A stretch of 64,000 nt of DNA from Yamagishiella unicocca (taxonomy: Eukaryota > Chlorophyta > Chlorophyceae > Chlamydomonadales > Volvocaceae). The first letter of the stretch is position 1, and the number at the start of each line of letters is the position of its first letter. The notes below the pieces were generated by a model, which was given only the letters and a program-made list of their open reading frames with translations, searched no databases and was not told the origin of the DNA. The position numbers were made by a program, and so were the translations under genes. Below are positions 1 through 64,000 of the stretch, piece after piece. The stretch lies in NCBI GenBank assembly GCA_003116995.1, contig BDSL01000166.1, positions 62,001-126,000 on the forward strand, in the 5' to 3' direction.

Positions 1-1446
1 CCCGCGTTTTTTTTTTCCCCCCCCCGGGGCCGGCCCTCTTTTCGTTCCCCGCCGGGGCCCCGCCCCTGCCGCCCTTCCCCGCCCTCCCCCCCGCCCCCCG
101 GCCGCCGGGGCCCTTTCTTTTTCTTCCTTTGGCCGCCCTCCCGCCCTCCTCGTTCGCGGTCTCTCCCTCTCGTTCCGTTCCTTCCTCCTTTTTCCGCGGC
201 CCGTTTTCCCCTCCCCGCGTCCGTCCGCCCCTCCCGTTCCTCTTGTTCTTTTTCCGGCTCCCCCTTTCGTTGCTTCGCTCCCCGCCCCCTCCCCCGTTTT
301 TTTTTCTTTCCTGCTTCCTCCCGTCCCTCCGTTTCCCCTCCCTCTCTCCTCCTCTTCTCTCTCTTTCTTTTCCCCCCCTCTTCTCTTCCTTTTCTTTCTT
401 TCTGCTGTCCTCTGCTCCTTGTTCCCTCCGCGGCGCTTTTTCGTCCCCGCCGGGGCGCCCCCCCTTTTCGCTCCTTTCTTCGCTCCCTGTTCTCTCCTTT
501 CGTCTTTTTTCGTTCGTCTTCGTCTCTTCTCTTTTTTTTCGCTTTGTTTCTTCCTTTGGCCGCCCCGTCCCCTTCGGGGTGTCCCGCTCGTCGCTTCCCG
601 CTGCTTGGCTCGTGTTTTCCCCCTTCCTTGCCCCCGCCCTCCTCCCCCCTCCCGGGGCTCTCGTCGTCCTTTGGCCGCCTCTGCGGTCTGCTCCGCTCGC
701 CGCGGCCCGCCGCGGCTTTTCGTTTTCCGCTCTTTCCCCCTTCGTTGTTTCTTTTCGTCTCCGCCGGCCCCGTCGTTCCCCTTCTTTTTGTTTCCCTTCT
801 TTTTCCCCCGGTCCGTCCCTCTTCTTTTTGTTTCCCTTCTTTTTCCCCCCGGTCCGTCCCTCTTCTTTTTGTTTCCCTTCGTCCCTCTTCGCGGGCCGCC
901 CCGTCGTTTGTTTCCCTTCGTCCCTCTTCGCGGGCCGCCCCCGTCGGCCCCCGCCGGGGCGTTTCTTTCTTTCCCCGCCCGCCCTTCCCTTGTTTTGTTT
1001 CCCTTCGTCCCTCTTCGCGGGCCGCCCCCGTCCCCGCCGGGGTGTCCCCCTTCCCTCCTTTTTCTTCCCGTTTGTTTCTTGTCTTTTCTTGTCGCTTTCC
1101 GCCCCGCCGGGGCCGTCCCGCTCCCTCGCCTCTGGTTTTTTTCTTCCCGCGGCCGCCCTCCCCGCCCCCCCCCCGGCCGCCCCGTCCCCTTCGGGGCCGG
1201 CCCCCGCCGCGGGCCGCCGGGCCCCCCCTTTGGCCGCCCCTGTTTCGTTTTTTTCTTTTCCTTTCCTTCCCCCCCTCCGTGTTTTTTTCCTTCCCTTCCC
1301 CGCCCCGCCCGCCCTCCCCCCTCCCGCTGTCCCTTCTGTCCCTCTTTCTCTTTCCGCCCTGCCTCCCTTGTGTTTCGCCCCCCCGGGTTCGCTGTTCCCT
1401 CGTTCGGCGCGCTTCCTGGTCCTGTCCCCCTCTTCTCCCCCTTTCT
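1..1446. repeat. intergenic repeat field upstream of petB
   Basis: No gene is recognised here. The stretch is made of short dispersed repeats that recur throughout the window: hairpin-like cores such as ccccgccggggc and ccccttcggggc, and the longer unit beginning tttcccttcgtccctcttcg (copies near 865, 905 and 995). Runs of C and T dominate. Because A is printed as C, whether the cores are true palindromes cannot be judged except for their G and T positions. Confidence 0.7.
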
Positions 1447-2088
1447 CTGCGTCCGTCTCCGCTTGGTTTGCCGCGCGTCTCGCCCTTCCCGCCCTTGCTG
1501 CTGCTCTTTCCCGTCCCTCTGTTCCGCCCCCTGTTCCTCTTTTCTCTTGTCTCGGTGGTCTCCCGTTTCCTTGTTTCTTCGTTCCCGTCGCTCCTGGCTT
1601 TGCTCTGCCGTTCTCTTCTCGTCCTCCTGTCGCCGCCGCTTTTGCTTCTGTTCCCTCTCTTCTGCCCGCTGTTCCTTTTGGTTGGTTCCTTCGTTCCCTT
1701 CCCCGTTGGTCTGCTCGTCTGCTGGTTCTTCTGCTGCTTTTCCCCGTTTTCCGTGTTTCTTTCCCTGGTGGTTTTCCCCGCCCCCGTGCGTTCCCCTGGG
1801 TCCCGGCGTCCTTCTGGCTGTTTGTCCCGTCTCTTTTGGTGTCCCTGGTTCTTCTTTCCCTTGGGCCCCCGTTGGTTCCTGGGCTGTCCCCTTGTCCCGG
1901 TGTTCCTGCCGCCCTTCCTGGCGTTGGTCGTTTCGTTGTTGCCTTCTTCCGTGGTGGTGTTGGTGTCGGTCCCTCCCCTTTCCCCCGTTTCTCTCGTTTC
2001 CCTCCTTTTGTCTTCCCCTTTTCCCCGCGGTTTTCCTGCTTCTGCCCTTCTTCCTGCTTCGCCCCCCGGTCTTTCTGGTCCTCTCTCC
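1447..2088 (+). CDS. petB: cytochrome b6 of the cytochrome b6f complex
   Basis: Cytochrome b6 is a four-helix thylakoid membrane protein that binds two b hemes and carries electrons and protons between the photosystems. With C read as A or C, the frame gives MSKVYDWFEERLEIQ at the start, then GGITFTCFLVQVATGFAMTF, RSIHRWSASMMVLMM with the second heme-binding region, SLPWDQ-type text, ELLRGGVGVG, and ends in GISGPL plus TAA (printed TCC). The printed gene is 642 nt, 6 nt short of the usual 215 codons. Losses are seen in C runs, for example after the second codon and in the C-terminal R-K-Q stretch, so strict translation breaks. The start CTG stands for ATG. trnL and clpP follow on the same strand. 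Identification is secure; exact residues at C-containing codons are not. Confidence 0.95.
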
Positions 2089-2660
2089 TCTCGCGTCCCT
2101 CTCTCCCCTTTCCGCGCCCCCCTCCCCGGGTTTTCGTTTGCTTCCTCCTCTCTCCCTGTTGGGGCTCGCTTCGTCCCCCTTCGCCTGCCCTTGCGGGTCT
2201 TTTTTTCGGGGGCGCTTGTCTTCCTCCGTGCCGCCCCCCTCTTTCGCTCCCCCCCGCCCTCCTTCCTCTCTCCCCTGCTTTTTCTCTCCCTCTCCCGCGT
2301 CTCTTCGCTCGTTCCCCTTGGGGCCCTCCCGCTCCCTCCTCCTCCTCTCTCGCTCCCCCCTTTTTTTCTTGTGTCTTTTTTTTCTCGTTCTCGTTGTCGT
2401 TCCTTCTCTCTCGCTCCTCCCGTTCTCCCTTCCCTCCGTTCCGCTCTTCCGTCTTTGTCCCTTCCCCTTGTTTTCCCCCCCTCCCCCTTCGTTTGCTCCC
2501 CCCGCTGGCCCCCCCTCTCCTTTGGCGCTGTCGGTTCCTTGCCCGTCCCTGTCTGCTGGCTTTTGCCCCGCCCCCTCCTCGCGCCCTCCTCCCTTCCCCC
2601 CGCGTCCCTTCCTCGCCCCCCTCCCCCCTCTGGTCTCTCTCTTTTCTCCCCTCCCCCCTC
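2089..2660. other. intergenic, no gene seen
   Basis: C/T-rich spacer between petB and trnL. I find no tRNA fold, no coding periodicity in G positions and few copies of the dispersed repeats. It may hold the petB 3' end and tRNA leader, but no terminator can be placed with A lost. Confidence 0.4.
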
Positions 2661-2742
2661 GCCTTTGTGCTGGCCTTGGTCGCCCTCCTGGTTTTCGGCC
2701 CCCGTGCTGCCCGGCGTGCCGGTTCGCGTCCGGCCGCCGGCC
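2661..2742 (+). tRNA. trnL-UAG: tRNA-Leu (UAG)
   Basis: Class II tRNA with a long variable arm. The acceptor GCCTTTG pairs with the 3' segment printed cgccggc (CGAAGGC once A is restored). The anticodon stem CTGGT/ACCAG encloses loop TTTAGGC, giving anticodon UAG. The T arm reads GCCGGTTCGAGTCCGGC. At 82 nt the length is normal for tRNA-Leu. It lies between petB and clpP on the same strand. Confidence 0.93.
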
Positions 2743-3710
2743 TCTCCTTCCCTTTTCCCGTCCCGTTTTCCTTCGTCCTCTCTCGTGCCCCTCCTCTTTC
2801 TTCCCTCGCGGTCCCCCCGCTCCCTTCCTTCGTTTTCCTCGGTGCTGTTTCTTTTTTGGCGGTCTCTCCCCCTGTTGCCCTCTTGCTCCTGCCGCTGTTT
2901 TCCCCCCCCCCCCTTTCTGCGCCTTCGTGTGGGGGGCCTGTCTTGCTGCTCCTCTGCGTGTTTTCCGCTCGCCTTTGTCTCCCGCCCGTCCCCCTTCTTT
3001 TCGTCCCCCCGGCCCCGTCGTGGTTCGTTCTTCTTTTGTTTTTTTTCGTGTTTTGTTTCTTTCTTCCTTTGGTCCCCCGCCGGGGCCCCGCCCCCCGCTC
3101 CCCGCCCTCCCGCCCCCCCCCCCGCCGCGGGCCTTCCCTCCGGTCCCCCGCCGGGCCCCCCCCCCTTCCTTTTCTTTTTCCTGCCGGCCCCCTTTTCTTC
3201 CTCTTTTCTTTTCCCCCTCCGCGTTTTTCCCCTCCCTTCCCGCCCCCCTTTGGCCGCCCCCCCCTTTTTTTCCGCCCTCCCCCCCTCCCTCCCCTTCGGG
3301 GCTGTCCGCGTTTCCCCCCCCCCCGCTGGCCCCCTTTGGTTTTTTTCCCGCCCCTCCCGGCGCGTTTTTTTCCGCCCCCCCCCCCGCCCTTCCCCCCCTC
3401 CGGCGTTTTTTTCGTTCGTTCTTCCTTTGGCCGCCCCCCTCCCCCCGCTCCGTTCTTTTCTTCTTTTCGCCCCCCCCCCCGTTTTTTCCTCTTTTCTTCC
3501 CCTTTCTTGTTTTCTTCCTTTCGCCGCCCCCCGCCCCGCCCGCCGGGCCCGCCCTTCCCCGCCCTCCCTTTGTTTTCTTCCCCCGGCCGCCTCCCCTCCC
3601 GCCCTCCCGCCGGTGGCCTGTCCTCTCGTCCCGGTCTCGTTCCCCTGCCCCTTCCTTGTTCCGCCGCCTGGGTTGCCCCCGCCCCGTTTCTTTTCTCCCT
3701 TCCCCTTTTT
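2743..3710. repeat. intergenic with dispersed repeats
   Basis: A C/T-rich unique stretch to about 3,000 is followed by a dense block of dispersed repeats (about 3,060-3,600) with hairpin-like cores such as ccccgccggggc and the segment ctttggccgccccc. From about 3,600 the sequence becomes less repetitive and leads into clpP. No tRNA or coding signal was found. Confidence 0.5.
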
Positions 3711-5260
3711 CTGCCTCTTGGCGTTCCTCGCCTTCTTTCTTGTTGGGGTGCCGCCTTCCCCGCCCCCTGGCCTGCTCTTTCTCCTTTTCTTTTCCGTCGT
3801 CGTCTGGTGTTTTTCCTGCCCTCTTTCGCTGCTGCCCTTTGTCCCCCCTTTGTGGGTTCCTTCTTCCTCTTCCCCTGGCCGCTCGCTCGCCCGCCTTCGC
3901 CCCCCCGCCCTGGCCCCCGTGGCTTCTTTCCCCGTCCCCCCCCCCCCGCCCGGGTCCGCTCCTTTCCCCCCGCCCTCTTTCTGGTGGCGCCGCCCGTGCG
4001 CCCGCCCTCTGTTGCCGCTTTCTTCCCCTCTGCTCCCGCTTTTGGTCTTGCCGCTCCTCCTCTGTTCGCCCCCTCTCCTCTGCCCCCCTCCCCCCGCCTG
4101 GCTTCCTTGGCCTGCCCCCTTTTTTGCTTCTTCCGCTGCCCCGTCTTTCTCTTCTTTCGCCGCTCTCTTCTCCCCGCTTTTTCCCCCGGCTCCGCCCCTT
4201 TCCCTCCGGTGTCCCTCTCCCCTCCCGCCGCCCTGCCCCCCTCCTTCCTGGTTTCCCCCTCTTCCCCCTCTCTCCCCTGCTCCCCCTGGTTCCCCTCTCC
4301 TTTCGCTGTCTCTTCGCCGTTTCGCTTCTTCGCTCCTTTTGCCCCTCCCCCTTCTCCCTTCGCCCCTTTCCCCCTTCGTCCCCTCCCCCCCGGTCCTTTT
4401 GCTGCCCTTTTCTCTGTCCTCCCCCCGTTCTGTTCCTCCCCTCCCCTTTTCCTCCCCCTCCTGGCTCCTTTCTCCCCCCCGCCTTTCCTCGCCCCTTCCC
4501 GCCCCCGCCCCCTGTTCGCTTCTTCTGCCCCGCTTTCGGTCCCCGTCGTTTCCCCCGTCCCTCTCTTCCCGCCCGTTTCGGTCCCGCTCCTCTTCGCCGC
4601 GGCTTCCCCCCGCGCCCTTCTTTCCCCGCTTCTCCTTCTTTCGCTCCCGGTTCCTTCCTCCTGCCGGCCCTTTCCTTTCCCCCCCGGGGCCCGCTCCCTC
4701 CGGTCGTGCTTTCTCTCGTCCCCCCCTGCCCGTGTTCTCCCCGCCGCCGCCTCTCCCCCGTCTTTCTGCTCCTCCCTTCTTTTGGTGGCTCTGTTGGTCC
4801 TGGTCTTCCTGTTCCTGCTGCTTTCCCCTTTCTTCCCGCCGGTTCTTTCCCTTTCGCTTTCGGCGTCGCCGCGTCCGCTGCCTCCTTCGCCTTCGCCGGT
4901 GGTCCTCTTGGTGCCCGTTCTGTTCCGCCGGTTGTCCTCCCCTGCTCCCCCGCCTGCGGGTGGCTTCCCTGGTCCCGCCTCTGCCCTTTGGCTTGCTCGT
5001 CCCGCCCTTCTGCCCCTCCGTTTCGCTGTTGCCGCCCTTTCTTCTTTCTCCCCCTCTCGCCCCCGTCCTCCCCTCTTCCGTGCTTTCGCTCGTGCTTTTT
5101 CTTTCCCCGCCCTGGCCCTCTTTCTTCTGGTTTCGCTGCTGCCCTTGCTCCTCCTGCCGTCCTGCCTGCCCTTCTTGCCCTGCCTCGTCCGTTTGGGCTT
5201 CTCCTGCTCGTCCCCCCCCGTTTCTTCGCCCCCGTGCTCGTCCCCCCTCTGGCCTCGCTC
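3711..5260 (+). CDS. clpP: ATP-dependent Clp protease proteolytic subunit with large insertion
   Basis: ClpP is the serine protease core of the stromal Clp complex. With A restored, the N-terminus reads MPIGVPRIIYCWGEELP, then WTDIYNFIFRRRMVFLMQYL, as in Chlamydomonas ClpP1. The C-terminal half starts near 4,780 with GGSVGNGI, then DALQFIKAGSLTLALGVAAS, which contains the catalytic Ser (AAS), and then an M-I-H-Q-P-E-G-G block with the catalytic His. Between these two parts lies about 800 nt of charged, poorly conserved sequence, matching the insertion known in chlamydomonad clpP. C-run losses shift the frame several times, for example at 'CNQICG' and at 'VTEGCHTMIHQ'. The frame can be followed to about 5,250 (VWAYHDSK then a Lys/Gln run); the stop is not certain, so the end is approximate. 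Confidence 0.9.
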
Positions 5261-6879
5261 CCCCCCTCCGCCTTCCTCTTTTTCTTCCCTCTTCCCGTTT
5301 TTTTTCCCCCCTCGCCTCTCGCTCTTTTCCTCGTTTTTTCCCCCCTCGTCCCTCGCTGTCTTCCCCTCCCTCTCTGCTGTGCTTTTGTTGTTTCTTCTTT
5401 TGGTTCCCCGCCGGGGCCCCGCCCGCCCGCCTTCTTTTTTTTTCTTTCCCCCCCGCTCCGTTCTGGTTCTTTCTTCCCCCCCGCGGCGCGTTTTTTCCCG
5501 CCCCCCGGCCCCCTTTGGCCGCCCCTGCCCTCCTGCCCCCCCCCTCCGTCGTGGTCCTTTCTTCCGCCGGCCGCCCTTCCTTTTCTTTCTCCCTCCTTTT
5601 CTCCCCGGCGCCCCCCTTCTTTTTGTTTCCCTTCGTCCCTCTTCGCGGGCCGCCCCGTCGGCCCCCGCCCTTCTTTTTCCCGGCGGTCCGTCCCTCTTCT
5701 TTTTGTTTCCCTTCGTCCCTCTTCTTTTTGCCTTCCCCGCCGGGGCCTTTTTCTTGTCTTTTCTTCCTCCGGCCGCCCCCCCCCCCGGCCGCCCCCCCGG
5801 GCCGCCCCGTCGGCCCCCGCCGGGGCCGGCCCCGGGCCGCCCCCGTCGTTCGTGTTCGTGTTTTGTTTCCCTTCGGTCCCCGCCGTCCCCCCCGCCGGGG
5901 CCCTCCTGTTCCTTTGGGGCCTTTTTCTTCCCTTTTGTTTCCCTTCGTCCCTCTTCGCGGGCCGCCCCCGTCGGCCCCCGGGCCGCCCCGTCGTTCGTGT
6001 TCGTGTTTTCCTCCGTCCCCCCTTCTGTCCCCCCCGGGGCTGTCCTTTCTTCTTTCCCTTCGTCCCTCTTCGCGGGCCGCCCCGTCCTTTCTTCTTCTTC
6101 CCTCGCCGCGGGCCGCCGCCCCCCGCCCGCCCCCCGTCCCCTTCTTTTTGCCTCCCCCCCGGGCCTTTTTCTTCCCTCGCCGCGGGCCTTCCCTTTGGTC
6201 CCCGCCGGGCCCCCCCGCCTTTTTCTTCCCGTTTCCCTCCGGCCCCCGCCGCGGGCCTTCCCTCCGGTCCCCCGCCGGGCCCCCCCCCTTTTTCTTCCCG
6301 TTTCCCTCCGGCCCCCGCCGCGGGCCGCCCGGCCCTCTTTGCCTTCTTTTTCCCGGCGGTCCCCCCCCGCCGGGGGCCGCCCGGCCCCGGCTCTTCCTCG
6401 TCCCGCTCCTTCCCTCCTCCTCCTGTTTTTTGTTCCGCGTTTTTTGTTCCCCCCCGCTTCCCTCCCCGCCGGGGCTGTCTTTGTTTCGTTGGGTTCTTTC
6501 TTTTCCTTTCGTTCTTTCGTTCTTTCTTCCTCTGGCCGCCCCCCCGTTTTTTTCCCGCCCTCTTCTTTTCTTCCCCCGGCCGCCCCCCCCCGTTTTTTCC
6601 CCCCCGTTCCCCCCCCCGGGGCCGTCGTTTCCCTCCCCGGCCCCCTTGCCCTTTTTCCCCGCCCCTCTCTCTTTCTTCTCTCTTCTCCCTCCCTCTTTTC
6701 CTCCCTGCTTGCTTCCCTCCCTCGGTCGCGTCTCGGTTTTGTCCCCGCCGGTTCTCGGTTCCCCTCCGCTCGTCCGCTTTTCCCCTCGCCCCCGCCCCTT
6801 TCTCTTTCTTGTCCCTTCTCTCTTCTCCCCTCCTCCTCTCCTCGCTTTTCTCTTTCTTCTTTGTTCTCCTCCTCCTTCC
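5260..6879. repeat. repeat-dense intergenic region
   Basis: After about 130 nt of C/T-rich sequence behind clpP, nearly everything from 5,400 to 6,660 is dispersed repeat: copies of the tttcccttcgtccctcttcg unit (about 5,630, 5,940, 6,055), the cttccctcgccgcgggcc unit (about 6,100, 6,175) and many C-run/loop/G-run cores. From 6,660 to 6,879 the sequence is unique and C/T-rich. No gene is recognised. Confidence 0.7.
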
Positions 6880-6950
6880 GGCGGCCTCGCCCGCGGTCCG
6901 GCCGTGGCTTGCCCCTCCTCTCTTCCCCCGTTCCCCTCTGGGTGCCGCCT
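6880..6950 (+). tRNA. trnC-GCA: tRNA-Cys (GCA)
   Basis: Acceptor GGCGGCA pairs with TGCCGCC. The D arm GCCAAGCGGTAAGGC and the segment GTGGCTTGCAAATC hold anticodon GCA; the T arm reads CCAGTTCAAATCTGG (A restored). At 71 nt the length is typical for plastid trnC. Plus strand, isolated within repeats, with trnW about 520 nt downstream. Confidence 0.93.
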
Positions 6951-7473
6951 TTTTGGGTTTCCTCTTTCCCCGCCTTTCCCGCCTGTCGTTCCCCCTTCTT
7001 TTTGTTTCCCTTCGTCCCTCTTCGCGGGCCGCCCCGTCGTTTGTTTCTTCCCCCGGCCGCCCCGTCGGCCCCCGCCGGGGCTTTTTCCCCCCGGGCCCCC
7101 CCCCTTCCCTCCTTTTTCTTCCCTCGCCGCGGGCCTTCCCTTTGGTCCCCGCCGGGCCCCCCCTGGCCCTCCGCTCCGCTTTCTGTCCTTTCTTCTTTCC
7201 CTTCGTCCCTCTTCGCGGGCCGCCCCGTCCTTTCTTCTTCTTCCCTCGCCGCGGGCCGCCGCCCCCCGCCCGCCCCCCCTCCCCCTCTGCCTCTCTCCCT
7301 CCTCTCCCCTCGTTGTCGTGGCTTTTTTTTCTCGTTCTCCTTGTCGTTCCTCTTCTTCCTCGTCCCTCTCTTCCCGCTCCCTGCCCTCTCCTGTTCCTTC
7401 CCCTTTTCCCCCCTTCCTTCCCTTGCCCTTCCCTTCTCGCCTGTTCTTCTTCTCCGCTCCTCCTCCCTCCCGC
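6951..7473. repeat. intergenic repeats between trnC and trnW
   Basis: The stretch contains copies of the tttcccttcgtccctcttcg unit (about 7,005 and 7,195) and of the cttccctcgccgcgggcc unit (about 7,120 and 7,240), followed from about 7,290 by C/T-rich unique sequence. No gene is seen. Confidence 0.6.
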
Positions 7474-7545
7474 CCGTCCTTCGTTCCGTCGGTCGCCCGC
7501 CGGTTTCCCCCCCTGCTGTCGTGGGTTCCCTTCCTCCCGGGCGTG
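7474..7545 (+). tRNA. trnW-CCA: tRNA-Trp (CCA)
   Basis: Acceptor ACGTCCT pairs with AGGGCGT, with one T-G wobble. D stem GTTC/GAAC. Anticodon stem CAGGT/ACCTG encloses loop TTCCAAA, anticodon CCA. T arm GTGGGTTCAATTCCTAC, discriminator G. The anticodon loop run prints seven C where eight are expected, one of the many C-run losses in this window. A Gly (UCC) reading of the loop was considered, but it needs a different run length and pairs less well. Confidence 0.88.
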
Positions 7546-8896
7546 TTTTTTTCCCCCCCTCCTCCTTGTTCCCTTCCGCCTTCTTTTGTGCGCCCTCTGT
7601 CTTCGCCGCTGTTCCTCCTCTTCTTTTTCCCTTCGCCTTCCCTCCCTCGTCCCGTTCGCGTCTGGGCCCCTGCCGGTCCCCGTTCCGCTCCGCTTGTCGT
7701 TTGTTTCCCTTCTTTTTGCCTTCCCCCGCGGGGCCGGCCCCCTCCCCCCCCCGTTTTTTCTGTTTTCGTTTTTTTTCTTCCCCCCCCTTTGTTTTTTTCC
7801 CCCCCCTTTCCTTCCCCCCCTCCGCGTTTTTTTCCCTTCTTTTTCCCCCGGTCCGTCCCTCTTCGCGGGCCGCCCCGTCCCCTTTGGGGCGGCCCCCCGC
7901 CGGGGCCTTTTTTTCTTTCTTTTTTTCTTCGTCCCTCTTCGCGGGCCGCCGCCGCCTTCCTTTTTCTTCCCTCGCCGCGGGCCGCCGGGCCCTCCGCCCT
8001 TCCCTCCCCTTTGGGGCCGTCCTTGTTTTCCTTCGTCCCCCCTCCCCTCCCTCCTTTTTCTTCCCGTTTGCCTCCTTTTTCTTCCCTCGCCGCGGGCCGC
8101 CCCGTCGGCCCCCGGGCCGCCCCGGCCCCCCCGGCCCCGTCGTTCCCCTTCTTTTTGTTTCCCTTCTTTTTCCCTTTGGTCCCCCGCCGGGGGTTCTCCT
8201 TTGGTCTCGTTCCCCTTCGGTCTCCCGCCGGGCCTGTTTTCTTTTCCCCTGCGGGGCCCCCCGTCTTGTTTCCCTTCGTCCCTCTTCGCGGGCCGCCCCC
8301 GTCTTTTGCCTCTGTTTCTTCCTTTGGCCGCCCCCCCCCCCGGGGCCGGCCCTCTTTTCGTTTTTTTCTTCCCGCGGCCGCCCTCCCCGCCCCGCCGCCC
8401 CGCCGGGCCTGTTTTCTTCCCCGTCTTGTTTCCCTTCGTCCCTCTTCGCGGGCCGCCCCCGTCTTTTGCCTCTGTTTCTTCCTTTGGCCGCCCCCCCCCC
8501 CGGGGCCGGCCCTCTTTTCGTTTTTTTCTTCCCGCGGCCGCCCTCCCCGCCCCGCCGCCCCGCCGGGCTCCCGCCCCGTTCTTTCTTCCCCCCCCGCTCT
8601 GTTCTTCTCTTCCTCTGGCCGCCCCGCCGTTTTTTCCCGCCCTTCCCCCCCTTTGGCCGCCCCGCCGCCCCGGCGGCCCCCTTTTTTTTCTTCCTTTGCC
8701 CGCCCCTCCCCGCCGGGGGCCGCCCCGCCGGGGCCCCTTTTGCCTTTGGCCCCCGCCGCTCCCCCCTCGCCGCTCCTCGTGCGCGGTCTCTGCCTCTCGT
8801 TGTCCCGCTCCGTCCCTTTGCTTTTTTTCTGCTCCTTCTTGTGTCGCCGCTTGCTTTTCCCCTCGTTTCTGTTCTCTCTCGTTTCTCTTCTTTCCC
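7546..8896. repeat. intergenic repeats including a 160-bp direct duplication
   Basis: Dense dispersed repeats run from about 7,690 to 8,760. A segment beginning gtcttgtttcccttcgtccc at 8,263 recurs at 8,423, giving two nearly identical copies with a 160-bp offset. Hairpin-like cores are frequent. The last 140 nt before trnS are unique C/T-rich sequence. No gene is recognised. Confidence 0.7.
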
Positions 8897-8982
8897 GGCC
8901 CGGTGGCCGCGTGGTTCTTGCCCCCCTTTTGCCCCTTGGCGTGGCTTTGCGGTCCCCGCGGGTTCGCCTCCCTCCCTTTCCG
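8897..8982 (+). tRNA. trnS-UGA: tRNA-Ser (UGA)
   Basis: Class II tRNA. Acceptor GGAAAGG (printed ggcccgg) pairs with CCTTTCC. The D arm has GGCCGAGTGGTT, as in plastid trnS. The anticodon loop printed ttttgcc reads TTTTGAA with anticodon UGA. A long variable arm is followed by T arm GAGGGTTCGAATCCCTC and discriminator G. Length 86 nt. The 5' anticodon stem lies in a C run and cannot be fully checked. Confidence 0.88.
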
Positions 8983-11900
8983 TCCCGGTCTGTTTCCCCC
9001 GCCTTGTTTCGTCCTGCCTCTCCTTTTCCCTTTTCCCGTGTCCCCCCCTCTCCGCCGTTCTCCGTCCCTTGGTCCTTTTTCCCGGTCCCTCCTTCCCCTT
9101 TCGGTTTGTTTGCCTCCTTTTCCCCCCGCGCCCCCCGGCGCCCCCCCTTCTTTTTGTTTCCCTTCGTCCCTCTTCGCGGGCCGCCCCCGTCGTTCGTGTT
9201 CGTGTTTTGTTTCCCTTCGTCCCTCTTCTTTTTGCCTTTCCCCGCCGGGGCCGGCCCCCGGGCCGCCCCCGTCGGTCCCTCCCCCGCCGTCCCCCCTTCC
9301 GTCGTTTTTTTCTTTTCTTTTCTTGTCGCTTTCCCCCCCGCCGGGGCCTTTTTCTTCCTTTGGCCGCCCCCCGCTCCCTCGCCTCTGGTTTTTTTCTTCC
9401 CGCGGCCGCCCCTCCCCGCCCCCCCCCCGGCCGCCCTCCTTTTTCTTCCCTTTTGCCTTCCCCTTCTTTTTGCCTCCTTTTTCTTCCCTCGCCGCGGGCC
9501 TTCCCTCCTTTTCTTTTCTTTTCTTTTCCCCTGCGGGGCCCCCCGGCCGCCCCTGTTTTTCTTTTCCCTCCGGGCCCCCCCGGCGCCCCCCCTTCGGGCT
9601 TCCTTCGGTTTTTTTCTTCCCGCGGCCGCCCCTCCCGCCCCCGTCCCCTTTGGGGCCGGCCCCCGTCGGGGCCCTCCCCGCCGGGGCCCCCCCCCCCGGG
9701 GCGTTTGCCTTCTTTTTCCCGCCGGTCCCCCCCCGCCGGCCGCCCCTGCCCCCCGCCCGTCGTCCCCTCCTGTTGTCGTTCCTTCCCCTCCTTTTCCTTC
9801 CCGCCCGGCCCTGCTCCCTCGCTTTGCTTTTTCTTCTTGTTGCTTTCTTCCCTTTGTGGGTCGCCTTTTTCCCCTTCCCCTGTTTCCCCGGTTTTTCTTT
9901 TTTCTTCCTCGCCGTCGTTTTCCCCTGTCCCCTGCGTCCCTTGCTTTTCGTTCTCCCCCCCTCCCGCCCCGGCTCCCCGTCTTGTCCTTGTCGTGTCCTT
10001 TCTTCCCCCCCTCTTGCGTTCTTGTTTTGCTCTTGTCGTCCCCCCGCCGCGTCCTCCTTTCGTTTTCCTTTTTCCCCCCCCCCCCGTTTCCCCGTTTTTT
10101 GTTTCGTTTTTTCTCCCGCCCCTCCCGCCTCTTTGTTCTTTTTTCCTCTTTCCTCTGTCGTTGTCCTTTCCCCCCGGCCCTCCCTGTCCTTTCTTCCTTT
10201 GGCCGCCCCTCCCCCGTTGCGTCCCCCTTTGTCTTGTGCCTCGTTTCTTCCCCCCTCCCCCTCCCTTCCTTGCTTCTTGCCTCCCTTCTTTCTCCCCCCT
10301 TGTTTTTTGTCCCTTCTTTTCTCCTCCGTGGCCGGCCCTCGTCGTTTTCCCCCGTCCCCCCCCGCTCTCCCGCCCGGCCCTCTGTTGTCGTTTCCCTTTG
10401 TTTTTTGTTCTTTTCTTCCTTTGGCCGCCCCCCGTGTTTTTGTTCGTTTGCCTCCTTTTCTTCGTTTTTTTCTTCTGCCGTCTTGCCCCCGGCCCTCCTT
10501 TGGCCGCCCCCCCGTTTTTTCCGCCCCCCCCCCCGCCCCTCCGTCGTGGTCCTTTCTTTTCCTTCCTTTCTTTCTTCCTTTGTTTTTGGTTTCCCTTCTT
10601 TTTCGTTCCCCTCCTTTTTGCCTTCCCCCCCGGGGCCTTTTTCTTTTCTTTTCTTCCTCTGGCCGCCCCCCCCGCCGGCCTCCCGCCGGGGGTTCTCCTT
10701 TGGTTTCCCGTCGGGCCCCGCCCCCCGTTTCTTCCTTTGGTTCCCCGCCGGGGCCCCGCCCGCCCCGCCCCGTCGGTCCTTCCCTCTTCTTTTTCCCCCC
10801 GGTCCGTCCCTCTTCTTTTGCCTCCGTTTTTTTCTTTCTTTTTTTCTTCGTCCCTCTTCGCGGGCCGCCGCCGCCCTTCCTTTTTCTTCCCTCGCCGCGG
10901 GCCGCCGGGCCCCCGCCCTTCCCTCCCGCGTCGCTTTCTCCCCCCCCCGGGGCCCGCCCCCGCCGGGGCCCTCCTGTTCCTTTGGGGCCCCCCCCCCCCC
11001 TCCCTCTCTGCGCTTTCCTCCGCTTGTTCCTCCTTTCCCCTTTGGGGCCCCTCCCCGCCGGGCCCCCCCCCCCGGCCGCCCTCCCCCCCGCCCTCCCGTC
11101 CGCGGTCCCTCGCCCCCCTCCCTCCCCTCTTTTTCTCGTCTCTCTTCCGCTCTCTCTCGTCCCTTCCCTCTTCCGCTCCTTTCCCCGCTCCGGCCGTTCG
11201 TCGCCCCTGCTCCTCCTCCCGCTCCTCTCCCTCGCCTCCCTGCCCCTGTCCCTCCCGCCCTTCTTCTCCCCTTTCTTCGTTCCTTCCTCTGCCTCGCGTT
11301 CCCCGTGGTCCTGTCTCTCGTCCCGCCCTCCCCCTTTTCCGCCTGTCTCCCGGTTTTCGCGGTGCTGGCTCTCCTTTCTTCCGTCCCGCCCTCCCCCCCT
11401 CTGCCCGCCTTCCGTTCTTCCTCCCGCCCCCGTCGTCCCCCCCCCGTGCTTTTCGCCGTCTGTGGCTTGCCCGTGTCCCTTCGGCTGTCCGTCGTTCCGG
11501 CTTCCCTTCTCGTGCCTTTCTGCCTTCTTTCCCCCTCCTCCCCTTCCCTTCCCCCGTCCCGTCCTCGCTCCGCTTTCTCTTTGTGCCCCCGCCGCCTTTC
11601 TGCCCTTCCTCTTCTTTTCCTTTTCCGTTCCGTGCCTGCTGTGCCTCTTCTCTCTGCGCCCTGCTGCGCTCGCCGCGGCCCCGCCCGTTTGTCCCTTGTG
11701 TCGTTTTTCCCGCTCTTTTTCTTTTCTCCCCCCTCCCTGCTTCCTCCGGCCCTCCCCGCCTTCCGTTCTTTTCTTCCTTTGGCCGCCCCCCCCGCCCGCC
11801 TTCTTTTCGTCCCCCCCGGCCCCGTCGTCGTTCTTTCGCCCCTTCGGGGTTCTTTCTTCCCCCCCTTTGTTTTTTTCCCGCCCCCCTCTCCCTGCTTTTC

Positions 11901-12858
11901 TTCTTTTTCTTGTCTTTTCTTCCTCTGGCCGCCCCCCCTCCCCTCTTGTTTCTTTCTTCCTTTGGCCGCCCCCCCCCGCCGGGGCGTTTTTTTCTTTCTT
12001 TTTTTCTTCGTCCCTCTTCGCGGGCCGCCGCCGCCCTTCCTTTTTCTTCCCGTTTGCCTCCTTTTTCTTCCCTCGCCGCGGGCCGCCGGGCCCCCTCCTT
12101 TGGCCGCCCCCGTCCCTGCTTTTCCTTTCTTGTCGCTTTCCCCCCGCCGGGGCCTTTTTCTTCCCCCGGTTGTTCCCCTCTGGGGCCCCGTCGCTTTCCT
12201 CCCCTTCTTTTTGCCTCCTTTTTCTTCCCTCGCCGCGGGCCGCCGGGCCCCCCCGGCTTTTTCTTCCTTTGGTCCCCCGCCGGGGCCCCGCCCCCCGCTC
12301 CCCGCCCCCCGCTCCTTTTCCCCCTCGGGGCCTCGCCTTTGGTTTTTTTCTTCCGGCGGCCGCCCCTCCCGCCCCCCCCCCCGGCGCCCCCCTTCGGGCT
12401 TCCTTCGGTTTTTTTCTTCCCGCGGCCGCCCCTCCCGCCCCCGTCCCCTTTGGGGCCGGCCCCCGCCGGGGCCCCCCTCTCTCCTCTTCTGTCCCTTTTG
12501 CTCTCTCTCCCCTCTGTTCTCTTCCCCGTCCCTCCCTTTCCTTCTCCTCCCCTTCGGTTCCCTGTCCCCCCTTCCTTTCCGTCCCCTTTGGGGCCCCCCC
12601 CTTCTCGCTTCCCTCTTCGCCCGCCCGCCTTCCGCCGCCCCTCCGTGGCGTTCCCTCTGCCCGTTCCTCTTTTCTCTTGCTTTCCGGTGCTTGTTCCCTC
12701 CCTTCCGTCCCCTTCCTGCGCCCGCGCTCGGCGCTCTGGTTGTTTCCCCTCTCTCCGCCGGTCCTGGCTCCTCCCTCTCTTCCGCTCCCCCCTCCTCCGC
12801 CCTGTTCCCTCCCCGGCCTCCCTTGTCCCGTTCCTTTCCCTCCTCCCCCGTCCTCCCC
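8983..12858. repeat. long intergenic region, repeats with unique C/T-rich islands
   Basis: Almost 4 kb with no recognised gene. Repeat blocks lie at about 9,125-9,740, 10,540-11,100 and 11,770-12,480. Between them are C/T-rich unique islands at 9,760-10,400, 11,100-11,760 and 12,480-12,850. I tested the islands for tRNA arms and for periodic G positions and found nothing convincing on either strand. Low-conservation genes or minus-strand A/G-rich ORFs cannot be excluded while A is missing. Confidence 0.5.
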
Positions 12859-12930
12859 GGGTTCCTCGTTCCCTGGCTCGGCCCGCGGCCTTCTCCGCCG
12901 TCCCTGTCGGTTCGCTTCCTCCTGCGCCTG
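12859..12930 (+). tRNA. trnR-UCU: tRNA-Arg (UCU)
   Basis: Acceptor GGGTTCA pairs with TGAGCCT (printed tgcgcct) with two G-T wobbles. Anticodon stem printed gcggc/gccgt encloses loop CTTCTAA with anticodon UCU. T arm GTAGGTTCGATTCCTAC is complete; discriminator G. D stem GTTC with GGAC. Length 72 nt. The wobbles in the acceptor and ambiguous C positions lower confidence a little, but all four arms close. Confidence 0.75.
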
Positions 12931-15900
12931 CCCCCGTCCTTCCTCCCCCCTTCCCCGCCTCTGGCTCTCTCCCCCCTCGCCCTTCCGTCCTCGTCTTCCC
13001 CCCTGCCGGGCCGTCGTTTTCTCTTCCCTTCGGGGCCCGCCCCTCGTTTCTTGTTCCCCTTCGTTCTTTTCTTCCTTTGGCCGCCCCCGCCCGTTCCCTT
13101 TCGGCCCCTCCCTCCCCCGCGGGGCCGCCCCTCCTCCCCCTCCCCCGCGGGGCTGTCGTTTCGTTCTCCTTCGTTGTTTCTTCCTTTGGTTTTTTTCTTT
13201 TCTTTTCTTCCTCCGGCCGCCCCCCCCCGCGGCTCTGTCGCTTTGTTTCTTCCCCCGGCCGCCCCCGTCCCCTTCGGGGTGTCCCGCTCCCCGCCCTCCC
13301 CGCCCCGCCCGTCGTTTGCCTCCGTTTCTTCCTTTGGCCGCCCTCCCTTTTCTTCTTTTTCTTTCCCTTTCCTTCCCCCCCCTTCGTTTTTTTCCTTCCC
13401 TTGTTTTTTTTTCTCCCGCGTCGCTTTCTGTCCTTTCTTGTTTCCCTTCGTCCCTCTTCGCGGGCCGCCCCGTCCTTTCTTCTTCTTCCCTCGCCGCGGG
13501 CCGCCGCCCCCCGCCCTCCCCCCCCCCGCCCCCCGCCCCCCGCTCCCTGCTTTTCTTCTTTTTCTTCTCCCCTCTTGTTTCTTTCTTGTCGCTTTCCCCC
13601 CCGCCGGGGCCTTTTTCTTCCCCCGGTTGTTCCCCTCTGGGGCCCCGTCGCTTTGTTTCTTCCTTTGGCCGCCCCCGTCCCCTTTGGGGTGTCCCGCTCC
13701 CCGCCCCCCGCTCCTTTTCCCCCTCGGGGCCTCGCCTTTGGCCGCCCCCCCCCCGCCGGGGCGTTTTTTTCTTTCTTTTTTTCTTCGTCCCTCTTCGCGG
13801 GCCGCCGCCGCCCTTCCTTTTTCTTCCCTCGCCGCGGGCCGCCGGGCCCCCCGCCCTTCCCTTGTTTTCCCCCCCGCCGGGGCCTTTTTCCCCCCGGGCC
13901 CCCCCCTTCCCTCCTTTTTCTTCCCTCGCCGCGGGCCGCCGGGCCCCCTCCTTTGGTTCCCCGCCGGGGCCCCGCCCTCTTCCCTGCTTTTCGTTCTTTC
14001 TTCCTTCGGCCGCCCCCGCCCCCCGTTGTTTTTTTCTTTTGCCGTCCCCTCTGGGGCCGGCCCCCGCCGGGGCCCGCGCCCCCCGGCGCCCCCCCTTCTT
14101 TTTGTTTCCCTTCGTCCCTCTTCGCGGGCCGCCCCGTCGGCCCCGCCCTTCTTTTTCGTTCCCCTCCTTTTTGCCTTCCCCCGCGGGGCCGGCCCCCTCC
14201 CCCCCCCGTTTTTTCTGTTTTCTTCCGCCGGCCGCCCTCCCGCCCCGTCGGTCCTCCCTCTTCGCGGGCCGCCCCCGTCGTTCGTTCCCCCCTGTCCTTT
14301 CTTTCGTCCCCCGTCGGGGGCCGCCCCCCCGTCCCCTTCTTTTTGCCTCCCCCCGGGGCCTTTTTCTTCCCGTTTTTTTCTTCCCCCGGCCCCCCTCCTT
14401 TTTCTTCCCTCGCCGCGGGCCTTCCCTCCGGTCCCCGCCGGGCCCCCCGCGCCGGGGCCCTCCTGTTTCTTTTCTCTCCTCCCTTTTTTTCTTCCGCCTT
14501 TTTTCTTCCCCCCCGCTTCCTCCGCCCCGTTCTCTCCGTCCCCCTGCCCCGTCTCGGCGTTGCCCCTCCCTTCTCCCGCTTCTGCGTCGTTTGCCTTCTC
14601 CGCTCGGCCCCCGTGCGTCCCCCCTCCCTCCGTTCTTCCTCCTTCTTTTCGTTTCCCCCTGTCTTGTTTCCTTTGTCCCTCCCTCTTTCCGGTCGCCCGC
14701 CCCTTTTTCCCCCCTTGTTTCTCCCGGCTTGCGGTCCCCCGCCCTCTTTCCTTTTTTCGCTTCGCGCTCTGGCGTCCTCCTTGTCCTGGCTTTCTCCTTT
14801 CCCTCCCCCTTCTTTCCTTTCCTCCCTCCGTCTCTCTTGGCCCCTCCTCGCCCCGCTTTTGGTTTTTCTGCGTTTTTCCCCCTCCCCCCTGGCCTGTTCT
14901 TCCCTTCTCCCCCCTTTTTTTTCCCTCCTCCGTCTTCTTCTCCCCTCTTTCTCCCCTGCCGTCCCCTCGGCTCCCCCTTTTCTCCTCCTTCCTCTCTCCC
15001 TGGCCGGTCGCCCCGGTCCCCTTTTTCTGGGCTTGCTTTCGCCGTCCCCCCCTTGCGGTCCGTCCCCCTGGCCTTGCGGCTCTTTGCTTCCCCCGTGCTC
15101 GTCGCCGCCCCCTGTTTTCTTTGCCTCGTCCCCCTCCTCTTCGGTCGCGCCTTTCTCTGTCCCGCGTTGTTCCTTTTTGTCTTCGCGTCTTGCTTTCCGG
15201 CCCTCCCCTCCTTCCGGTCGTTTCCCCTCGCTGTCCCTTTTTTGTCGCTTTCGTTTCCCCCCGGGGCCCGTTGTTCGTGTTCGTGTTCGTGTTTTGTTTC
15301 CCTTCTTTTTCGTTTCCCTTCTTTTTCCCCTCGGTCCGTCCCTCTTCTTTTTGCCTTCCCCTTTGTTTTTTTTTCTTCCCCCGGCCGCCCCCTCGGCCCC
15401 GCCTTTTTCTTCCCGTTTGCCTCCTTTTTCTTCCCTCGCCGCGGGCCGCCGGGCCCCCCCGCCGCGGGCCGCCGGGCCCCCCCCGCCGGGGCGGTCCCCC
15501 CTTCCCGCGGCCCCCGCCCCCCGCCGGGGCCCCTTTCCCCTTTGTTTTCGGTTCCCCTTCTTTTTGCCCCCGGCCCCTCCCCCCCCCCGTTTTTTCTGTT
15601 TTCGTCCCCGCCGGGGCGTTTGCCCTCGGCCCCCCGCCGTCTTGTTTCCCTTCGTCCCTCTTCGCGGGCCGCCCCGTCGTTTGCCGTCGGCCCCCGCCGG
15701 GGCCGGCCCCCGGGCCGCCCCGTCGTTCGTGTCCGTGTTCGTGTTCGTGTCCTCCGCGTCGCTTTCTCCCCTTCCGTCTTTTGCCTCTGGCCCCCCCCGG
15801 GGCTTCCGTCCCCGCCGGGGCTCCCCCTGTCCTTTCTTGTTTCCCTTCGTCCCTCTTCTTTTTGCCTTCCCCGCCGGGGCCTTTTTCTTCCTTTGGTCCC

Positions 15901-16600
15901 CCGCCGGGGCCCCGCCCCCCCGGGCCGCCCCGTCGTTCTCCCGCTCTGCTTTCTCCCCCCGGGCCGCCCCCGTCCTTTCTTCTTCTTCCCGTTTGTTTCT
16001 TCCTTTGGTTTTTTTCTTCCCGCGGCCGCCCCTCCCCGCCCCGTCCCCTTCGGGGCCGGCCCCCGCCGCGGGCCGCCGCCCCCCGCCCGCCCCCCCTCCC
16101 CTTCTTTTTGCCTCCCCCCCGGCCCCGTCGTGGTCGTTGTCTCCGCCCCCCCGCTTCCGGCGTTTCGTCCCTCTCTGGTTTTTTCTTCCCCCGGCCGCCC
16201 TCTTCTTTTCTTTCCCCCCCGCCTCCCTCCCCTTCGGGGCTGTCCGCGTTTTTTTCCTGTTTTCTTCCCCCGGCCGCCCTCCCGCCCTCCCCCCGCCGGG
16301 GGTTTTTTCCGCCCCCCCGCCCCGTGCCGGGCTTGCCCTCCTCCCCCTCTTCCGCGGGGCTGTCGTTCCGTTCCCCTTGGGGCCCTCCCGCTCCTCCCGC
16401 TCCCGTCTTTCCGTCCCCTCTGGGGCTGCTCCCCCGTCGTTTCCCTCCCGGGCCCCTTCTTTTTCTTCCCCGGCCGCCCCTCCCGCCGGGGCCCCGCCGG
16501 GGGCCGCCGCGTCCGCGGTCCCTGTTCTCGTTCCCCTCTCCTCTTCTCCCTTCTTGTCGTTTCCCTCTCCCCTCGTTTTCGTTCCTTCCGGGCCTGTCCC
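12931..16600. repeat. intergenic repeats, no gene recognised
   Basis: Dispersed repeats fill about 13,020-14,470 and 15,240-16,510. These include several copies of the cttccctcgccgcgggcc unit (about 13,490, 13,825, 13,920, 15,430), the tttcccttcgtccctcttcg unit (about 13,443, 14,108, 15,648) and GTTCGT hexamer runs near 15,265 and 15,720. The island 14,480-15,240 is unique and C/T-rich, without tRNA arms or coding periodicity that I can see. Confidence 0.6.
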
Positions 16601-19600
16601 GCTCGGTCCCTCCTTCCCCCCGTTTCCCCCTCTTTGTTCCTCTCCTTTCTTTCCCCGCCCTTCCTTCTGTTTTTGCTGCCGCTGCTCCGTTCTTCTTTGC
16701 TCGCGCCGCCTTCGCCTTGGCCTCTGTCTTTGGCTCCCTCCTCCCTCCCTCTCCTTGTCCCCCTCTCCTCCTTCCGTCTTCTTGTGCCGCTCCGTCTCCG
16801 TTTGTCTCCTCCTTTCCCCCCTCCCCGTGGCTCTTCTTTCTTCTGCCTCCCCTTTCTCCCCCTTGCCCCCCCCCTCCCGTCGCCCTTCTTTCCTCCCCCC
16901 GTCTCCGCCGTGGGTTCTCCTCTTGCTCCGTCTCTGGCCCCTCTCCTCCCTCTCTCCCCCTCCGCGCTGTTTTTTTGTTGTGCTCCCTTCCCTCCTTTTT
17001 TTGCTTTTCTTCCCCTCCTTTGTTTCTTTTTCCTCCCCTCGCTCTCCCCTCCCTCTCCCTTCCCCCGCCTGTTTCGGCCTTCTGTTCCGCCCGTTGCCCG
17101 TTCCCCCCTTGCTTTGTTCCCTCTTGCCCCTGCCGCTTTCCTCTTCGCTTTTGCTCCTCCCCCTTTCTGTTCGTCGTTGTTTGCCCTCCCGTTTCCTTTG
17201 GCCCTGTTGTTCCCTTCCCTCTTTGCCTCCGTTCCTCCTGCTGCGCCGTCCCTCCTGGTTTTCCCCTGTTCTTCGCTTGTTTCGCTTCTCCTCCCTTTTG
17301 GGCCTCCTTCCCCGTCTTCTTTCCTTGTTTGCTTGCCCGTCCTTGGGTCTGCTCTTGTCGTTTTTCCCTCCCCGGTCTTTGTGCTTTTCTTTGCCCCCTT
17401 TTCTCCGCCCCCCTGCTGTCCCGCCCCCCCGTTTCTCCTTTTCCCCCCGTTTCGCTGGTCTTCCTCCCCTCGCCCCGGTGGCCCCGGTGGTTCTTCCCCC
17501 CCTTTCCCTCCGTCCCCTTCCCCGTTTTGGTCCTCTTCCTTTTTTCTCTCTCCTCCCGTTTCTGCCTCCTGCTCGCCTCCTCGCGGTCGCCCTCTTTCCC
17601 TTCTCCTTCTTTTCCCCTTCCCGCCCTCCCCTCGTCTCTGCCGCCCTCGCTTTTCCTTCCGGCCCCTCCCCCCTTTTGCCTTTTCCCCTCTTTTCTTTTC
17701 CCCTTCGGTTTGTTTGCCTTGGGCCCCCGCCGGGGGCCCCCCGGTCGCTGTCCTTTCTTCTCCCCCTGTGCTGTGTTGTTTCCCCGCGGTCCCCGCCTGT
17801 TGCTCCCCTTTGGGGCCGCCCCCGCTTGCCCGCGCCTTGCTTTTTTTGCTTGCCCTTTCCTTGCCTTGCCTCCCTTTTTCGCCCCTCCTCCTTGCCCTCT
17901 TTTCCCCCCCCCCTTCCCCTTCCTTGTCCTCTTCCTTTCTTCTTTGCCGTGTCTCGCCTTCCCTCCTTTCTGCTTTTCCGCTTTCCCTCCTCCCCTTGCC
18001 CCCCTCCGTTTTCTTTTGGTTCTCTTGCTTCTTTCCCTCCTCCTTTCCCCGGCCTTTCCCCCCTTCCTCCTCGGCTTTTGCTTTCTCTTTCTTTTTTTTC
18101 CCTTGCTTTGTCGGTTGTCCCGTTTTCGCCCCGTTCCCCTGTGGTCTGCTTTGTTTTCTCTGCCTCGTCTTTTTCGTCTTTTGTTGTTTTCCCCTTTTTG
18201 CCTGCGCCCTTCCCGCCTCCTTTCCCCTGGCCTTTTCCTCCTCTTTCGCCCTCGGCCTCCCCTTCCCGTTTGTTCCCCGCCGGGGCCCCCGCTGTGCCTC
18301 CCCGGTGTTCTCCTCTTTTCCCTTCCCGTTCCCCGCTTCTTCTGTTCCCTCGGGTCTGGCCCGTTTTTCTTTGGCTCTTTCCCTTTGGCTTCCCTGTTCT
18401 TCTCTCTTCCCGTTGTCTTTCCTCTCTTCTCCTCTCTTGTTCCCTTTGTCCTTGGTTTCCTCGCTTTCCTCCTTTCCTCCTTCGTCTTCCCCTTTCCTCC
18501 CGTGCTCTTCCTCCTCTTTGGTCGCCCGCTTGTTTCGTCTCGTCGCCCCGGTCGCCGTCCCGCTGGCTCTCCTCCGTGTGGCCTCTCTGTTGTGGCGCCT
18601 CCCCCCCTCCTTTCTTCCTTCTTCCCCTCTCCCTCCTCCCCGTCCCTCTGTCCTCCTCTCTCCTTTTGCTGCTCCCTTCGCTCCTGCTCCTTCTGCTCCT
18701 CGCGCTCCTTTCGCTCTCCCCGCCTCCGCGGTCCGTGGTTTTGTTGCTCCTTGTTCCCCCGGTCCCCCGTCCCCGGTCCTTCTTCCCCCCTTTTCTTTGG
18801 TTTTCCTCTTTTTTCTTCTTTTCCTCCTCCTCCCGCCCCTGGCGCCGTCCTCGGTGGCGCTCGCTTTTTTGTCGTTTGCGCGCTTTCTTGCTGCGCCTTT
18901 TTCTGCGCTTTCGTTCTCGCTGCTCCTTTCGCCCCGCTTGCTTTTTTCTTTTCTTTTTTCTCGTTCCCTTCTGCTTTTCCCTTCCCCTTCCCTTCCTTGT
19001 TGCTTGTGTTGGTCCTTTTCCCCCTCCTCCGTTCCCTCCCGCTTTGTTGGGCTCGCTCCCGCCTCGTCTCCTTTCCCCGGTTTTTTCTCCTGTGTCCTCG
19101 CCTGCCGTGTTCCTTGCTCTCCTCCTTGCTTTTTTTCCTGCCCTTCCTCCCGTTGCCTCCCGCCCCCTCTTCTTTCCCTGCCCCCTTCTCTTCGGCCGCC
19201 GCCCCGCCTGCCTCTGCTCTTCCCCTTCGTCTTCTTTCCCCGCTCGCCTGCCTCTCTTCTCCTCCCCCCTCCCGGGCGTCTTTCCTGCCCTTGCCTCCCC
19301 TCCCTCTCTTCGCCCTTTCCTCCCCCTCGCCCCCCGCGCTTTCCTCCCGCCTCCCGTTGCGCCTTCTCTGTCCTCCTTTTTCGTTCCGTTTCCCCTGCTC
19401 CTGCTTGGCTTCCTCCTCTCTTCTCCTCCGTTCCCCCTTGTTTTGTTGTTGTTTTTGTCTTCCCCCGTCCTCTCTTTTTCGCCCTTTGTTTCTTCCCCCT
19501 CCCTGCCTCCCTTTGCCCTCCTCCCGTCCCTCTCGGTTGTTGTCCGCTCCTCTTCTCTTTTCTTCCTGGCCTCTGCGCCCCCGCTTTCGGTGGCTGGTCC

Positions 19601-20640
19601 TCCCTCCCTCCCTCCCCGTTTGCCTTCTTCCTCCCCTTCTGCCTCTGCCCCGCCTGCTCCGTTCTCTCTTGCTTCCCTGCCCCTCTCTTTCCCTTCCTTC
19701 CTCCTGCTTCTCGTTTTGCCTTTTGCTTCCCTGCCCCCCTCTCTCCCCCTCTCTTCCTTGCTTTTTTCGCTCCCCTTTGTTCCCCCTCCGCTTCTCCCTC
19801 TGTGTGCTTTCGTTGTTTTTTTGTTCCTCCCCTTCTTGCCGGGGGCCGCCGTTCGCGGTCTCCGGCCTCGCCTTCTTTTTCCTCGCTCGTTTCGTTTGTT
19901 TTGCCCTCCCTCCCGTGCCCCCCTCCTTTGCTCTCTTTTCCCTGCGCCTCTTTTGTTCCGCTTTCCTTGTTGCTCCCGCCGCCCCCTTTCCCTTCTCCCC
20001 TCCGCGGCCGTTCCTCCCCCTCCGCCCCCCTCTCCCCCCCCCGTTCCTTTTTCTTGTCTCGCTCTTCCCTCCCTGTCCGGCTGGCTTCTTGTTTCTCGTC
20101 CTCTCTCCCCTCCCTGCCGGCTTCGCCGGTGTCCTCCTGCGCCCTTGTCCTTCCCCCCGGGCCCCTCCTCCTGTTCCTCCGTCCTGTTTGGTTCTGCCCC
20201 GCGGCTCCCGTCTTGCCGTGCGCTTTCCCCCTCCCTCCCCTTCCCCTTGCTCCGCGCCCCCTCGCCTTCCCCTTCCGCCCCCTTGCCTTGGCCTCCTCCG
20301 TGCCTTTTCGCCCCTCCCTTCCCCCTCTCCTCTCTCCCTTTTCCGGTCTCCTCGTTCTCCGCTCCGCCGCCCCTTCTCCTCCCCCCCCTCCGCCCTCCCT
20401 GTCGTCGTCCCTTCCGCTGGTTTTTCCCCCCCCTCGCCCGTGTCCTTCCCGCTGCTTGCCCTCCCTCCCTTCCTTCCCCCTCCCCCTGCCCTCCTCTTTT
20501 TCCCCGCCTTCCCCCTGCCTTGCTCTTTTTTTTCCCTCCCTTTCGTTTGCTTCCTTTTCTCTTTTCCTGTTCGTGGTTGTGTCTTCTTCCTCCTCCTCCC
20601 TGTTTTCCCCTCTCGTTTTCGCCCTGCTGCTCTTCCGTTT
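16600..20640 (-). CDS. A/G-rich minus-strand coding tract, giant plastid ORF (segment A)
   Basis: About 4 kb of T/C-rich plus-strand sequence almost free of the dispersed repeats. On the minus strand (only A, C and K = G/T are readable) local frames near 17,060-17,400 and 18,100-18,200 run without forced stops and are rich in CAA, AAA, AAK and ACA codons, that is Gln, Lys, Asn and Thr, with KAA readable as Glu. This composition fits the very large, weakly conserved chlorophycean ORFs (ycf1-, ycf2/ftsH- or rpoC2-like). No diagnostic motif (Walker A, RNA polymerase active site) was found, so no name is given. Frames cannot be joined because C runs have lost bases. Edges are approximate, set by where repeats begin. 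Confidence 0.4.
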
Positions 20641-20790
20641 TGCCTCTCTGGCGGCCCTTCGTCCTTCTTTTTGCCTTTGTTTCTTCCTTTGGTTCCCCGC
20701 CCGGGCCCCGCCCCCCCTCCGCTCCGTTCCTTTGGCCGCTTTCTTTTCCGCGCTTTTCCGTCCCCTCTGGGGCTCTCCTTTGCGGTTTTT
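20641..20790. repeat. repeat island inside the giant-ORF tract
   Basis: A short block containing tttcttcctttggttccccg and C-run/G-run cores interrupts the A/G-rich minus-strand coding tract. It may be the intergenic gap between two large genes or an insertion within one. Confidence 0.5.
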
Positions 20791-23250
20791 TGCCCTGTTT
20801 GCTTCCTCCTCTTTTTCCTCCCTTCCCCCTCCCTCCGTCCCCCTTTCTTTTGCTTTTGTCTTCCCTCCCGCCCTTCCTTTTCCTCGGCTTGCCTTCCGCC
20901 CCCCGCTGCTCTTTGCCGCTGCCCTTCTTTTTCTCTCTCGTCCTTTCCCTTCGCCGCCGCCCCTGGTGCTTTCTTTCTCGGCCTCTTTGCTCCCCTCCTC
21001 GTCTGGTTTTGTCCTTTTGGCCTCTCTGGTTGCCGCGCCTCGGCTCTTTTCTCCCTTCCTGCCTTCTCCCCTTCGCCCGCTTCTCCCGTCCCTCCCTGCC
21101 TTTCCCCCGCCCCGTCCTTGCCTCCTCCTTCCCCGTGCTCTTCCCGCCCCTCCTGTCCCCGCCGCCTCCTCCTTCTTCCTCCGTCCCTCTCTTCCCTTCC
21201 CGGCTTTCTTCCCTCGCCGCGGGCCGCCCCCCCGTTTTCCCCCTTGCCCCTCCCCCTCTCCTGTTGTTTCTTTCGCCCCTCCGTCTTCTTTCCCCTGTTT
21301 TCCGCTTTCCGTTCGCCCCCCCTGTTGTCTTCCCCCTTTTCCTCTTTTTTGTTCTCCCCTTTGGGGCCCCCTTCCCTTCTTCGTCTCCCTTGTTCCCTCC
21401 TTTCCTTTTTGGGTTTTTTGCCTTCCTTTCCTGCTTCTTTTTTTCTCCCCTGCCTTTCCGTTTTTGCTTCCCCCTCTTTTTCCCCGTTCGTCCTCCCTTG
21501 TTTTTCTCCCCCTTTCGTTTTCTTCTTTTTGCTTTGCTTCCGTCCTTTTTGCGTCCCCCCTCCCTTCTCCCGTTTCTTCTCCTCCGTCCCCGCCTTCTTG
21601 TTTGTTTTCTTTCCTGCCCCCTCTCTCCTTGCTCTCGCCCCCCCTTTTTTGTTTGTTTTGTTTTCTTTCTCGCTGCCTTCCTCGTGTTCTTTGGTCCCCG
21701 GCCCCTCCCTTTTGCCCCTCGTTCTTTGTTCCTGCCCCTTCTCCCTCCCCCTCCCCCCTCTCTCCCCTCGTCTCTTTCTCTTTCTCTTTTTCCGTTGGCG
21801 GCGGTGGCTTCTTCCTTTTTTGCTTTTTCCCCTTCCTCTCCTTCGCTTTTTTTTTTCTGTCTTCCCCCCCGGGGGCCGCCCCCTTCTTTGCTTTTTTTGC
21901 CTCTCCTTTGTTTTCTTCTCTTTCCTTTTTGCCCTCCTGTCGTTGCCCCGCGTTCCCCTCCTGTTCTTCCCCCCCGGGGGCCCTTCCCGTCCTTTTGGCC
22001 CTCTTGCCCTTGCTGCCTCCGTTGTCCGCGCTTGTTTTCCTCCGCTCCCCCGCGGGGCCCGCTCGCGCCTTTTTCTCCCTCTCCCGCGTCTCTTTGCTCG
22101 TCCCCCTTTGGGGCCCGTCCGCGGTCCCGCTCCTCCTGCTTTTTTCCCGCCGGCCCCTTTCTTGTCTCCTCCCTTCTCGCTGCTTTCCGCCCTCCTCTTG
22201 GTGTTTGTTCCCTGCTCCCTCCCTCTGGCCCTGGCTTCCCTCTTCTTTTGCCTTCGTTTCGTCCTTTGGTTTTTTTCTTCCCGCGGCCGCCCCTCCCCGC
22301 CCCCCCGGGCCGCCCCGTGTTTCCGGTCCTCCGTTTTCTTTGGTTTCTCCCTTTCCCCCTGTTCTCTCTCGTCCCCCCTTGGGCGTGGCCCCCCCGTGTC
22401 CGTTTTTTTTGCCGCCGTGTTTCTCCTCTTTGTTTTTTCGCTTTCCGTTTTTTTTGTCCCTGTCCTCGCCTCGCCCCCGCTCCTCTTTTCTTTTTCCCCC
22501 TTTTTTGGTGTTTCCCTCCCCCGCTCCCGCCTTTCCCCTTGTTTTGCTCCTCCGTTTCCTGTCGCTCCCTTTTTCCGGTCCTCCCTCCCTTGCTCCCCTT
22601 TGGGGCCGTCCTCCGTTCCCCTTCTTTTCTCTTCCCCCGCCGGGGGCCGCCCGTCCGCGGCTCGCCCGCTTTTGCTGTGTTTTGCGCTGCGTTGTTCCCT
22701 TTCTTTTTTCTGCTCTCCTTGCCGTCCCGCTTCGTCCCCTTTTGCTCGGTTTCCCCTCGCCTTGCTGCTCCTTTTCCCTTCCTCTTTCCTGCTCTTGGCT
22801 TTGGTCCTTGCTCCTTCCTTTTTGCCCCCGGCTTTTGTTTTGTCTTTCCTTTTCTCTTCGGTGCTCCTTCTCCCGCTGCCTCCCTTCTCGCTTTCCTTCC
22901 CTTTCCTTTTCCTTTTCCTGGCTTTTTTTCTGTTGTTTGCGTTTCCTTTTTTCCCTGTGCCTCCTCCTTCGCGGCTGGCCCCCTTTTTCCCGTCTTTCCC
23001 CCCTTCCTTTGTGCTTCCCTCCCCCTCCTTTCCTCCCCCCTGCTTTTTCTTTTCTCCCGCCTTTCCCCTCGGCTGTTTTCGTGTTCCTGTGTTTTGTTTC
23101 TCCCCCCGCCGTCCGGCCTCCTTTTGTTTCCTTTGTTCTCTTTCCGCCTTGTCTTTGCCTCCTTTCCCTCTTTTTCGCCCCTCGTCTTGCCGTTTGCTTT
23201 TTTCGCTTTCCCTTTCTTCCCTCTCCCCCTTCTTTCTCCCTCTCCTCTGG
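20791..23250 (-). CDS. A/G-rich minus-strand coding tract (segment B), with small repeat islands
   Basis: Same base character as segment A: plus strand C/T-rich, minus-strand triplets compatible with Lys/Glu/Gln/Asn-rich protein. Hairpin-like cores occur at about 21,355 and 21,965, and a repeat copy of the cttcctttggtttttttctt type at about 22,262-22,310, with another core near 22,595-22,660. These may be insertions in the coding sequence or short gaps between separate genes. I recognise no conserved domain. Boundaries are those of the repeat-poor sequence. Confidence 0.3.
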
Positions 23251-23350
23251 TCCCTCCCTTTTGGGGCTGTCCGCGTCTTCCCCTTCGGGCCGTGCTCCCC
23301 TGCCCTTTGCCTTTGGCCCCTGTCGTCCGCCCGCCGGGGCCTGTTCTTCT
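23251..23350. repeat. repeat island between coding tracts
   Basis: Contains ttttggggctgtccgcgt and C-run/G-run cores shared with other intergenic blocks. It probably marks a gap between two minus-strand genes or an insertion. Confidence 0.45.
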
Positions 23351-25100
23351 TCTCCGCTCCTCCTTTCCGCCTCCCCTTTGCTTTCTTTCTGGTTCCGGTT
23401 TTCTCCTCCGTCGTTTTCGCCGGTTTGGGCCCCTTTTTCTTTTGCCCTGCCCTCCTCTTTTCTTTTCCCCCTTTGGGGGCCCCTCCCTTCCTTTCCCCCT
23501 CCCGCCCGGCCTTTTTTCGCTTCCCCTGCTTCTCCCCTTGTTCCTTTTTTTTGCCGCTCCTTTTTGTCTCTCCTTCTTTCCTTTGCTCCTTTTCCTTGTT
23601 CCTCCTTTTCCTGCTTTTTTCCTCTCCCTCCCCTTCCCCCTCTTCTTTCGCCCCGTTTTTGCCTCGCGCGGCTTTCTTGTGCTTCCCTCTCGGCTCGCTT
23701 TTCCCGTCTTCCCGCGCTGCGTTGTTTTCCTGCCTTTGCCCGTCTCTGCCGCCCGTCCCGTCGCTCCCCTCCTTTCCTTTTCCTTGGGTTTGGCCTTTGT
23801 GTCCCCCTTCCGGTCCTTCCTTTCTTCCTTTGGTTCTCCGTCGGGGCCCCGCCCCGCCCCGTCGCTTCCCGCCTGGTCTTTTGGCGCCCCCCGTTTCCCC
23901 CTCCTTTTCTCCTCCCGTCTTGTTTTTTGCTTCGCCTGCCCTCCCTTGCTCGGGGTCCGGTTCTTTTCCTCCCGGCCCTTGCTTTTTGTCCCCTTTGGGG
24001 CGTGTTTGTTTTCTCGTCTTCGCCCGCCGTGCTTTCGCTTTCCTCCCGTTCTCTCGCTTCTTCCCTGTTTTTTTCCTTCTTCCCGCCGTGCCCTCTTGCT
24101 GCGCCTCTGGTCCCTCTGCGCTCTTCTCCGCTTTTTTCGGCTGTTCCCCTTTCTCCCCCCCCCTGGCTTTTGGTTCGCCGCCGGTCCCCCCGTTTCCGTC
24201 CGCTCTTTGTTTTGTTTGTGGCGTCTGTGTCGGTCCTCCCCCTTCTTCTCCTCCTTCCGTTTCTTTTTGTGTCTCGCTTCTCCCCCTGTTCGGTGTCCTC
24301 CCGCCCCCCCGCTCCTGGGCTCCCCCCTCCCCCCCCTGCTTTCTTCTTTCTTTTCTTCCCCGCCCCTGTTCGTGCCCCGCTTTCGGCCTTCTTCCCTCCT
24401 GGCTCCTTGCCCGCGGCTTCTCTTGTTGTGCTTTTGCCCCCGTCCCCGCCTTTGTTTGTCCCCCGCTTTCTCTTCTGCCTTTGCTCCCCTCTTTTTTTGG
24501 TGCGTCGGTTTTCTTTCTCCGTCTTTCGCTCCCGTGTTTGTCCCCCTGCTCCGTTCGGTGGTTTTGTTTTCCTTTCTTTTTCCCTTTTGTCGCCCGCTTT
24601 CCCCCTTGTTGTTTGCCCCCGCCCCCCGCTTTTTTTCCCCCCCTCCCGTCTGCCCTTGCCCTCCCCGTGTTGTGTTCTTTCCCCTTTTTTTCGTCGTTTT
24701 TCGTTTCTTCTCCGTCTCTTCGCCTTTGCTCTCCTGTCCCGTTCTTCCTCGTCTTCCCTTTCCTCCCGGCGCCCCTTCCCCTCGCTTTGTCCTGTCGCCC
24801 CCGCCCTTTTTCCGTTGTCTCCTTTTTGTCCCCCGCTCCTGCGCCTCCGTCGTTCCTTTTTTCCTTGCGCTCCGTGGTGCTGGGCTTTGCGTTGTCCTCT
24901 TTCCCGGTGTTCCTTGTCCGGCTGGCCTGTTGCTTTGTTTCTTCCCTTCTTTCTCGTTTTTTCGGCGTTTTTCCTCTTTCTCCTTTTTTCCCCCTTCTTT
25001 CGTTGTCTCCTTCTTTTTTGCTTCTCCTCCTCCTTCCCCCCCGTGTTGCCTTTTTTGCTCCGTGCCCCTTCCCCGTTCTGCCCCGGCTTTTTGGGTTTTT
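23350..25100 (-). CDS. A/G-rich minus-strand coding tract (segment C)
   Basis: Minus-strand triplets around 24,500-24,580 read as Lys-Gln-Asn-His-rich text with no forced stop. Around 23,500-23,650 they read as Lys/Asn/Glu-rich text, and around 24,850-24,950 a similar pattern holds. A repeat copy with the core ctccgtcggggccccg sits near 23,825-23,865. The tract ends where dispersed repeats resume near 25,110, which would put the gene start here. Together with segments A and B it covers about 8.5 kb, similar to the roughly 3,000-codon ORFs of Chlamydomonas plastids, but this is a size match only. Confidence 0.38.
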
Positions 25101-28100
25101 CCCCGTCTTCCCCCCTTCCCCCGGCCCTCTCTTTTGTCGTTCCCCTCGCCCCGTTGTCGTTCTTTCTTCCTTGGCCGCCCTTCCCCCTCCGGCTGCTTTT
25201 TTGTTCCCCCTTCGGGCGCCGCCCCGCCCGGGCCCCCCGTTTCCCCTGCTCTCCTTTTCTTTGTGGTGCCTCCTTCCCCGCCCCCTTCCCTTCGCCCTCC
25301 TTTCTCCTGTTTTTTCCCCTCCTCCCTGTTTTCCCTGCCCCGTCGTCCTCGTCCTCCCCTCCCCCGTTCCCCTTCGTTTTCCCTCCTCTTCTTTTTCTCG
25401 TTCCCCTCCGTCTGTCTTGTCTGTTCTTTCCCGTGCGTCCCTCCTTTCTGGTCTTCTCTCTTCTGCTCCTCTCCCCTGGTTGTCGTGTCTTTTTTTCTCG
25501 TTCTTGCCCCTCCCCTCTCTTCTCCGTCCCTCGGCCCTTTTCCGGCCCCTCCCCGCCCTCGTGGTGCCTCCGCCTCTTCTGCTTTCCGCCCGCGCCCCCG
25601 TTCGCTTTCTGCTTTGCTCCCCCCCTCCCCTCTGTCCGTCGCTTTCCTCCGCTCTCCCTCTGCCCCTTCGCCTTCTTTTTCCCTTCTTTTTCGTTTCCCT
25701 TCTTTTTCCCCTCGGTCCGTCCCTCTTCTTTTTGTTTCCCTCCGTCCCTCTTCTTTTTGCCTTTCCCCGCCGGGGCCTTTTTCTTGTCTTTTCTTCCTCT
25801 GGCCGCCCCCCCCCCGGCCGCCCCCCCGGGCCGCCCCGGCGTTTGTTTCCCTTCGTCCCTCTTCTTTTTGCCTTCCCCGCCGGGGCCTTTTTCTTCCTTT
25901 GGTCCCCCGCCGGGGCCCCGCCCCCCGGGCCGCCCCGTCGTTCTCCCGCTCTGCTTTCTCCCCCCGGGCCGCCCCCGTCGGCCCCCGCCGGGGCCGGCCC
26001 CGGGCCGCCCCGTCGGTCCCCTCCCCGCCGGCGCCGGGGCCGCCCCGTTTGGTCCCCCGCCCGGCCCCTGGCTCTCCTTTGGCGCTGTCGCTTTTCGCTT
26101 CCCTTCGTTCGTTCCGCTCGCCCCTCCCTCTCCCCGGCGCGCTCCCTTTGCTCTGCTTTCTGTTCTCCCCGTTTTTCCTCCTCCCTTTGCTTTTCCTCCC
26201 CTCCCTTTTCTTCCCCCTTCGGTTCGTTTGCCCTCCCCTTTGTTTTTTTTCGTGTTTTGTTTCCCTCTCCGCGGGCCTTCCCTCCGGTCCCCGCCGGGGC
26301 CCGCCTCGCCCCTCCCGCCTCCCTTCGCGTCTTCCTCTCTCGCTGCCCTCGTTGTCGTGTCCCGCCCCCCCTTTTTCTTTTCTCCGTCGTGCCTCCCCTT
26401 TTCTCTCTCCCGTCCCTCGCGGTCCGCTCCTCCCCTGCCCTCCCCTCTCGGGCTGCTCTCCCTCCTCCTGTCGTCCCTCTCCCTCCTTCGCCCCCCGCTC
26501 CCCCTCTCCTTCGCCCCCTCTCCCCTCCCCGCTTTTTCTCGTCTCTCTCTTTCTCCTTTCCTTGGCCCTTCCCCCCGCCGTTCTGCTGTGTTCTCCCCCT
26601 TCCCTTCCGCCCGCCCCCGTCCCCTCCCTCTTCCTCTTTTCTTCTTCTGCCCGCCCCTTCCTCCCTCTCGCTTCCCTCCCCTTTGCGCTCCTCGCCTTCT
26701 TTTTCGTTTCCCTCCTTTTTCTTCCCTTTTGCCTTCCCCTTCTTTTTGCCTCCTTTTTCTTCCCGTTTTGTCTCCCGCCTCGCTTTCTCCCTCCTTTTTC
26801 TTCCCTCGCCGCGGGCCGCCGGGCCCCCCCGCCGCGGGCCTTCCCTTTGGTCCCCCGCCGGGCCCTCCCCGCCGGTCCCCCCCTCCCGTTTTTTTCCGGG
26901 CTTGCTGCTCGCCTCCTGCCGTCCTCCTTTTTCGGTTTTCCGTCCTTTCTCCGCGTGTTTTCTTTTTTTCCCCCTGTCCCCGGCCTCTTCTCTTGCCTTC
27001 GCGTCCCCCGCCGGGGGGCCCGCCTTCTCGCTCCGTCGCTTTGCTTTCTCGCCCTTCCGTCCTTTCCGGTTCCCCCTGTCCCGTTTCCCCTTCCTCTGCT
27101 TCCTTTGTTCTCTTCTCTTCCTCGTCTCCTTCGTTTTCTTCTGGCCCCCCGTGTCCCGTTCCGTCGCCCGCCCCTTCCTTTTTGCTTCTCTCTGGCCGTG
27201 TTTTTTCCTCTCGCCCGCCCTCTCTGCCCGCTCTCCCCTTTCCGCGGCCGTCCTGTTCCCCCGTCCCCTCCCCTTGCTTTCGGCTCTCTCCCGCTCGTTG
27301 TCTTCCTTCGTCCGCCGTCTCCTTCCTCCCTCCCGGCGCTCCTCCGCGGCCTCCCGTTTTTGCCGCTCCTTTGCTCCCCTCCCCGTCTTTTCCTGTTCCG
27401 CTCTCCGCCTGCTCCGGGGGCTCTTCTCGCGCTCTGCGCTCTGCTCCGCTTTCTGCCCCGCCCTCGGTTGTCGTTCCCCCTTCTTTTTGTTTCCCTTCGT
27501 CCCTCTTCGCGGGCCGCCCCGCCGTCCTTGTTTTCCTTCTTTTTCTTCCCTCGCCGCGGGCCGCCGGGCCCCCCCGCCGCGGGCCGCCGGGCCCCCCCCC
27601 TCCCCCCCCCCGGGGCGTTTCTTCCTTTCGCCGCCCCCCCTTCGTTTTCCCGCCGGTCCCCCCCCGCCGGGGGCCGCCCCGCCCGGGCCTGTCTTTCTGT
27701 CCTCTCTGGGGCTCTCCTCTGGTCCCTCTCCCGCGGGGCTGTCCGCGTCTTCCCCCTCGTCGCTTTCCCCTCCCGCTCCCCTCCTCCTTTTTTTTCCCCC
27801 CCTCCCCTCCCCCCCGTTCTTCTCTCTCTCGTCTTGCCCCTCCTCTCTCCTCTCTCCCCTCTCTCGCCCGCGCCTTTCCTCCCCTCTCTCGCTCCTCTCC
27901 CCTTGTTGTCGTGTTTTTTTTCTTCTTTTCTTCCCCCGGCCCCCCCCCGCTCTTCTCGTTGTCGTTTTTTTCTTTCTTTTTTTCTTCTCGCCGCCGCCCC
28001 GTCGTTCCTGTTTTGTTTCCCTTTGGGCCCCCGCCCCTTCTTTTTGCCTCCTTTTTCCCGCCGGGCCCCCCCGCCTTTTTCTTCCCTCGCCGCGGGCCTT

Positions 28101-29311
28101 CCCTCCTTTTTCTTCCCGTTTGTTTCTTCCCCCGGCCGCCCCGTCCCCTTCGGGGCCGGCCCCGGGCCGCCCCGTCCTTTCTTCTTCTCGCCGCCCCCCG
28201 CCCGCCCCCCTCCCCTCCGGGGCCTTTTTCTTCCCGTTTGTTTCCCTTCGTCCCTCTTCTTTTGCCTTCCCCGCCGGGGCCTTTTTCTTCCCCCGGCCGC
28301 CCCCCGGGCCGCCCCGTCCCCTTTGGGGCCGGCCCCCGCCGCGGGCCGCCGGGCCCCCCCCGCCGGGCCCCCCCCGCGGGCCTTCCCTTCTTTTTCCCGT
28401 CGGTCCCTCCCCCGCCGGGCCCCCCCCCCGGCCGCCCCCTGCCCCTCCGCGGTCGTTCCGCTCCGCGTTGTCGTTCCTTCCTGCCCTCTCGCTCTCCCCC
28501 TTGGCTGCTCCTTTTTCCCCCTGTCCCTGTCTGTCTGCGGCCCCGTTCCCCCCCTGCCCGCTTCCTTGCTTCCTTTTTCTGCCCTTTTCTTTCCCTCTCC
28601 TCCCTCTTCCCCTCCCTGCTCCCTTCCCCCTCTCCCTGCCTCTCCCTCTCGCCTCCCTCCCTCCTCTTTTCGCCTCTTTTTTCTCCCGTTTTCCCCCCCT
28701 TTTTTCCCCCTTTCTCCCCCTTTTCCGTTGTCGTTTCTCCGCGTTTTTTTTCCCCCTTCGGGGGCCGCCCCCCCGTTGTCGTCCTTTCTTCCCCCGGCCG
28801 CCCTCCCCCTCCCGTTCCTTTGGGGCCTTTTTCTTCCCTTTTGTTTCCCTTCGTCCCTCTTCTTTTGCCTTCCCCGCCGGGGCCTTTTTCTTCCCCGGCC
28901 GCCCCCCCGGGCCGCCCCCGTCGTTTGCCTCCTTTTTCCCGGCGGGCCCCCCCCGCCGGGGCGTTTCTTTCTTTCCCCGCCCGCCCTTCCCTTGTTTTGT
29001 TTCCCTTCGTCCCTCTTCGCGGGCCGCCCCGTCCCTTTCCGGGTTTTTTCTTCCTTTGTTTTTGCCCGCGGCCCCGCCCCCCGCCGGGCCCCCCCGCCGG
29101 GGCCCCCCGTTTCTTTCCCCCCCCCGTTTTTTTTCCGCCCCTGCCCCCGGCTCTTCCCGTCCGGGTCGCTCCGCTCCGGCCCCTTTCCCTTTCTTTTCGT
29201 CCCCCCTTTGCTTTTTTCTTCTCCTCTCTCCTCCCCCTGCTTCCCCCGTCTCTTTTTCCCCCTCTCCTCTTCCGTCCTGCTGCGTTGTTTTTTCTTTTCG
29301 GCGCTCCCGCT
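25101..29311. repeat. long intergenic repeat region upstream of psbD
   Basis: Repeat blocks at about 25,670-26,070, 26,700-26,900, 27,480-27,720, 27,910-28,440 and 28,780-29,150 alternate with C/T-rich unique islands. Many copies of all three main repeat families occur. No tRNA or conserved gene was recognised. The last 150 nt before psbD are unique and should hold its promoter and 5' leader, but no -10/-35 can be read without A. Confidence 0.55.
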
Positions 29312-30352
29312 CTGCCCTCGCGCTTGGTCCTCTCCCGCCCCCGTCCTTGGTTTGCTGCCGCTGCTGCCTGGCTTCGTCCCGCCCGTTTCGTCTTCGTCGG
29401 TTGGTCCGGTTTCTTCCTTTTCCCTTGTGCTTCCTTTGCCCTTGGTGGTTGGTTCCCTGGTCCGCCTTTCGTTCCCTCCTGGTCCCCCCTGGTCTCGCTC
29501 CTTCTTCCTTCGCCGGTTGTCCCTTCTTCCCGCCGCTGTCTCCCCCCCGCCCCCGTCTGGCTCCCTCTCTCCTCTTTGTTTGGGGTCCCGCCGCTCCCGG
29601 TGCTTTCCCCCGTTGGTGTCCCCTTGGTGGTCTCTGGGCCTTTGTTGCTTTCCCCGGTGCTTTTGCTCTCCTTGGTTTCCTGCTTCGTCCGTTTGCCCTT
29701 GCTCGTTCCGTCCCCTTCCGTCCCTCCCCGCGCTTGCTTTCTCCGCTCCTCTTGCTGTCTTCGTCGCTGTTTTCCTTCTTTCCCCTTTCGGTCCCTCCGG
29801 TTGGTTCTTTGCCCCTCGTTTTGGTGTTGCTGCGCTTTTCCGTTTCCTCTTCTTCTTCCCCGGTTTCCCCCCCTGGCCCTTCCCCCCTTCCCCCTGCTGG
29901 GTGTTGCTGGTGTTTTCGGTGCTGCTCTCCTTTGTGCTCTCCCTGGTGCTCCTGTCGCCCCCCCTCTTTGCCGCTGGTGCTGGTGCTCCCCTTTCCGTGC
30001 TTTCCCCCTCCCCCGGCCGCCGCCCCTTCTTCCCTGGTCCCTGCCCCCGTTTCTGGTCCCCGCTTTTTGGTGTTGCTTTCTCCCCCCCCGTTGGTTCCCC
30101 TTCTTCCTGTTCCTTGTTCCGGTCCCTGGTTTCTGGCTGCGTGCCCTGGGCGTTGTCGGCCTTGCCTTCCCTTCCGTGCTTCTGCCTTCGTTTCCCCCGC
30201 CCTTCGTGCCGCCGCCGCCCCTGCGTTCGCCCCTTTCTCTCCTCCCCCCTCCTTCTTCCCGCCGGTCTCCGTGCTTGGCTGGCTGCGCCCGCCCCCCCCC
30301 CGCCCGTTTCGTCTTCCCCGCCGCCGTCTTCCCCCGTGGTCCCGCTCTCTCC
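29312..30352 (+). CDS. psbD: photosystem II reaction centre protein D2
   Basis: D2 forms the PSII reaction-centre heterodimer with D1. With A restored the frame reads MTIAIGT, then [78 protein letters not shown], the [20 protein letters not shown] region with a metal-binding His, and the C-terminus EEVLPRGNAL followed by TAA. The printed gene is 1,041 nt against the 1,059 nt expected for 352 codons plus stop; the 18 missing bases fall in C runs. psaA exon 2 lies about 950 nt downstream, the arrangement known in Chlamydomonas, where the two are co-transcribed. Confidence 0.97.
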
Positions 30353-31265
30353 TTTTTTTTCTTCCTCGTCTTCCTCCTCTCTCTTTCCTCCTCGTCCTTT
30401 TTTTCTTCCTCCCCCGGGGCTTTTCTCTCCCGTCGTTTCCCTCCGGCGTCTCCTCCCCCTTGTTCCGCTCCTCCCGCTCCCCTTGTTCGCCCCCCCCTCC
30501 CGGCCCCCTTCCCTTGTCCTTTGGGCTCCTTTCGTTGGTTCCCCCTCCGGTTCCCCGTCGGGGGCCCTCCCTCCCGTTTTTGCGTGCTTGCGCCGTCTGC
30601 GTTTCCCCCCGCCCGTCCGCTTCTTTGGGCGGTTTTCCCCTCTTCCCCTTTCCCCTCTTTTCTTGCTTCTTCCCCGTCGCTCCCCCTTTGCTGCCGTCCC
30701 CTCCCTCGCCTTGGCCCTTTCGCTCCCTCGCTTTCCTCCCTTTCGCCGTCTCTCCTGCTCTTCTTCGGCCTCGCGTCGGTGCCCCGCGTTCCCCTCCCTT
30801 TGTTTTTTTTCTTCTCCCGGCCGCCCCCTGCCCCTCCGTCCTGGTCCTTTCCTTTTGCCTTTGGGTTCTTTCTTCCCCGTTTTGTTTCCCTTCGTCCCTC
30901 TTCGCGGGCCGCCCCCGGCGTTTGTTTCCCTTCTTTTTCCCCCCGGTCCTTCCCTCTTTGCGGGCCGCCCCGTCCCCTTTGGGGCGGCCCCCCGCCCCCG
31001 GCCCTGCTTTCCCTTTCTTGTCGCTTTCCCCCCTGCCCGGGCCTTTTTCTTCCCCCGTCCCTTTCCGGGTGTCCCGCTCCCCGCCCCTCCCCGCCCCGCC
31101 CCGCCCCGCCCGTCCGTTTCTCCTTGCTTTTCTTCCCCGCCGGGCGCCCTCGCCCCGCCCTTTGCGTTCCCTTGTTCCCCTCTCCTCCCGTTCGTTCGTC
31201 CCTTTCCTTCCCCTTTTGGGGCTCCTCTTTTCCCTTTGTTCCCCTCCCTCCCCTTCTCTCTCTTT
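30353..31265. other. psbD-psaA exon 2 spacer with probable intron 1 3' half
   Basis: No separate gene is seen. Dispersed repeats occupy about 30,790-31,120. The sequence just before psaA exon 2 should carry the 3' half (domains IV-VI) of the split group II intron 1 by analogy with Chlamydomonas. A hairpin core ccccttttggggc lies at about 31,211, but I cannot identify domain V with A masked. Confidence 0.4.
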
Positions 31266-31297
31266 CCCTCCCCTTCCCTTTTTCTCCCTCCTCCCCG

Positions 31298-31474
31298 CCT
31301 CCCCCGGCCCTTTTTCCCGTCCTCTGTCCCCGGCCCCCCCCCCCCTTGGCTTTGGCCTCTTCCTGCCGCTGCTCCCGCCTTTGCTCGTCCTCCCCGCGCT
31401 CTCGCCGCCCTTTCTCGCCCCGTCTTCCGTGCCCCCTTTGGTCCCTTCGGTCTCCTTTTCCTTTGGTTCCGTGG
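31298..31474 (+). CDS. psaA: PsaA exon 2 (trans-spliced), photosystem I core
   Basis: PsaA is one of the two large P700-binding subunits of photosystem I. Only an internal part of about 60 codons is present. It reads KPGHFSRTLSKGPN, TTTWIWNLHADAHDFDSH, EEISRKVFSAHFG and IFIWLSG, then stops abruptly at GTGCG, the group II 5' splice consensus. In Chlamydomonas psaA is in three scattered exons joined by trans-splicing, with exon 2 following psbD; this matches in content, limits and neighbour. No exon 1 or exon 3 text was found in the window. The 5' boundary is approximate because it lies in a C run. Confidence 0.92.
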
Positions 31475-31600
31475 GTGCGCCCCGCTGCCGTCTTTTTCTG
31501 TTCGGCCTTCTTCTTCTCTTTTTTCCCCTCGTTCTCCGCCCCTTTTTTCTCCCCTCCCCGTGCCTGTTTCCTTCCCCCTGCCGCCTTTCCTCTTTCGCGT
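31475..31600 (+). other. 5' fragment of split group II intron 2 of psaA
   Basis: Begins with GTGCGCC directly after the psaA exon 2 coding text, as group II introns do (GUGYG). In chlamydomonad psaA the downstream half of intron 2 is encoded elsewhere beside exon 3. The 3' limit of this fragment cannot be defined. Confidence 0.6.
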
Positions 31601-34600
31601 TCCCCCGCCCGCCGCCTCCGTCGCTTTCCTCCTCCCGTTCCTTTGGGGCTGTCGTTTTGTTCCCCTTTTTTTCTTCCTCCTTCCGTTCTTCTTTTCTTCC
31701 CCGGCCGCCCCCCGCCCCCCGCCGGGGGTCCCTCCTCGCTTCCCCCCGTTCCGCTCCCCGGTCCTTTCCTGTCGTTTCCCCGCTCGCGCGGCTCCGCCCC
31801 CCTCCGGTTCCTCTCCTCCGTTCGTTCTTCCTCCGTTTTCTCCTCGCTTCCTCCTCGTTCCTCCTCTCCCTCCGGTCCCTTTTCTTTTCTCCCGGTCCCG
31901 CCCTTGTTCTCTCTTCCCGTTCCCTTTCCGCTCCTCTGGTCTCCTTCCTCCCGCCCCTCCTCTGTTTTCCTGCTCTCTCGTTTCCCTTCGGTCCCCGCCC
32001 CCGGCGCTCCCCCTCCCCTTCCTCCCCTTTCCCGGCGTCTGTCGCTTTCCCTCTTCTGCGTCTTTCCGTCCCCTCTGGTGCGCGCCCCTGTTCCCCTTCT
32101 TTCTTCCCCCTTTTTTGGGGGGGCTCCTCTTCTCTCTCCTCTCTTCCTCTCTTCTCTTCCTCGCCTCCCCCTCCGCCCTCCCCGCGGGGTCCCCCTGCCG
32201 GCCCCCCCCCGTCCCTCCCCCTCTCCCCTCCCCCCCCTTTCTGCTCCCTCCGCCCTCCCTCTTCGTTCCCCGCGCCTCTCCTTTCCTCGTTTTCCGCCCC
32301 TGTTTTTCTTTCCGCTCCCTCCCTTTTCGCTTTTTCCCGTCCTCGCGTTGTCGCTCCCCTTCGCGTTCTCTGTTCCTCCCGCTCCTTCCCTTTCCCCTTC
32401 GGGGTCTCTCCCGCTGTTGCTTTCTCTCTGTCGTTGCCCTCCCCTTTGCCCCGCCCCGTTTCTTTGTCGCTTTCCTTTTCCTCCCCCGCCGGGGGCTGCC
32501 CGTCCCGCCGCGCCTCCCCTCCCCCTCGGGTTCTGCTTTCCCCCCCCCCCGCCCGCCGCGCTTCTCGTCCCTCTTCTCCCGCGTTTTCCCTCCCCTTTCC
32601 CCCCCTTCTTTTGTTGTTTCCTTTCCCCCGCCCTCTTCCCCCTCCGTCTCCTTTCCGTCCCCTTCCGCTTGGTTCCTTTCTTCTGCTTTTGTCCTCCGTC
32701 TTCTGTTGCCCCCGCGGCCTCCCCTTTCGCGCGCCTCCCCGCCCTTCGCTTTCCTCTCTCCCGTCCTCCGCGCCCTGCCCCGTTCCTCCTTGTCCTCCCC
32801 CCCCGCCCTTTCCTTGCCGTGTGTCCCGTCCCCCCTGCCTCCTTTTTTTCCCTCCCGCCCCGCTTTTCTCTTCCTTTCCCTCCTCCCCCCTCCGTCCCGT
32901 GCCCCTCCTCCTCTCCTCCTCGTCTTCTTCCGGCCCTCCCCCCCCCTTTTCGCCCTCTCCTTGCTCTCCCCTGTCTTCCCTCCGCTCTGTCTGCTTCCCC
33001 CCGCTTTGCGTGCGTTCTTTTTTTGTTTTTCCTTTCCTTCCTTTTCGCCTCCCGTCCCCCTCCTCTGTCCCGCCTGTCCCTCCCGGGCTGCTTTGCCTCC
33101 TCGCGCTTTCTTTTGTTTCTTGTCGCTTTGTTTCTTCCTTTGGTTTTTTTCTTCCCGCGGCCGCCCTCCCCGCCCCCCCCGCCGGGGCCTTTTTCTTTTC
33201 TTTTCTTGTCGCTTTGTTTCTTGTCCCCTGCGGGGCCTCCGCCCCCCGCTCCTTTTCCCCCTCGGGGCCTCGCCTCTGGTTTTTTTCTTCCCGCGGCCGC
33301 CCCTCCCGCCCCCCCCCCGTCTTGTTTCCCTTCGTCCCTCTTCGCGGGCCGCCCCCGTCTTTTGCCTCTGTTTCTTCCTTTGGCCGCCCCCCCCCCCGGG
33401 GCCGGCCCTCTTTTTCTTGTCCCCTGCGGGGCCCTCCCTCTTGCCGTCCCCTTCTTTTTGTTTCCCTTCTTTTTCCCCCCGGCCCCCGCCTTTTTCTTCC
33501 CTCGCCGCGGGCCTTCCCTGTGGTCCCCGCCGGGCCCCCCCCCTGCCCCTCCCGTCCCCTTCCCCCCCCCCCCGTTCCCCTTTCGGGCCCCTCCCTCCCC
33601 GTCGTGCCCCGCCGGGGCCTGTCTTTTCCCTCCCTTTCCGGGTTTTCCCCCTCCCTCCGTTCCTTGCCGTCCCTCCGCTCCCCGGCTCTTCTTTTGCCCC
33701 GCCCTCCGTCCCCCCCCTCCCTCGCCCCGTCTCTTTTGGTTCCCCTTGCCGGTCCTTGTTTTCTTCCCCCTTCCGGCCTCTCGCCCTTGTTGTTCCCCCT
33801 TCGGTGGCCTCCCCTTCCCTCCCTTTTGCGGCCGTCGGTCGTCCCGCTCCGTTGTTTCTCTCCCCCTCCCCGCTTTTCTTCGGCCTTCCCCGTGCTTTGT
33901 CTTGTTTTTGTCGTTTCTTCTCTCGCCCTTTTCTCCCCGCTCTTCCGGCTTTTTCCGGTTTCGCTTTCCCGCCCCCTCCCCCCCGTCCCTGTTGCTTCCT
34001 GCCCCCGGTCCTTTTCTTTCTCCTTCGTTGTTTCTTGTCGCTTTGTTTCTTCCTTTGGTTTTTTTCTTCCCGCGGCCGCCCTCCCCGCCCCCCCTGCCCG
34101 GGCCTTTTTCTTTTCTTTTCTTGTCGCTTTCCCCCCCGGCGGGGCCTTTTTCTTCCCCCGGCCGCCCCCCGCTCCCTCGCCTCCGGTTTTTTTCTTCCCG
34201 CGGCCGCCCTCCCCGCCCCCCCCCGGTTGTTCCCCTCTGGGGCCCCGTCGCTTTCCTCCCCTTCTTTTTGCCTCCTTTTTCTTCCCGTTTGTTTCTTGTC
34301 CCCTGCGGGGTCCCCCCGGCCGCCCCGTCCCCTTCGGGGCCGGCCCCCGCCGCGGGCCGCCGGGCCCCCCCGGCTTTTTCTTCCTTTGGTCCCCGCCGGG
34401 GCCCCGCCCCCCGCTCCCCGCCCCCCGCTCCTTTTCCCCCTCGGGGCCTCCCTTTTGGCCGCCCCCCCTCCCCTTCGGGGCTGCCCCGCCCCCGCGGCCC
34501 TCCTTTTCTTCTCCCGGCCGCCCCTCCCCCCCGGGGCCTCCCCCCTCCCCTCTCCCTCTTTTTCTCGTCTCTCTGCTGTCCGCGCCTTGTTTTCTTTTGT

Positions 34601-34870
34601 CCCCGCTTCTCCTCCCTCTTTCCGGGTTTGTCGGCGTCTTCCCCCCCCCCGGCCCCTCCCTCCTCTTCCGGTGCTCGTCTTCGGCTCCCTCCCGCTCTCC
34701 GCGCGCTTGCTTCCTCGTTCTTTTCTCTTGCTTGGTTCTGCCTGCTTCGCCTGCCTGGCCTCCTCTTCCTCCCCTGTCGTTCGCCCTGCCCTTTTGCCCC
34801 TTTCCGCCCTCCTGCGTTTGCTCTTTTGTTTCCCGTTTTTCTCCTCCCTCGTGCCCCCTTTTTTTTCTTT
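31601..34870. repeat. intergenic region between psaA exon 2 and psbJ
   Basis: Over 3 kb without a recognised gene. C/T-rich unique sequence covers about 31,600-33,110 and 33,600-34,020. Dispersed repeats fill 33,120-33,600 and 34,020-34,560, with several copies of the tttttttcttcccgcggccg unit (about 33,145, 33,280, 34,060, 34,188). A short hairpin core ttttttgggggggc is at about 32,111. No tRNA arms were found. Confidence 0.5.
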
Positions 34871-34999
34871 CTGTCTCCTCCTGGCCCTCCTGGCCGTCTC
34901 CCTTTCTGGCTTGTTGGTCCTGTTGTTGGTCCTTTCGCCCTCGGTTTCTTCGCCCTTTTCTTCTCTGGCTCTTCCGTTGGTTTCGGTTCTTCTCTTTCC
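34871..34999 (+). CDS. psbJ: photosystem II protein J
   Basis: PsbJ is a one-helix PSII subunit involved in electron flow from QA and in assembly. The frame reads [20 protein letters not shown], then one membrane helix and the family's C-terminal signature FFYGSYVGLGSSL, followed by TAA (TCC). It has 42 residues, the normal length, with no base lost; it has few long A/C runs, in line with base loss being confined to such runs. atpI, psaJ and rps12 follow on the same strand, the same order as in Chlamydomonas. Confidence 0.95.
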
Positions 35000-35873
35000 T
35001 CGCTTTTCTTCGTGCCCCGCCTCTCGGCCCTCGCCGCCCCGTTTGTTTCTCCCCCCCTTTGTTTTCCTTTTCTTTTTTCGTTTCTCCCCCTCCCTTTTTC
35101 CCCTTGCTCTTCCTCCCCCCTTCTTTCTTCCCTTTTCTCTCCCTCCCGTCCCTCGTTTTTCTGCCCCTGCTTTTTCCGTTCCTCCCTGCCCTCCCCCTCC
35201 CCTTTGTGGCTGTTGTCGTTCCTTTCTTTTTTCCTCCCTCCGTCGGCTTGTCCCTGCTTCCCCCTCGTCCGCCCGCTCCCGCCCGCCTCGCGTCCCCGCT
35301 CTCGGCGCTCTTTTCTTGTCCTGGCCCCCCTGCCTGCCCCTCCCGCCGCCTTTGCCCTCGCTGTTCCGCTCCCCTTTTCGTCCGCTCCCCTTTTCGTTTT
35401 CCGGTGTCCCCCTCCTGCTCTCCCCGCCCGGGGCCCCGTCGTTTTCCCCTGTTCCCCGCCCCCTTGCGGGCCTCTCCCGCTCCCTTCGGGCCCTCCGTTG
35501 TCGTTCCTCTTTGTTTTTTGTTCTTTTCTTTCCCCCCCCCGTTTTTTCCCGCCCCCCCCCCCCCGTGGTTTGTTTCCTCCTTCGTTGTTTCGTTCGGTTC
35601 TTTCTTCCCCCCCCGCTTCTTTTCTTCCCCCGTTTTTTCCCTCCCCGCCGGGGCTGTCCGCGTTTTTTTTCCGCCCCTCCCGCCCGCCGGGGCCCGCTCT
35701 CCCCCCGCCCGGGGCTTCCCCCTCCTCGTTCGCGGTCCCTCGTCCCCCGCCCCTTGTTTTGCTGTCCTCCCCTTCTTTTCTTCCCCCCCCCGCCCCTGTC
35801 TTCCCTTTCCCTGGTTCTTCTTCCCTCTCTTTCCTCTCTTTCCCCCCCTTGGTCCGCCGTTTCTCCCCTTTTT
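35000..35873. repeat. psbJ-atpI spacer
   Basis: C/T-rich unique sequence to about 35,430, then dispersed repeat cores (about 35,430-35,720) and unique sequence again up to atpI. The start of atpI could lie slightly inside the end of this stretch. No other gene is seen. Confidence 0.45.
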
Positions 35874-36585
35874 CTGCCTCCTTTCTTCGCCCTTGCTGCC
35901 GTTTCCGTCGGTCCGCCCTCTTCCTGGGCCTTCGGTGGTTCTCCCGTCCCTGGTCCCGTCCTCCTTCCTTCTTGGGTTGTTTTCGGTCTTCTTGCCCCCT
36001 TCCGTTTCTTCGGCCCTGGTCCTTTCCCCTCCCCCCTGCTGGTTTCCCCCCTTTCCCGCCCTTGTCCCCGCCTTTCTTCGTGCTTTCGCTCCCCCCCCCT
36101 TGGTGCCGCCGCTTCCTTCCCCTGGGTCCCCTTTTTCGGCCCTCTTTTCTTCTTCCTTTTTGTCTCCCCCTGGTCCGGTGCTTTCTTCCCTTCTCGTTTC
36201 CTTGCCCTCCCTCCTGGTGCCTTCGCCGCCCCTCCCCCTGCTCTTCCTCCTCCCGTCGCCTTCGCCCTCTTCCCTTCTCTTTCCTCTTTTTCTGCTGGTC
36301 TCCGTCCCCCGGTTTCGGTTCCTTTCGTCGTTCTGTTGCCCCCGCCGCGTTTTTCTTCCCCTTCCCGTCTTCGCCGCCTTCCCTCCCCCGTTCTCTTTCC
36401 GTTTCCGCCTTTTTGGTCCCCTCCTTGCTGCTGCCTTCGTTGTCGGTGTTCTTGTCGCCTTCGTGCCTCTCCTCCTTCCTCTTCCTCTTCTGCTTTTCGG
36501 TGTCTTTCCCCGTGCTCTTCCCGCTTTCGTTTTTTCTCCCTTCGCCGGTGCTTCTCTTGGTGCCGCTTTCGCCGCTCCCCCTTCC
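35874..36585 (+). CDS. atpI: ATP synthase CF0 subunit a (IV)
   Basis: AtpI forms the proton half-channels of thylakoid ATP synthase. Readable blocks are VGKHLYWALGGYKVHGQVL, ITSWVVFG, TEFLRDLAKTQIGEEDY, PWVPFFG, then [38 protein letters not shown] and the C-terminus AYIGEALEDHH with TAA. Length and hydrophobicity fit the family of about 240 residues; several C-run losses break the frame around 36,000-36,060. The start is chosen at a CTG (ATG) just before the conserved block and is uncertain; the true N-terminus could be some codons upstream. psaJ follows about 570 nt downstream. Confidence 0.93.
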
Positions 36586-37155
36586 TTTTTTTTCTTTCTT
36601 CGCTTTTCTCCCCCTCCTTCCGTCTCTCTTTCCGTCCCCCGCCCCCCCCGCCTCTGCCCCGCCTCGTCTGGTTTGCCCTCTGCCCCCCTCTTCCTCCGCC
36701 CTCCGGGTTTCCCTTGGCCTTTCCCCCTTTTCTTCCTTTCGCCTCTGTTTCTTTCTGGTCCCGTCCCCTTTTTCTTCTGCCCTCCCCCCCCTCCTCCTTT
36801 CGCCTCCTTTCCCTGCTTCCCTTCCTTCCGCTCCCTCCCTGCCCTTTTTTTCCCGCCTCTGTTCCCCTCCCCTCCTCTTTCTGTTCCTTCTTGTTCTTCC
36901 TTTGGTTTTTTTCTTGTCCCCTGCGGGGCCCCCGCGGCTCTGTCGCTTTGTTTCTTCCCCCGGCCGCCCCGCCGTTTGCCGTCCCCTTCGGGGCCCGGCC
37001 CCCGCCGGGGCCGTCCCGCTCCCCGCCCTCCCCGCCCCTCCCTCCCCCTTTGTCCCTCTTCCCCTCCCTCCCCCCTTTCCCCTCGCTTCTCTTGGCTCTT
37101 CCTTTCCTCCTCCTTCTTCTCCTCTTTTCCCTCCTTCCCCCTTCCTCCCCCCTTT
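36586..37155. repeat. atpI-psaJ spacer
   Basis: C/T-rich unique sequence to about 36,890, then a block of dispersed repeats (36,900-37,040) with ctgcggggcccc and ccccttcggggc cores, then unique sequence up to psaJ. No gene is seen. Confidence 0.5.
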
Positions 37156-37280
37156 CTGCCCGCTTTTCCTCCTTCTCTCTCCCCGCCCCTGTTCTTGCTC
37201 CTGTTTGGTTTCCTTTTCCTGCTGGTTTCCTTCTTGCCCTTCCCCGTTTCTTCCCCGCTCCTCTGGTTTTTTCTTTTTCC
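37156..37280 (+). CDS. psaJ: photosystem I subunit IX
   Basis: PsaJ is a one-helix subunit at the edge of photosystem I that helps dock plastocyanin. The frame reads MKDFTTYLSTAPV, VWFTFTAGLLIEINRFFPDP and LVFSF, then TAA: 41 residues, the normal length. One base is lost in the Thr-Ala-Pro C run, so the printed length is 125 instead of 126 nt. It lies in line with atpI and rps12, in the Chlamydomonas order. Confidence 0.95.
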
Positions 37281-38209
37281 TTTTCCCCTCCCCTCCCCCC
37301 CTCGGTCGTCCCCTTCTTGTTCTTGCCCTCTTCTCTTTGGTCGCTCTTCGCTTCCTGTTGCTTCCCGCCCTTGCCGCCCCCTTCCGCTCCTTCCCCTTCT
37401 TCTTCCTCCCCCGCCCCGTGCTCTCCCCCGCCTCTGCGCCCTGCTCCGCTTGCCGCCCTCTTCTCGCCCGCCCTCCGTGTCCCCCCGTTTTCCCCCGCCC
37501 TCGCCGCTCCGTTCGCCGCCGGCCCTTGTCCTCTTCCCCGGTCCGCCTCCTCGTCGCTTTCTGCTCTTTCTCTCTGTCCCCTGCCGGGGGCCGCTCCCCC
37601 TTTTTTTCTTTTCTTTTCTTGTCGCTTTGTTTCTTGTCCCCTGCGGGGCCTCCGCCCCCCGCTCCTTTTCCCCCTCGGGGCCTCGCCTCTGGTTTTTTTC
37701 TTCCCGCGGCCGCCCTCCCCGCCCCCCCCCCGGCCGCCCTTCCTCCTCCTGTTCCTTTGGGGCCGCCCCTCTTTCCCCCCCCGCGGGCCGCCCGTGCCTG
37801 CTCTCCCCCCGCCCGGGGGGGGCTCTTTCTGCGCTCCGCCCTCCTCGCCTTTTTCCCCTCTCTTCTTTTCTCCTCCCCCTCTTTGTGTCTTTCTCCTTTT
37901 GCTGTGGCCTCCTTTTTCTTCGTCTCCTCCTCTCTCTTCTTCGCCTGTTGGTCTTGGTTTCTTCTCCCCCCCGCTCCTCTCCTGTGCTCCGTCTGCCTCC
38001 CCCCCTTTGCCGCCCGTTCTTCCGGCCGCCGCCCGCCCTGCCGGTCTCGTCCGCCTCCTCCCCCTCTTTCCGGTGCTCCTTCCGCTCCCCCCGCGGCCCC
38101 CGCTTTCGCCCCCCTGGCCTTCCCCTCCTTTTCTCTCGTCGGCCCCCTTTTTCTGTTTCTTCGTTCGCCCCCCCTTTTTTTTGTTTGTTTGTGCCCCTTT
38201 TTCTTTTTT
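37281..38209. repeat. psaJ-rps12 spacer with repeats
   Basis: C/T-rich unique sequence flanks a dispersed-repeat block at about 37,580-37,830 that carries cttccttttccccctcggggc-type and tttttttcttcccgcggccg units. No gene is recognised in the unique parts. Confidence 0.5.
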
Positions 38210-38570
38210 CTGCCTCCCCTTCCCCCCTTCCTCCGTTCCGCTCGTCCCCCCTGCCCCCCCCCTCCCTCCCCCGCTCTTCCCTCCTGTCCCCCCGCCGTGG
38301 TCTTTGTCTTCGTGTTTCTCCCGTCCCCCTCCCCCCCTCCCTCCGCGCTTCGTCCGTCGCTCGGGTTCGTTTCCCCCCTGGCTTTGCCGTCCCTGCTTCT
38401 CTTCCCGGTGTTGGCCCTCCCTTCCCCGCCCCTGCCGTTGTTTTCGTTCGTGGTGGCCGGGTCCCGGCTTTCCCTGGTGTCCGTTCTCCTCTTGTCCGTG
38501 GTCGCTTCGCTCCCGCTGGTGTCCCCCTCGTGTTCCCCGTCGTTCCCCCTCTGGTGTTCCCCTCGCCTCC
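38210..38570 (+). CDS. rps12: 30S ribosomal protein S12
   Basis: S12 sits at the decoding centre of the small ribosomal subunit. The gene is in one piece, as in chlorophyceans. The frame reads MPTIQQLIRSARKK, a Lys/Pro-rich stretch, [70 protein letters not shown] and RSKYGVK near the end, with a stop (TCC for TAA) about four codons later. Printed length is 361 nt; losses in the A/C-rich Lys-Lys and Asn-Arg runs break the frame, so the last residues are uncertain. It closes the psbJ-atpI-psaJ-rps12 cluster. Confidence 0.95.
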
Positions 38571-40066
38571 CCCCCGCCGCTCCCCCGCTGGTCCCCCTCC
38601 CTTCTTTTGCTCCCCTCCCCCCCTCCTTTTTTTTCGGTTTTGTCTTTTTCTCTCTCCCCTCTCGCGCTTCTTGCTTTCGGTCCTTCCTTTCTTTTTCCCT
38701 CCGGTCCCCGCCGGGCCCCCCCCCCCGGGGCCCTTGTCCCCTTCTTTTCCTCCCCCCGGGGCGTTCCTTTCTTCCCCCCCCTTTGTTTTTTTCCCGCCCC
38801 CCGCCCGTCCTTGTTTTCCCCCCCCTTCGGGGCCTTTTTCTTCCCTCGCCGCGGGCCGCCGCCCCCCGCCCGCCCCCCCTCCCCTTCTTTTTGTTTCCCT
38901 CCGGGCCCCCGTCGGCCCCCGCCTTTTTCTTCCCGTTTGCCTCCTTTTTCTTCCCTCGCCGCGGGCCGCCGGGCCCCCCCCGCCGCGGGCCTTCCCTCCT
39001 TTTCTTTTCTTTTCTTTTCTTTTCTTGTCGCTTTGTTTCTTCCTTTGGTTTTTTTCTTCCGGCGGCCGCCCTCCCCGCCCCCGTCCCCTTCGGGGTGTCC
39101 CGCTCCCTCGCCTCTGGCCGCCCCCCCCCCCGTCTTGCCTTTGGCTCTCTTTTTCTTTTCCCCTGCGGGGCCCTCCCCTCTCGCCCCCGGCCCTCCTTTG
39201 GTTCCCCGCCGGGGCCCGCCCCCCTTCCCTGCGGGCGCCCGCCGGGGCCCGCGCCCCCCGGCGCCCCCCCTTCGGGCTTCCTTCGGTTTCCCGTCGGGCC
39301 CCGCCCCGTCCCCTCTGGGGCCGGGCCCCCGTCGGGGCCCTCCCCGCCGGGCCCCCCCCCTCCCCTGCCCCGCCTCCTCCCCCGTTCCCCTTGGGGCCCC
39401 TCCCGCTCCTTCTCGTTCGCTCGCTCGTGTGCCCCCCTGCTTTGCCCCCCTTCGTCTTTGTCCCCCCTCCTTTGCTTTGCCCCGTCTGCTTCCCCGTTCG
39501 CGCGTGCTTGTCGCGTTTCTCCCTCCCCCTCCCTCTTTTCCCTCCCCCCTTGCGCTTCTTGGCGCCTTCCCGCCCCTTTCTCTCCCTCCCGGGCTCCCTT
39601 TTTTCTGTGTCCCCTTGTTTTCCTTTCCCCTTCCCGCTTTCCTTTCTCGTCTTTTTTCTCGTCCCCCCTCCCCCTTCCGTCCTCTCTCCTCTCCTTCGCT
39701 CTTTCTCTTCTCCCCTCGCCCCCTCCCCCCCTTCCCCTCCGCGTTCGTGCCTCCTCCTTTTTCTTTCTCGCCTCTCCCGCTCCCCGTCCGGTTTGCTCTC
39801 CCTTTCTGCTCCCGCTCGTTCCCCCGCCGGGGGCCCTTTCTTCCGTTCTGCCCCCTCTCCTTGTCCTGCTCCTCCCCTCCCTCCTCCCCGGGGCTGTCCT
39901 CGTTCTTTGTCCCCCTCCTTTGCTTGTCCCGCTCTCGCCTTTCTTTTTCTTTTCTCCCCTTCCCGCCCCCTCCGCTCGCGCCGCTTTCTTTTTTTCTGCT
40001 CCCCCGTTCGCGTTTCCCCCGCCTCCGTTCCCCCTCCCTGCCTTTGGGCCCCCCCTTCCCCTTCCT
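38571..40066. repeat. rps12-atpB intergenic region
   Basis: Dispersed repeats fill about 38,690-39,420, with several copies of the cttccctcgccgcgggcc unit (38,840, 38,950) and of the tttttttcttcc(c/g)gcggccg unit. From 39,420 to 40,060 the sequence is C/T-rich and unique. It must include the atpB leader, but no promoter can be read. No additional gene was recognised. Confidence 0.5.
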
Positions 40067-41496
40067 CTGCGTGCTTCTCTTGCCCCCCCCCTGGGGCGTC
40101 TTCTCCCCCTTCTTGGTCCTGTCTTCGCTCTCGTCTTTGCTCCCGGCCCCGTCCCCCCCTTTCTCCCGCTCTTCCTCTTCGTGCTCCCCCTGCTGCCGGT
40201 CTCGCCCTGGCTGTCCCTTGTGCCGTTCCCCCCTTCTCGGTGCTCCCGCTCTTCGTGCGGTTTCCCTGCCCCCCCCGCCGGTTTCCTGCGTGGTCTGGCC
40301 GTCGTCGCTCCTGGTCCCCCTTCCCTGTTCCTGTCGGTCCCGTCCCTTTCGGCCGTCTTTTTCCCGTTCTTGGTGCCCCTCTCGCTCCCCTGGGTCCTGT
40401 TCCCGTTGCCGCCCCTTTCCCTCTTCCCCGTCCTGCTCCTGCTTTCGTTGCCTTCGCTCCTCGTTTCTCTCTTTTTGCCCCTGGTCTTCCCGTCGTCGCC
40501 CTTTTCGCTCCCTCCCGTCGTGGTGGTCCCCTTGGTCTTTTTGGTGGTGCTGGTGTCGGCCCCCTGTTTTCCTTCTGGCCTTCCTTCCCCCTCTTGCTCC
40601 CGCTCCTGGTGGTGTTTCTGTTTTCGCTGGTGTCGGTGCCCGCCCCCGTGCCGGTCCTGCCCTTTCTCCCGCCCTGCCCGCCTCTGGCGTTCTTGTTGCC
40701 CCCCTTTCTCTGCTTCCCCCGTCGCTCTTGTTTCCGGCCCCCTGCCTGCCCCTCCCGGTGCTCGTCTGCGTGTTGCTTTCCCTGCCTTCCCTCTGGCTGC
40801 CTCTTTCCGTGCTCTCCCTCCCCCGCCGTTTTCTTCTTCGTTGCTCCCCTTTTCCGTTTCGTCCCCGCTGGTGCTGCCGTCTCTGCTCTTTTCGGTCGTC
40901 TGCCTTCTGCTGTCGGTTCCCCCCCTCCTCTTGCCCCCGCCCTGGGTGGTCTTCCCGCCCGTCTTCCTTCGCCTCCCGCTGGTTCTCTCCCTTCCCTTCC
41001 CGCTGTTTCTGTTCCCGCCGCTGCCCTTCCTGCCCCTGCTCCCGCTCCTCCCTTTGCTCCCTTCGCTGCTCCTCCCGTCCTTTCTCGTCCCTTCGCTGCT
41101 CCCGGTCTTTCTCCTGCTGTTGCCCCCTTCGCCTCCCCTTCTCCTCTGTTCCCCCCCTGGCTTGTTGGTGCCCCCCCTCTGCTCGTGCCCCCCGTGTTCC
41201 CCCCCCTTCCCCGTTCCCCGCCTTCCCCGCTCTTCTTGCCCTTCTTGGTTTCGCTGCCTTCTCTGCCGCCGCTCGCCTTCTCGTTTCTCGTGCCCGTCCC
41301 TTGCCCGTTTCTTCTCCCCCCCTTCTTCGTCGCTGCCGTCTTCCCCGGTTCCCCTGGTCCCTCTGTTTCCCTCGCTGCCCCTCTTGCCGGTTTTGGTCCG
41401 CTTTTTGGTGGTGCCTTCGCTTCTTTCCCTGCCCCCGCTTTCTCCTTCGTCGGTCCCCTTCCCGCCGTTTTCCGCCCCGCGGCTTCTTTCCCCTCC
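40067..41496 (+). CDS. atpB: ATP synthase CF1 beta subunit
   Basis: AtpB is the catalytic subunit of chloroplast ATP synthase. The N-terminus reads MSDSIET..MGRIIQIIGPV, LDIVFAPGQVPNIYNA. The Walker A region [15 protein letters not shown] is printed at about 40,523-40,566 with its GGTGGTGCTGGTGTCGG core intact. The C-terminus reads VSLAETIEGFG, GELDSLPEQAFYLVGNI and KAASLK before a stop. Between them the G/T pattern follows the family throughout. C-run losses occur, for example within the Glu-Thr-Lys-Asn run near the start (about three bases). The rRNA operon lies 3.4 kb downstream on the same strand. Confidence 0.97.
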
Positions 41497-42565
41497 TCCC
41501 TCCCTCTTTTTTTCCCCCCCCCCTTCCTGTGTCTCTCCCCCTCCCTCGCTCTTCCCCTCCCTTCCCCTTCTTTTCTTTTTTTCTTCCCGCGGCCGCCCTT
41601 CCGTCCGCGGCCCGCCCTTTCGTTTTTCGTTTCTTCCTTCCCCCTCCGTCCCTTTCCGTTCCCCTTCCGTTCGTTTGCCTCCGGCCCCCGCCGGGGCCCG
41701 CCCCGCTTTTTCCTCTCCTTCCCTCCCTTCTGGGGCTGTCCCCGCGGCTCTCCCCCGCGGGGCCCGTCCCGTTCCTCTGCCCGGCCTCTCTCTTTCTTCC
41801 TCCCTCGGCCTCCCCCGCCTCCCCTTGTCTTTGTTTTTCGTCCGTTTCCTCTTTCCTCCCTCCTCCTCTCTCTCCCTCCGTTTTTTTCGGCCCCGTGCGC
41901 GTCCCTCCTCCGCGTGTCCCCCCCCCCTTCTCTTTGTCGTGCCCGTGCTCCCGTTTCTTTCCGCCCCCCCCCGGCCTTCCCCCCTTTTTTTCCCCCCCTC
42001 TTTCCCCGCTTCCTTTCCCTGGCCCTCCCCCTCGTCTCTCTCGTTCGTTCCCCCTTCGGTTCGTTTGGTTCTTTCTTTTCCTTCCTTTCTTTCTTCCCCC
42101 CCCCCCGTTTTTTTCTTTTTTTTCCGCCCTTCCCCGCCGGGCCTTTTTTCGTTTTGTTTCCCTTCTTTTTGTTTCCCTTCGTCCCTCTTCTTTTTGTTTC
42201 CCTTCTTTTTCCCCCCGGTCCGTCCCTCTGCTTTTTGCCTTTCCCCGCCGGGGCCTTTTTCTTTTCTTTTCTTCCTCCGGCCGCCCCCCCCCCGGCCGCC
42301 CCCCCGGGCCGCCCCCGTCCCCTTTGGGGCGGCCCCCCGCCGGGGCGTTTTTTTCTTTCTTTTTTTCTTCGTCCCTCTTCGCGGGCCGCCGCCGCCCTTC
42401 CTTTTTCTTCCCGTTTTGTCTCCCGCCTCGCTTTCTCCCTCCTTTTTCTTCCCGTTTGTTTCTTGTCCCCTGCGGGGTCCCCCGGCCGCCCCCGTCCCCT
42501 TCGGGGCCGGCCCCCCGCCGCGGGCCGCCGGGCCCCCGCCCTTCCCTCCCGCTCCGCTTTCTCCC
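41497..42565. repeat. intergenic repeats downstream of atpB
   Basis: After about 550 nt of C/T-rich sequence with scattered hairpin cores (for example ccgccggggccc near 41,690) the stretch becomes solid dispersed repeat from about 42,130. No gene is seen. Confidence 0.6.
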
Positions 42566-42810
42566 CCCCCCTTTCCTTCCCCCCCCTTTCCTTCCCCCCC
42601 CTTTCCTTCCCCCCCCTTTCCTTCCCCCCCCTTTCCTTCCCCCCCCTTTCCTTCCCCCCCCTTTCCTTCCCCCCCCTTTCCTTCCCCCCCCTTTCCTTCC
42701 CCCCCCTTTCCTTCCCCCCCCCTTTCCTTCCCCCCCCTTTCCTTCCCCCCCCTTTCCTTCCCCCCCCTTTCCTTCCCCCCCCTTTCCTTCCCCCCCCTTT
42801 CCTTCCTTCC
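42566..42810. repeat. 15-bp tandem array, about 16 copies
   Basis: The unit prints as tttccttcccccccc and repeats in exact 15-bp register (four units per 60 bases), with one 16-bp unit near 42,720. The true unit may hold A at any C position. The array lies between two blocks of dispersed repeats. Confidence 0.95.
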
Positions 42811-44929
42811 CTCCCCTTTGGGGCTGCCCCCGCCGCCCCGGCCCCCCCGGCCCCGTCGTTCCCCTTCTTTTTGCCTGCCCCTTTGTTTTTTTTCGTGTTT
42901 TGTTTCCCTTTGGGCCCCCGTCGTTTGTTTCCCTTCGTCCCTCTTCTTTTTGCCTTCCCCTTCTTTTTGCCTTCCCCGCCGGGGCCTTTTTCTTCCTTTG
43001 GTTCCCCGCCGGGGCCCCGCCCCCCCGCCTTTTTCTTCCTTTGGTCCCCCGCCGGGGCCCCGCCCCCCCCGGGCCGCCCCCGTCTTTTGCCTCTGGCCCC
43101 CCCCCCGGGCCGGCCCTCTTTTCGTTTTTTTCTTCCCGCGGCCGCCCCTCCCGCCCCGCCGCCCCGCCGGTCCCCCGTCTTGCCCCCGGCCCTCCTTTGG
43201 GGCTGTCGGTTCCTCCTCCTTCTCTTTTCTCTTCTCTCTCCCTGTTGGCTTTTCCCTTCCGTCCCCTTTGGGGCTCTTCCTCTCTCCTCTCTCGTTCCCC
43301 TCTCCCTCTCGTCTCTTCTCTCTTGTCCCTCTCTCTTTCTCTCCTCTTCCTTTTCTCCTTGCCCCTTTTGCTTTTTCCTGTCTCCTCCCCTGGGGTCTTC
43401 CCTCCCTCCTCCTCTTCCCCGGGGGCCCTTCCTCCTCCTCCTCCTCTTCCTCTTCCTCTTCCTCTCCTCTTCCTTTCTTCCCCCTCCCTCCCCCCCTCCC
43501 CTCCTTCCTTCCTCCCTCCTCCCTCCTCCCTCCTCCTCCCTTGTCTGTTCTTCCTTGCCCGTCTTCCTTGCCCGCCCCCCCTGTCCCCCTTCTTTTCTCT
43601 TTGTTCTTTCGTTTTGTTTTCGCTCCTTTTCCCCCTCGGGGCCTCGCCTCTGGTTTTTTTCTTCCCGCGGCCGCCCCTCCCGCCCCCCCCCCGTCTTGTT
43701 TCCCTTCGTCCCTCTTCTTTTGCCTTCCCCGCCGGGGCCTTTTTCTTGTCTTTTCTTCCTCCGGCCGCCCCCCCCCCCGGCCGCCCCCCCGGGCCGCCCC
43801 GTCTTTTGTTTCTTGTCCCCTGCGGGGCCCCCCGGCCGCCCCGTCCCCTTCGGGGCGGCCCCCCCCCGGGGCCGGCCCTCTTTTTCTTGTCCCCTGCGGG
43901 GCCCTCCCCTCTTGTTTCCCTTCGTCCCTCTTCGCGGGCCGCCCCGTCGTTTTGTCTCCGCCTCGCTTTCTCCCTCCTTTTTCTTCCCTCGCCGCGGGCC
44001 GCCGGGCCCCCCCGCCGGGGCGTTTCTTTCTTTCTTTTTTTCTTCGTCCCTCTTCGCGGGCCGCCGCCGCCCTTCCGCCGGGCCCCCTCCTTCTTTTTGC
44101 CTCTGGCCCCCTCCCCTTCGGGGCCGCCCCCGTCCCTGCTTTTCCTTTCTTGTCGCTTTCCCCCCCGGCGGGGCCTTTTTCTTGTCTTTTCTTTCCCCCC
44201 CTTTGTTTTTTTTCCGCCCCTCCCCGCCCCCCCCCCGGCTCTTCCCCTCTGGGGCCCGTCGCTTTGTTTCTTCCTTTGGTTTTTTTCTTTTCCCCTGCGG
44301 GGCCCCCGCGGCCGCCCTCCCCGCCCCCCGCGCCCCCCGGCGCCCCCCTTCGGGCTTCCTTCGGCCGCCCCGTCGTTCGTGTTTTGTTTCCCTTTGGGCC
44401 CCCGCCCCTTCTTTTTGCCTCCTTTTTCTTCCCTCGCCGCGGGCCGCCGGGCCCCCCCGCCTTTTTCTTCCCGTTTTGTCTCCCGCCTCGCTTTCTCCCT
44501 CCTTTTTCTTCCCGTTTGTTTCTTCCTTTGGTCCCCCGCCGGGGCCCCGCCCCCCGCCTTTTTCTTCCTTTGGTCCCCCGCCGGGGCCCCGCCCCCCCGG
44601 GCCGCCCCCGTCCTTTCTTCTTCTTCCCTCGCCGCGGGCCGCCGCCCCCCGCCCGCCCCCCCGCGGCCCCCGCCCCCCGCCGGGGCCCCCCGTTTCTTCC
44701 TTTGGTTTTTTTCTTGTCTTTTCTTCCTCTGGCCGCCCCCCCCGGCGGCCGCCCTCCCCGCCCCCCCTTTCTCTCCTCTTCTCTGCCCTTTGCCCCCCCT
44801 CTCCCCCGTTCCCTTCCCCCCCTGGGCCTGTTCCCGCTCCCCCCCTCGTCCGTCCCGCCTTGCTCCTCCCTTCTGTTTCGTTCTCCCTCCCCCGGCGGCC
44901 GTCCCCTTCGGGGCCGCCCTCCCTTTCCC
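42811..44929. repeat. intergenic repeats upstream of rrnS
   Basis: Dispersed repeats run from 42,810 to 43,210 and from 43,630 to 44,770. The C/T-rich part 43,210-43,630 includes simple ctc/ctt triplet runs around 43,420-43,540. The final 150 nt before the 16S include a core gtccccttcggggcc near 44,901. The rRNA promoter should lie here but cannot be read with A missing. Confidence 0.6.
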
Positions 44930-46432
44930 GCGTCTCCCTGGCGCGTTTGCTCCTGGCTCCGGCCGCCCGCTGGCGGCCTGCCTCCCCCTGCCCGTCGCCC
45001 GCGCCTTTCCTTCCTTTCCCCCTTCCGGGGGCCCGCCGTGTGTCGTGGCGGCCGGGTGCGTCCCGCGTCCGCCCCTCCCTCTCGGCGGGGGCTCCCCTTG
45101 GGCCCCTGTTGCTCCTCCCCCTCCCCGCTGCGGCGTGCCCGGTGTCCCCCCCCGCTCGCGGGGCTTGCGTCTGCTTCGCTCGTTGGTGGGGGTCCCGGCC
45201 TCCCCCGGCCCCGCTCCGTCGCTGGTCTGCGCGGCTGCTCCGCCCCCCTGGGCCTGCGCCCCGGCCCCGCCTCCTCCGGGCGGCCGCCGTGCGGCCTTTT
45301 TCGCCCTGGGCGCCCGCCTGCCGCCGCCCTGCCGCGTGCCGGCCGCCGGCCTGTGGGTCGTCCCCTGCTTTTCTCCGCGCCGCCGTTCTGCCGGTCTCTG
45401 CGGCCTCCGCCCCGGCTCCCTCTGTGCCCGCCGCCGCGGTCCTCCCGCGGGTGCCCGCGTTGTCCGGCCTGCTTGGGCGTCCCGCGTCTGTCGGTGGCTC
45501 GTCCCGTCTCCTGTCCCCTCCCCGGGCTCCCCCTTGGCCCGGCCTTGGCGCCCTCCCGCGCTTGCGTCCGGTCGCGGCCGCGGGCCTTCCCCGTGGCGCG
45601 GTGCCCTGCGTCGCGCTTTGGCGGCCCCCCGTGGCGCCGGCGCTCTGCTGGGCCGCCCCTGCCCCTGCGCGCCGCCCGCTGGGGGCGCGCCTCGGCTTCG
45701 CTCCCCTCGTCGTCCCCGCCGTCCCCTCTGGCGCCTCCGTGCTGCCCCCGCCGTGCTGTCGCTCCCGCGTTCCGTCTCCCGCCTGGGGCGTCTGCTCGCC
45801 CGCGTGCCCCTCCCGGCCTTGCCGGGGCCCCGCCCCCGCGGTGGCTTCTGTGGCTTCCTTCGCTGCCCCGCGCCGCCCCTTCCCCGGGTTTGCCCTGTCC
45901 CGCCCTTCCCCGCCCTGGGCCGGTGCCCTCCCGGGCGCTTGCCCCCCGGTGGTGCCTGGCTGTCGTCCGCTCGTGCTGTGCCGTGTCTCGTTCCGTCTCC
46001 TCCCGCGCGCCCCCCTCGTCTTTCGTTGCCCTTTGGTTCTCTCCCGCGCCTGCCCGTGTCCGCTGGCGGCCGGTGCGGCTGCCGTCCCGTCCGCCTGCCC
46101 CTTCCCCCCTGGGCTTCCCCCGTCCTCCCCTGGTTGGGCCCCTCCGCCGCGCTCTCGTGCGCGCTCGCGGCTCTGTTCCCCCCCCCTCCGTTCGGCTTGT
46201 CGGCTGCCCCTCGCCTCCCTGCCGCCGGCCTCGCTCGTCCTCGCCCGTCCGCTCTCTGGCGGTGCCTCCGTTCCCGGGTCTTGTCCCCCCCGCCCGTCCC
46301 CCCCGGCCGCTGGTTCTGCTCCCCGTCGTTCCCCTCCCCTTCGGGCGGGGGGCGCCTCCCGCCGGGCTCGTGCCCCGGGTGCCGTCGTCCCCGGTCGGGC
46401 TCCTGGCCGGTGGCCCTGGCTCCCCTCCTTCC
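44930..46432 (+). rRNA. rrnS: 16S ribosomal RNA, plastid type
   Basis: Restoring A at C positions gives the universal 5' motif GAGAGTTTGATCCTGGCTCAG, the 530 loop (printed gtgcccgccgccgcggtcc at 45,424 = GTGCCAGCAGCCGCGGTAA), then ATTGGGCGTAAAGCGTCTGT, typical of green plastids, and the 3' end CTGGATCACCTCCTT with the anti-Shine-Dalgarno CCTCC. About 1,500 nt, so no intron. The printed 5' region TAACACATG is one base short in its C run. This gene is the clearest proof that C stands for A or C across the window. Confidence 0.98.
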
Positions 46433-48119
46433 TCTTCCCCCCCTCTCCTCGCCTCCTCCTTCGTCGGCCTCGCCCCCCTTTTCTTCTTCCTCCGTTTCTC
46501 GCGTCTGCTTCTTTTTCGTTTCCCTCCTTTTTCCCCCGGGCCCCTCCCCGCCGGCGCCGGGGCCGCCGCCTCTCTCCCCTTTTTTCCCCTCCCTCCCCGT
46601 CGCCCCGGTCCCTCTCTCTCTCTCTCCCCGCCCCGTCTCCTTCTCCTTCCTCCCTTCTCCCCTTCTTTTTCGTTTCCCTCCTTTTTCTTCCCGTTTGTTT
46701 CTTGTCCCCTGCGGGGTCCCCCCGGCCGCCCCGTCCCCTTCGGGGCCGGCCCCCGCCGCGGGCCGCCGGGCCCCTCCCCGCCGGTCCCCCCCTTCTTTTC
46801 TTTTTTTTCTTCTTTTTCTTCCTTTGGCCGCCCCCCTCCCCCCGCTCCGTTCTTTTCTTCCTCTGGCCCCCCCCCCGTTTTTTCCTCTTTTCTTCCCCCG
46901 TTTTTTCCCTCCCCGCCGGGGCTGTCCGCGTTTTTTTTCCGCCCCCCCCCCGCCCGCCTTCCTTTCCCCCCGGGGCCTGCCCCCTCCCGTTTCTCCTCTC
47001 CCTTCTCTTGCGGTCTCTGGCTCTGTCGCTTTCGTCGCTTTCGTTTCCCCCCGGGGCCCGCCCCTCCCTCCCCTCTGGGGCTGTTGGCGTCTTCCCCTCT
47101 TTTCTTTTTCGTTTCCCTCCTTTTTCTTCCCGTTTGTTTCTTGTCCCCTGCGGGGTCCCCCCGGCCGCCCCGTCCCCTTCGGGGCCGGCCCCCGCCGCGG
47201 GCCGCCGGGCCCCTCCCCCGCCGGTCCCCCCCTCCGGTTCTTTTCTTTTCTTCCCCCGTTTTGTTCCTTTCTTTTCCCCGCTTTTCTTCTTTTTCTTCCC
47301 CCCCCGCTCCGTTCTTTTCTTCCCCCGGCCGCCCCCCCGTTTTTTTCTTTTTTTCTTTCCCCCCCCCGTTTTTTTTCCGCCCTTCCCCGTTGTTTCTTCC
47401 TTTGGCCGCCCCGCCCCGCCCCTCCCCTTTGTTTTTTTTCGTGTTTTGTTTCCCTTCGTCCCTCTTCTTTTGTTTCCCTTCGTCCCTCTTCGCGGGCCGC
47501 CCCGTCGTTCTCCCGCTCTGCTTTCTCCCCCCGGGCCGCCCCGTCGTTCTCCCGCTCTGCTTTCTCCCCCCGGGCCGCCCCCGTCGTTCTCCCGCTCTGC
47601 TTTCTCCCCCCGGGCCGCCCCCGCCGTCCCCCCTTCCTCCCCTTTGTTTTTTTTCGTGTTTTCCTCCCCTTCTTTTTGTTTCCCTCCGGGCCCCGTCGGC
47701 CCCGCCTTTTTCTTCCCGTTTTTTTCTTTTCTTTTCTTGTCGCTTTGTTTCTTCCTTTGGTTTTTTTCTTCCCGCGGCCGCCCCTCCCCGCCCCGTCCCC
47801 TTCTTTTTGCCTCCTTTTTCTTCCCTCGCCGCGGGCCGCCGGGCCCCCCCGGTTTTTTCTTCCTTTGGTCCCCCGCCGGGGCCCCGCCCCCCGCTCCCCG
47901 CCCCCCGCTCCCCGCCCCCCGCTCCTTTTCCCCCTCGGGGCCTCGCCTCTGGTTTTTTTCTTCCCGCGGCCGCCCCTCCCCGCCCCCCCCCCGGCCGCCC
48001 CCCGCCGGGGCCCGCCCCCTGTCTGGGGTCGGCTCGTCCCCTTCTTCTTCCCTTGTTCCCGTCCCGTTGCCCGTTTTTTCTCTCTTTGTTCTCCCCTCCC
48101 CTCCTCCCGTCCCCCGCCT
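46433..48119. repeat. 16S-trnI spacer expanded by repeats
   Basis: Nearly 1.7 kb of dispersed repeats, unusually long for this spacer. It includes two long near-identical segments around 46,655-46,800 and 47,095-47,235, and a 39-40-bp tandem repeat (unit starting gtcgttctcccgctctgctt) at 47,504, 47,543 and 47,583. No gene. Confidence 0.75.
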
Positions 48120-48193
48120 GGGCTCTTCGCTCCGTTGGTTCGCGCGCCGCTTTGCTCCGGCGGCGGTCCCCCGTTCCCCTCTTTTCTCGCCCC
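48120..48193 (+). tRNA. trnI-GAU: tRNA-Ile (GAU)
   Basis: Acceptor GGGCTAT pairs with ATAGCCC. D arm AGCTCAGTTGGTTAGAGC; loop TTTGATAAG gives anticodon GAU. T stem AAAAG/CTTTT encloses TTCAAAT. In the rRNA spacer as in other plastids, without an intron. Confidence 0.96.
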
Positions 48194-48219
48194 CCTTCGT
48201 TCCCGCCCCGCCCTTCTCC

Positions 48220-48292
48220 GGGGGTCTCGCTCCGTTGGTCGCGCGCTGCCTTTGCCCGGCCGCTGTCCGCGGTTCGCCTCCGCTTCTCTCCC
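48220..48292 (+). tRNA. trnA-UGC: tRNA-Ala (UGC)
   Basis: Acceptor GGGGGTA pairs with TATCTCC. D arm AGCTCAGTTGGTAGAGC; CTTTGCACG gives anticodon UGC. T arm AGCGGTTCGACTCCGCT. No intron; 26 nt after trnI. Confidence 0.97.
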
Positions 48293-48551
48293 CCCCTCGC
48301 CCCCGGCGCTTGCTTTTCCGCGCGCCTCCCTCCCCTCCCTCCCCCGCCGCTCCCCTTTGTTTTTTTTTCTTTCTTGTCGCTTTGTTTCTTCCTTTGTTTT
48401 TGCTCTCCCCCCGGGGCCGGCCCCCTTTGGTTTTTTTCTTCCCGCGGCCGCCCTCCCCGCCCCCCGCTCCTTTTCCCCCTCGGGGCCTCGCCTTTGGTTT
48501 CCCTTCGGGCCCCGCCCCCCCCCCGGGGCCGCGCCCTTTTTCTCCGGTCCC
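48293..48551. repeat. trnA-7S spacer
   Basis: Mostly dispersed repeat (about 48,350-48,540), with the ctttccccctcggggc-type core and a tttttttcttcccgcggccg unit, separating trnA from the first 23S-family segment. Confidence 0.6.
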
Positions 48552-48845
48552 CTGCCCTCCGGCGTCCGGTGGCGCCCTCGGCCCTCCGCGCCGCCGCCGG
48601 GCGCCGCTCCCGGCGCTCCGCTTCGGGGCGCTGGCCCCCCGCTTTGCTCCGCCGCTTCCCGCCTCGGGCCCCCTCCTCGCCCTCCCTCTCTCCTTCCTCG
48701 TTCGGTCCGCGGCCCCCCGTGCCCTGCCCCCTCTCCGTCGCTGGCGGCCCCGCCGCCCCCGCGCTTCCCGTCGTCGCGGCGCGCGCCCCGGGCCCCGCCT
48801 CCCCCTCCGCCGCCCGGTGTCGGGGTCGTGGGCGGCCCCTTCCTC
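48552..48845 (+). rRNA. rrn7: 7S rRNA, 5' segment of the fragmented 23S
   Basis: The sequence follows the first about 290 positions of 23S: CAGGTGGAGCC..., AGCTACCGGCGATACGCTTCGG and GAGC(T)GGAAACAAGCTTTGATC-type text, then the domain I block with the AGTAGCGGCGAGCGA pattern. It ends before a T-rich stretch at about 48,850-48,865 that is not 23S-like. Chlamydomonas plastids have a separate 7S rRNA of this extent. Ends are estimated by alignment from memory. Confidence 0.7.
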
Positions 48846-48865
48846 CCCCTTGCCTTTTTTCCTCC

Positions 48866-48915
48866 GCCGCCGCTGCCTCCTGCCCCCTCGCTGGTGCCCG
48901 TCCCGTCGTCCCCGC
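48866..48915 (+). rRNA. rrn3: 3S rRNA candidate
   Basis: A short GC-containing block between two T-rich spacers (about 48,848-48,865 and 48,918-48,940), in the position and about the size of the 47-nt 3S rRNA of Chlamydomonas plastids. Supported by position, not by sequence recognition. Confidence 0.45.
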
Positions 48916-50497
48916 CCCTTTCCTTTTTGTCTCCTCCCGCGTCGCCTGGGGCCCGTGCCCTCCCGTGTGCCTCCGCGCGGCCCCCCTCGTCCGGCTCCCT
49001 CCTCCTGCGTGCCCGCTCGCGCCCTCGTCCCCCGCGGGCCCGGTGCCCCGCCCCCCTGTTGGGGCGTGCCCTCGCCCCTGCCCCCGTCTGCTGCCCCGCC
49101 GTGGGCGCCCGTCTGCTTGTGCCCGCGTGCCTGTTGCCGCCTGCGCCGGCGCCTTCTCGGGCGTGGCTGGGTTCCGGCGTCCCCTCCGGCGCCCCCGCGC
49201 CCGCGCGTCTGCCTCGGGCGTCCCTGGTCCCTTCTTCTGGCCCCGCCCCCGGGTGCTCTCTTCCTGGCCCGGCTGCCGCTTGGGTCCCCCCCGTGGCGGT
49301 CCGCCCCGCCCGCTGTTGCCCCCTCGGCGGCTGCGCTGTGCCTCGGGGCGCCCTTCCCCTCGCCCTCGGCGCTCGCTGGCTCTCCCCGCCCTGCGTTGCG
49401 GCGCCGCGGTCCCGCTGCCCTCTCTTGGGGTCCCGCTCCTGTTTCGCTGCGGGCTGCGCCCGTGGTCCCCCGTCGTGGCCCCCTCCGCCTCCCCGCTCTG
49501 TCTTCCGTCCCCCCGTGCGCCCGTGGGGGCTCCGCTTCCTTGTCCCGCGGGCCCCCGCCCCGCTCCCCCGCTCCGGCCCCTCCCTGGTCCCTCCGTGGCC
49601 CCGGCTGTGCGCCTGCTGCCCCCCCCGGCGGTTTGCTTCGCCGCCGCCCCCCTTCCCCGCGTGCGTCCTCGCTCCCTGGTCCCGCGTTCTTGCGCCGCTC
49701 CTGGCCGGGCCTCCGTGCCCTGCCGCCGCTGTGCTCTCCTTTCTTTCTCCTCCTTTCTCGGTCGGGGCGCGTTCCGCTCTCGGGTGCCGTTTTCCCGTCC
49801 GTGGGGCTGGCCGCCGCGGCCGTGCGCCTGTCGGCTTGCGTCCCGCCCCCCTTGGTGCGCCTCCCCTGCCCCGCCCCCTCCGGGTTCCTCCCCTCGGTTC
49901 GTCCCTGGGGGGTTCGTCCGGCCCTCCGCCTCGGCCCCCGGCGTCGTCGCTGGCCCCCGGTTCCTCTTCCTGTCCTCCTTCCCTTCGGCTCTGCGGGCCG
50001 CCGGCGGCTCCCCTCGCCCTGTTTTTGGCTTGCCGTGGCCGCGTTTCGCCGTTGCGCGCTCGCCTCCCGCTCTCTTGCGTGGCGCCGTCCTCCCTCTCTG
50101 CTGGTTCGCCGTCGTGTCGCTCGTGCTGTCCTCCTTCCCCGCCCCGCTCCTCCCTCCTTCTCCTTTCCTTCCCTGTCCCTGCCCCCGCCCCCGGTCGGTT
50201 GGTCGCGCCTCCCCCGGGGCGCGCGCGCCCTCTCTCTCCGGCCCTCGGCCCCCTGGCCCCGTCCCTTCGGCCGCCGGGGCGCCCCCCTTCCTTTTTTGGG
50301 TCGCCGTGCCCCGGCCCCGGCGCCTGTTTCCCCCCCCCCGGTCTCCGCCCCGTCGTCCGCCCCTCTCTGGGGGCTGCCGCCTGCCCCGTGCCGGCCGGTT
50401 CCGGCCGTTGGTTCTTTCTTTCCCCGTCCGGGGCCCCGCCCCCGCTGCCGCCCGCCGCCCCGGTGCCCGGCGGTCGTCCCTCTCCCGCTCCTCCGGT

Positions 50498-51531
50498 TTG
50501 CCCTCGCTCGCTTTCGTCCCCCGCCCTCTCTGCTGGCCCCTCCTCTTTTGTCCTTCTCTCTCCCCCGGCCTCCGGCCGCGCCCCCCCGTTCCTTTTTCCC
50601 CTCCCCCTCCTTTCTTTTTCCCCTCCCGTCCCCTCCCGCTCCCCCGTCCTCGTTCGTCCTCCCTGCCCCCGGCCCGTCGTTTGCCCCCCCGGGGCCCCCC
50701 TTTTTGGTTTTTTGGCCCCCGGGCGCCCCCGCCCTTTGGCCTTGGCCTCCCTCTGCCTTTTCCTTCTCTCCCCGTCTCGCCGTCCCCTCGTTGCGCCCTG
50801 GGGCCCCTCCGCCGGGCCGCCCCTTCCCCCGCCTCCTTGGCCCGCCCCCGTGCCTTGCCTCTTCGGCCTCCGCCGGGCCCCCTCCGCGCCTCTCCGTTTG
50901 GCCCTTTTTCCCCTCCTCTTCCCCTCCCCTTCTGCCCCCCCCTTCGCCCCCCCTGGCTTGTCGGGTTCGTCGCCGGTGCGGGTTGTTTTCCTTTCGCTGT
51001 TCCTGTCCCCGCCGCCCTGCGTTGGGGCCTGCCCCTGCCGCTCGCCTTTGTTGTTGTTCCCCCCGCGTCTGCTCGCCCCGTTTTGGCCGCTCTCCCCGCG
51101 GTTTTTGGTTGTGGTCCTGTCCGTGTCCCTCGCCTCGCTCGTCCCCGCCCCCGCCTGCCTTCTCGGTGTCCCCTCTGCCGCCTCTTCCTGCCCTCCTTGT
51201 TCCTTTCTTTGCCCCCCCCCGTTCCCCCCCGCCCGCCTTGCGTTTGCCCGCTTCCGCGCCCTTGTGCCTCCCCTGTCTGCTGGTTCCCCCCCCCCTCTCT
51301 CCCCCCTTTTTCGCCGTCCTCCCCTCGGCGCCGCTTTCCGCGTCCGCTTTCGCCCCGCTCGTCCCCCCCCCGCCCTCCCGTCGCTGCCCTTCTCCCCCTC
51401 TCCGTCTGCGTTCCGCCGCCGCTCCCCCTTTCTCCCGTCCTTGTTCGCTCTTCGGTCCCTTTCCTCTTCTCCCCTTTGGGGCCCCCTTTCCGCTCGCGTC
51501 CCGCTCTCCTTGCCCGGTTCGCGGTTCCCTG
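50498..51531 (+). other. group I intron at 23S position 1931, with LAGLIDADG ORF
   Basis: Lies between exon U1931 and A1932 and ends in G, as group I introns do. About 1,034 nt. Near 50,954-50,990 the plus frame reads W-L-V-G-F-V-E-G-E-G-C-F, a good LAGLIDADG signature (the two acidic residues are ambiguous Glu/Asp versus Ala), so it very probably encodes a homing endonuclease. Site 1931 is a known intron site in chlamydomonad plastid 23S. C-run base loss prevents a full ORF from being traced. A small block of C-run/G-run cores sits at 50,690-50,720. Confidence 0.85.
50930..51320 (+). CDS. LAGLIDADG homing endonuclease in the 1931 intron (partial reading)
   Basis: The only block read with confidence is the first LAGLIDADG helix, GFVEGEGCF, at about 50,960-50,990. 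Downstream G positions keep a first-codon bias (many GTT, GGT, GCT-like triplets) for roughly 300 nt, as expected for a plus-strand plastid ORF. Start and stop cannot be fixed. Such enzymes cut the intronless 23S allele and spread the intron. Confidence 0.55.
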
Positions 51532-52102
51532 CGCGCCCTTCCTTGTCGCGTCCGTTTCGCCCTGCCCGCCCGGCGTCCCGCTCTGGGCGCTGTCTCGGCG
51601 CGCGGCTCGGTGCCCTCGCCTTGTCCCGTGCCGCTGCGGCCTCCCTCCCCCTGGCCCGCCCGCCCCTCTGCCGCTTGCCTGTCTCTTGGCCTTGGGTTTG
51701 GGCTTTTCTTGCGCCGCCTCGGTGGGCGGCTCTGCCGCTTCCCTTCCGGGGTCCTTCGCGCCGTCCTTGCGCGCCCCCTCTGGCCGCGCTCGCCTCCTCC
51801 TGGGGCTCCTTGCCTCCGGCCCCTTGCCCGTTTCCGGTGGGCCGTTTCTTTGGGGCGCCTGCCTCCTCCCCGGTCCCGGCGGCGTGCCCCGGTTCCCTCC
51901 GTCTGGCCGGCCCTCCGCCCTTGCGTGTCCCGGCCCCCGGGCGCTTGCCTGCCCGCCCTCCCCGTCGCGCCGGGGCGCCCGCCGGCCTTCGTGCTCCGCC
52001 GGTGCCGCGTGGCCGGGCCGTCGCTCCCCGGCTCCCCGTTCCTCTCGGGCTCCCCGGCTGCTCTTCCCCCCGCGTTCCCCTCGCCGGGCCGGTTTGGCCC
52101 CT

Positions 52103-53180
52103 CCCCCTTCGGGGTCCTGCCCGTGTGCGCTTTCCGTGTGCCCTTCGCTCTCTGCTGGCCTCTCCGTCCCCTCTCCCCCGTTGCGCCGTGGTGTTTCGTC
52201 TCCTTTGCCCCTCTCCTGTTCTCTCGGGCCGCGCGCCGGTGCGGCCCCTCCGCCGGGCCGTCCTCTCCTTCCTCCTCCTCCCCTCCCCTCTCGTCCGCCT
52301 GCCCCCTCCCCGCCTCCCTGCTGCGCCCCTGCGGTCTTGTTCCCGCTTTGTTCCCCCCCGCCCGGCCCCGTGGGCCCCTCCGGGCGCTCCTCGCTGTGGC
52401 CCTGCCCCCCGGTGGTGCTCTCGTCTGCCCTCTTGGGCGCCCCCTCGGCCGCTTTTCGGCTCCGCTTGCCCCGCCCCCCTCCCTCTGCCCCCTTCCCCCC
52501 CCCCCCCGCCTTCCTCTTTGGGCCTTTCCTCGGTGCTGGGCCTTTGCCCCCCGCCCCTCCTGGTCGCCCTTGGCGCTCTCGGGCTCTTCCCCCCCCGCGC
52601 CTCCCCTTCTCTCTTTCCTCCTCTCCCGTTTTCGCTCCTTTCTGTCCTTCCCCGCCTCTCTTCGGCGCGCCTTTTGCTGCCCGCCCTCCTCCCCTTCCGT
52701 TCGTTCCTCTTTTCCGCCCCTCCCCGTTCCTCTTTCTCTTTCTTTGGCCCTCCCTTTTCTCCTTCTCCTGCCCCCCCCCCCCTGGGTGCCCGCTGTCCCT
52801 CCCCCCTTGCGCCTTTTTTCCCTCCTCCTGCGCTTGCTTGTTTTTCCCTGGCCGCTGGCGCTTTCCCCTGGCTTGGTCCCTCCCCTGCGCTGCTTTCCTC
52901 TCCGCGGCCCCTCTGTCCCGCCCGCTTTCGCTTCGCCGGTGTCGCCCGTCTCCCCCCGCTTTCGCCCCCTTTCTCCTCTTCCCCGCCCTTCTCCCCCCGC
53001 CCCTTCCCGCTGGCCCCTTGGGTCTCGCCTTGCCCTTCCCGCCGCCTCCTCCCGGGCTTTTCCGGCCTTCCTCCGCCCTTTTTTCGTCGCTCCTCTGCCC
53101 TCTCCGTCTCCGCTGGTCCTTGTGGTCCCTTCGGCCCCGTCGTTTCCTCTCTCGCTCCCTTCCCTCTTCGCCCCTCCTTG
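52103..53180 (+). other. group I intron at 23S position 2500, with LAGLIDADG ORF
   Basis: Inserted between U2500 and C2501; 1,078 nt, ending in G. Around 52,520-52,556 the plus frame reads G-x-L-L-G-D-G-x-L, the form of LAGLIDADG common in chlamydomonad intron endonucleases (GTLLGDGHL-like). Position 2500, at the peptidyl transferase ring, is a recorded intron site in these algae. Confidence 0.85.
52480..53000 (+). CDS. LAGLIDADG homing endonuclease in the 2500 intron (partial reading)
   Basis: Motif GxLLGDGxL near 52,525-52,550, followed by sequence with plus-strand plastid codon character. No second motif was assigned and the ends are guesses from the intron core positions. Function: intron homing by cutting the 23S target around position 2500. 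Confidence 0.5.
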
Positions 53181-53419
53181 CGCTGTCGGCTCCTCCCCTC
53201 CTCGGTCTGTCGTCGGTCCGCCGGGTTGGGCTGTTCGCCCCTTCCCGTGGTCCGTGCGCTGGGTTCCCCCCGTCGTCCCCTTCTTGCGCCCTTGCCCCGT
53301 GCTTTGCCCGCCCCCTTGCCTCCTCTCGGCGCCCCCCTTTTCTCCCCCCCCGGCCCGGGCCCCCCGCGGGCCGTCCGTCCGTTCCTTTCCCCCCCCCCTT
53401 TCTGCCTCCCCCCCCCCCT

Positions 53420-54000
53420 CCTTCTTCGTCCGGCTTTCCCCGCTCTTCTTCCTGGTTCCGTCCTGGGTGCTGGTTCTTTCCCCCCCCCGGGCCTCTTCCC
53501 GTTGCTCCCGGTGCCCCCCCTCCCGTTTGTCGCCTGGTTGCCCGCCCCCTCCCCCCCTTTGCCCCGCCCCTTGTGCTCTCCCCCCGTTCTTCGCGTTTGC
53601 CCTCGGCCCCCGGGCCGCCCCCCCCTCTTCCCGCTTTCCCCCCCCGCTGTGTTGCCGGCTTCTTCTCCGCCTTGGTCTCGCCCGCTTGCGGGCGCGCGTC
53701 CTTCTGTTTTGCCTCTGGCCCCGCTCCCGCCCCGGCTGCCTCCCCCCTTGCTGCCCTGTTTCGCCCTTTCTTTCTCCCCGTTTGGTTTGCTTGCGCTGGC
53801 CCCCCCTTCTCGGCTCTCGCGGGGCTCCCTTTGCCGTTCCTTCCTTCTCTGCGGCGGCCCGCGCCCTTTTGCCCCCCTTTTTCCCTCCCCTCTGCCCTTT
53901 CTGTTCCTCTTCTCCGGCGCGGTCCCTCCCGGCCTGGTCCCGCTCCCTGGGCTCTTGCTCTTCCCTCTGGTGCCTCTGCCCCGTTTCGCGCTTTGCTTCC
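53420..54000 (+). CDS. LAGLIDADG-like ORF in the 2593 intron, possibly degenerate
   Basis: The motif block near 53,447-53,480 fits a LAGLIDADG helix once C is read as A or C. The following 500 nt hold long C runs in which bases have been lost, so an intact frame cannot be confirmed. It may be a functional homing endonuclease or a decayed one. Confidence 0.4.
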
Positions 54001-54154
54001 CCCGCTTGCTTTGCTCCCGGCTTTCTTTCCTTCTCCCTTCCCTCCCCCCTTCCCGCCTTTCTTGCCCCCGTCCCGCCTCTGTTCTCGTTTCTCCCTCGTC
54101 CGTCCCCTTCTTCCCCCTCTTTGGGCTGTGGCCCCCGCCGGCTCCCCTTTCTTC

Positions 54155-54250
54155 CCGTTTTTTTCTTTCTTTTTTTCTTCGTCCCTCTTCGCGGGCCGCC
54201 GCCGCCCTTCCTTTTTCTTCCCTCGCCGCGGGCCGCCGGGCCCCCCGCCC
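54155..54250. repeat. dispersed repeat copy inside the rrnL 2593 intron
   Basis: A composite of the segment tttttttcttcgtccctctt-cgcgggccgccgccgcccttcc and the unit cttccctcgccgcgggccgc, the same composite seen at about 10,826-10,905, 11,990-12,030, 13,768-13,850 and 42,346-42,400. It lies in the distal intron, after the endonuclease-like segment and before the 3' splice site. Confidence 0.9.
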
Positions 54251-54745
54251 CCCCCCCTGTCCCTTTGTTCTCCCCGGCCCCTCTTTCTTCCGTTTTCCTT
54301 CCTTCCGCCCGCTGCTGGTCTCGTCTGCGCCCTCCGTCCTTCGGGCCTTCTCCCCCCTCCTGCCCCCTCCCGGCGCCCGCGGCCGGCCTTTTCTCCCCTT
54401 TTTCTTCTCCTTCCCCCTTTGGTGGCCGTCCCTCCTGCTTCCGCCTGCCCCTCCCCGGCGCCCGTTTGGTCCCTCTCCGGTGTCGGCGTTCGCGCCTTGC
54501 GCGTCGCCTTTCCTCGTCCGCGCGGCCCTGCCCGGCCCTGCCCCTTGTGTCCCCGTTCTCCTTCCCCTGGGCCCCGCTGGGTCGCTCCGCCTGGCTCGCT
54601 CCCTGCTGCCCGCCTCTCCGTCGGCCGCTCCCCTCCCGCTGCGTGCTCTCTCCGGCCGCGGCTCGCCCCGCCGTTCTCTCGGTCTCCGGTGTCCCGTCCG
54701 CCCTGGCTTCCGCCGCGCTCTCCTCCCGGCCGTTTGCTTTTGCCC

Positions 54746-54978
54746 TTTCTCCTCCTCCTCCTTTCTCCCTCCTCTTTTTCCCCCCCCTGTCTCCCCCCTC
54801 CCGTTGGGTTCGGCCCTCCGTTGTCGTTCCCCTTTGTTTTTGCCCTCGGCCCCCGCCTTTTTCTTCCCGTTTGTTTCTTCCTTTGGCCGCCCCGTCCCCT
54901 TCGGGGCCGGCCCCCGCCGCGGGCCGCCGGGCCCCCCCTCCCCCTTCTCGTTTTCCCCGGCTCCCGCTTTGCTGGCTT
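54746..54978. repeat. 23S-5S spacer
   Basis: C/T-rich sequence with one dispersed-repeat block (about 54,820-54,935). No gene. Confidence 0.6.
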
Positions 54979-55098
54979 CCCTTGGTGCTCTTTGCTCCGT
55001 TGGCCCCCCCCCCTCCCTCCCGCCCTTGGTTGTGCCCCGCTGCGGGGCCTGCCGCCCTTTCCGGGTCGCCGTCTGGCCTCTCCGTTCTCGTGCCCGGG
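54979..55098 (+). rRNA. rrn5: 5S ribosomal RNA
   Basis: Reads CCCTTGGTGCTCTTAGCTCA..., then the conserved CCATCCATCCCGAACTTGGT, TTGTGAAACGCTGCGGGGCC and a 3' end TGCCAAGGG that pairs with the 5' end. 120 nt, the standard length. Last gene of the rRNA operon. Confidence 0.95.
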
Positions 55099-55116
55099 TT
55101 CCCTCTCCCTTTTTGT

Positions 55117-55156
<40 letters not shown>

Positions 55157-56050
55157 TTGTTTCCCTTCTTTTTCGTTTCCCTTCGTCCCTCTTCGCGGGC
55201 CGCCCCGTCGGTCCCCTCCCCGCCGTCCCCCCTTCCGTCCCCGCCGGGGCTTCCGTCTTTTGTTTCCCTTCGTCCCTCTTCTTTTTGTTTCCCTTCGTCC
55301 CTCTTCTTTTTGTTTCCCTTCGTCCCTCTTCTTTTTGCCTTCCCCGCCGGGGCCTTTTTCTTCCTTTGGTCCCCCGCCGGGGCCCGCCCCCCCGGGCCGC
55401 CCCGTCGTTCTCCCGCTCTGCTTTCTCCCCCCGGGCCGCCCCGTCGTTCTCCCGCTCTGCTTTCTCCCCCCGGGCCGCCCCCGTCGTCCCCCCTCCCCCC
55501 CCCCGGGGCTTCCGTCCCCGCCGGGGCTTCCTTTCCCCGCCGGGGCCCCTCCGCGTCGCTTTCTCCTTCCCCTCCCTCCTTTTTCTTCCCTTTTGCCTTC
55601 CCCCCGGGGCCTTTTTCCCGTCGGGCCCCCCCGCCGCGGGCCTTCCCTCCTTTTCTTTTCTTTTCTTGTCTTTTCTTCCTCTGGCCGCCCCCCCCCCGTC
55701 TTGCCTTTGGCCCTCTTTTTCTTTTCCCCTGCTTTTCTTCTTTTTCTTGTCTTTTCTTCCTCTGGCCGCCCCCCCTCCCCTCTTGCCTTCCCCTTTGTTT
55801 TTTTTTCTTCCCCCGGCCGCCCCTCGGCCCCCGCCTTTTTCTTCCCTCGCCGCGGGCCGCCGGGCCCCCTCCTTTGGTTCCCCGCCGGGGCCCCGCCCCC
55901 TTCCCTGCGGGCGCCCGCCGGGGCCCGCGCCCCCGGCGCCCGCCCCCGCCGGGGCCCGCCCCGCCCGCTGGGCCCGCCCTTCCCCGCCCTCCCCTCCCGG
56001 CGCGTTTTTTTCCCGCCCCCCCCGCCCCGCCGTCCGTCCTCCTTCGGCGG
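55099..56050. repeat. intergenic repeats after the rRNA operon
   Basis: Starts with six copies of a GTTCGT hexamer (about 55,117-55,155), then dispersed repeats including the tttcccttcgtccctcttct unit three times in a row (about 55,264-55,335) and the gtcgttctcccgctctgctt unit twice (55,403 and 55,441). No gene. Confidence 0.8.
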
Positions 56051-56910
56051 CCCCCCTCCGCCCCTCTTCCTTCTCCTCTTCGCCCTTGTCCTTCCCCCTC
56101 CCCCCTCCTTCCCCGCCGTCCCCCCCCTCCCCCCCCTTCCCCGCCGTCCCCTCGCCTCCCGCCGCCTCCCGCCGCCTCGCCTCCCGTCCCGCCGCCTTCC
56201 CTGCCCTCCCCTCCCGTCCCGCTGCCTTCCCTGGCCTCCCCTCCCGTCTCGCCGCCTTTCCCTCTGTGGCGCGCCGTCGCCCCGCCTGTGTCCTTTCCTC
56301 CGCCGGCGGCCGTCCCGTCCCGCCTTTTGGGCTTTTCCTCCCCGCCCGCCTGTTTTCCTTCCCCCTTTGGTGGCCCGCGTTCCCCCCCGGTGCCCCGCCG
56401 CCGTCCTTTCCTCCGCCGGCGGCCGTCCGTTCCCCGCCGGTGCCCCGTCCGCGTCCGCGTCCTCGCTGGCCCCCTCGCCCGCCGCGGCGCCCGCGCCCGC
56501 CCCCGCCCCCGCCTCGTCGCCCGCCTCGTCGCCCGCCTCGTCGCTCGCCCCGCCGCCCCGCCCGCGCCGGCCCCGTCGCCCGCCGCCCCGCCCGCGCCGG
56601 CCCCGTCGCCCGCCCCCGCCCCGCCGCCCCCCGTTCCCCCCGGTGCCCCGTCGCCCCCTCCGTCGCCCGCCGCCCCGCCGGCCCCCGCCCCGCCGCCCCC
56701 CGTTCCCCCCGGTGCCCCGTCGCGCCCTCCGTCGCGCCCTCCGTCGCGCCCTCCGTCGCCCGCCGCCCCGCCCGCCCCCGCCCCGCCCCGCCGCCCGCCG
56801 CCGCGCCGGCCCCCGCCCCGCCGCCCCCCCGGCGGTGGCCCCCGCGCCGCCCCCCGCCCCGGCGGTGGCCCCGCGCCGCCCCCCGCCCCGCCGGTGCTTG
56901 TCTTTTTTCC
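56051..56910. repeat. GC-rich low-complexity tandem region
   Basis: Unusually G- and C-rich for the window. It contains nested short tandems: three copies of a ~37-bp unit with cctcccctcccgtcccgc (about 56,170-56,260), a 12-bp unit cgcctcgtcgcc (about 56,505-56,545), and a 12-bp unit gcgccctccgtc (about 56,721-56,757). No reading frame or RNA was recognised. Confidence 0.8.
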
Positions 56911-58400
56911 GCCTCCTGTCCCCCGGCCCCCCCCCCCCGCCCCTCTCCCTCTCCCCTTCCCCTTCTCCCGCCCTTCCCCTTCTGGTGGCCCGCGCCCCTC
57001 TCCCCTTTTTCGTTTTTTTCTTCCTTTGGTTTTTTTCTTCCCGCGGCCGCCCTCCCCGCCCTTCCCGCGCCCCTCTCCCCTTTTTCGTTTTTTTCTTCCT
57101 TTGGTTTTTTTCTTCCCGCGGCCGCCCCTCCCCGCCCTTCCCGCGCCCCTCTCCCCTTTTCCCCTTCTCCCGCCCTTCCCCTTCTGGTGGCCCGCGCCCC
57201 TCTCCCCTTTTTCGTTTTTTTCTTCCTTTGGTTTTTTTCTTCCCGCGGCCGCCCTCCCGCCCTTCCCGCGCCCCTCTCCCCTTTTCCCCTTCTCCCGCCC
57301 TTCCCCTTCTCCGCTTGTTTTTGTTCCCCCCCGGTCCCCGCGCCCCTCTCTCCTTTTGGTCCCCTTCCCCTTCTCCCCTTTTTCGTTCCCCCCCGGTCCC
57401 CGCGCCCCTCTCTCCTTTTGGTCCCCTTCCCCTTCTCCCGCTTGTTTTCGTTTCCCCCCGGTGGCCGCGCCCCTCTCCCCTTTTGGTCCCCTTCTCCCGC
57501 CCGTTTTTTGTTCCCCTCTCCCGTCCCGCTTGTCCCCTTCTTCCCCTTCTCCCGTGCGTTTTCTTCCTCGTCTCTGTCCCTTTTGGGCTTTTCCTCCCCT
57601 CCGCCCGTTTTCCTTTCCCCCCCGGTGGCCCGCGTTTCCCCGCGGCCCGTTGTTTTGTTTCCCCTCGGGCCCCGTCCCCTTTTTTTCTTCCCCCGGCCCG
57701 CCCCCCGGCCCCCCGCCGGTGGCGCGTGTTTGCCTTTTGGGCTTTTCCTGCCCTCCCGCCCGTTTTCGTTTTTTTCTTCCTTTGGTTTTTTTCTTCCCGC
57801 GGCCGCCCTCCCGCCCTTCCCGCGCCCCTCTCCCCTTCCCCTTCTCCCGTCCCGCTTGTCTCCTTCTCCCGCTTGTTTTTGTTCCCCCCCGGTCCCCGCG
57901 CCCCTCTCCCTTTTGGTCCCCTTCCCCCTCTCCCCTTTTGGGCTTTTCCTCCCCTCCGCCCGTTTTCGTTTTTTTCTTCCTTTGGTTTTTTTCTTCCCGC
58001 GGCCGCCCTCCCCGCCCTTCCCGCTTGTCCCCTTCTTCTCCTTCTCCCGTCCCGCTTGTTTTCGTTTCCCCTTTGGTGTCCCGTGCCCCTCTCCCCTTTT
58101 GGTCCCCTTCCCCTTCTCCCGCCCGTTTTTTGTTTTTTTCTTCCTTTGGTTTTTTTCTTCCCGCGGCCGCCCTCCCCGCCCTTCCCGCGCGCCTCTCCCC
58201 TTCCCCTTCCCCTTCTCCGTCCGCTTGTCCCCTTCTTCCCCTTCTCCCGTCCGCTTGTCCCCTTCTCCCGCTTCTTTTTGTTTTTTTCTTCCCCGGCCGC
58301 CCTTCCCGCGCCCCTCTCTCCTTTTGGGCTTTTCCTCCTTTTCGTTTTCCCCCCGTGGCCCGCCTTTCCCCGCGGTCTGTTGTTTTGTTTCCCGTCTTTT
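56911..58400. repeat. tandemly arranged composite repeats
   Basis: A block with cgcccctctcccctttt joined to tttttttcttcctttggttt and tttcttcccgcggccgccct recurs many times (for example 56,991, 57,067, 57,195, 57,768, 57,965, 58,128), with variants carrying cttgttttcgttt and ggtccccttccccttctccc. The array looks like repeated duplication of a larger composite unit. No gene. Confidence 0.8.
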
Positions 58401-58770
58401 TCCCGGCGGTCCGTCTCTCTTCTTTTGTTTCCCTTCGTCCCTCTTCTTTTTGTTTCCCTTCGTCCCTCTTCGCGGGCCGCCCCCGTCGGCCCCCGGGCCG
58501 CCCCCGGCGTTCTCCCGCTCTGCTTTCTCCCCCCGGGCCGCCCCCGTCCCCTTTGTTTTCCTTCGGCCCCCGTCCTTCGTGTCCTTGTTTTGTTTCCCTT
58601 CGTCCCTCTTCTTTTTGCCTTCCCCGCCGGGGCCTTTTTCTTCCCCCGGCCGCCCCCCCGGGCCGCCCCGTCCCCGCCGGGGTGTCCCCCCTCCCGCTTT
58701 CCCGCCTCTTTCCCGCCTGTTTCCCGCCTGTTTTTTTCCCCCGCGTCCTCCTTGCTCCCGTCCTTGTTTT
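58401..58770. repeat. dispersed repeats
   Basis: Further copies of the tttcccttcgtccctcttc(t/g) unit (58,430-58,465, 58,598) and hairpin cores lead into the 81-bp array. No gene. Confidence 0.7.
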
Positions 58771-59052
58771 CTGCTTGTTCGTCCCCGCCGGGGCGCCCCC
58801 CGTTGTTTTTTCCTTTTGCCTTTGGCCCCCGCCGGGGCCCCCGCCTGTTTTCTGCTTGTTCGTCCCCGCCGGGGCGCCCCCCGTTGTTTTTTCCTTTTGC
58901 CTTTGGCCCCCGCCGGGGCCCCCGCCTGTTTTCTGCTTGTTCGTCCCCGCCGGGGCGCCCCCCGTTGTTTTTTTCTTTTGCCTTTGGCCCCCGCCGGGGC
59001 CCCCCCCTGTTTTCTGCTTGTTCGTCCCCGCCGGGGCGCCCCCCGTTGTTTT
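58771..59052. repeat. 81-bp tandem repeat, about 3.5 copies
   Basis: The motif ctgcttgttcgtccccgccg begins at 58,771, 58,852, 58,933 and 59,014, an exact 81-bp period. Each unit carries two C-run/GCC/G-run hairpin-like cores. The copies are nearly identical, suggesting recent expansion. Confidence 0.95.
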
Positions 59053-59390
59053 TTTCCGCCCTTCCCCGCTGTTTCTTGTCCCCTGCGGGGCCCCCCCGCC
59101 CGGGGGGTCCCCCCTCTTTCCCGGGGGTGCCCCCTTGCTCCTCCCCTCGTTCTCCCTGCCCGGGGGCCCCCCCTCTTTCCCGGGGGTCCCCCCTTGCTCG
59201 TCCCTCGTTCTCCTTGTCCTCCCGTCCTCCCGTCCTCCCCCCTCCCGCCCTCCCCCCGTTCTCCTTGTCCTCCCGCCTCCCCCCTCCCGTCCTCCCCCGT
59301 TCGCCGGCTGCGGGGGTCCCCCCTTCCTCCCGGGGGTGCCCTCTCCCCGCCCCTCGTTCTCTGGGCTTTTTCGTTGCCCCTTCTCTCTTT
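59053..59390. repeat. repeat-derived spacer
   Basis: Contains ctgcccgggggtcccccc-type hairpins at about 59,095-59,180 and again near 59,300-59,350, and a short duplicated segment with cctcccgtcctcccccc around 59,218-59,300. No gene. Confidence 0.6.
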
Positions 59391-60600
59391 TCCCCCGCCC
59401 TTTGTGCTGGTGGTTCTCTCCTTTCTTTCGCCCTTCGTGCTTTTGGTTTTTTCCTTTTCTCTTTTCGTGGTCGTCCCCCTTTTTCTCGCTCTCCCTCCGT
59501 CGGCTTTCCTTTTCTCGGCTTCGCTTTTTTCTCCGCTTTCGCTCCCGCTCCCGCTTCTTCTTCGTCTCTCGTCTCTCCTCCGTGCTGCCGTGCTTGCCTC
59601 CGGCTCTGCTCTTCCTCTCCTTTGTTCCCCCTTCTCTTCGCCCCTCCCCCCCGCCTCGCTTGGTCCTTGTCCCCGCCCCTCCGCTCCGCTCTCCCCGGCT
59701 GCCTGTTTGGCCGTCTGTGCTGTCGGCCCTGTGGCCTTCGTCGGTCCCGCCCTCGCCGCTCCCCTCCGTCGTGTCGGCCCCCCCCTCCCCTTCCCCCTTC
59801 TCCTTGGGTCTCTCTCCCCCTGCCCCCCTCTGCCCGGTCTTGTTTCGGCCCCTCCCTCCTCTTGTCTGTCGCCCGCGTCTTGCTCCCCGGTTTCCCCCCC
59901 TTTCCTCCCTCGGTCGTGCTTCTCCGTCCTCCTTTCCCCCCGGTTTCCCTGCTTTCCTTCGCTTCGTCCTTCCCTCCTCGCCCTTTCGTCCCTTCGGGCT
60001 TCCCCTTTCCTTCCGTCTTGTCTGCCCGCCCCCCTCCGCCGTTCCCCCCTTCCGTTCTCGTTCCCCCCTGTCCCCTCGTTGCTCCTCCCCGTTTTTCGCC
60101 TCCCCCGGCCGCTCCGCTCTGCTTCTCTCCTCCCCCCTCCCCGTCGCCCCGCTGGCCTCCTCTCCGGGCTTTGCCCCGCCCTTCGCTGTGTTCCTCCTTC
60201 TCCCTGTTCCTTTTCTGCCTTTGGCCGCCTTCCGTCGTCCCCCTTCTCGTTTCTGGTCCTCCTCGTGGGTTGTCCCCCCTGCCCTCCTTGTGCCCGGCGT
60301 TCCTCTGTTCCCCTCGTTGTCTGCCGGTCTCCCCGTGTCCCCCGTCCGTTCTCCCCGTTCTCTTCTTCTGCCGCCGCCTCTCCGCTCCCCCTCCCCCGTC
60401 CTCGTGTGCTCCCGCCCTTTGTCTTGCCCCCTGTCGTGCGCCTGTGGCGCCCCCCGTCCTCTTCTTTGTGCCCCTCTCCCCGCCCCCCCCTCTTCTCCCC
60501 CTGTCCCCGTGGTCCTCTCCCTTGTCTCCGCGCCTCCCCCTCGGGGCTTCCTTTTTTTCCTCCCCCTGTCCCTCCGTCCCCTCTTGTCGTGCCGTCTCTT
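59391..60600 (+). CDS. unidentified plus-strand ORF region
   Basis: Not recognised. In the part around 59,665-59,775 G falls almost only at the first codon position, and the frame reads C-L-E-V-C-D-V-G-N-V-E-(F/L)-V-G-K-E-I-E-D (several residues ambiguous). Around 60,150-60,300 another stretch in one frame reads as mixed hydrophobic and basic sequence with Trp residues. Such G-phase is the mark of plus-strand plastid coding sequence and is absent from the repeats around it. Lying between the rRNA operon and psbA, it could be an intron-type endonuclease ORF or a species-specific ORF. Ends are set by flanking repeats. Confidence 0.35.
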
Positions 60601-63065
60601 CCCCTCGCCCCGCTGGTCCCCGCCCTGGCGCCTCTTGCCTTTGTCCTCCCGCCCCTCTTCCCCTTGCTCCTCTCGGCCTCCTCTGTTCGCCCCTCCTCGG
60701 TGCTTTTCTCCCCGTTGTCCCTGTTCCCCCCTCCCCCCTCTGGTGTTGCTTTGTCTCCTCTGCTCCTTTTCTCTTTCCCGTCTTCTTCTTTTCCTTCCCT
60801 CCCCTGTGTTTGTGTGTTTCTCTTCTTCTTCCCTCCCCCTTCCCCGGGGGCTCCCCCCGTTCCCTGTCTCTTTTCCTTCTCTCCTGTGTTTTCCTTCGTC
60901 GGCCGCCCCCCTCTTTCCTCTGTTGTTTTTGCCCGCGGCCCCCGCCCCCCGCCGGGGCGTTTTTTTCTTTCTTCCCGTTTTTTTCTTTTCTTTTCTTGTC
61001 GCTTTGTTTCTTGTCCCCTGCGGGGCCTCCGCCCCCCGCTCCCTCGCCTCTGGTTTTTTTCTTTTCTTTTCTTCCTCTGGCCGCCCCCCCCGCGGCCGCC
61101 CTCCCGCCCCCCCCCCGGCCGCCCCTCTGGCCCCCGCCGCGGGCCTTCCCTTTGGTCCCCCGCCGGCCCCCCCCTCCCCCCCCCGTTTTTTCTCTCCTTT
61201 GGGGCCCCCCCTCGGCCCCCGCCTTTTTCTTCCCGTTCGCTTCCTTTCCCCGTCGGCGCCCCCCCGCCGCGGTCCTTCCCTCCGGTCCCCGCCGCCCCCC
61301 CCCCCCCCCCCCCCCCTCGCGTCTCCTTTCGCCCCCCCGCTCCTCCTCCGCCCGCCTCTCCTTTCCTCTTTTTTCCCCTTCTTGCTTTTCCCCCCTCCCC
61401 TCCCCTCTTTCCCTGCTGTCTCCTTCGCCGGCTCTCCCCTCCTCCTTCGCCCCCTCCTGGCTTGCTTGGGCCTCTTTTCTCTGCTGCCTTTCTTTCCCTC
61501 CTCTTTGTGTTGCTCCTCCTTTCTCGTCCGTTCTGTCCGGGTCGCCGCTGGGTTTTTCTCCCTCTCTCCCGGTGTTGCCCCCTTTTTCCTTTTTCTTCCC
61601 GTTTGCCTCCTTTTTCTTCCCTCGCCGCGGGCCGCCGGGCCCCCCGCCGCGGGCCGCCGGGCCCCCCGTCGCTTCTGTTCCTGTTCCCCGTGTTTGTCTT
61701 TTCTTCCTCGGTTTTTCCCCCCCCCGCCCCGCCTTTTTCCCTTCTCCCGTTTGCTTCCCCCTGGTTTGGTCCCCCTTCTTCCCCCCCTTTTTTTCTCTTT
61801 CTTTCCCCCCCGGCCCCGTCTTTCCCTGGTCTCCTCTTTCCTTCTCCCTTCTTTTTCGCCGCTCCCCCCCCCTGCTTTTCCTTCTTTTTTCTTCCTGTTT
61901 GGTTGCCTGCTTTGCTTTTTTTCTCTCTTCTTCCCTCTTTCCTTTGCCTTCTCCGCTCCCGTCTTCCCCGCTGTCCCTGCTCCTTGCGGTCCTTCTTCCC
62001 TCGCCGCGGGCCGCTCGCCTTCCCTCCCGTGCCGTTCTCCCCTCCGCTTCCTCTGTTGTCCTTTTCGGCTCTGTTCGTGGGTCTTTTTCCTCCGCCCCTC
62101 CCCCGGTTCCCTCTTCCTTCCTGGCCGCTTTTTCTCGGCTGTCTCCTGTCTTCCCCGCGCCCCCCCTCGTTCTCTTTTCTGTGGTGCTCCTCCGGCTTTC
62201 TTCGCTGCTCGCCTTCCCCCCCCCGCGCCTCTGCCCGTTCTTTCCCTCCCCCTGTGTTCTTCCTTTTCCTTCCTTTGTCCCCTTCGGGCCCTTTTCCCTC
62301 CCCTGTCCGGTGCTGCTTGCTTTTTTCCTCCTTCTCTCCCCTTCCCCCTCCCTTTGCCTGGTCCTTTTCCCCTCCTTTCCGCTGCCCCGCTTGGCTCCCG
62401 CCTCCCCCTGGCCCCCCCTGTCCTTCCTCCTCCTCTTCGTTTCTTTCTCCTGTTTTCCTGTCTGCCTGTCTTGGCGCTTTCTCCCTCTCCCCTTTCTCCC
62501 TCTTCGCTTGTCCCCCCGCTGGGCTCCCGGCTTCCTCTCCCCCTCCCGTTTTGTTTCTGCTCTTGTCTTCCGCGCCTCCGCCCCCCCCCCTCCCGCCCTC
62601 CGTCCCGCGTTCCCCGTCCCCGCCGGGGCGTTTTTTTTTGTTCGTTTGCCTCCTTTTCCTTTCTTCCTTTGGCCGCCCCCCCCCCCTCCCCTTCGGGGCC
62701 GGGGCCCTCGTTTCCCTCTGTCCTTTCTTCCTTTGGTTTTTTTCTTTTCTTTTCTTCCCCCCCCCGTTTTTTTCCCGCCCCTCCCGCCCCCCCTCCCCCG
62801 CCCCGGCGGCCCTTCGTTGTTTCTTCCCCCCCCCCGGGGCGGCCCCCGCCGGGGCGTTTTTTTTTTCTTCCCCCGTTTTTTTTCTTTCCCCCCTTCTTTT
62901 TCTTCCCTCGGCCGCCCTCCCGCGCGTTTTTTTCCGCCCTCCCCCCCGCCCTCCCGCCGTCCCCTCCTCTCCTCTTCTCCCCTGCTTTTCCTCGCCGCTT
63001 GCCTTTCTCCCTTCCCCTCTCTTTCCCCTCTTTTCCGGCGCCTTCCCCTTTCCCCCCCTTCCCCT
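60601..63065. repeat. spacer upstream of psbA
   Basis: C/T-rich unique stretches (60,600-60,900, 61,320-61,590, 61,670-62,600) alternate with dispersed repeats (60,900-61,310, 61,590-61,670, 62,610-62,960), including two direct copies of gccgcgggccgccgggcccc at about 61,625 and 61,647. A run of about 25 C lies near 61,291-61,316. No tRNA or conserved gene was recognised. Confidence 0.5.
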
Positions 63066-63612
63066 CTGCCCGCCCTCTTCGCCCGTCGTGCCCCTTCTCG
63101 CCTCTGGGCTCGTTTTTGTGCGTGGCTCCCTTCCCCTGCCCCCGCCTTTCCCTCGGTTGGTTCGGTGTCCTTCTGCTCCCTTGTCTTCTTCCTGCCCCCT
63201 CCGTCTTCCTCCTCGCTTTCCTCGCTGCTCCGCCCGTCGCCCTCGCTGGTCTCCGTGCCCCCGTTTCCGGTTCTCTTCTTTCCGGTCCCCCCTCCTCCCC
63301 GGTGCTGTTCTTCCCCCTTCTCCCGCCTCGGTTTCCCCTTCTCCCCCCTTTGGGCCGCTGCTTCTCTCGCCGCCTGGTTCTCCCCGGCGGTCCTTCCCCC
63401 TGCTCGTTTGCCCCTTCCTTCTCGGTGTTTCCTGCTCCCTGGGTCGTGCGTGGGCCTTTCCTTCCGTTTCGGTCTGCGTCCCTGGCTCGCTGTTGCTTCC
63501 TCCGCTCCCGTCGCTGCTGCTTCTGCTGTCTTCTTCGTCTCCCCCCTTGGCCCCGGTTCCTTCTCTGCCGGTCTGCCTTTCGGTCTTTCTGGTCCTTTCC
63601 CCTTTCTGCTCG
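63066..63612 (+). CDS. psbA: photosystem II protein D1, exon 1
   Basis: D1 is the reaction-centre partner of D2 and carries the manganese-cluster and QB ligands. The frame reads MTAILERRENS, LWARFCEWITSTEN, IGWFGVLMIP, and later [46 protein letters not shown]. It then leaves the protein at GTGCGCC, so an intron starts after the first base of the next codon. About 180 of 353 codons are present. One base is lost in the Glu-Asn-Arg run. The rest of the gene lies beyond the window. It follows the rRNA operon, as in the Chlamydomonas inverted repeat. Confidence 0.97.
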
Positions 63613-64000
63613 GTGCGCCTTGTTTCTCTGCCCTCCTGCGTGCCCCTCGCCGTTGGCCGGCGGGTGTGTCGGGTCCCGTCCCCTCGGTGTTCCCTGCCCT
63701 CCGCCTCCCTCCTCCTTTTCTTCCGCGTGCCGTCTCGTCCGTGGTTGCCCCCGTCCCCCCTCCGCCGTCCTCCCCGCGCGGCCTCCCCCCTTTTCGCCGT
63801 TGCCTCGCTGGCCTGCCTGCTGGGGTCACCGCCTTCCCTCTGGCCTCGCCTCCCGGCGCCGGGCGCGGTCGTCTTCCTCTTCGGCTCGGGCCTCCCTCCT
63901 CGGGCCCCTCGTCCCGTGGGCTCTCCCCCCCGCCTCTCTCTCCCCCCCTCTTCCGCCGTCCGTCGGGTCCTTTCGCTACCGCCTTCCCTGGCACACCCCG
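63613..64000 (+). other. psbA intron (5' part), group II-like
   Basis: Starts GTGCGCCTTG, matching the group II 5' consensus GUGYG, the same seven bases as at the psaA exon 2 border. Following text with gttggccggcgggtgtgtcg and paired G/C blocks suggests a structured RNA. A group I reading is possible if the exon is taken to end two bases earlier, at ATGAT. It runs out of the window. All four printed adenines of the window (63,828, 63,978, 63,993, 63,995) lie in this intron. Confidence 0.7.

Follow-up and report, generated by a model that had tools for sequence, protein, structure and literature searches.

How a stretch of genes can be printed almost without one of the four bases is the question raised by a 64,000-base region of the Yamagishiella unicocca assembly, located at positions 62001-126000 of contig BDSL01000166.1 (C166). 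This whole stretch is referred to as the window, and the assembly to which it belongs comprises 133,378,104 bases in 1415 contigs. The window contains 30915 C, 21460 T, 11621 G, and 4 A residues. This count over the whole window agrees with the initial annotation, which had reported only four A residues in 64 kb and had proposed that a printed C means A or C along the + strand from position 1 to 64000. The four A residues (63828, 63978, 63993, and 63995, + strand) all lie within the last 173 bases, at the start of an A-containing tail of C166. The printed strand has hardly any stop codon, and C166 has an open stretch of 42,212 codons. Searched as printed, the window matched no Rfam family at the gathering score, and a plasmid search with positions 1-8000 returned no match.

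The rRNA genes were identified by alignment to those of E. coli. The 16S rRNA gene is encoded in the sense orientation at 44936..46431 (+ strand), and its identity to rrsB is 0.641 as printed and 0.877 when A and C are merged (alignment score 1802.5, compared with at most 850.5 for 20 shuffles). The 362 aligned A residues of E. coli 16S are printed here as 334 C, 17 G, 11 T, and no A. The 23S rRNA gene (48546..54747, + strand) was recovered as three pieces matching rrlB, at 48546-50441, 51366-52340, and 54564-54747, with two intron-like gaps at roughly 50.4-51.4 kb and 52.3-54.5 kb. Over the 2693 columns of these pieces, identity rises from 0.587 as printed to 0.830 after merging, and the 731 aligned A residues are printed as 654 C, 48 G, 29 T, and no A. 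The 16S 530 loop (at 45424) and the sarcin-ricin loop of 23S (at 54515) read as the initial annotation had written them, and in the alignment with A and C merged, which it had suggested as its own check, the positions printed as C line up with A or C in the E. coli rRNAs.

Protein-coding genes were searched for by ungapped matching in which each C could be read as A or C, using query proteins (D1, D2, AtpB, S12, cytochrome b6, and RbcL) and five shuffles per protein as the null. The best scores of the first five ranged from 188 to 451.5, exceeding shuffled maxima of 45 to 66, so that the conserved blocks named in the initial annotation do fit when C is taken as A or C. On the + strand, these genes are petB for cytochrome b6 (1455..2068; best HSP 451.5, shuffled maximum 61.5), psbD for D2 (29339..30172; 239.5 and 64.5), rps12 for ribosomal protein S12 (38210..38561; 194.5 and 45, with smaller pieces scoring 45.5-52.5, close to the null), atpB (40318..41306; 423.5 and 54), and psbA for D1, of which pieces of residues 1-184 were found (63066..63611; HSPs of 188, 179.5, 101, 90, and 82.5, shuffled maximum 66). 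RbcL was not found in the window (score 60 vs. 55.5 for shuffled sequences). The Pfam family PF00124 matched psbD even as printed (C166:91505-91858, i.e. window positions 29505-29858) and also psbA (C166:125453-125611). In the assembly, PF00124 has four matches, all on the + strand and all within A-less contigs; thus, no normal psbA or psbD was found. Frame breaks were observed in petB, psbD, atpB, and psbA, and the frame changes between blocks inside each gene indicate that bases are missing as well; these are mostly of the A/C class, and their loss breaks the reading frames. Judged by its plastid-type 16S, its 23S, and its photosystem genes, the window is chlorophyte plastid DNA, an assignment that draws on gene content and on the setting in a 133 Mb assembly.

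If the A-to-C fault arose in reads, separate A-less contigs representing the other strand are expected. A 16S query in which T was changed to G served as an antisense probe; four contigs (C860, C284, C854, and C155) gave minus-strand matches of 90-91% that span almost the whole gene. The keto/amino class agreed between the sense copy and all four antisense copies at every aligned column (1482/1482 in three comparisons and 1475/1475 in one), and the claim that G and T are unaffected therefore holds where it is testable. The sense and antisense copies jointly give the true 16S; combining the window with C284 yields a gene whose sequence is that of E. coli at 1168 of 1404 columns. Every base that the sense copy lacks is A or C, apart from a G against C155; the antisense copies lack G or T, the one exception being a C within a gap of four bases against C155. 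Together with the rRNA alignments and the protein blocks, these copies support both the reading of C as A or C and the view that the loss is a data fault rather than biology. On these two points the earlier reading was right; its cause, its origin at the level of reads, and its spread through the assembly are new here.

The existence of both strands is by itself also what would be seen if a text or encoding step after assembly had turned A into C in a group of completed contigs that were printed in either direction. It further suits such a replacement that the affected contigs seen are all A-less as printed and none is T-less, the matches being on the + strand in all 31 cases in the SSU motif search and in all of the matches listed elsewhere. 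The missing bases tell against it, as they belong to the A/C class of the very contig that lacks them, and so do the residual A residues. The tail C166:125001-129634 overlaps C228 and C155 and carries 65 A residues, which face C at 51 and 49 positions, a gap at 12 and 14, T at 2 and 2, and A at none in C228 and C155, respectively; the extra bases in the overlapping contigs are mostly C (96 of 108 in C228 and 103 of 115 in C155). Across C166, C211, and C228 (read apart from 2 kb each of C166 and C211), 117 isolated A residues remain, never two of them adjacent; 87 fall within the final 5 kb of a contig and 15 within the initial 5 kb. This pattern is the behaviour of a noisy consensus, not of text replacement. 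In addition, C428 passes from an A-less end to a normal one: nine 120-base samples reaching to 12.1 kb contained no A, 300 bases at 7.0 kb contained one, the 120-base samples at 13-15 kb contained 1, 1, and 1, and the count then rose to 13 per sample at 16 kb and to 20 at 17.1 kb. This return of A suggests that the fault can fade along a sequence. A simple replacement, with complete loss of A and no transition within a contig, is refuted by C428 and the residual A residues, and the more general form of this explanation is very improbable in view of these data, the composition of the affected set, and the adapter copies described below.

At least 30 of the 1415 contigs were seen by their letters to be A-less. 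They include plastid contigs, nuclear rDNA contigs, one probably mitochondrial contig, and four others, whereas most sampled contigs are normal. Plastid genes or repeats were found in 11 of them (C155, C166, C194, C211, C228, C269, C284, C312, C854, C860, and C1151), which total 606,502 bases and are A-less in the stretches read. Fourteen contigs sampled at nuclear 18S matches were A-less (0 or 1 A in 300 bases). C208 is A-less and probably mitochondrial, judging from weak SSU-like pieces, and C299, drawn as a control, proved A-less too; the other controls (13 contigs, plus C214 and C301) were normal. In a random sample of 60 contigs, 120 bases each, three were A-less (C341, C728, and C1317), so that perhaps some 5% of the contigs in this assembly are likely to be misread copies of plastid, rDNA, or other DNA. 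Two further contigs, C24 (2 A in 120 bases) and C1141 (4 A in 120 bases), are low in A but were counted as ordinary repeats because they are G-rich and not C-rich. Normal 18S copies also exist (C394, C673, and C1005), and these copies, together with C428, indicate that the fault spares part of the data. The inclusion of high-copy templates and of contigs that switch strand is a further point against a replacement in finished text.

The position of the fault in the workflow is indicated by the sequencing adapter itself. Both strands of the SMRTbell adapter are printed in PMC12745853, and the oligonucleotide in PMC5218489; the adapter is 45 nt long, and 20 of its 45 bases are A in the read direction. 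C208:69-114 carries the complete adapter, in which each A has become C and a single C has been added (score 87, vs. at most 47 for 200 shuffles and 16 for the unconverted adapter). A second copy, three C residues short in a run of C, is located at C208:30500-30541 (score 79, shuffles at most 52); its flanks are mirror images of each other at 39 of 39 keto/amino positions, a value reached by none of 500 shuffles, and in a wider scan the mirror scores 45, compared with a null maximum of 29. A noisier third copy is found at C386:10965-11013 (score 72 vs. 53 for shuffled sequences), where the mirror of the flanks is weaker (27 vs. 24 for 500 shuffles; in the wider scan 29, equal to the null maximum of 29). 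A 23-base pattern from the converted adapter has three exact matches in 133 Mb, all on the + strand (C208:84, C208:30511, and C386:10984), and one further match with one mismatch in C158; the backward control gave two chance matches within one mismatch. The A-free core of the adapter, which would reveal the unconverted adapter on either strand, has no match with up to two mismatches and no indels. Within the window, no adapter copy stands out (best score 48, shuffled maxima 48-55).

The presence of converted adapters inside contigs and the lack of any match to the A-free core imply that A was most likely lost before adapter recognition, in base calling. The lack of a core match alongside converted copies also speaks against a replacement of text. 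Noise alone was not the cause of the missed adapters, since two of the three copies are otherwise nearly perfect. The adapter copies also bear on real chemistry, i.e. a modified adenine in plastid DNA that is taken for C by a base caller, nanopore or other. The strand specificity of the fault in the read direction would fit such a modification; however, the loss of A extends to nuclear rDNA, the probably mitochondrial contig, and further contigs, and normal rDNA copies exist alongside A-less ones. A synthetic oligonucleotide would not carry the modification of the alga, yet it is converted. A natural A-less genome, or a modified adenine confined to living DNA, is rejected on this ground, and we consider any modified adenine to have a negligible chance of being the explanation.

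The mirror flanks of the second C208 copy are what is expected of PacBio reads with a missed adapter, which pass along one strand, through the hairpin adapter, and back along the other; the difference is that the adapter here has every A as C, which would explain the miss. Similar strand switches were sought in the rDNA contigs with two 18S motifs. Both orientations occur within one contig in 9 of 17 contigs with A-less 18S motifs, a set that includes C249, C484, and C1314, the composition of which was not read, and from which four plastid contigs and two ordinary large contigs matching the short sense motif (C1 and C8) were left out. Motifs on the same strand are spaced at 8.0-8.1 kb. In C213, their order is - - + + - - +, with turns at about 15734, 31011, and 46027, and 12 turning points are predicted in all from the 18S positions. 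Four of the predicted turns were read, and an adapter was found at one of them: the C386 turn is predicted at 10998, near the adapter copy. The turns of C213, C366, and C769 (141 bases each) showed no adapter and no mirror above the null; at the predicted spot of C366 there was only a weak mirror. Among the plastid contigs, C166, C211, and C228 (apart from 2 kb each of C166 and C211), together with the initial 10 kb of C155, contained no antisense overlap beyond short palindromes in the 30 strongest bins, and these contigs therefore do not fold back.

Taken together, these data lead us to conclude, with a probability of about 0.9, that the window is chloroplast sequence whose A residues are printed as C, most likely because the base caller misread A pulses in a share of PacBio SMRT reads. 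In those reads, A pulses would have been called C by the base caller of the instrument, and a candidate step is spectral confusion of two neighbouring dyes, those of A and C lying side by side in the RS II. Wherever an adapter is recognized, PacBio software normally splits the read. As A makes up 20 of its 45 bases, the adapter likely escaped recognition once converted, and some polymerase reads would have remained uncut. The A-less reads would overlap neither normal reads nor reads of the opposite strand and, for that reason, would have been assembled apart. If few reads were affected, only high-copy templates, namely the plastid, the mitochondrion, rDNA, and perhaps abundant bacteria, would have reached the depth needed for assembly. 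Normal plastid contigs may then have been removed as organelle sequence, while A-less ones, matching no plastid reference, would have stayed. Among the papers listed by literature searches, none describes reads of this kind.

YamagishiellaPlus_1.0, described in PMC6123790, is a PacBio RS II assembly made with HGAP3 (134,234,618 bp, 1461 contigs, N50 of 666,310); the paper names the read sets DRA004920, DRA002727, and DRA004919. The assembly studied here has an interpolated N50 of 671-713 kb, and some of its contigs are masked or have been trimmed to round lengths. Its statistics thus resemble those of the PacBio RS II assembly of Yamagishiella unicocca plus, and the two are likely, if unproven, to be the same. 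Misreading of A pulses could have been scattered over single wells, or it could reflect bad calibration or reagent in a single SMRT cell or a small number of them. If one cell of many were bad, nuclear depth would be low and plastid depth high, as seen, and the paper on the assembly with similar statistics (PMC6123790) reports several libraries and two chemistries. The return of A along C428 and near the right ends of contigs suggests instead a fading within reads, and we regard the bad-cell form as having slightly under even odds.

The A-less contigs resemble bisulfite three-letter reads, in which C is read as T, in that the collapse of one base is strand-specific and the two strands jointly hold the full information. 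They differ in that A collapses into C, a change that bisulfite does not cause, and in that the adapter is collapsed too. They are also comparable to the organelle and rDNA contigs left in nuclear assemblies, as high-copy templates form extra contigs in both cases; unlike these, A-less contigs would hardly match an organelle reference and for this reason would be missed by an organelle screen. In two other volvocine projects, organelle contigs were recognized by sequence match and taken out (PMC10256686 and PMC10291315).

We tentatively suggest that RS II-era public assemblies may hold unrecognized shadow contigs of this type, with one base collapsed for tens of kb, adapters included, formed only from organelles, rDNA, and abundant contaminants, and invisible to reference search. 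If so, their true sequence could be restored without loss because both strands are present. A-less contigs match little, are nearly stop-free, and lend themselves to mistaken reports of novel repeat genomes. In other assemblies, contigs of this kind would be revealed by checking base composition or by searching for the A-to-C adapter.

The plastid genome of Volvox carteri is bloated and rich in short palindromic repeats (PMC2670323). The A-less plastid-type contigs are likewise repeat-rich, and, in contrast to the Volvox carteri case, their sum of 606,502 bases in 11 contigs is not a genome size, because the two strands occur apart.

In contig C428 of the same assembly, the A content changes along the sequence: all nine samples taken up to 12.1 kb contain 0 A per 120 bases, the count is intermediate at 16 kb (13 per 120 bases), and a normal level is reached at 17.1 kb (20 per 120 bases). 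A-less sequence, i.e. that in which A is printed as C, and sequence with normal A are thus both present within this single contig. C428, together with C483 and the three contigs carrying normal 18S (C394, C673, and C1005), has a round size (17500, 15000, or 2500) that breaks the size order, and C394 contains N at 12 kb; because of these features, parts of the five contigs seem to have been trimmed off or to be missing from the copy analysed.

Contig C208 (64 kb) is also A-less and contains two copies of the 45-nt PacBio SMRTbell adapter with every A as C. Since these copies are 30.4 kb apart and are both followed by the same sequence, C208 probably represents a single SMRTbell that was read round several times. 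Its weak SSU-like pieces point to mitochondrial DNA. Contigs C299, C341, C728, and C1317 are all A-less, and the GC-rich ones among them (C299, C728, and C1317) are perhaps derived from abundant bacterial contaminants.

Positions 41888–49437 of the window match C269 continuously (97%) up to the end of that contig. The left border of this match (window 41888; C269:23989) may be a plastid inverted-repeat border or a repeat. Compared with E. coli, the 23S gene contains two intron-like gaps with approximate borders, at roughly 50.4–51.4 and 52.3–54.5 kb of the window. The repeat CCTTTGGCCGCCC is dispersed over the window in 25 copies, from 126 to 62666.
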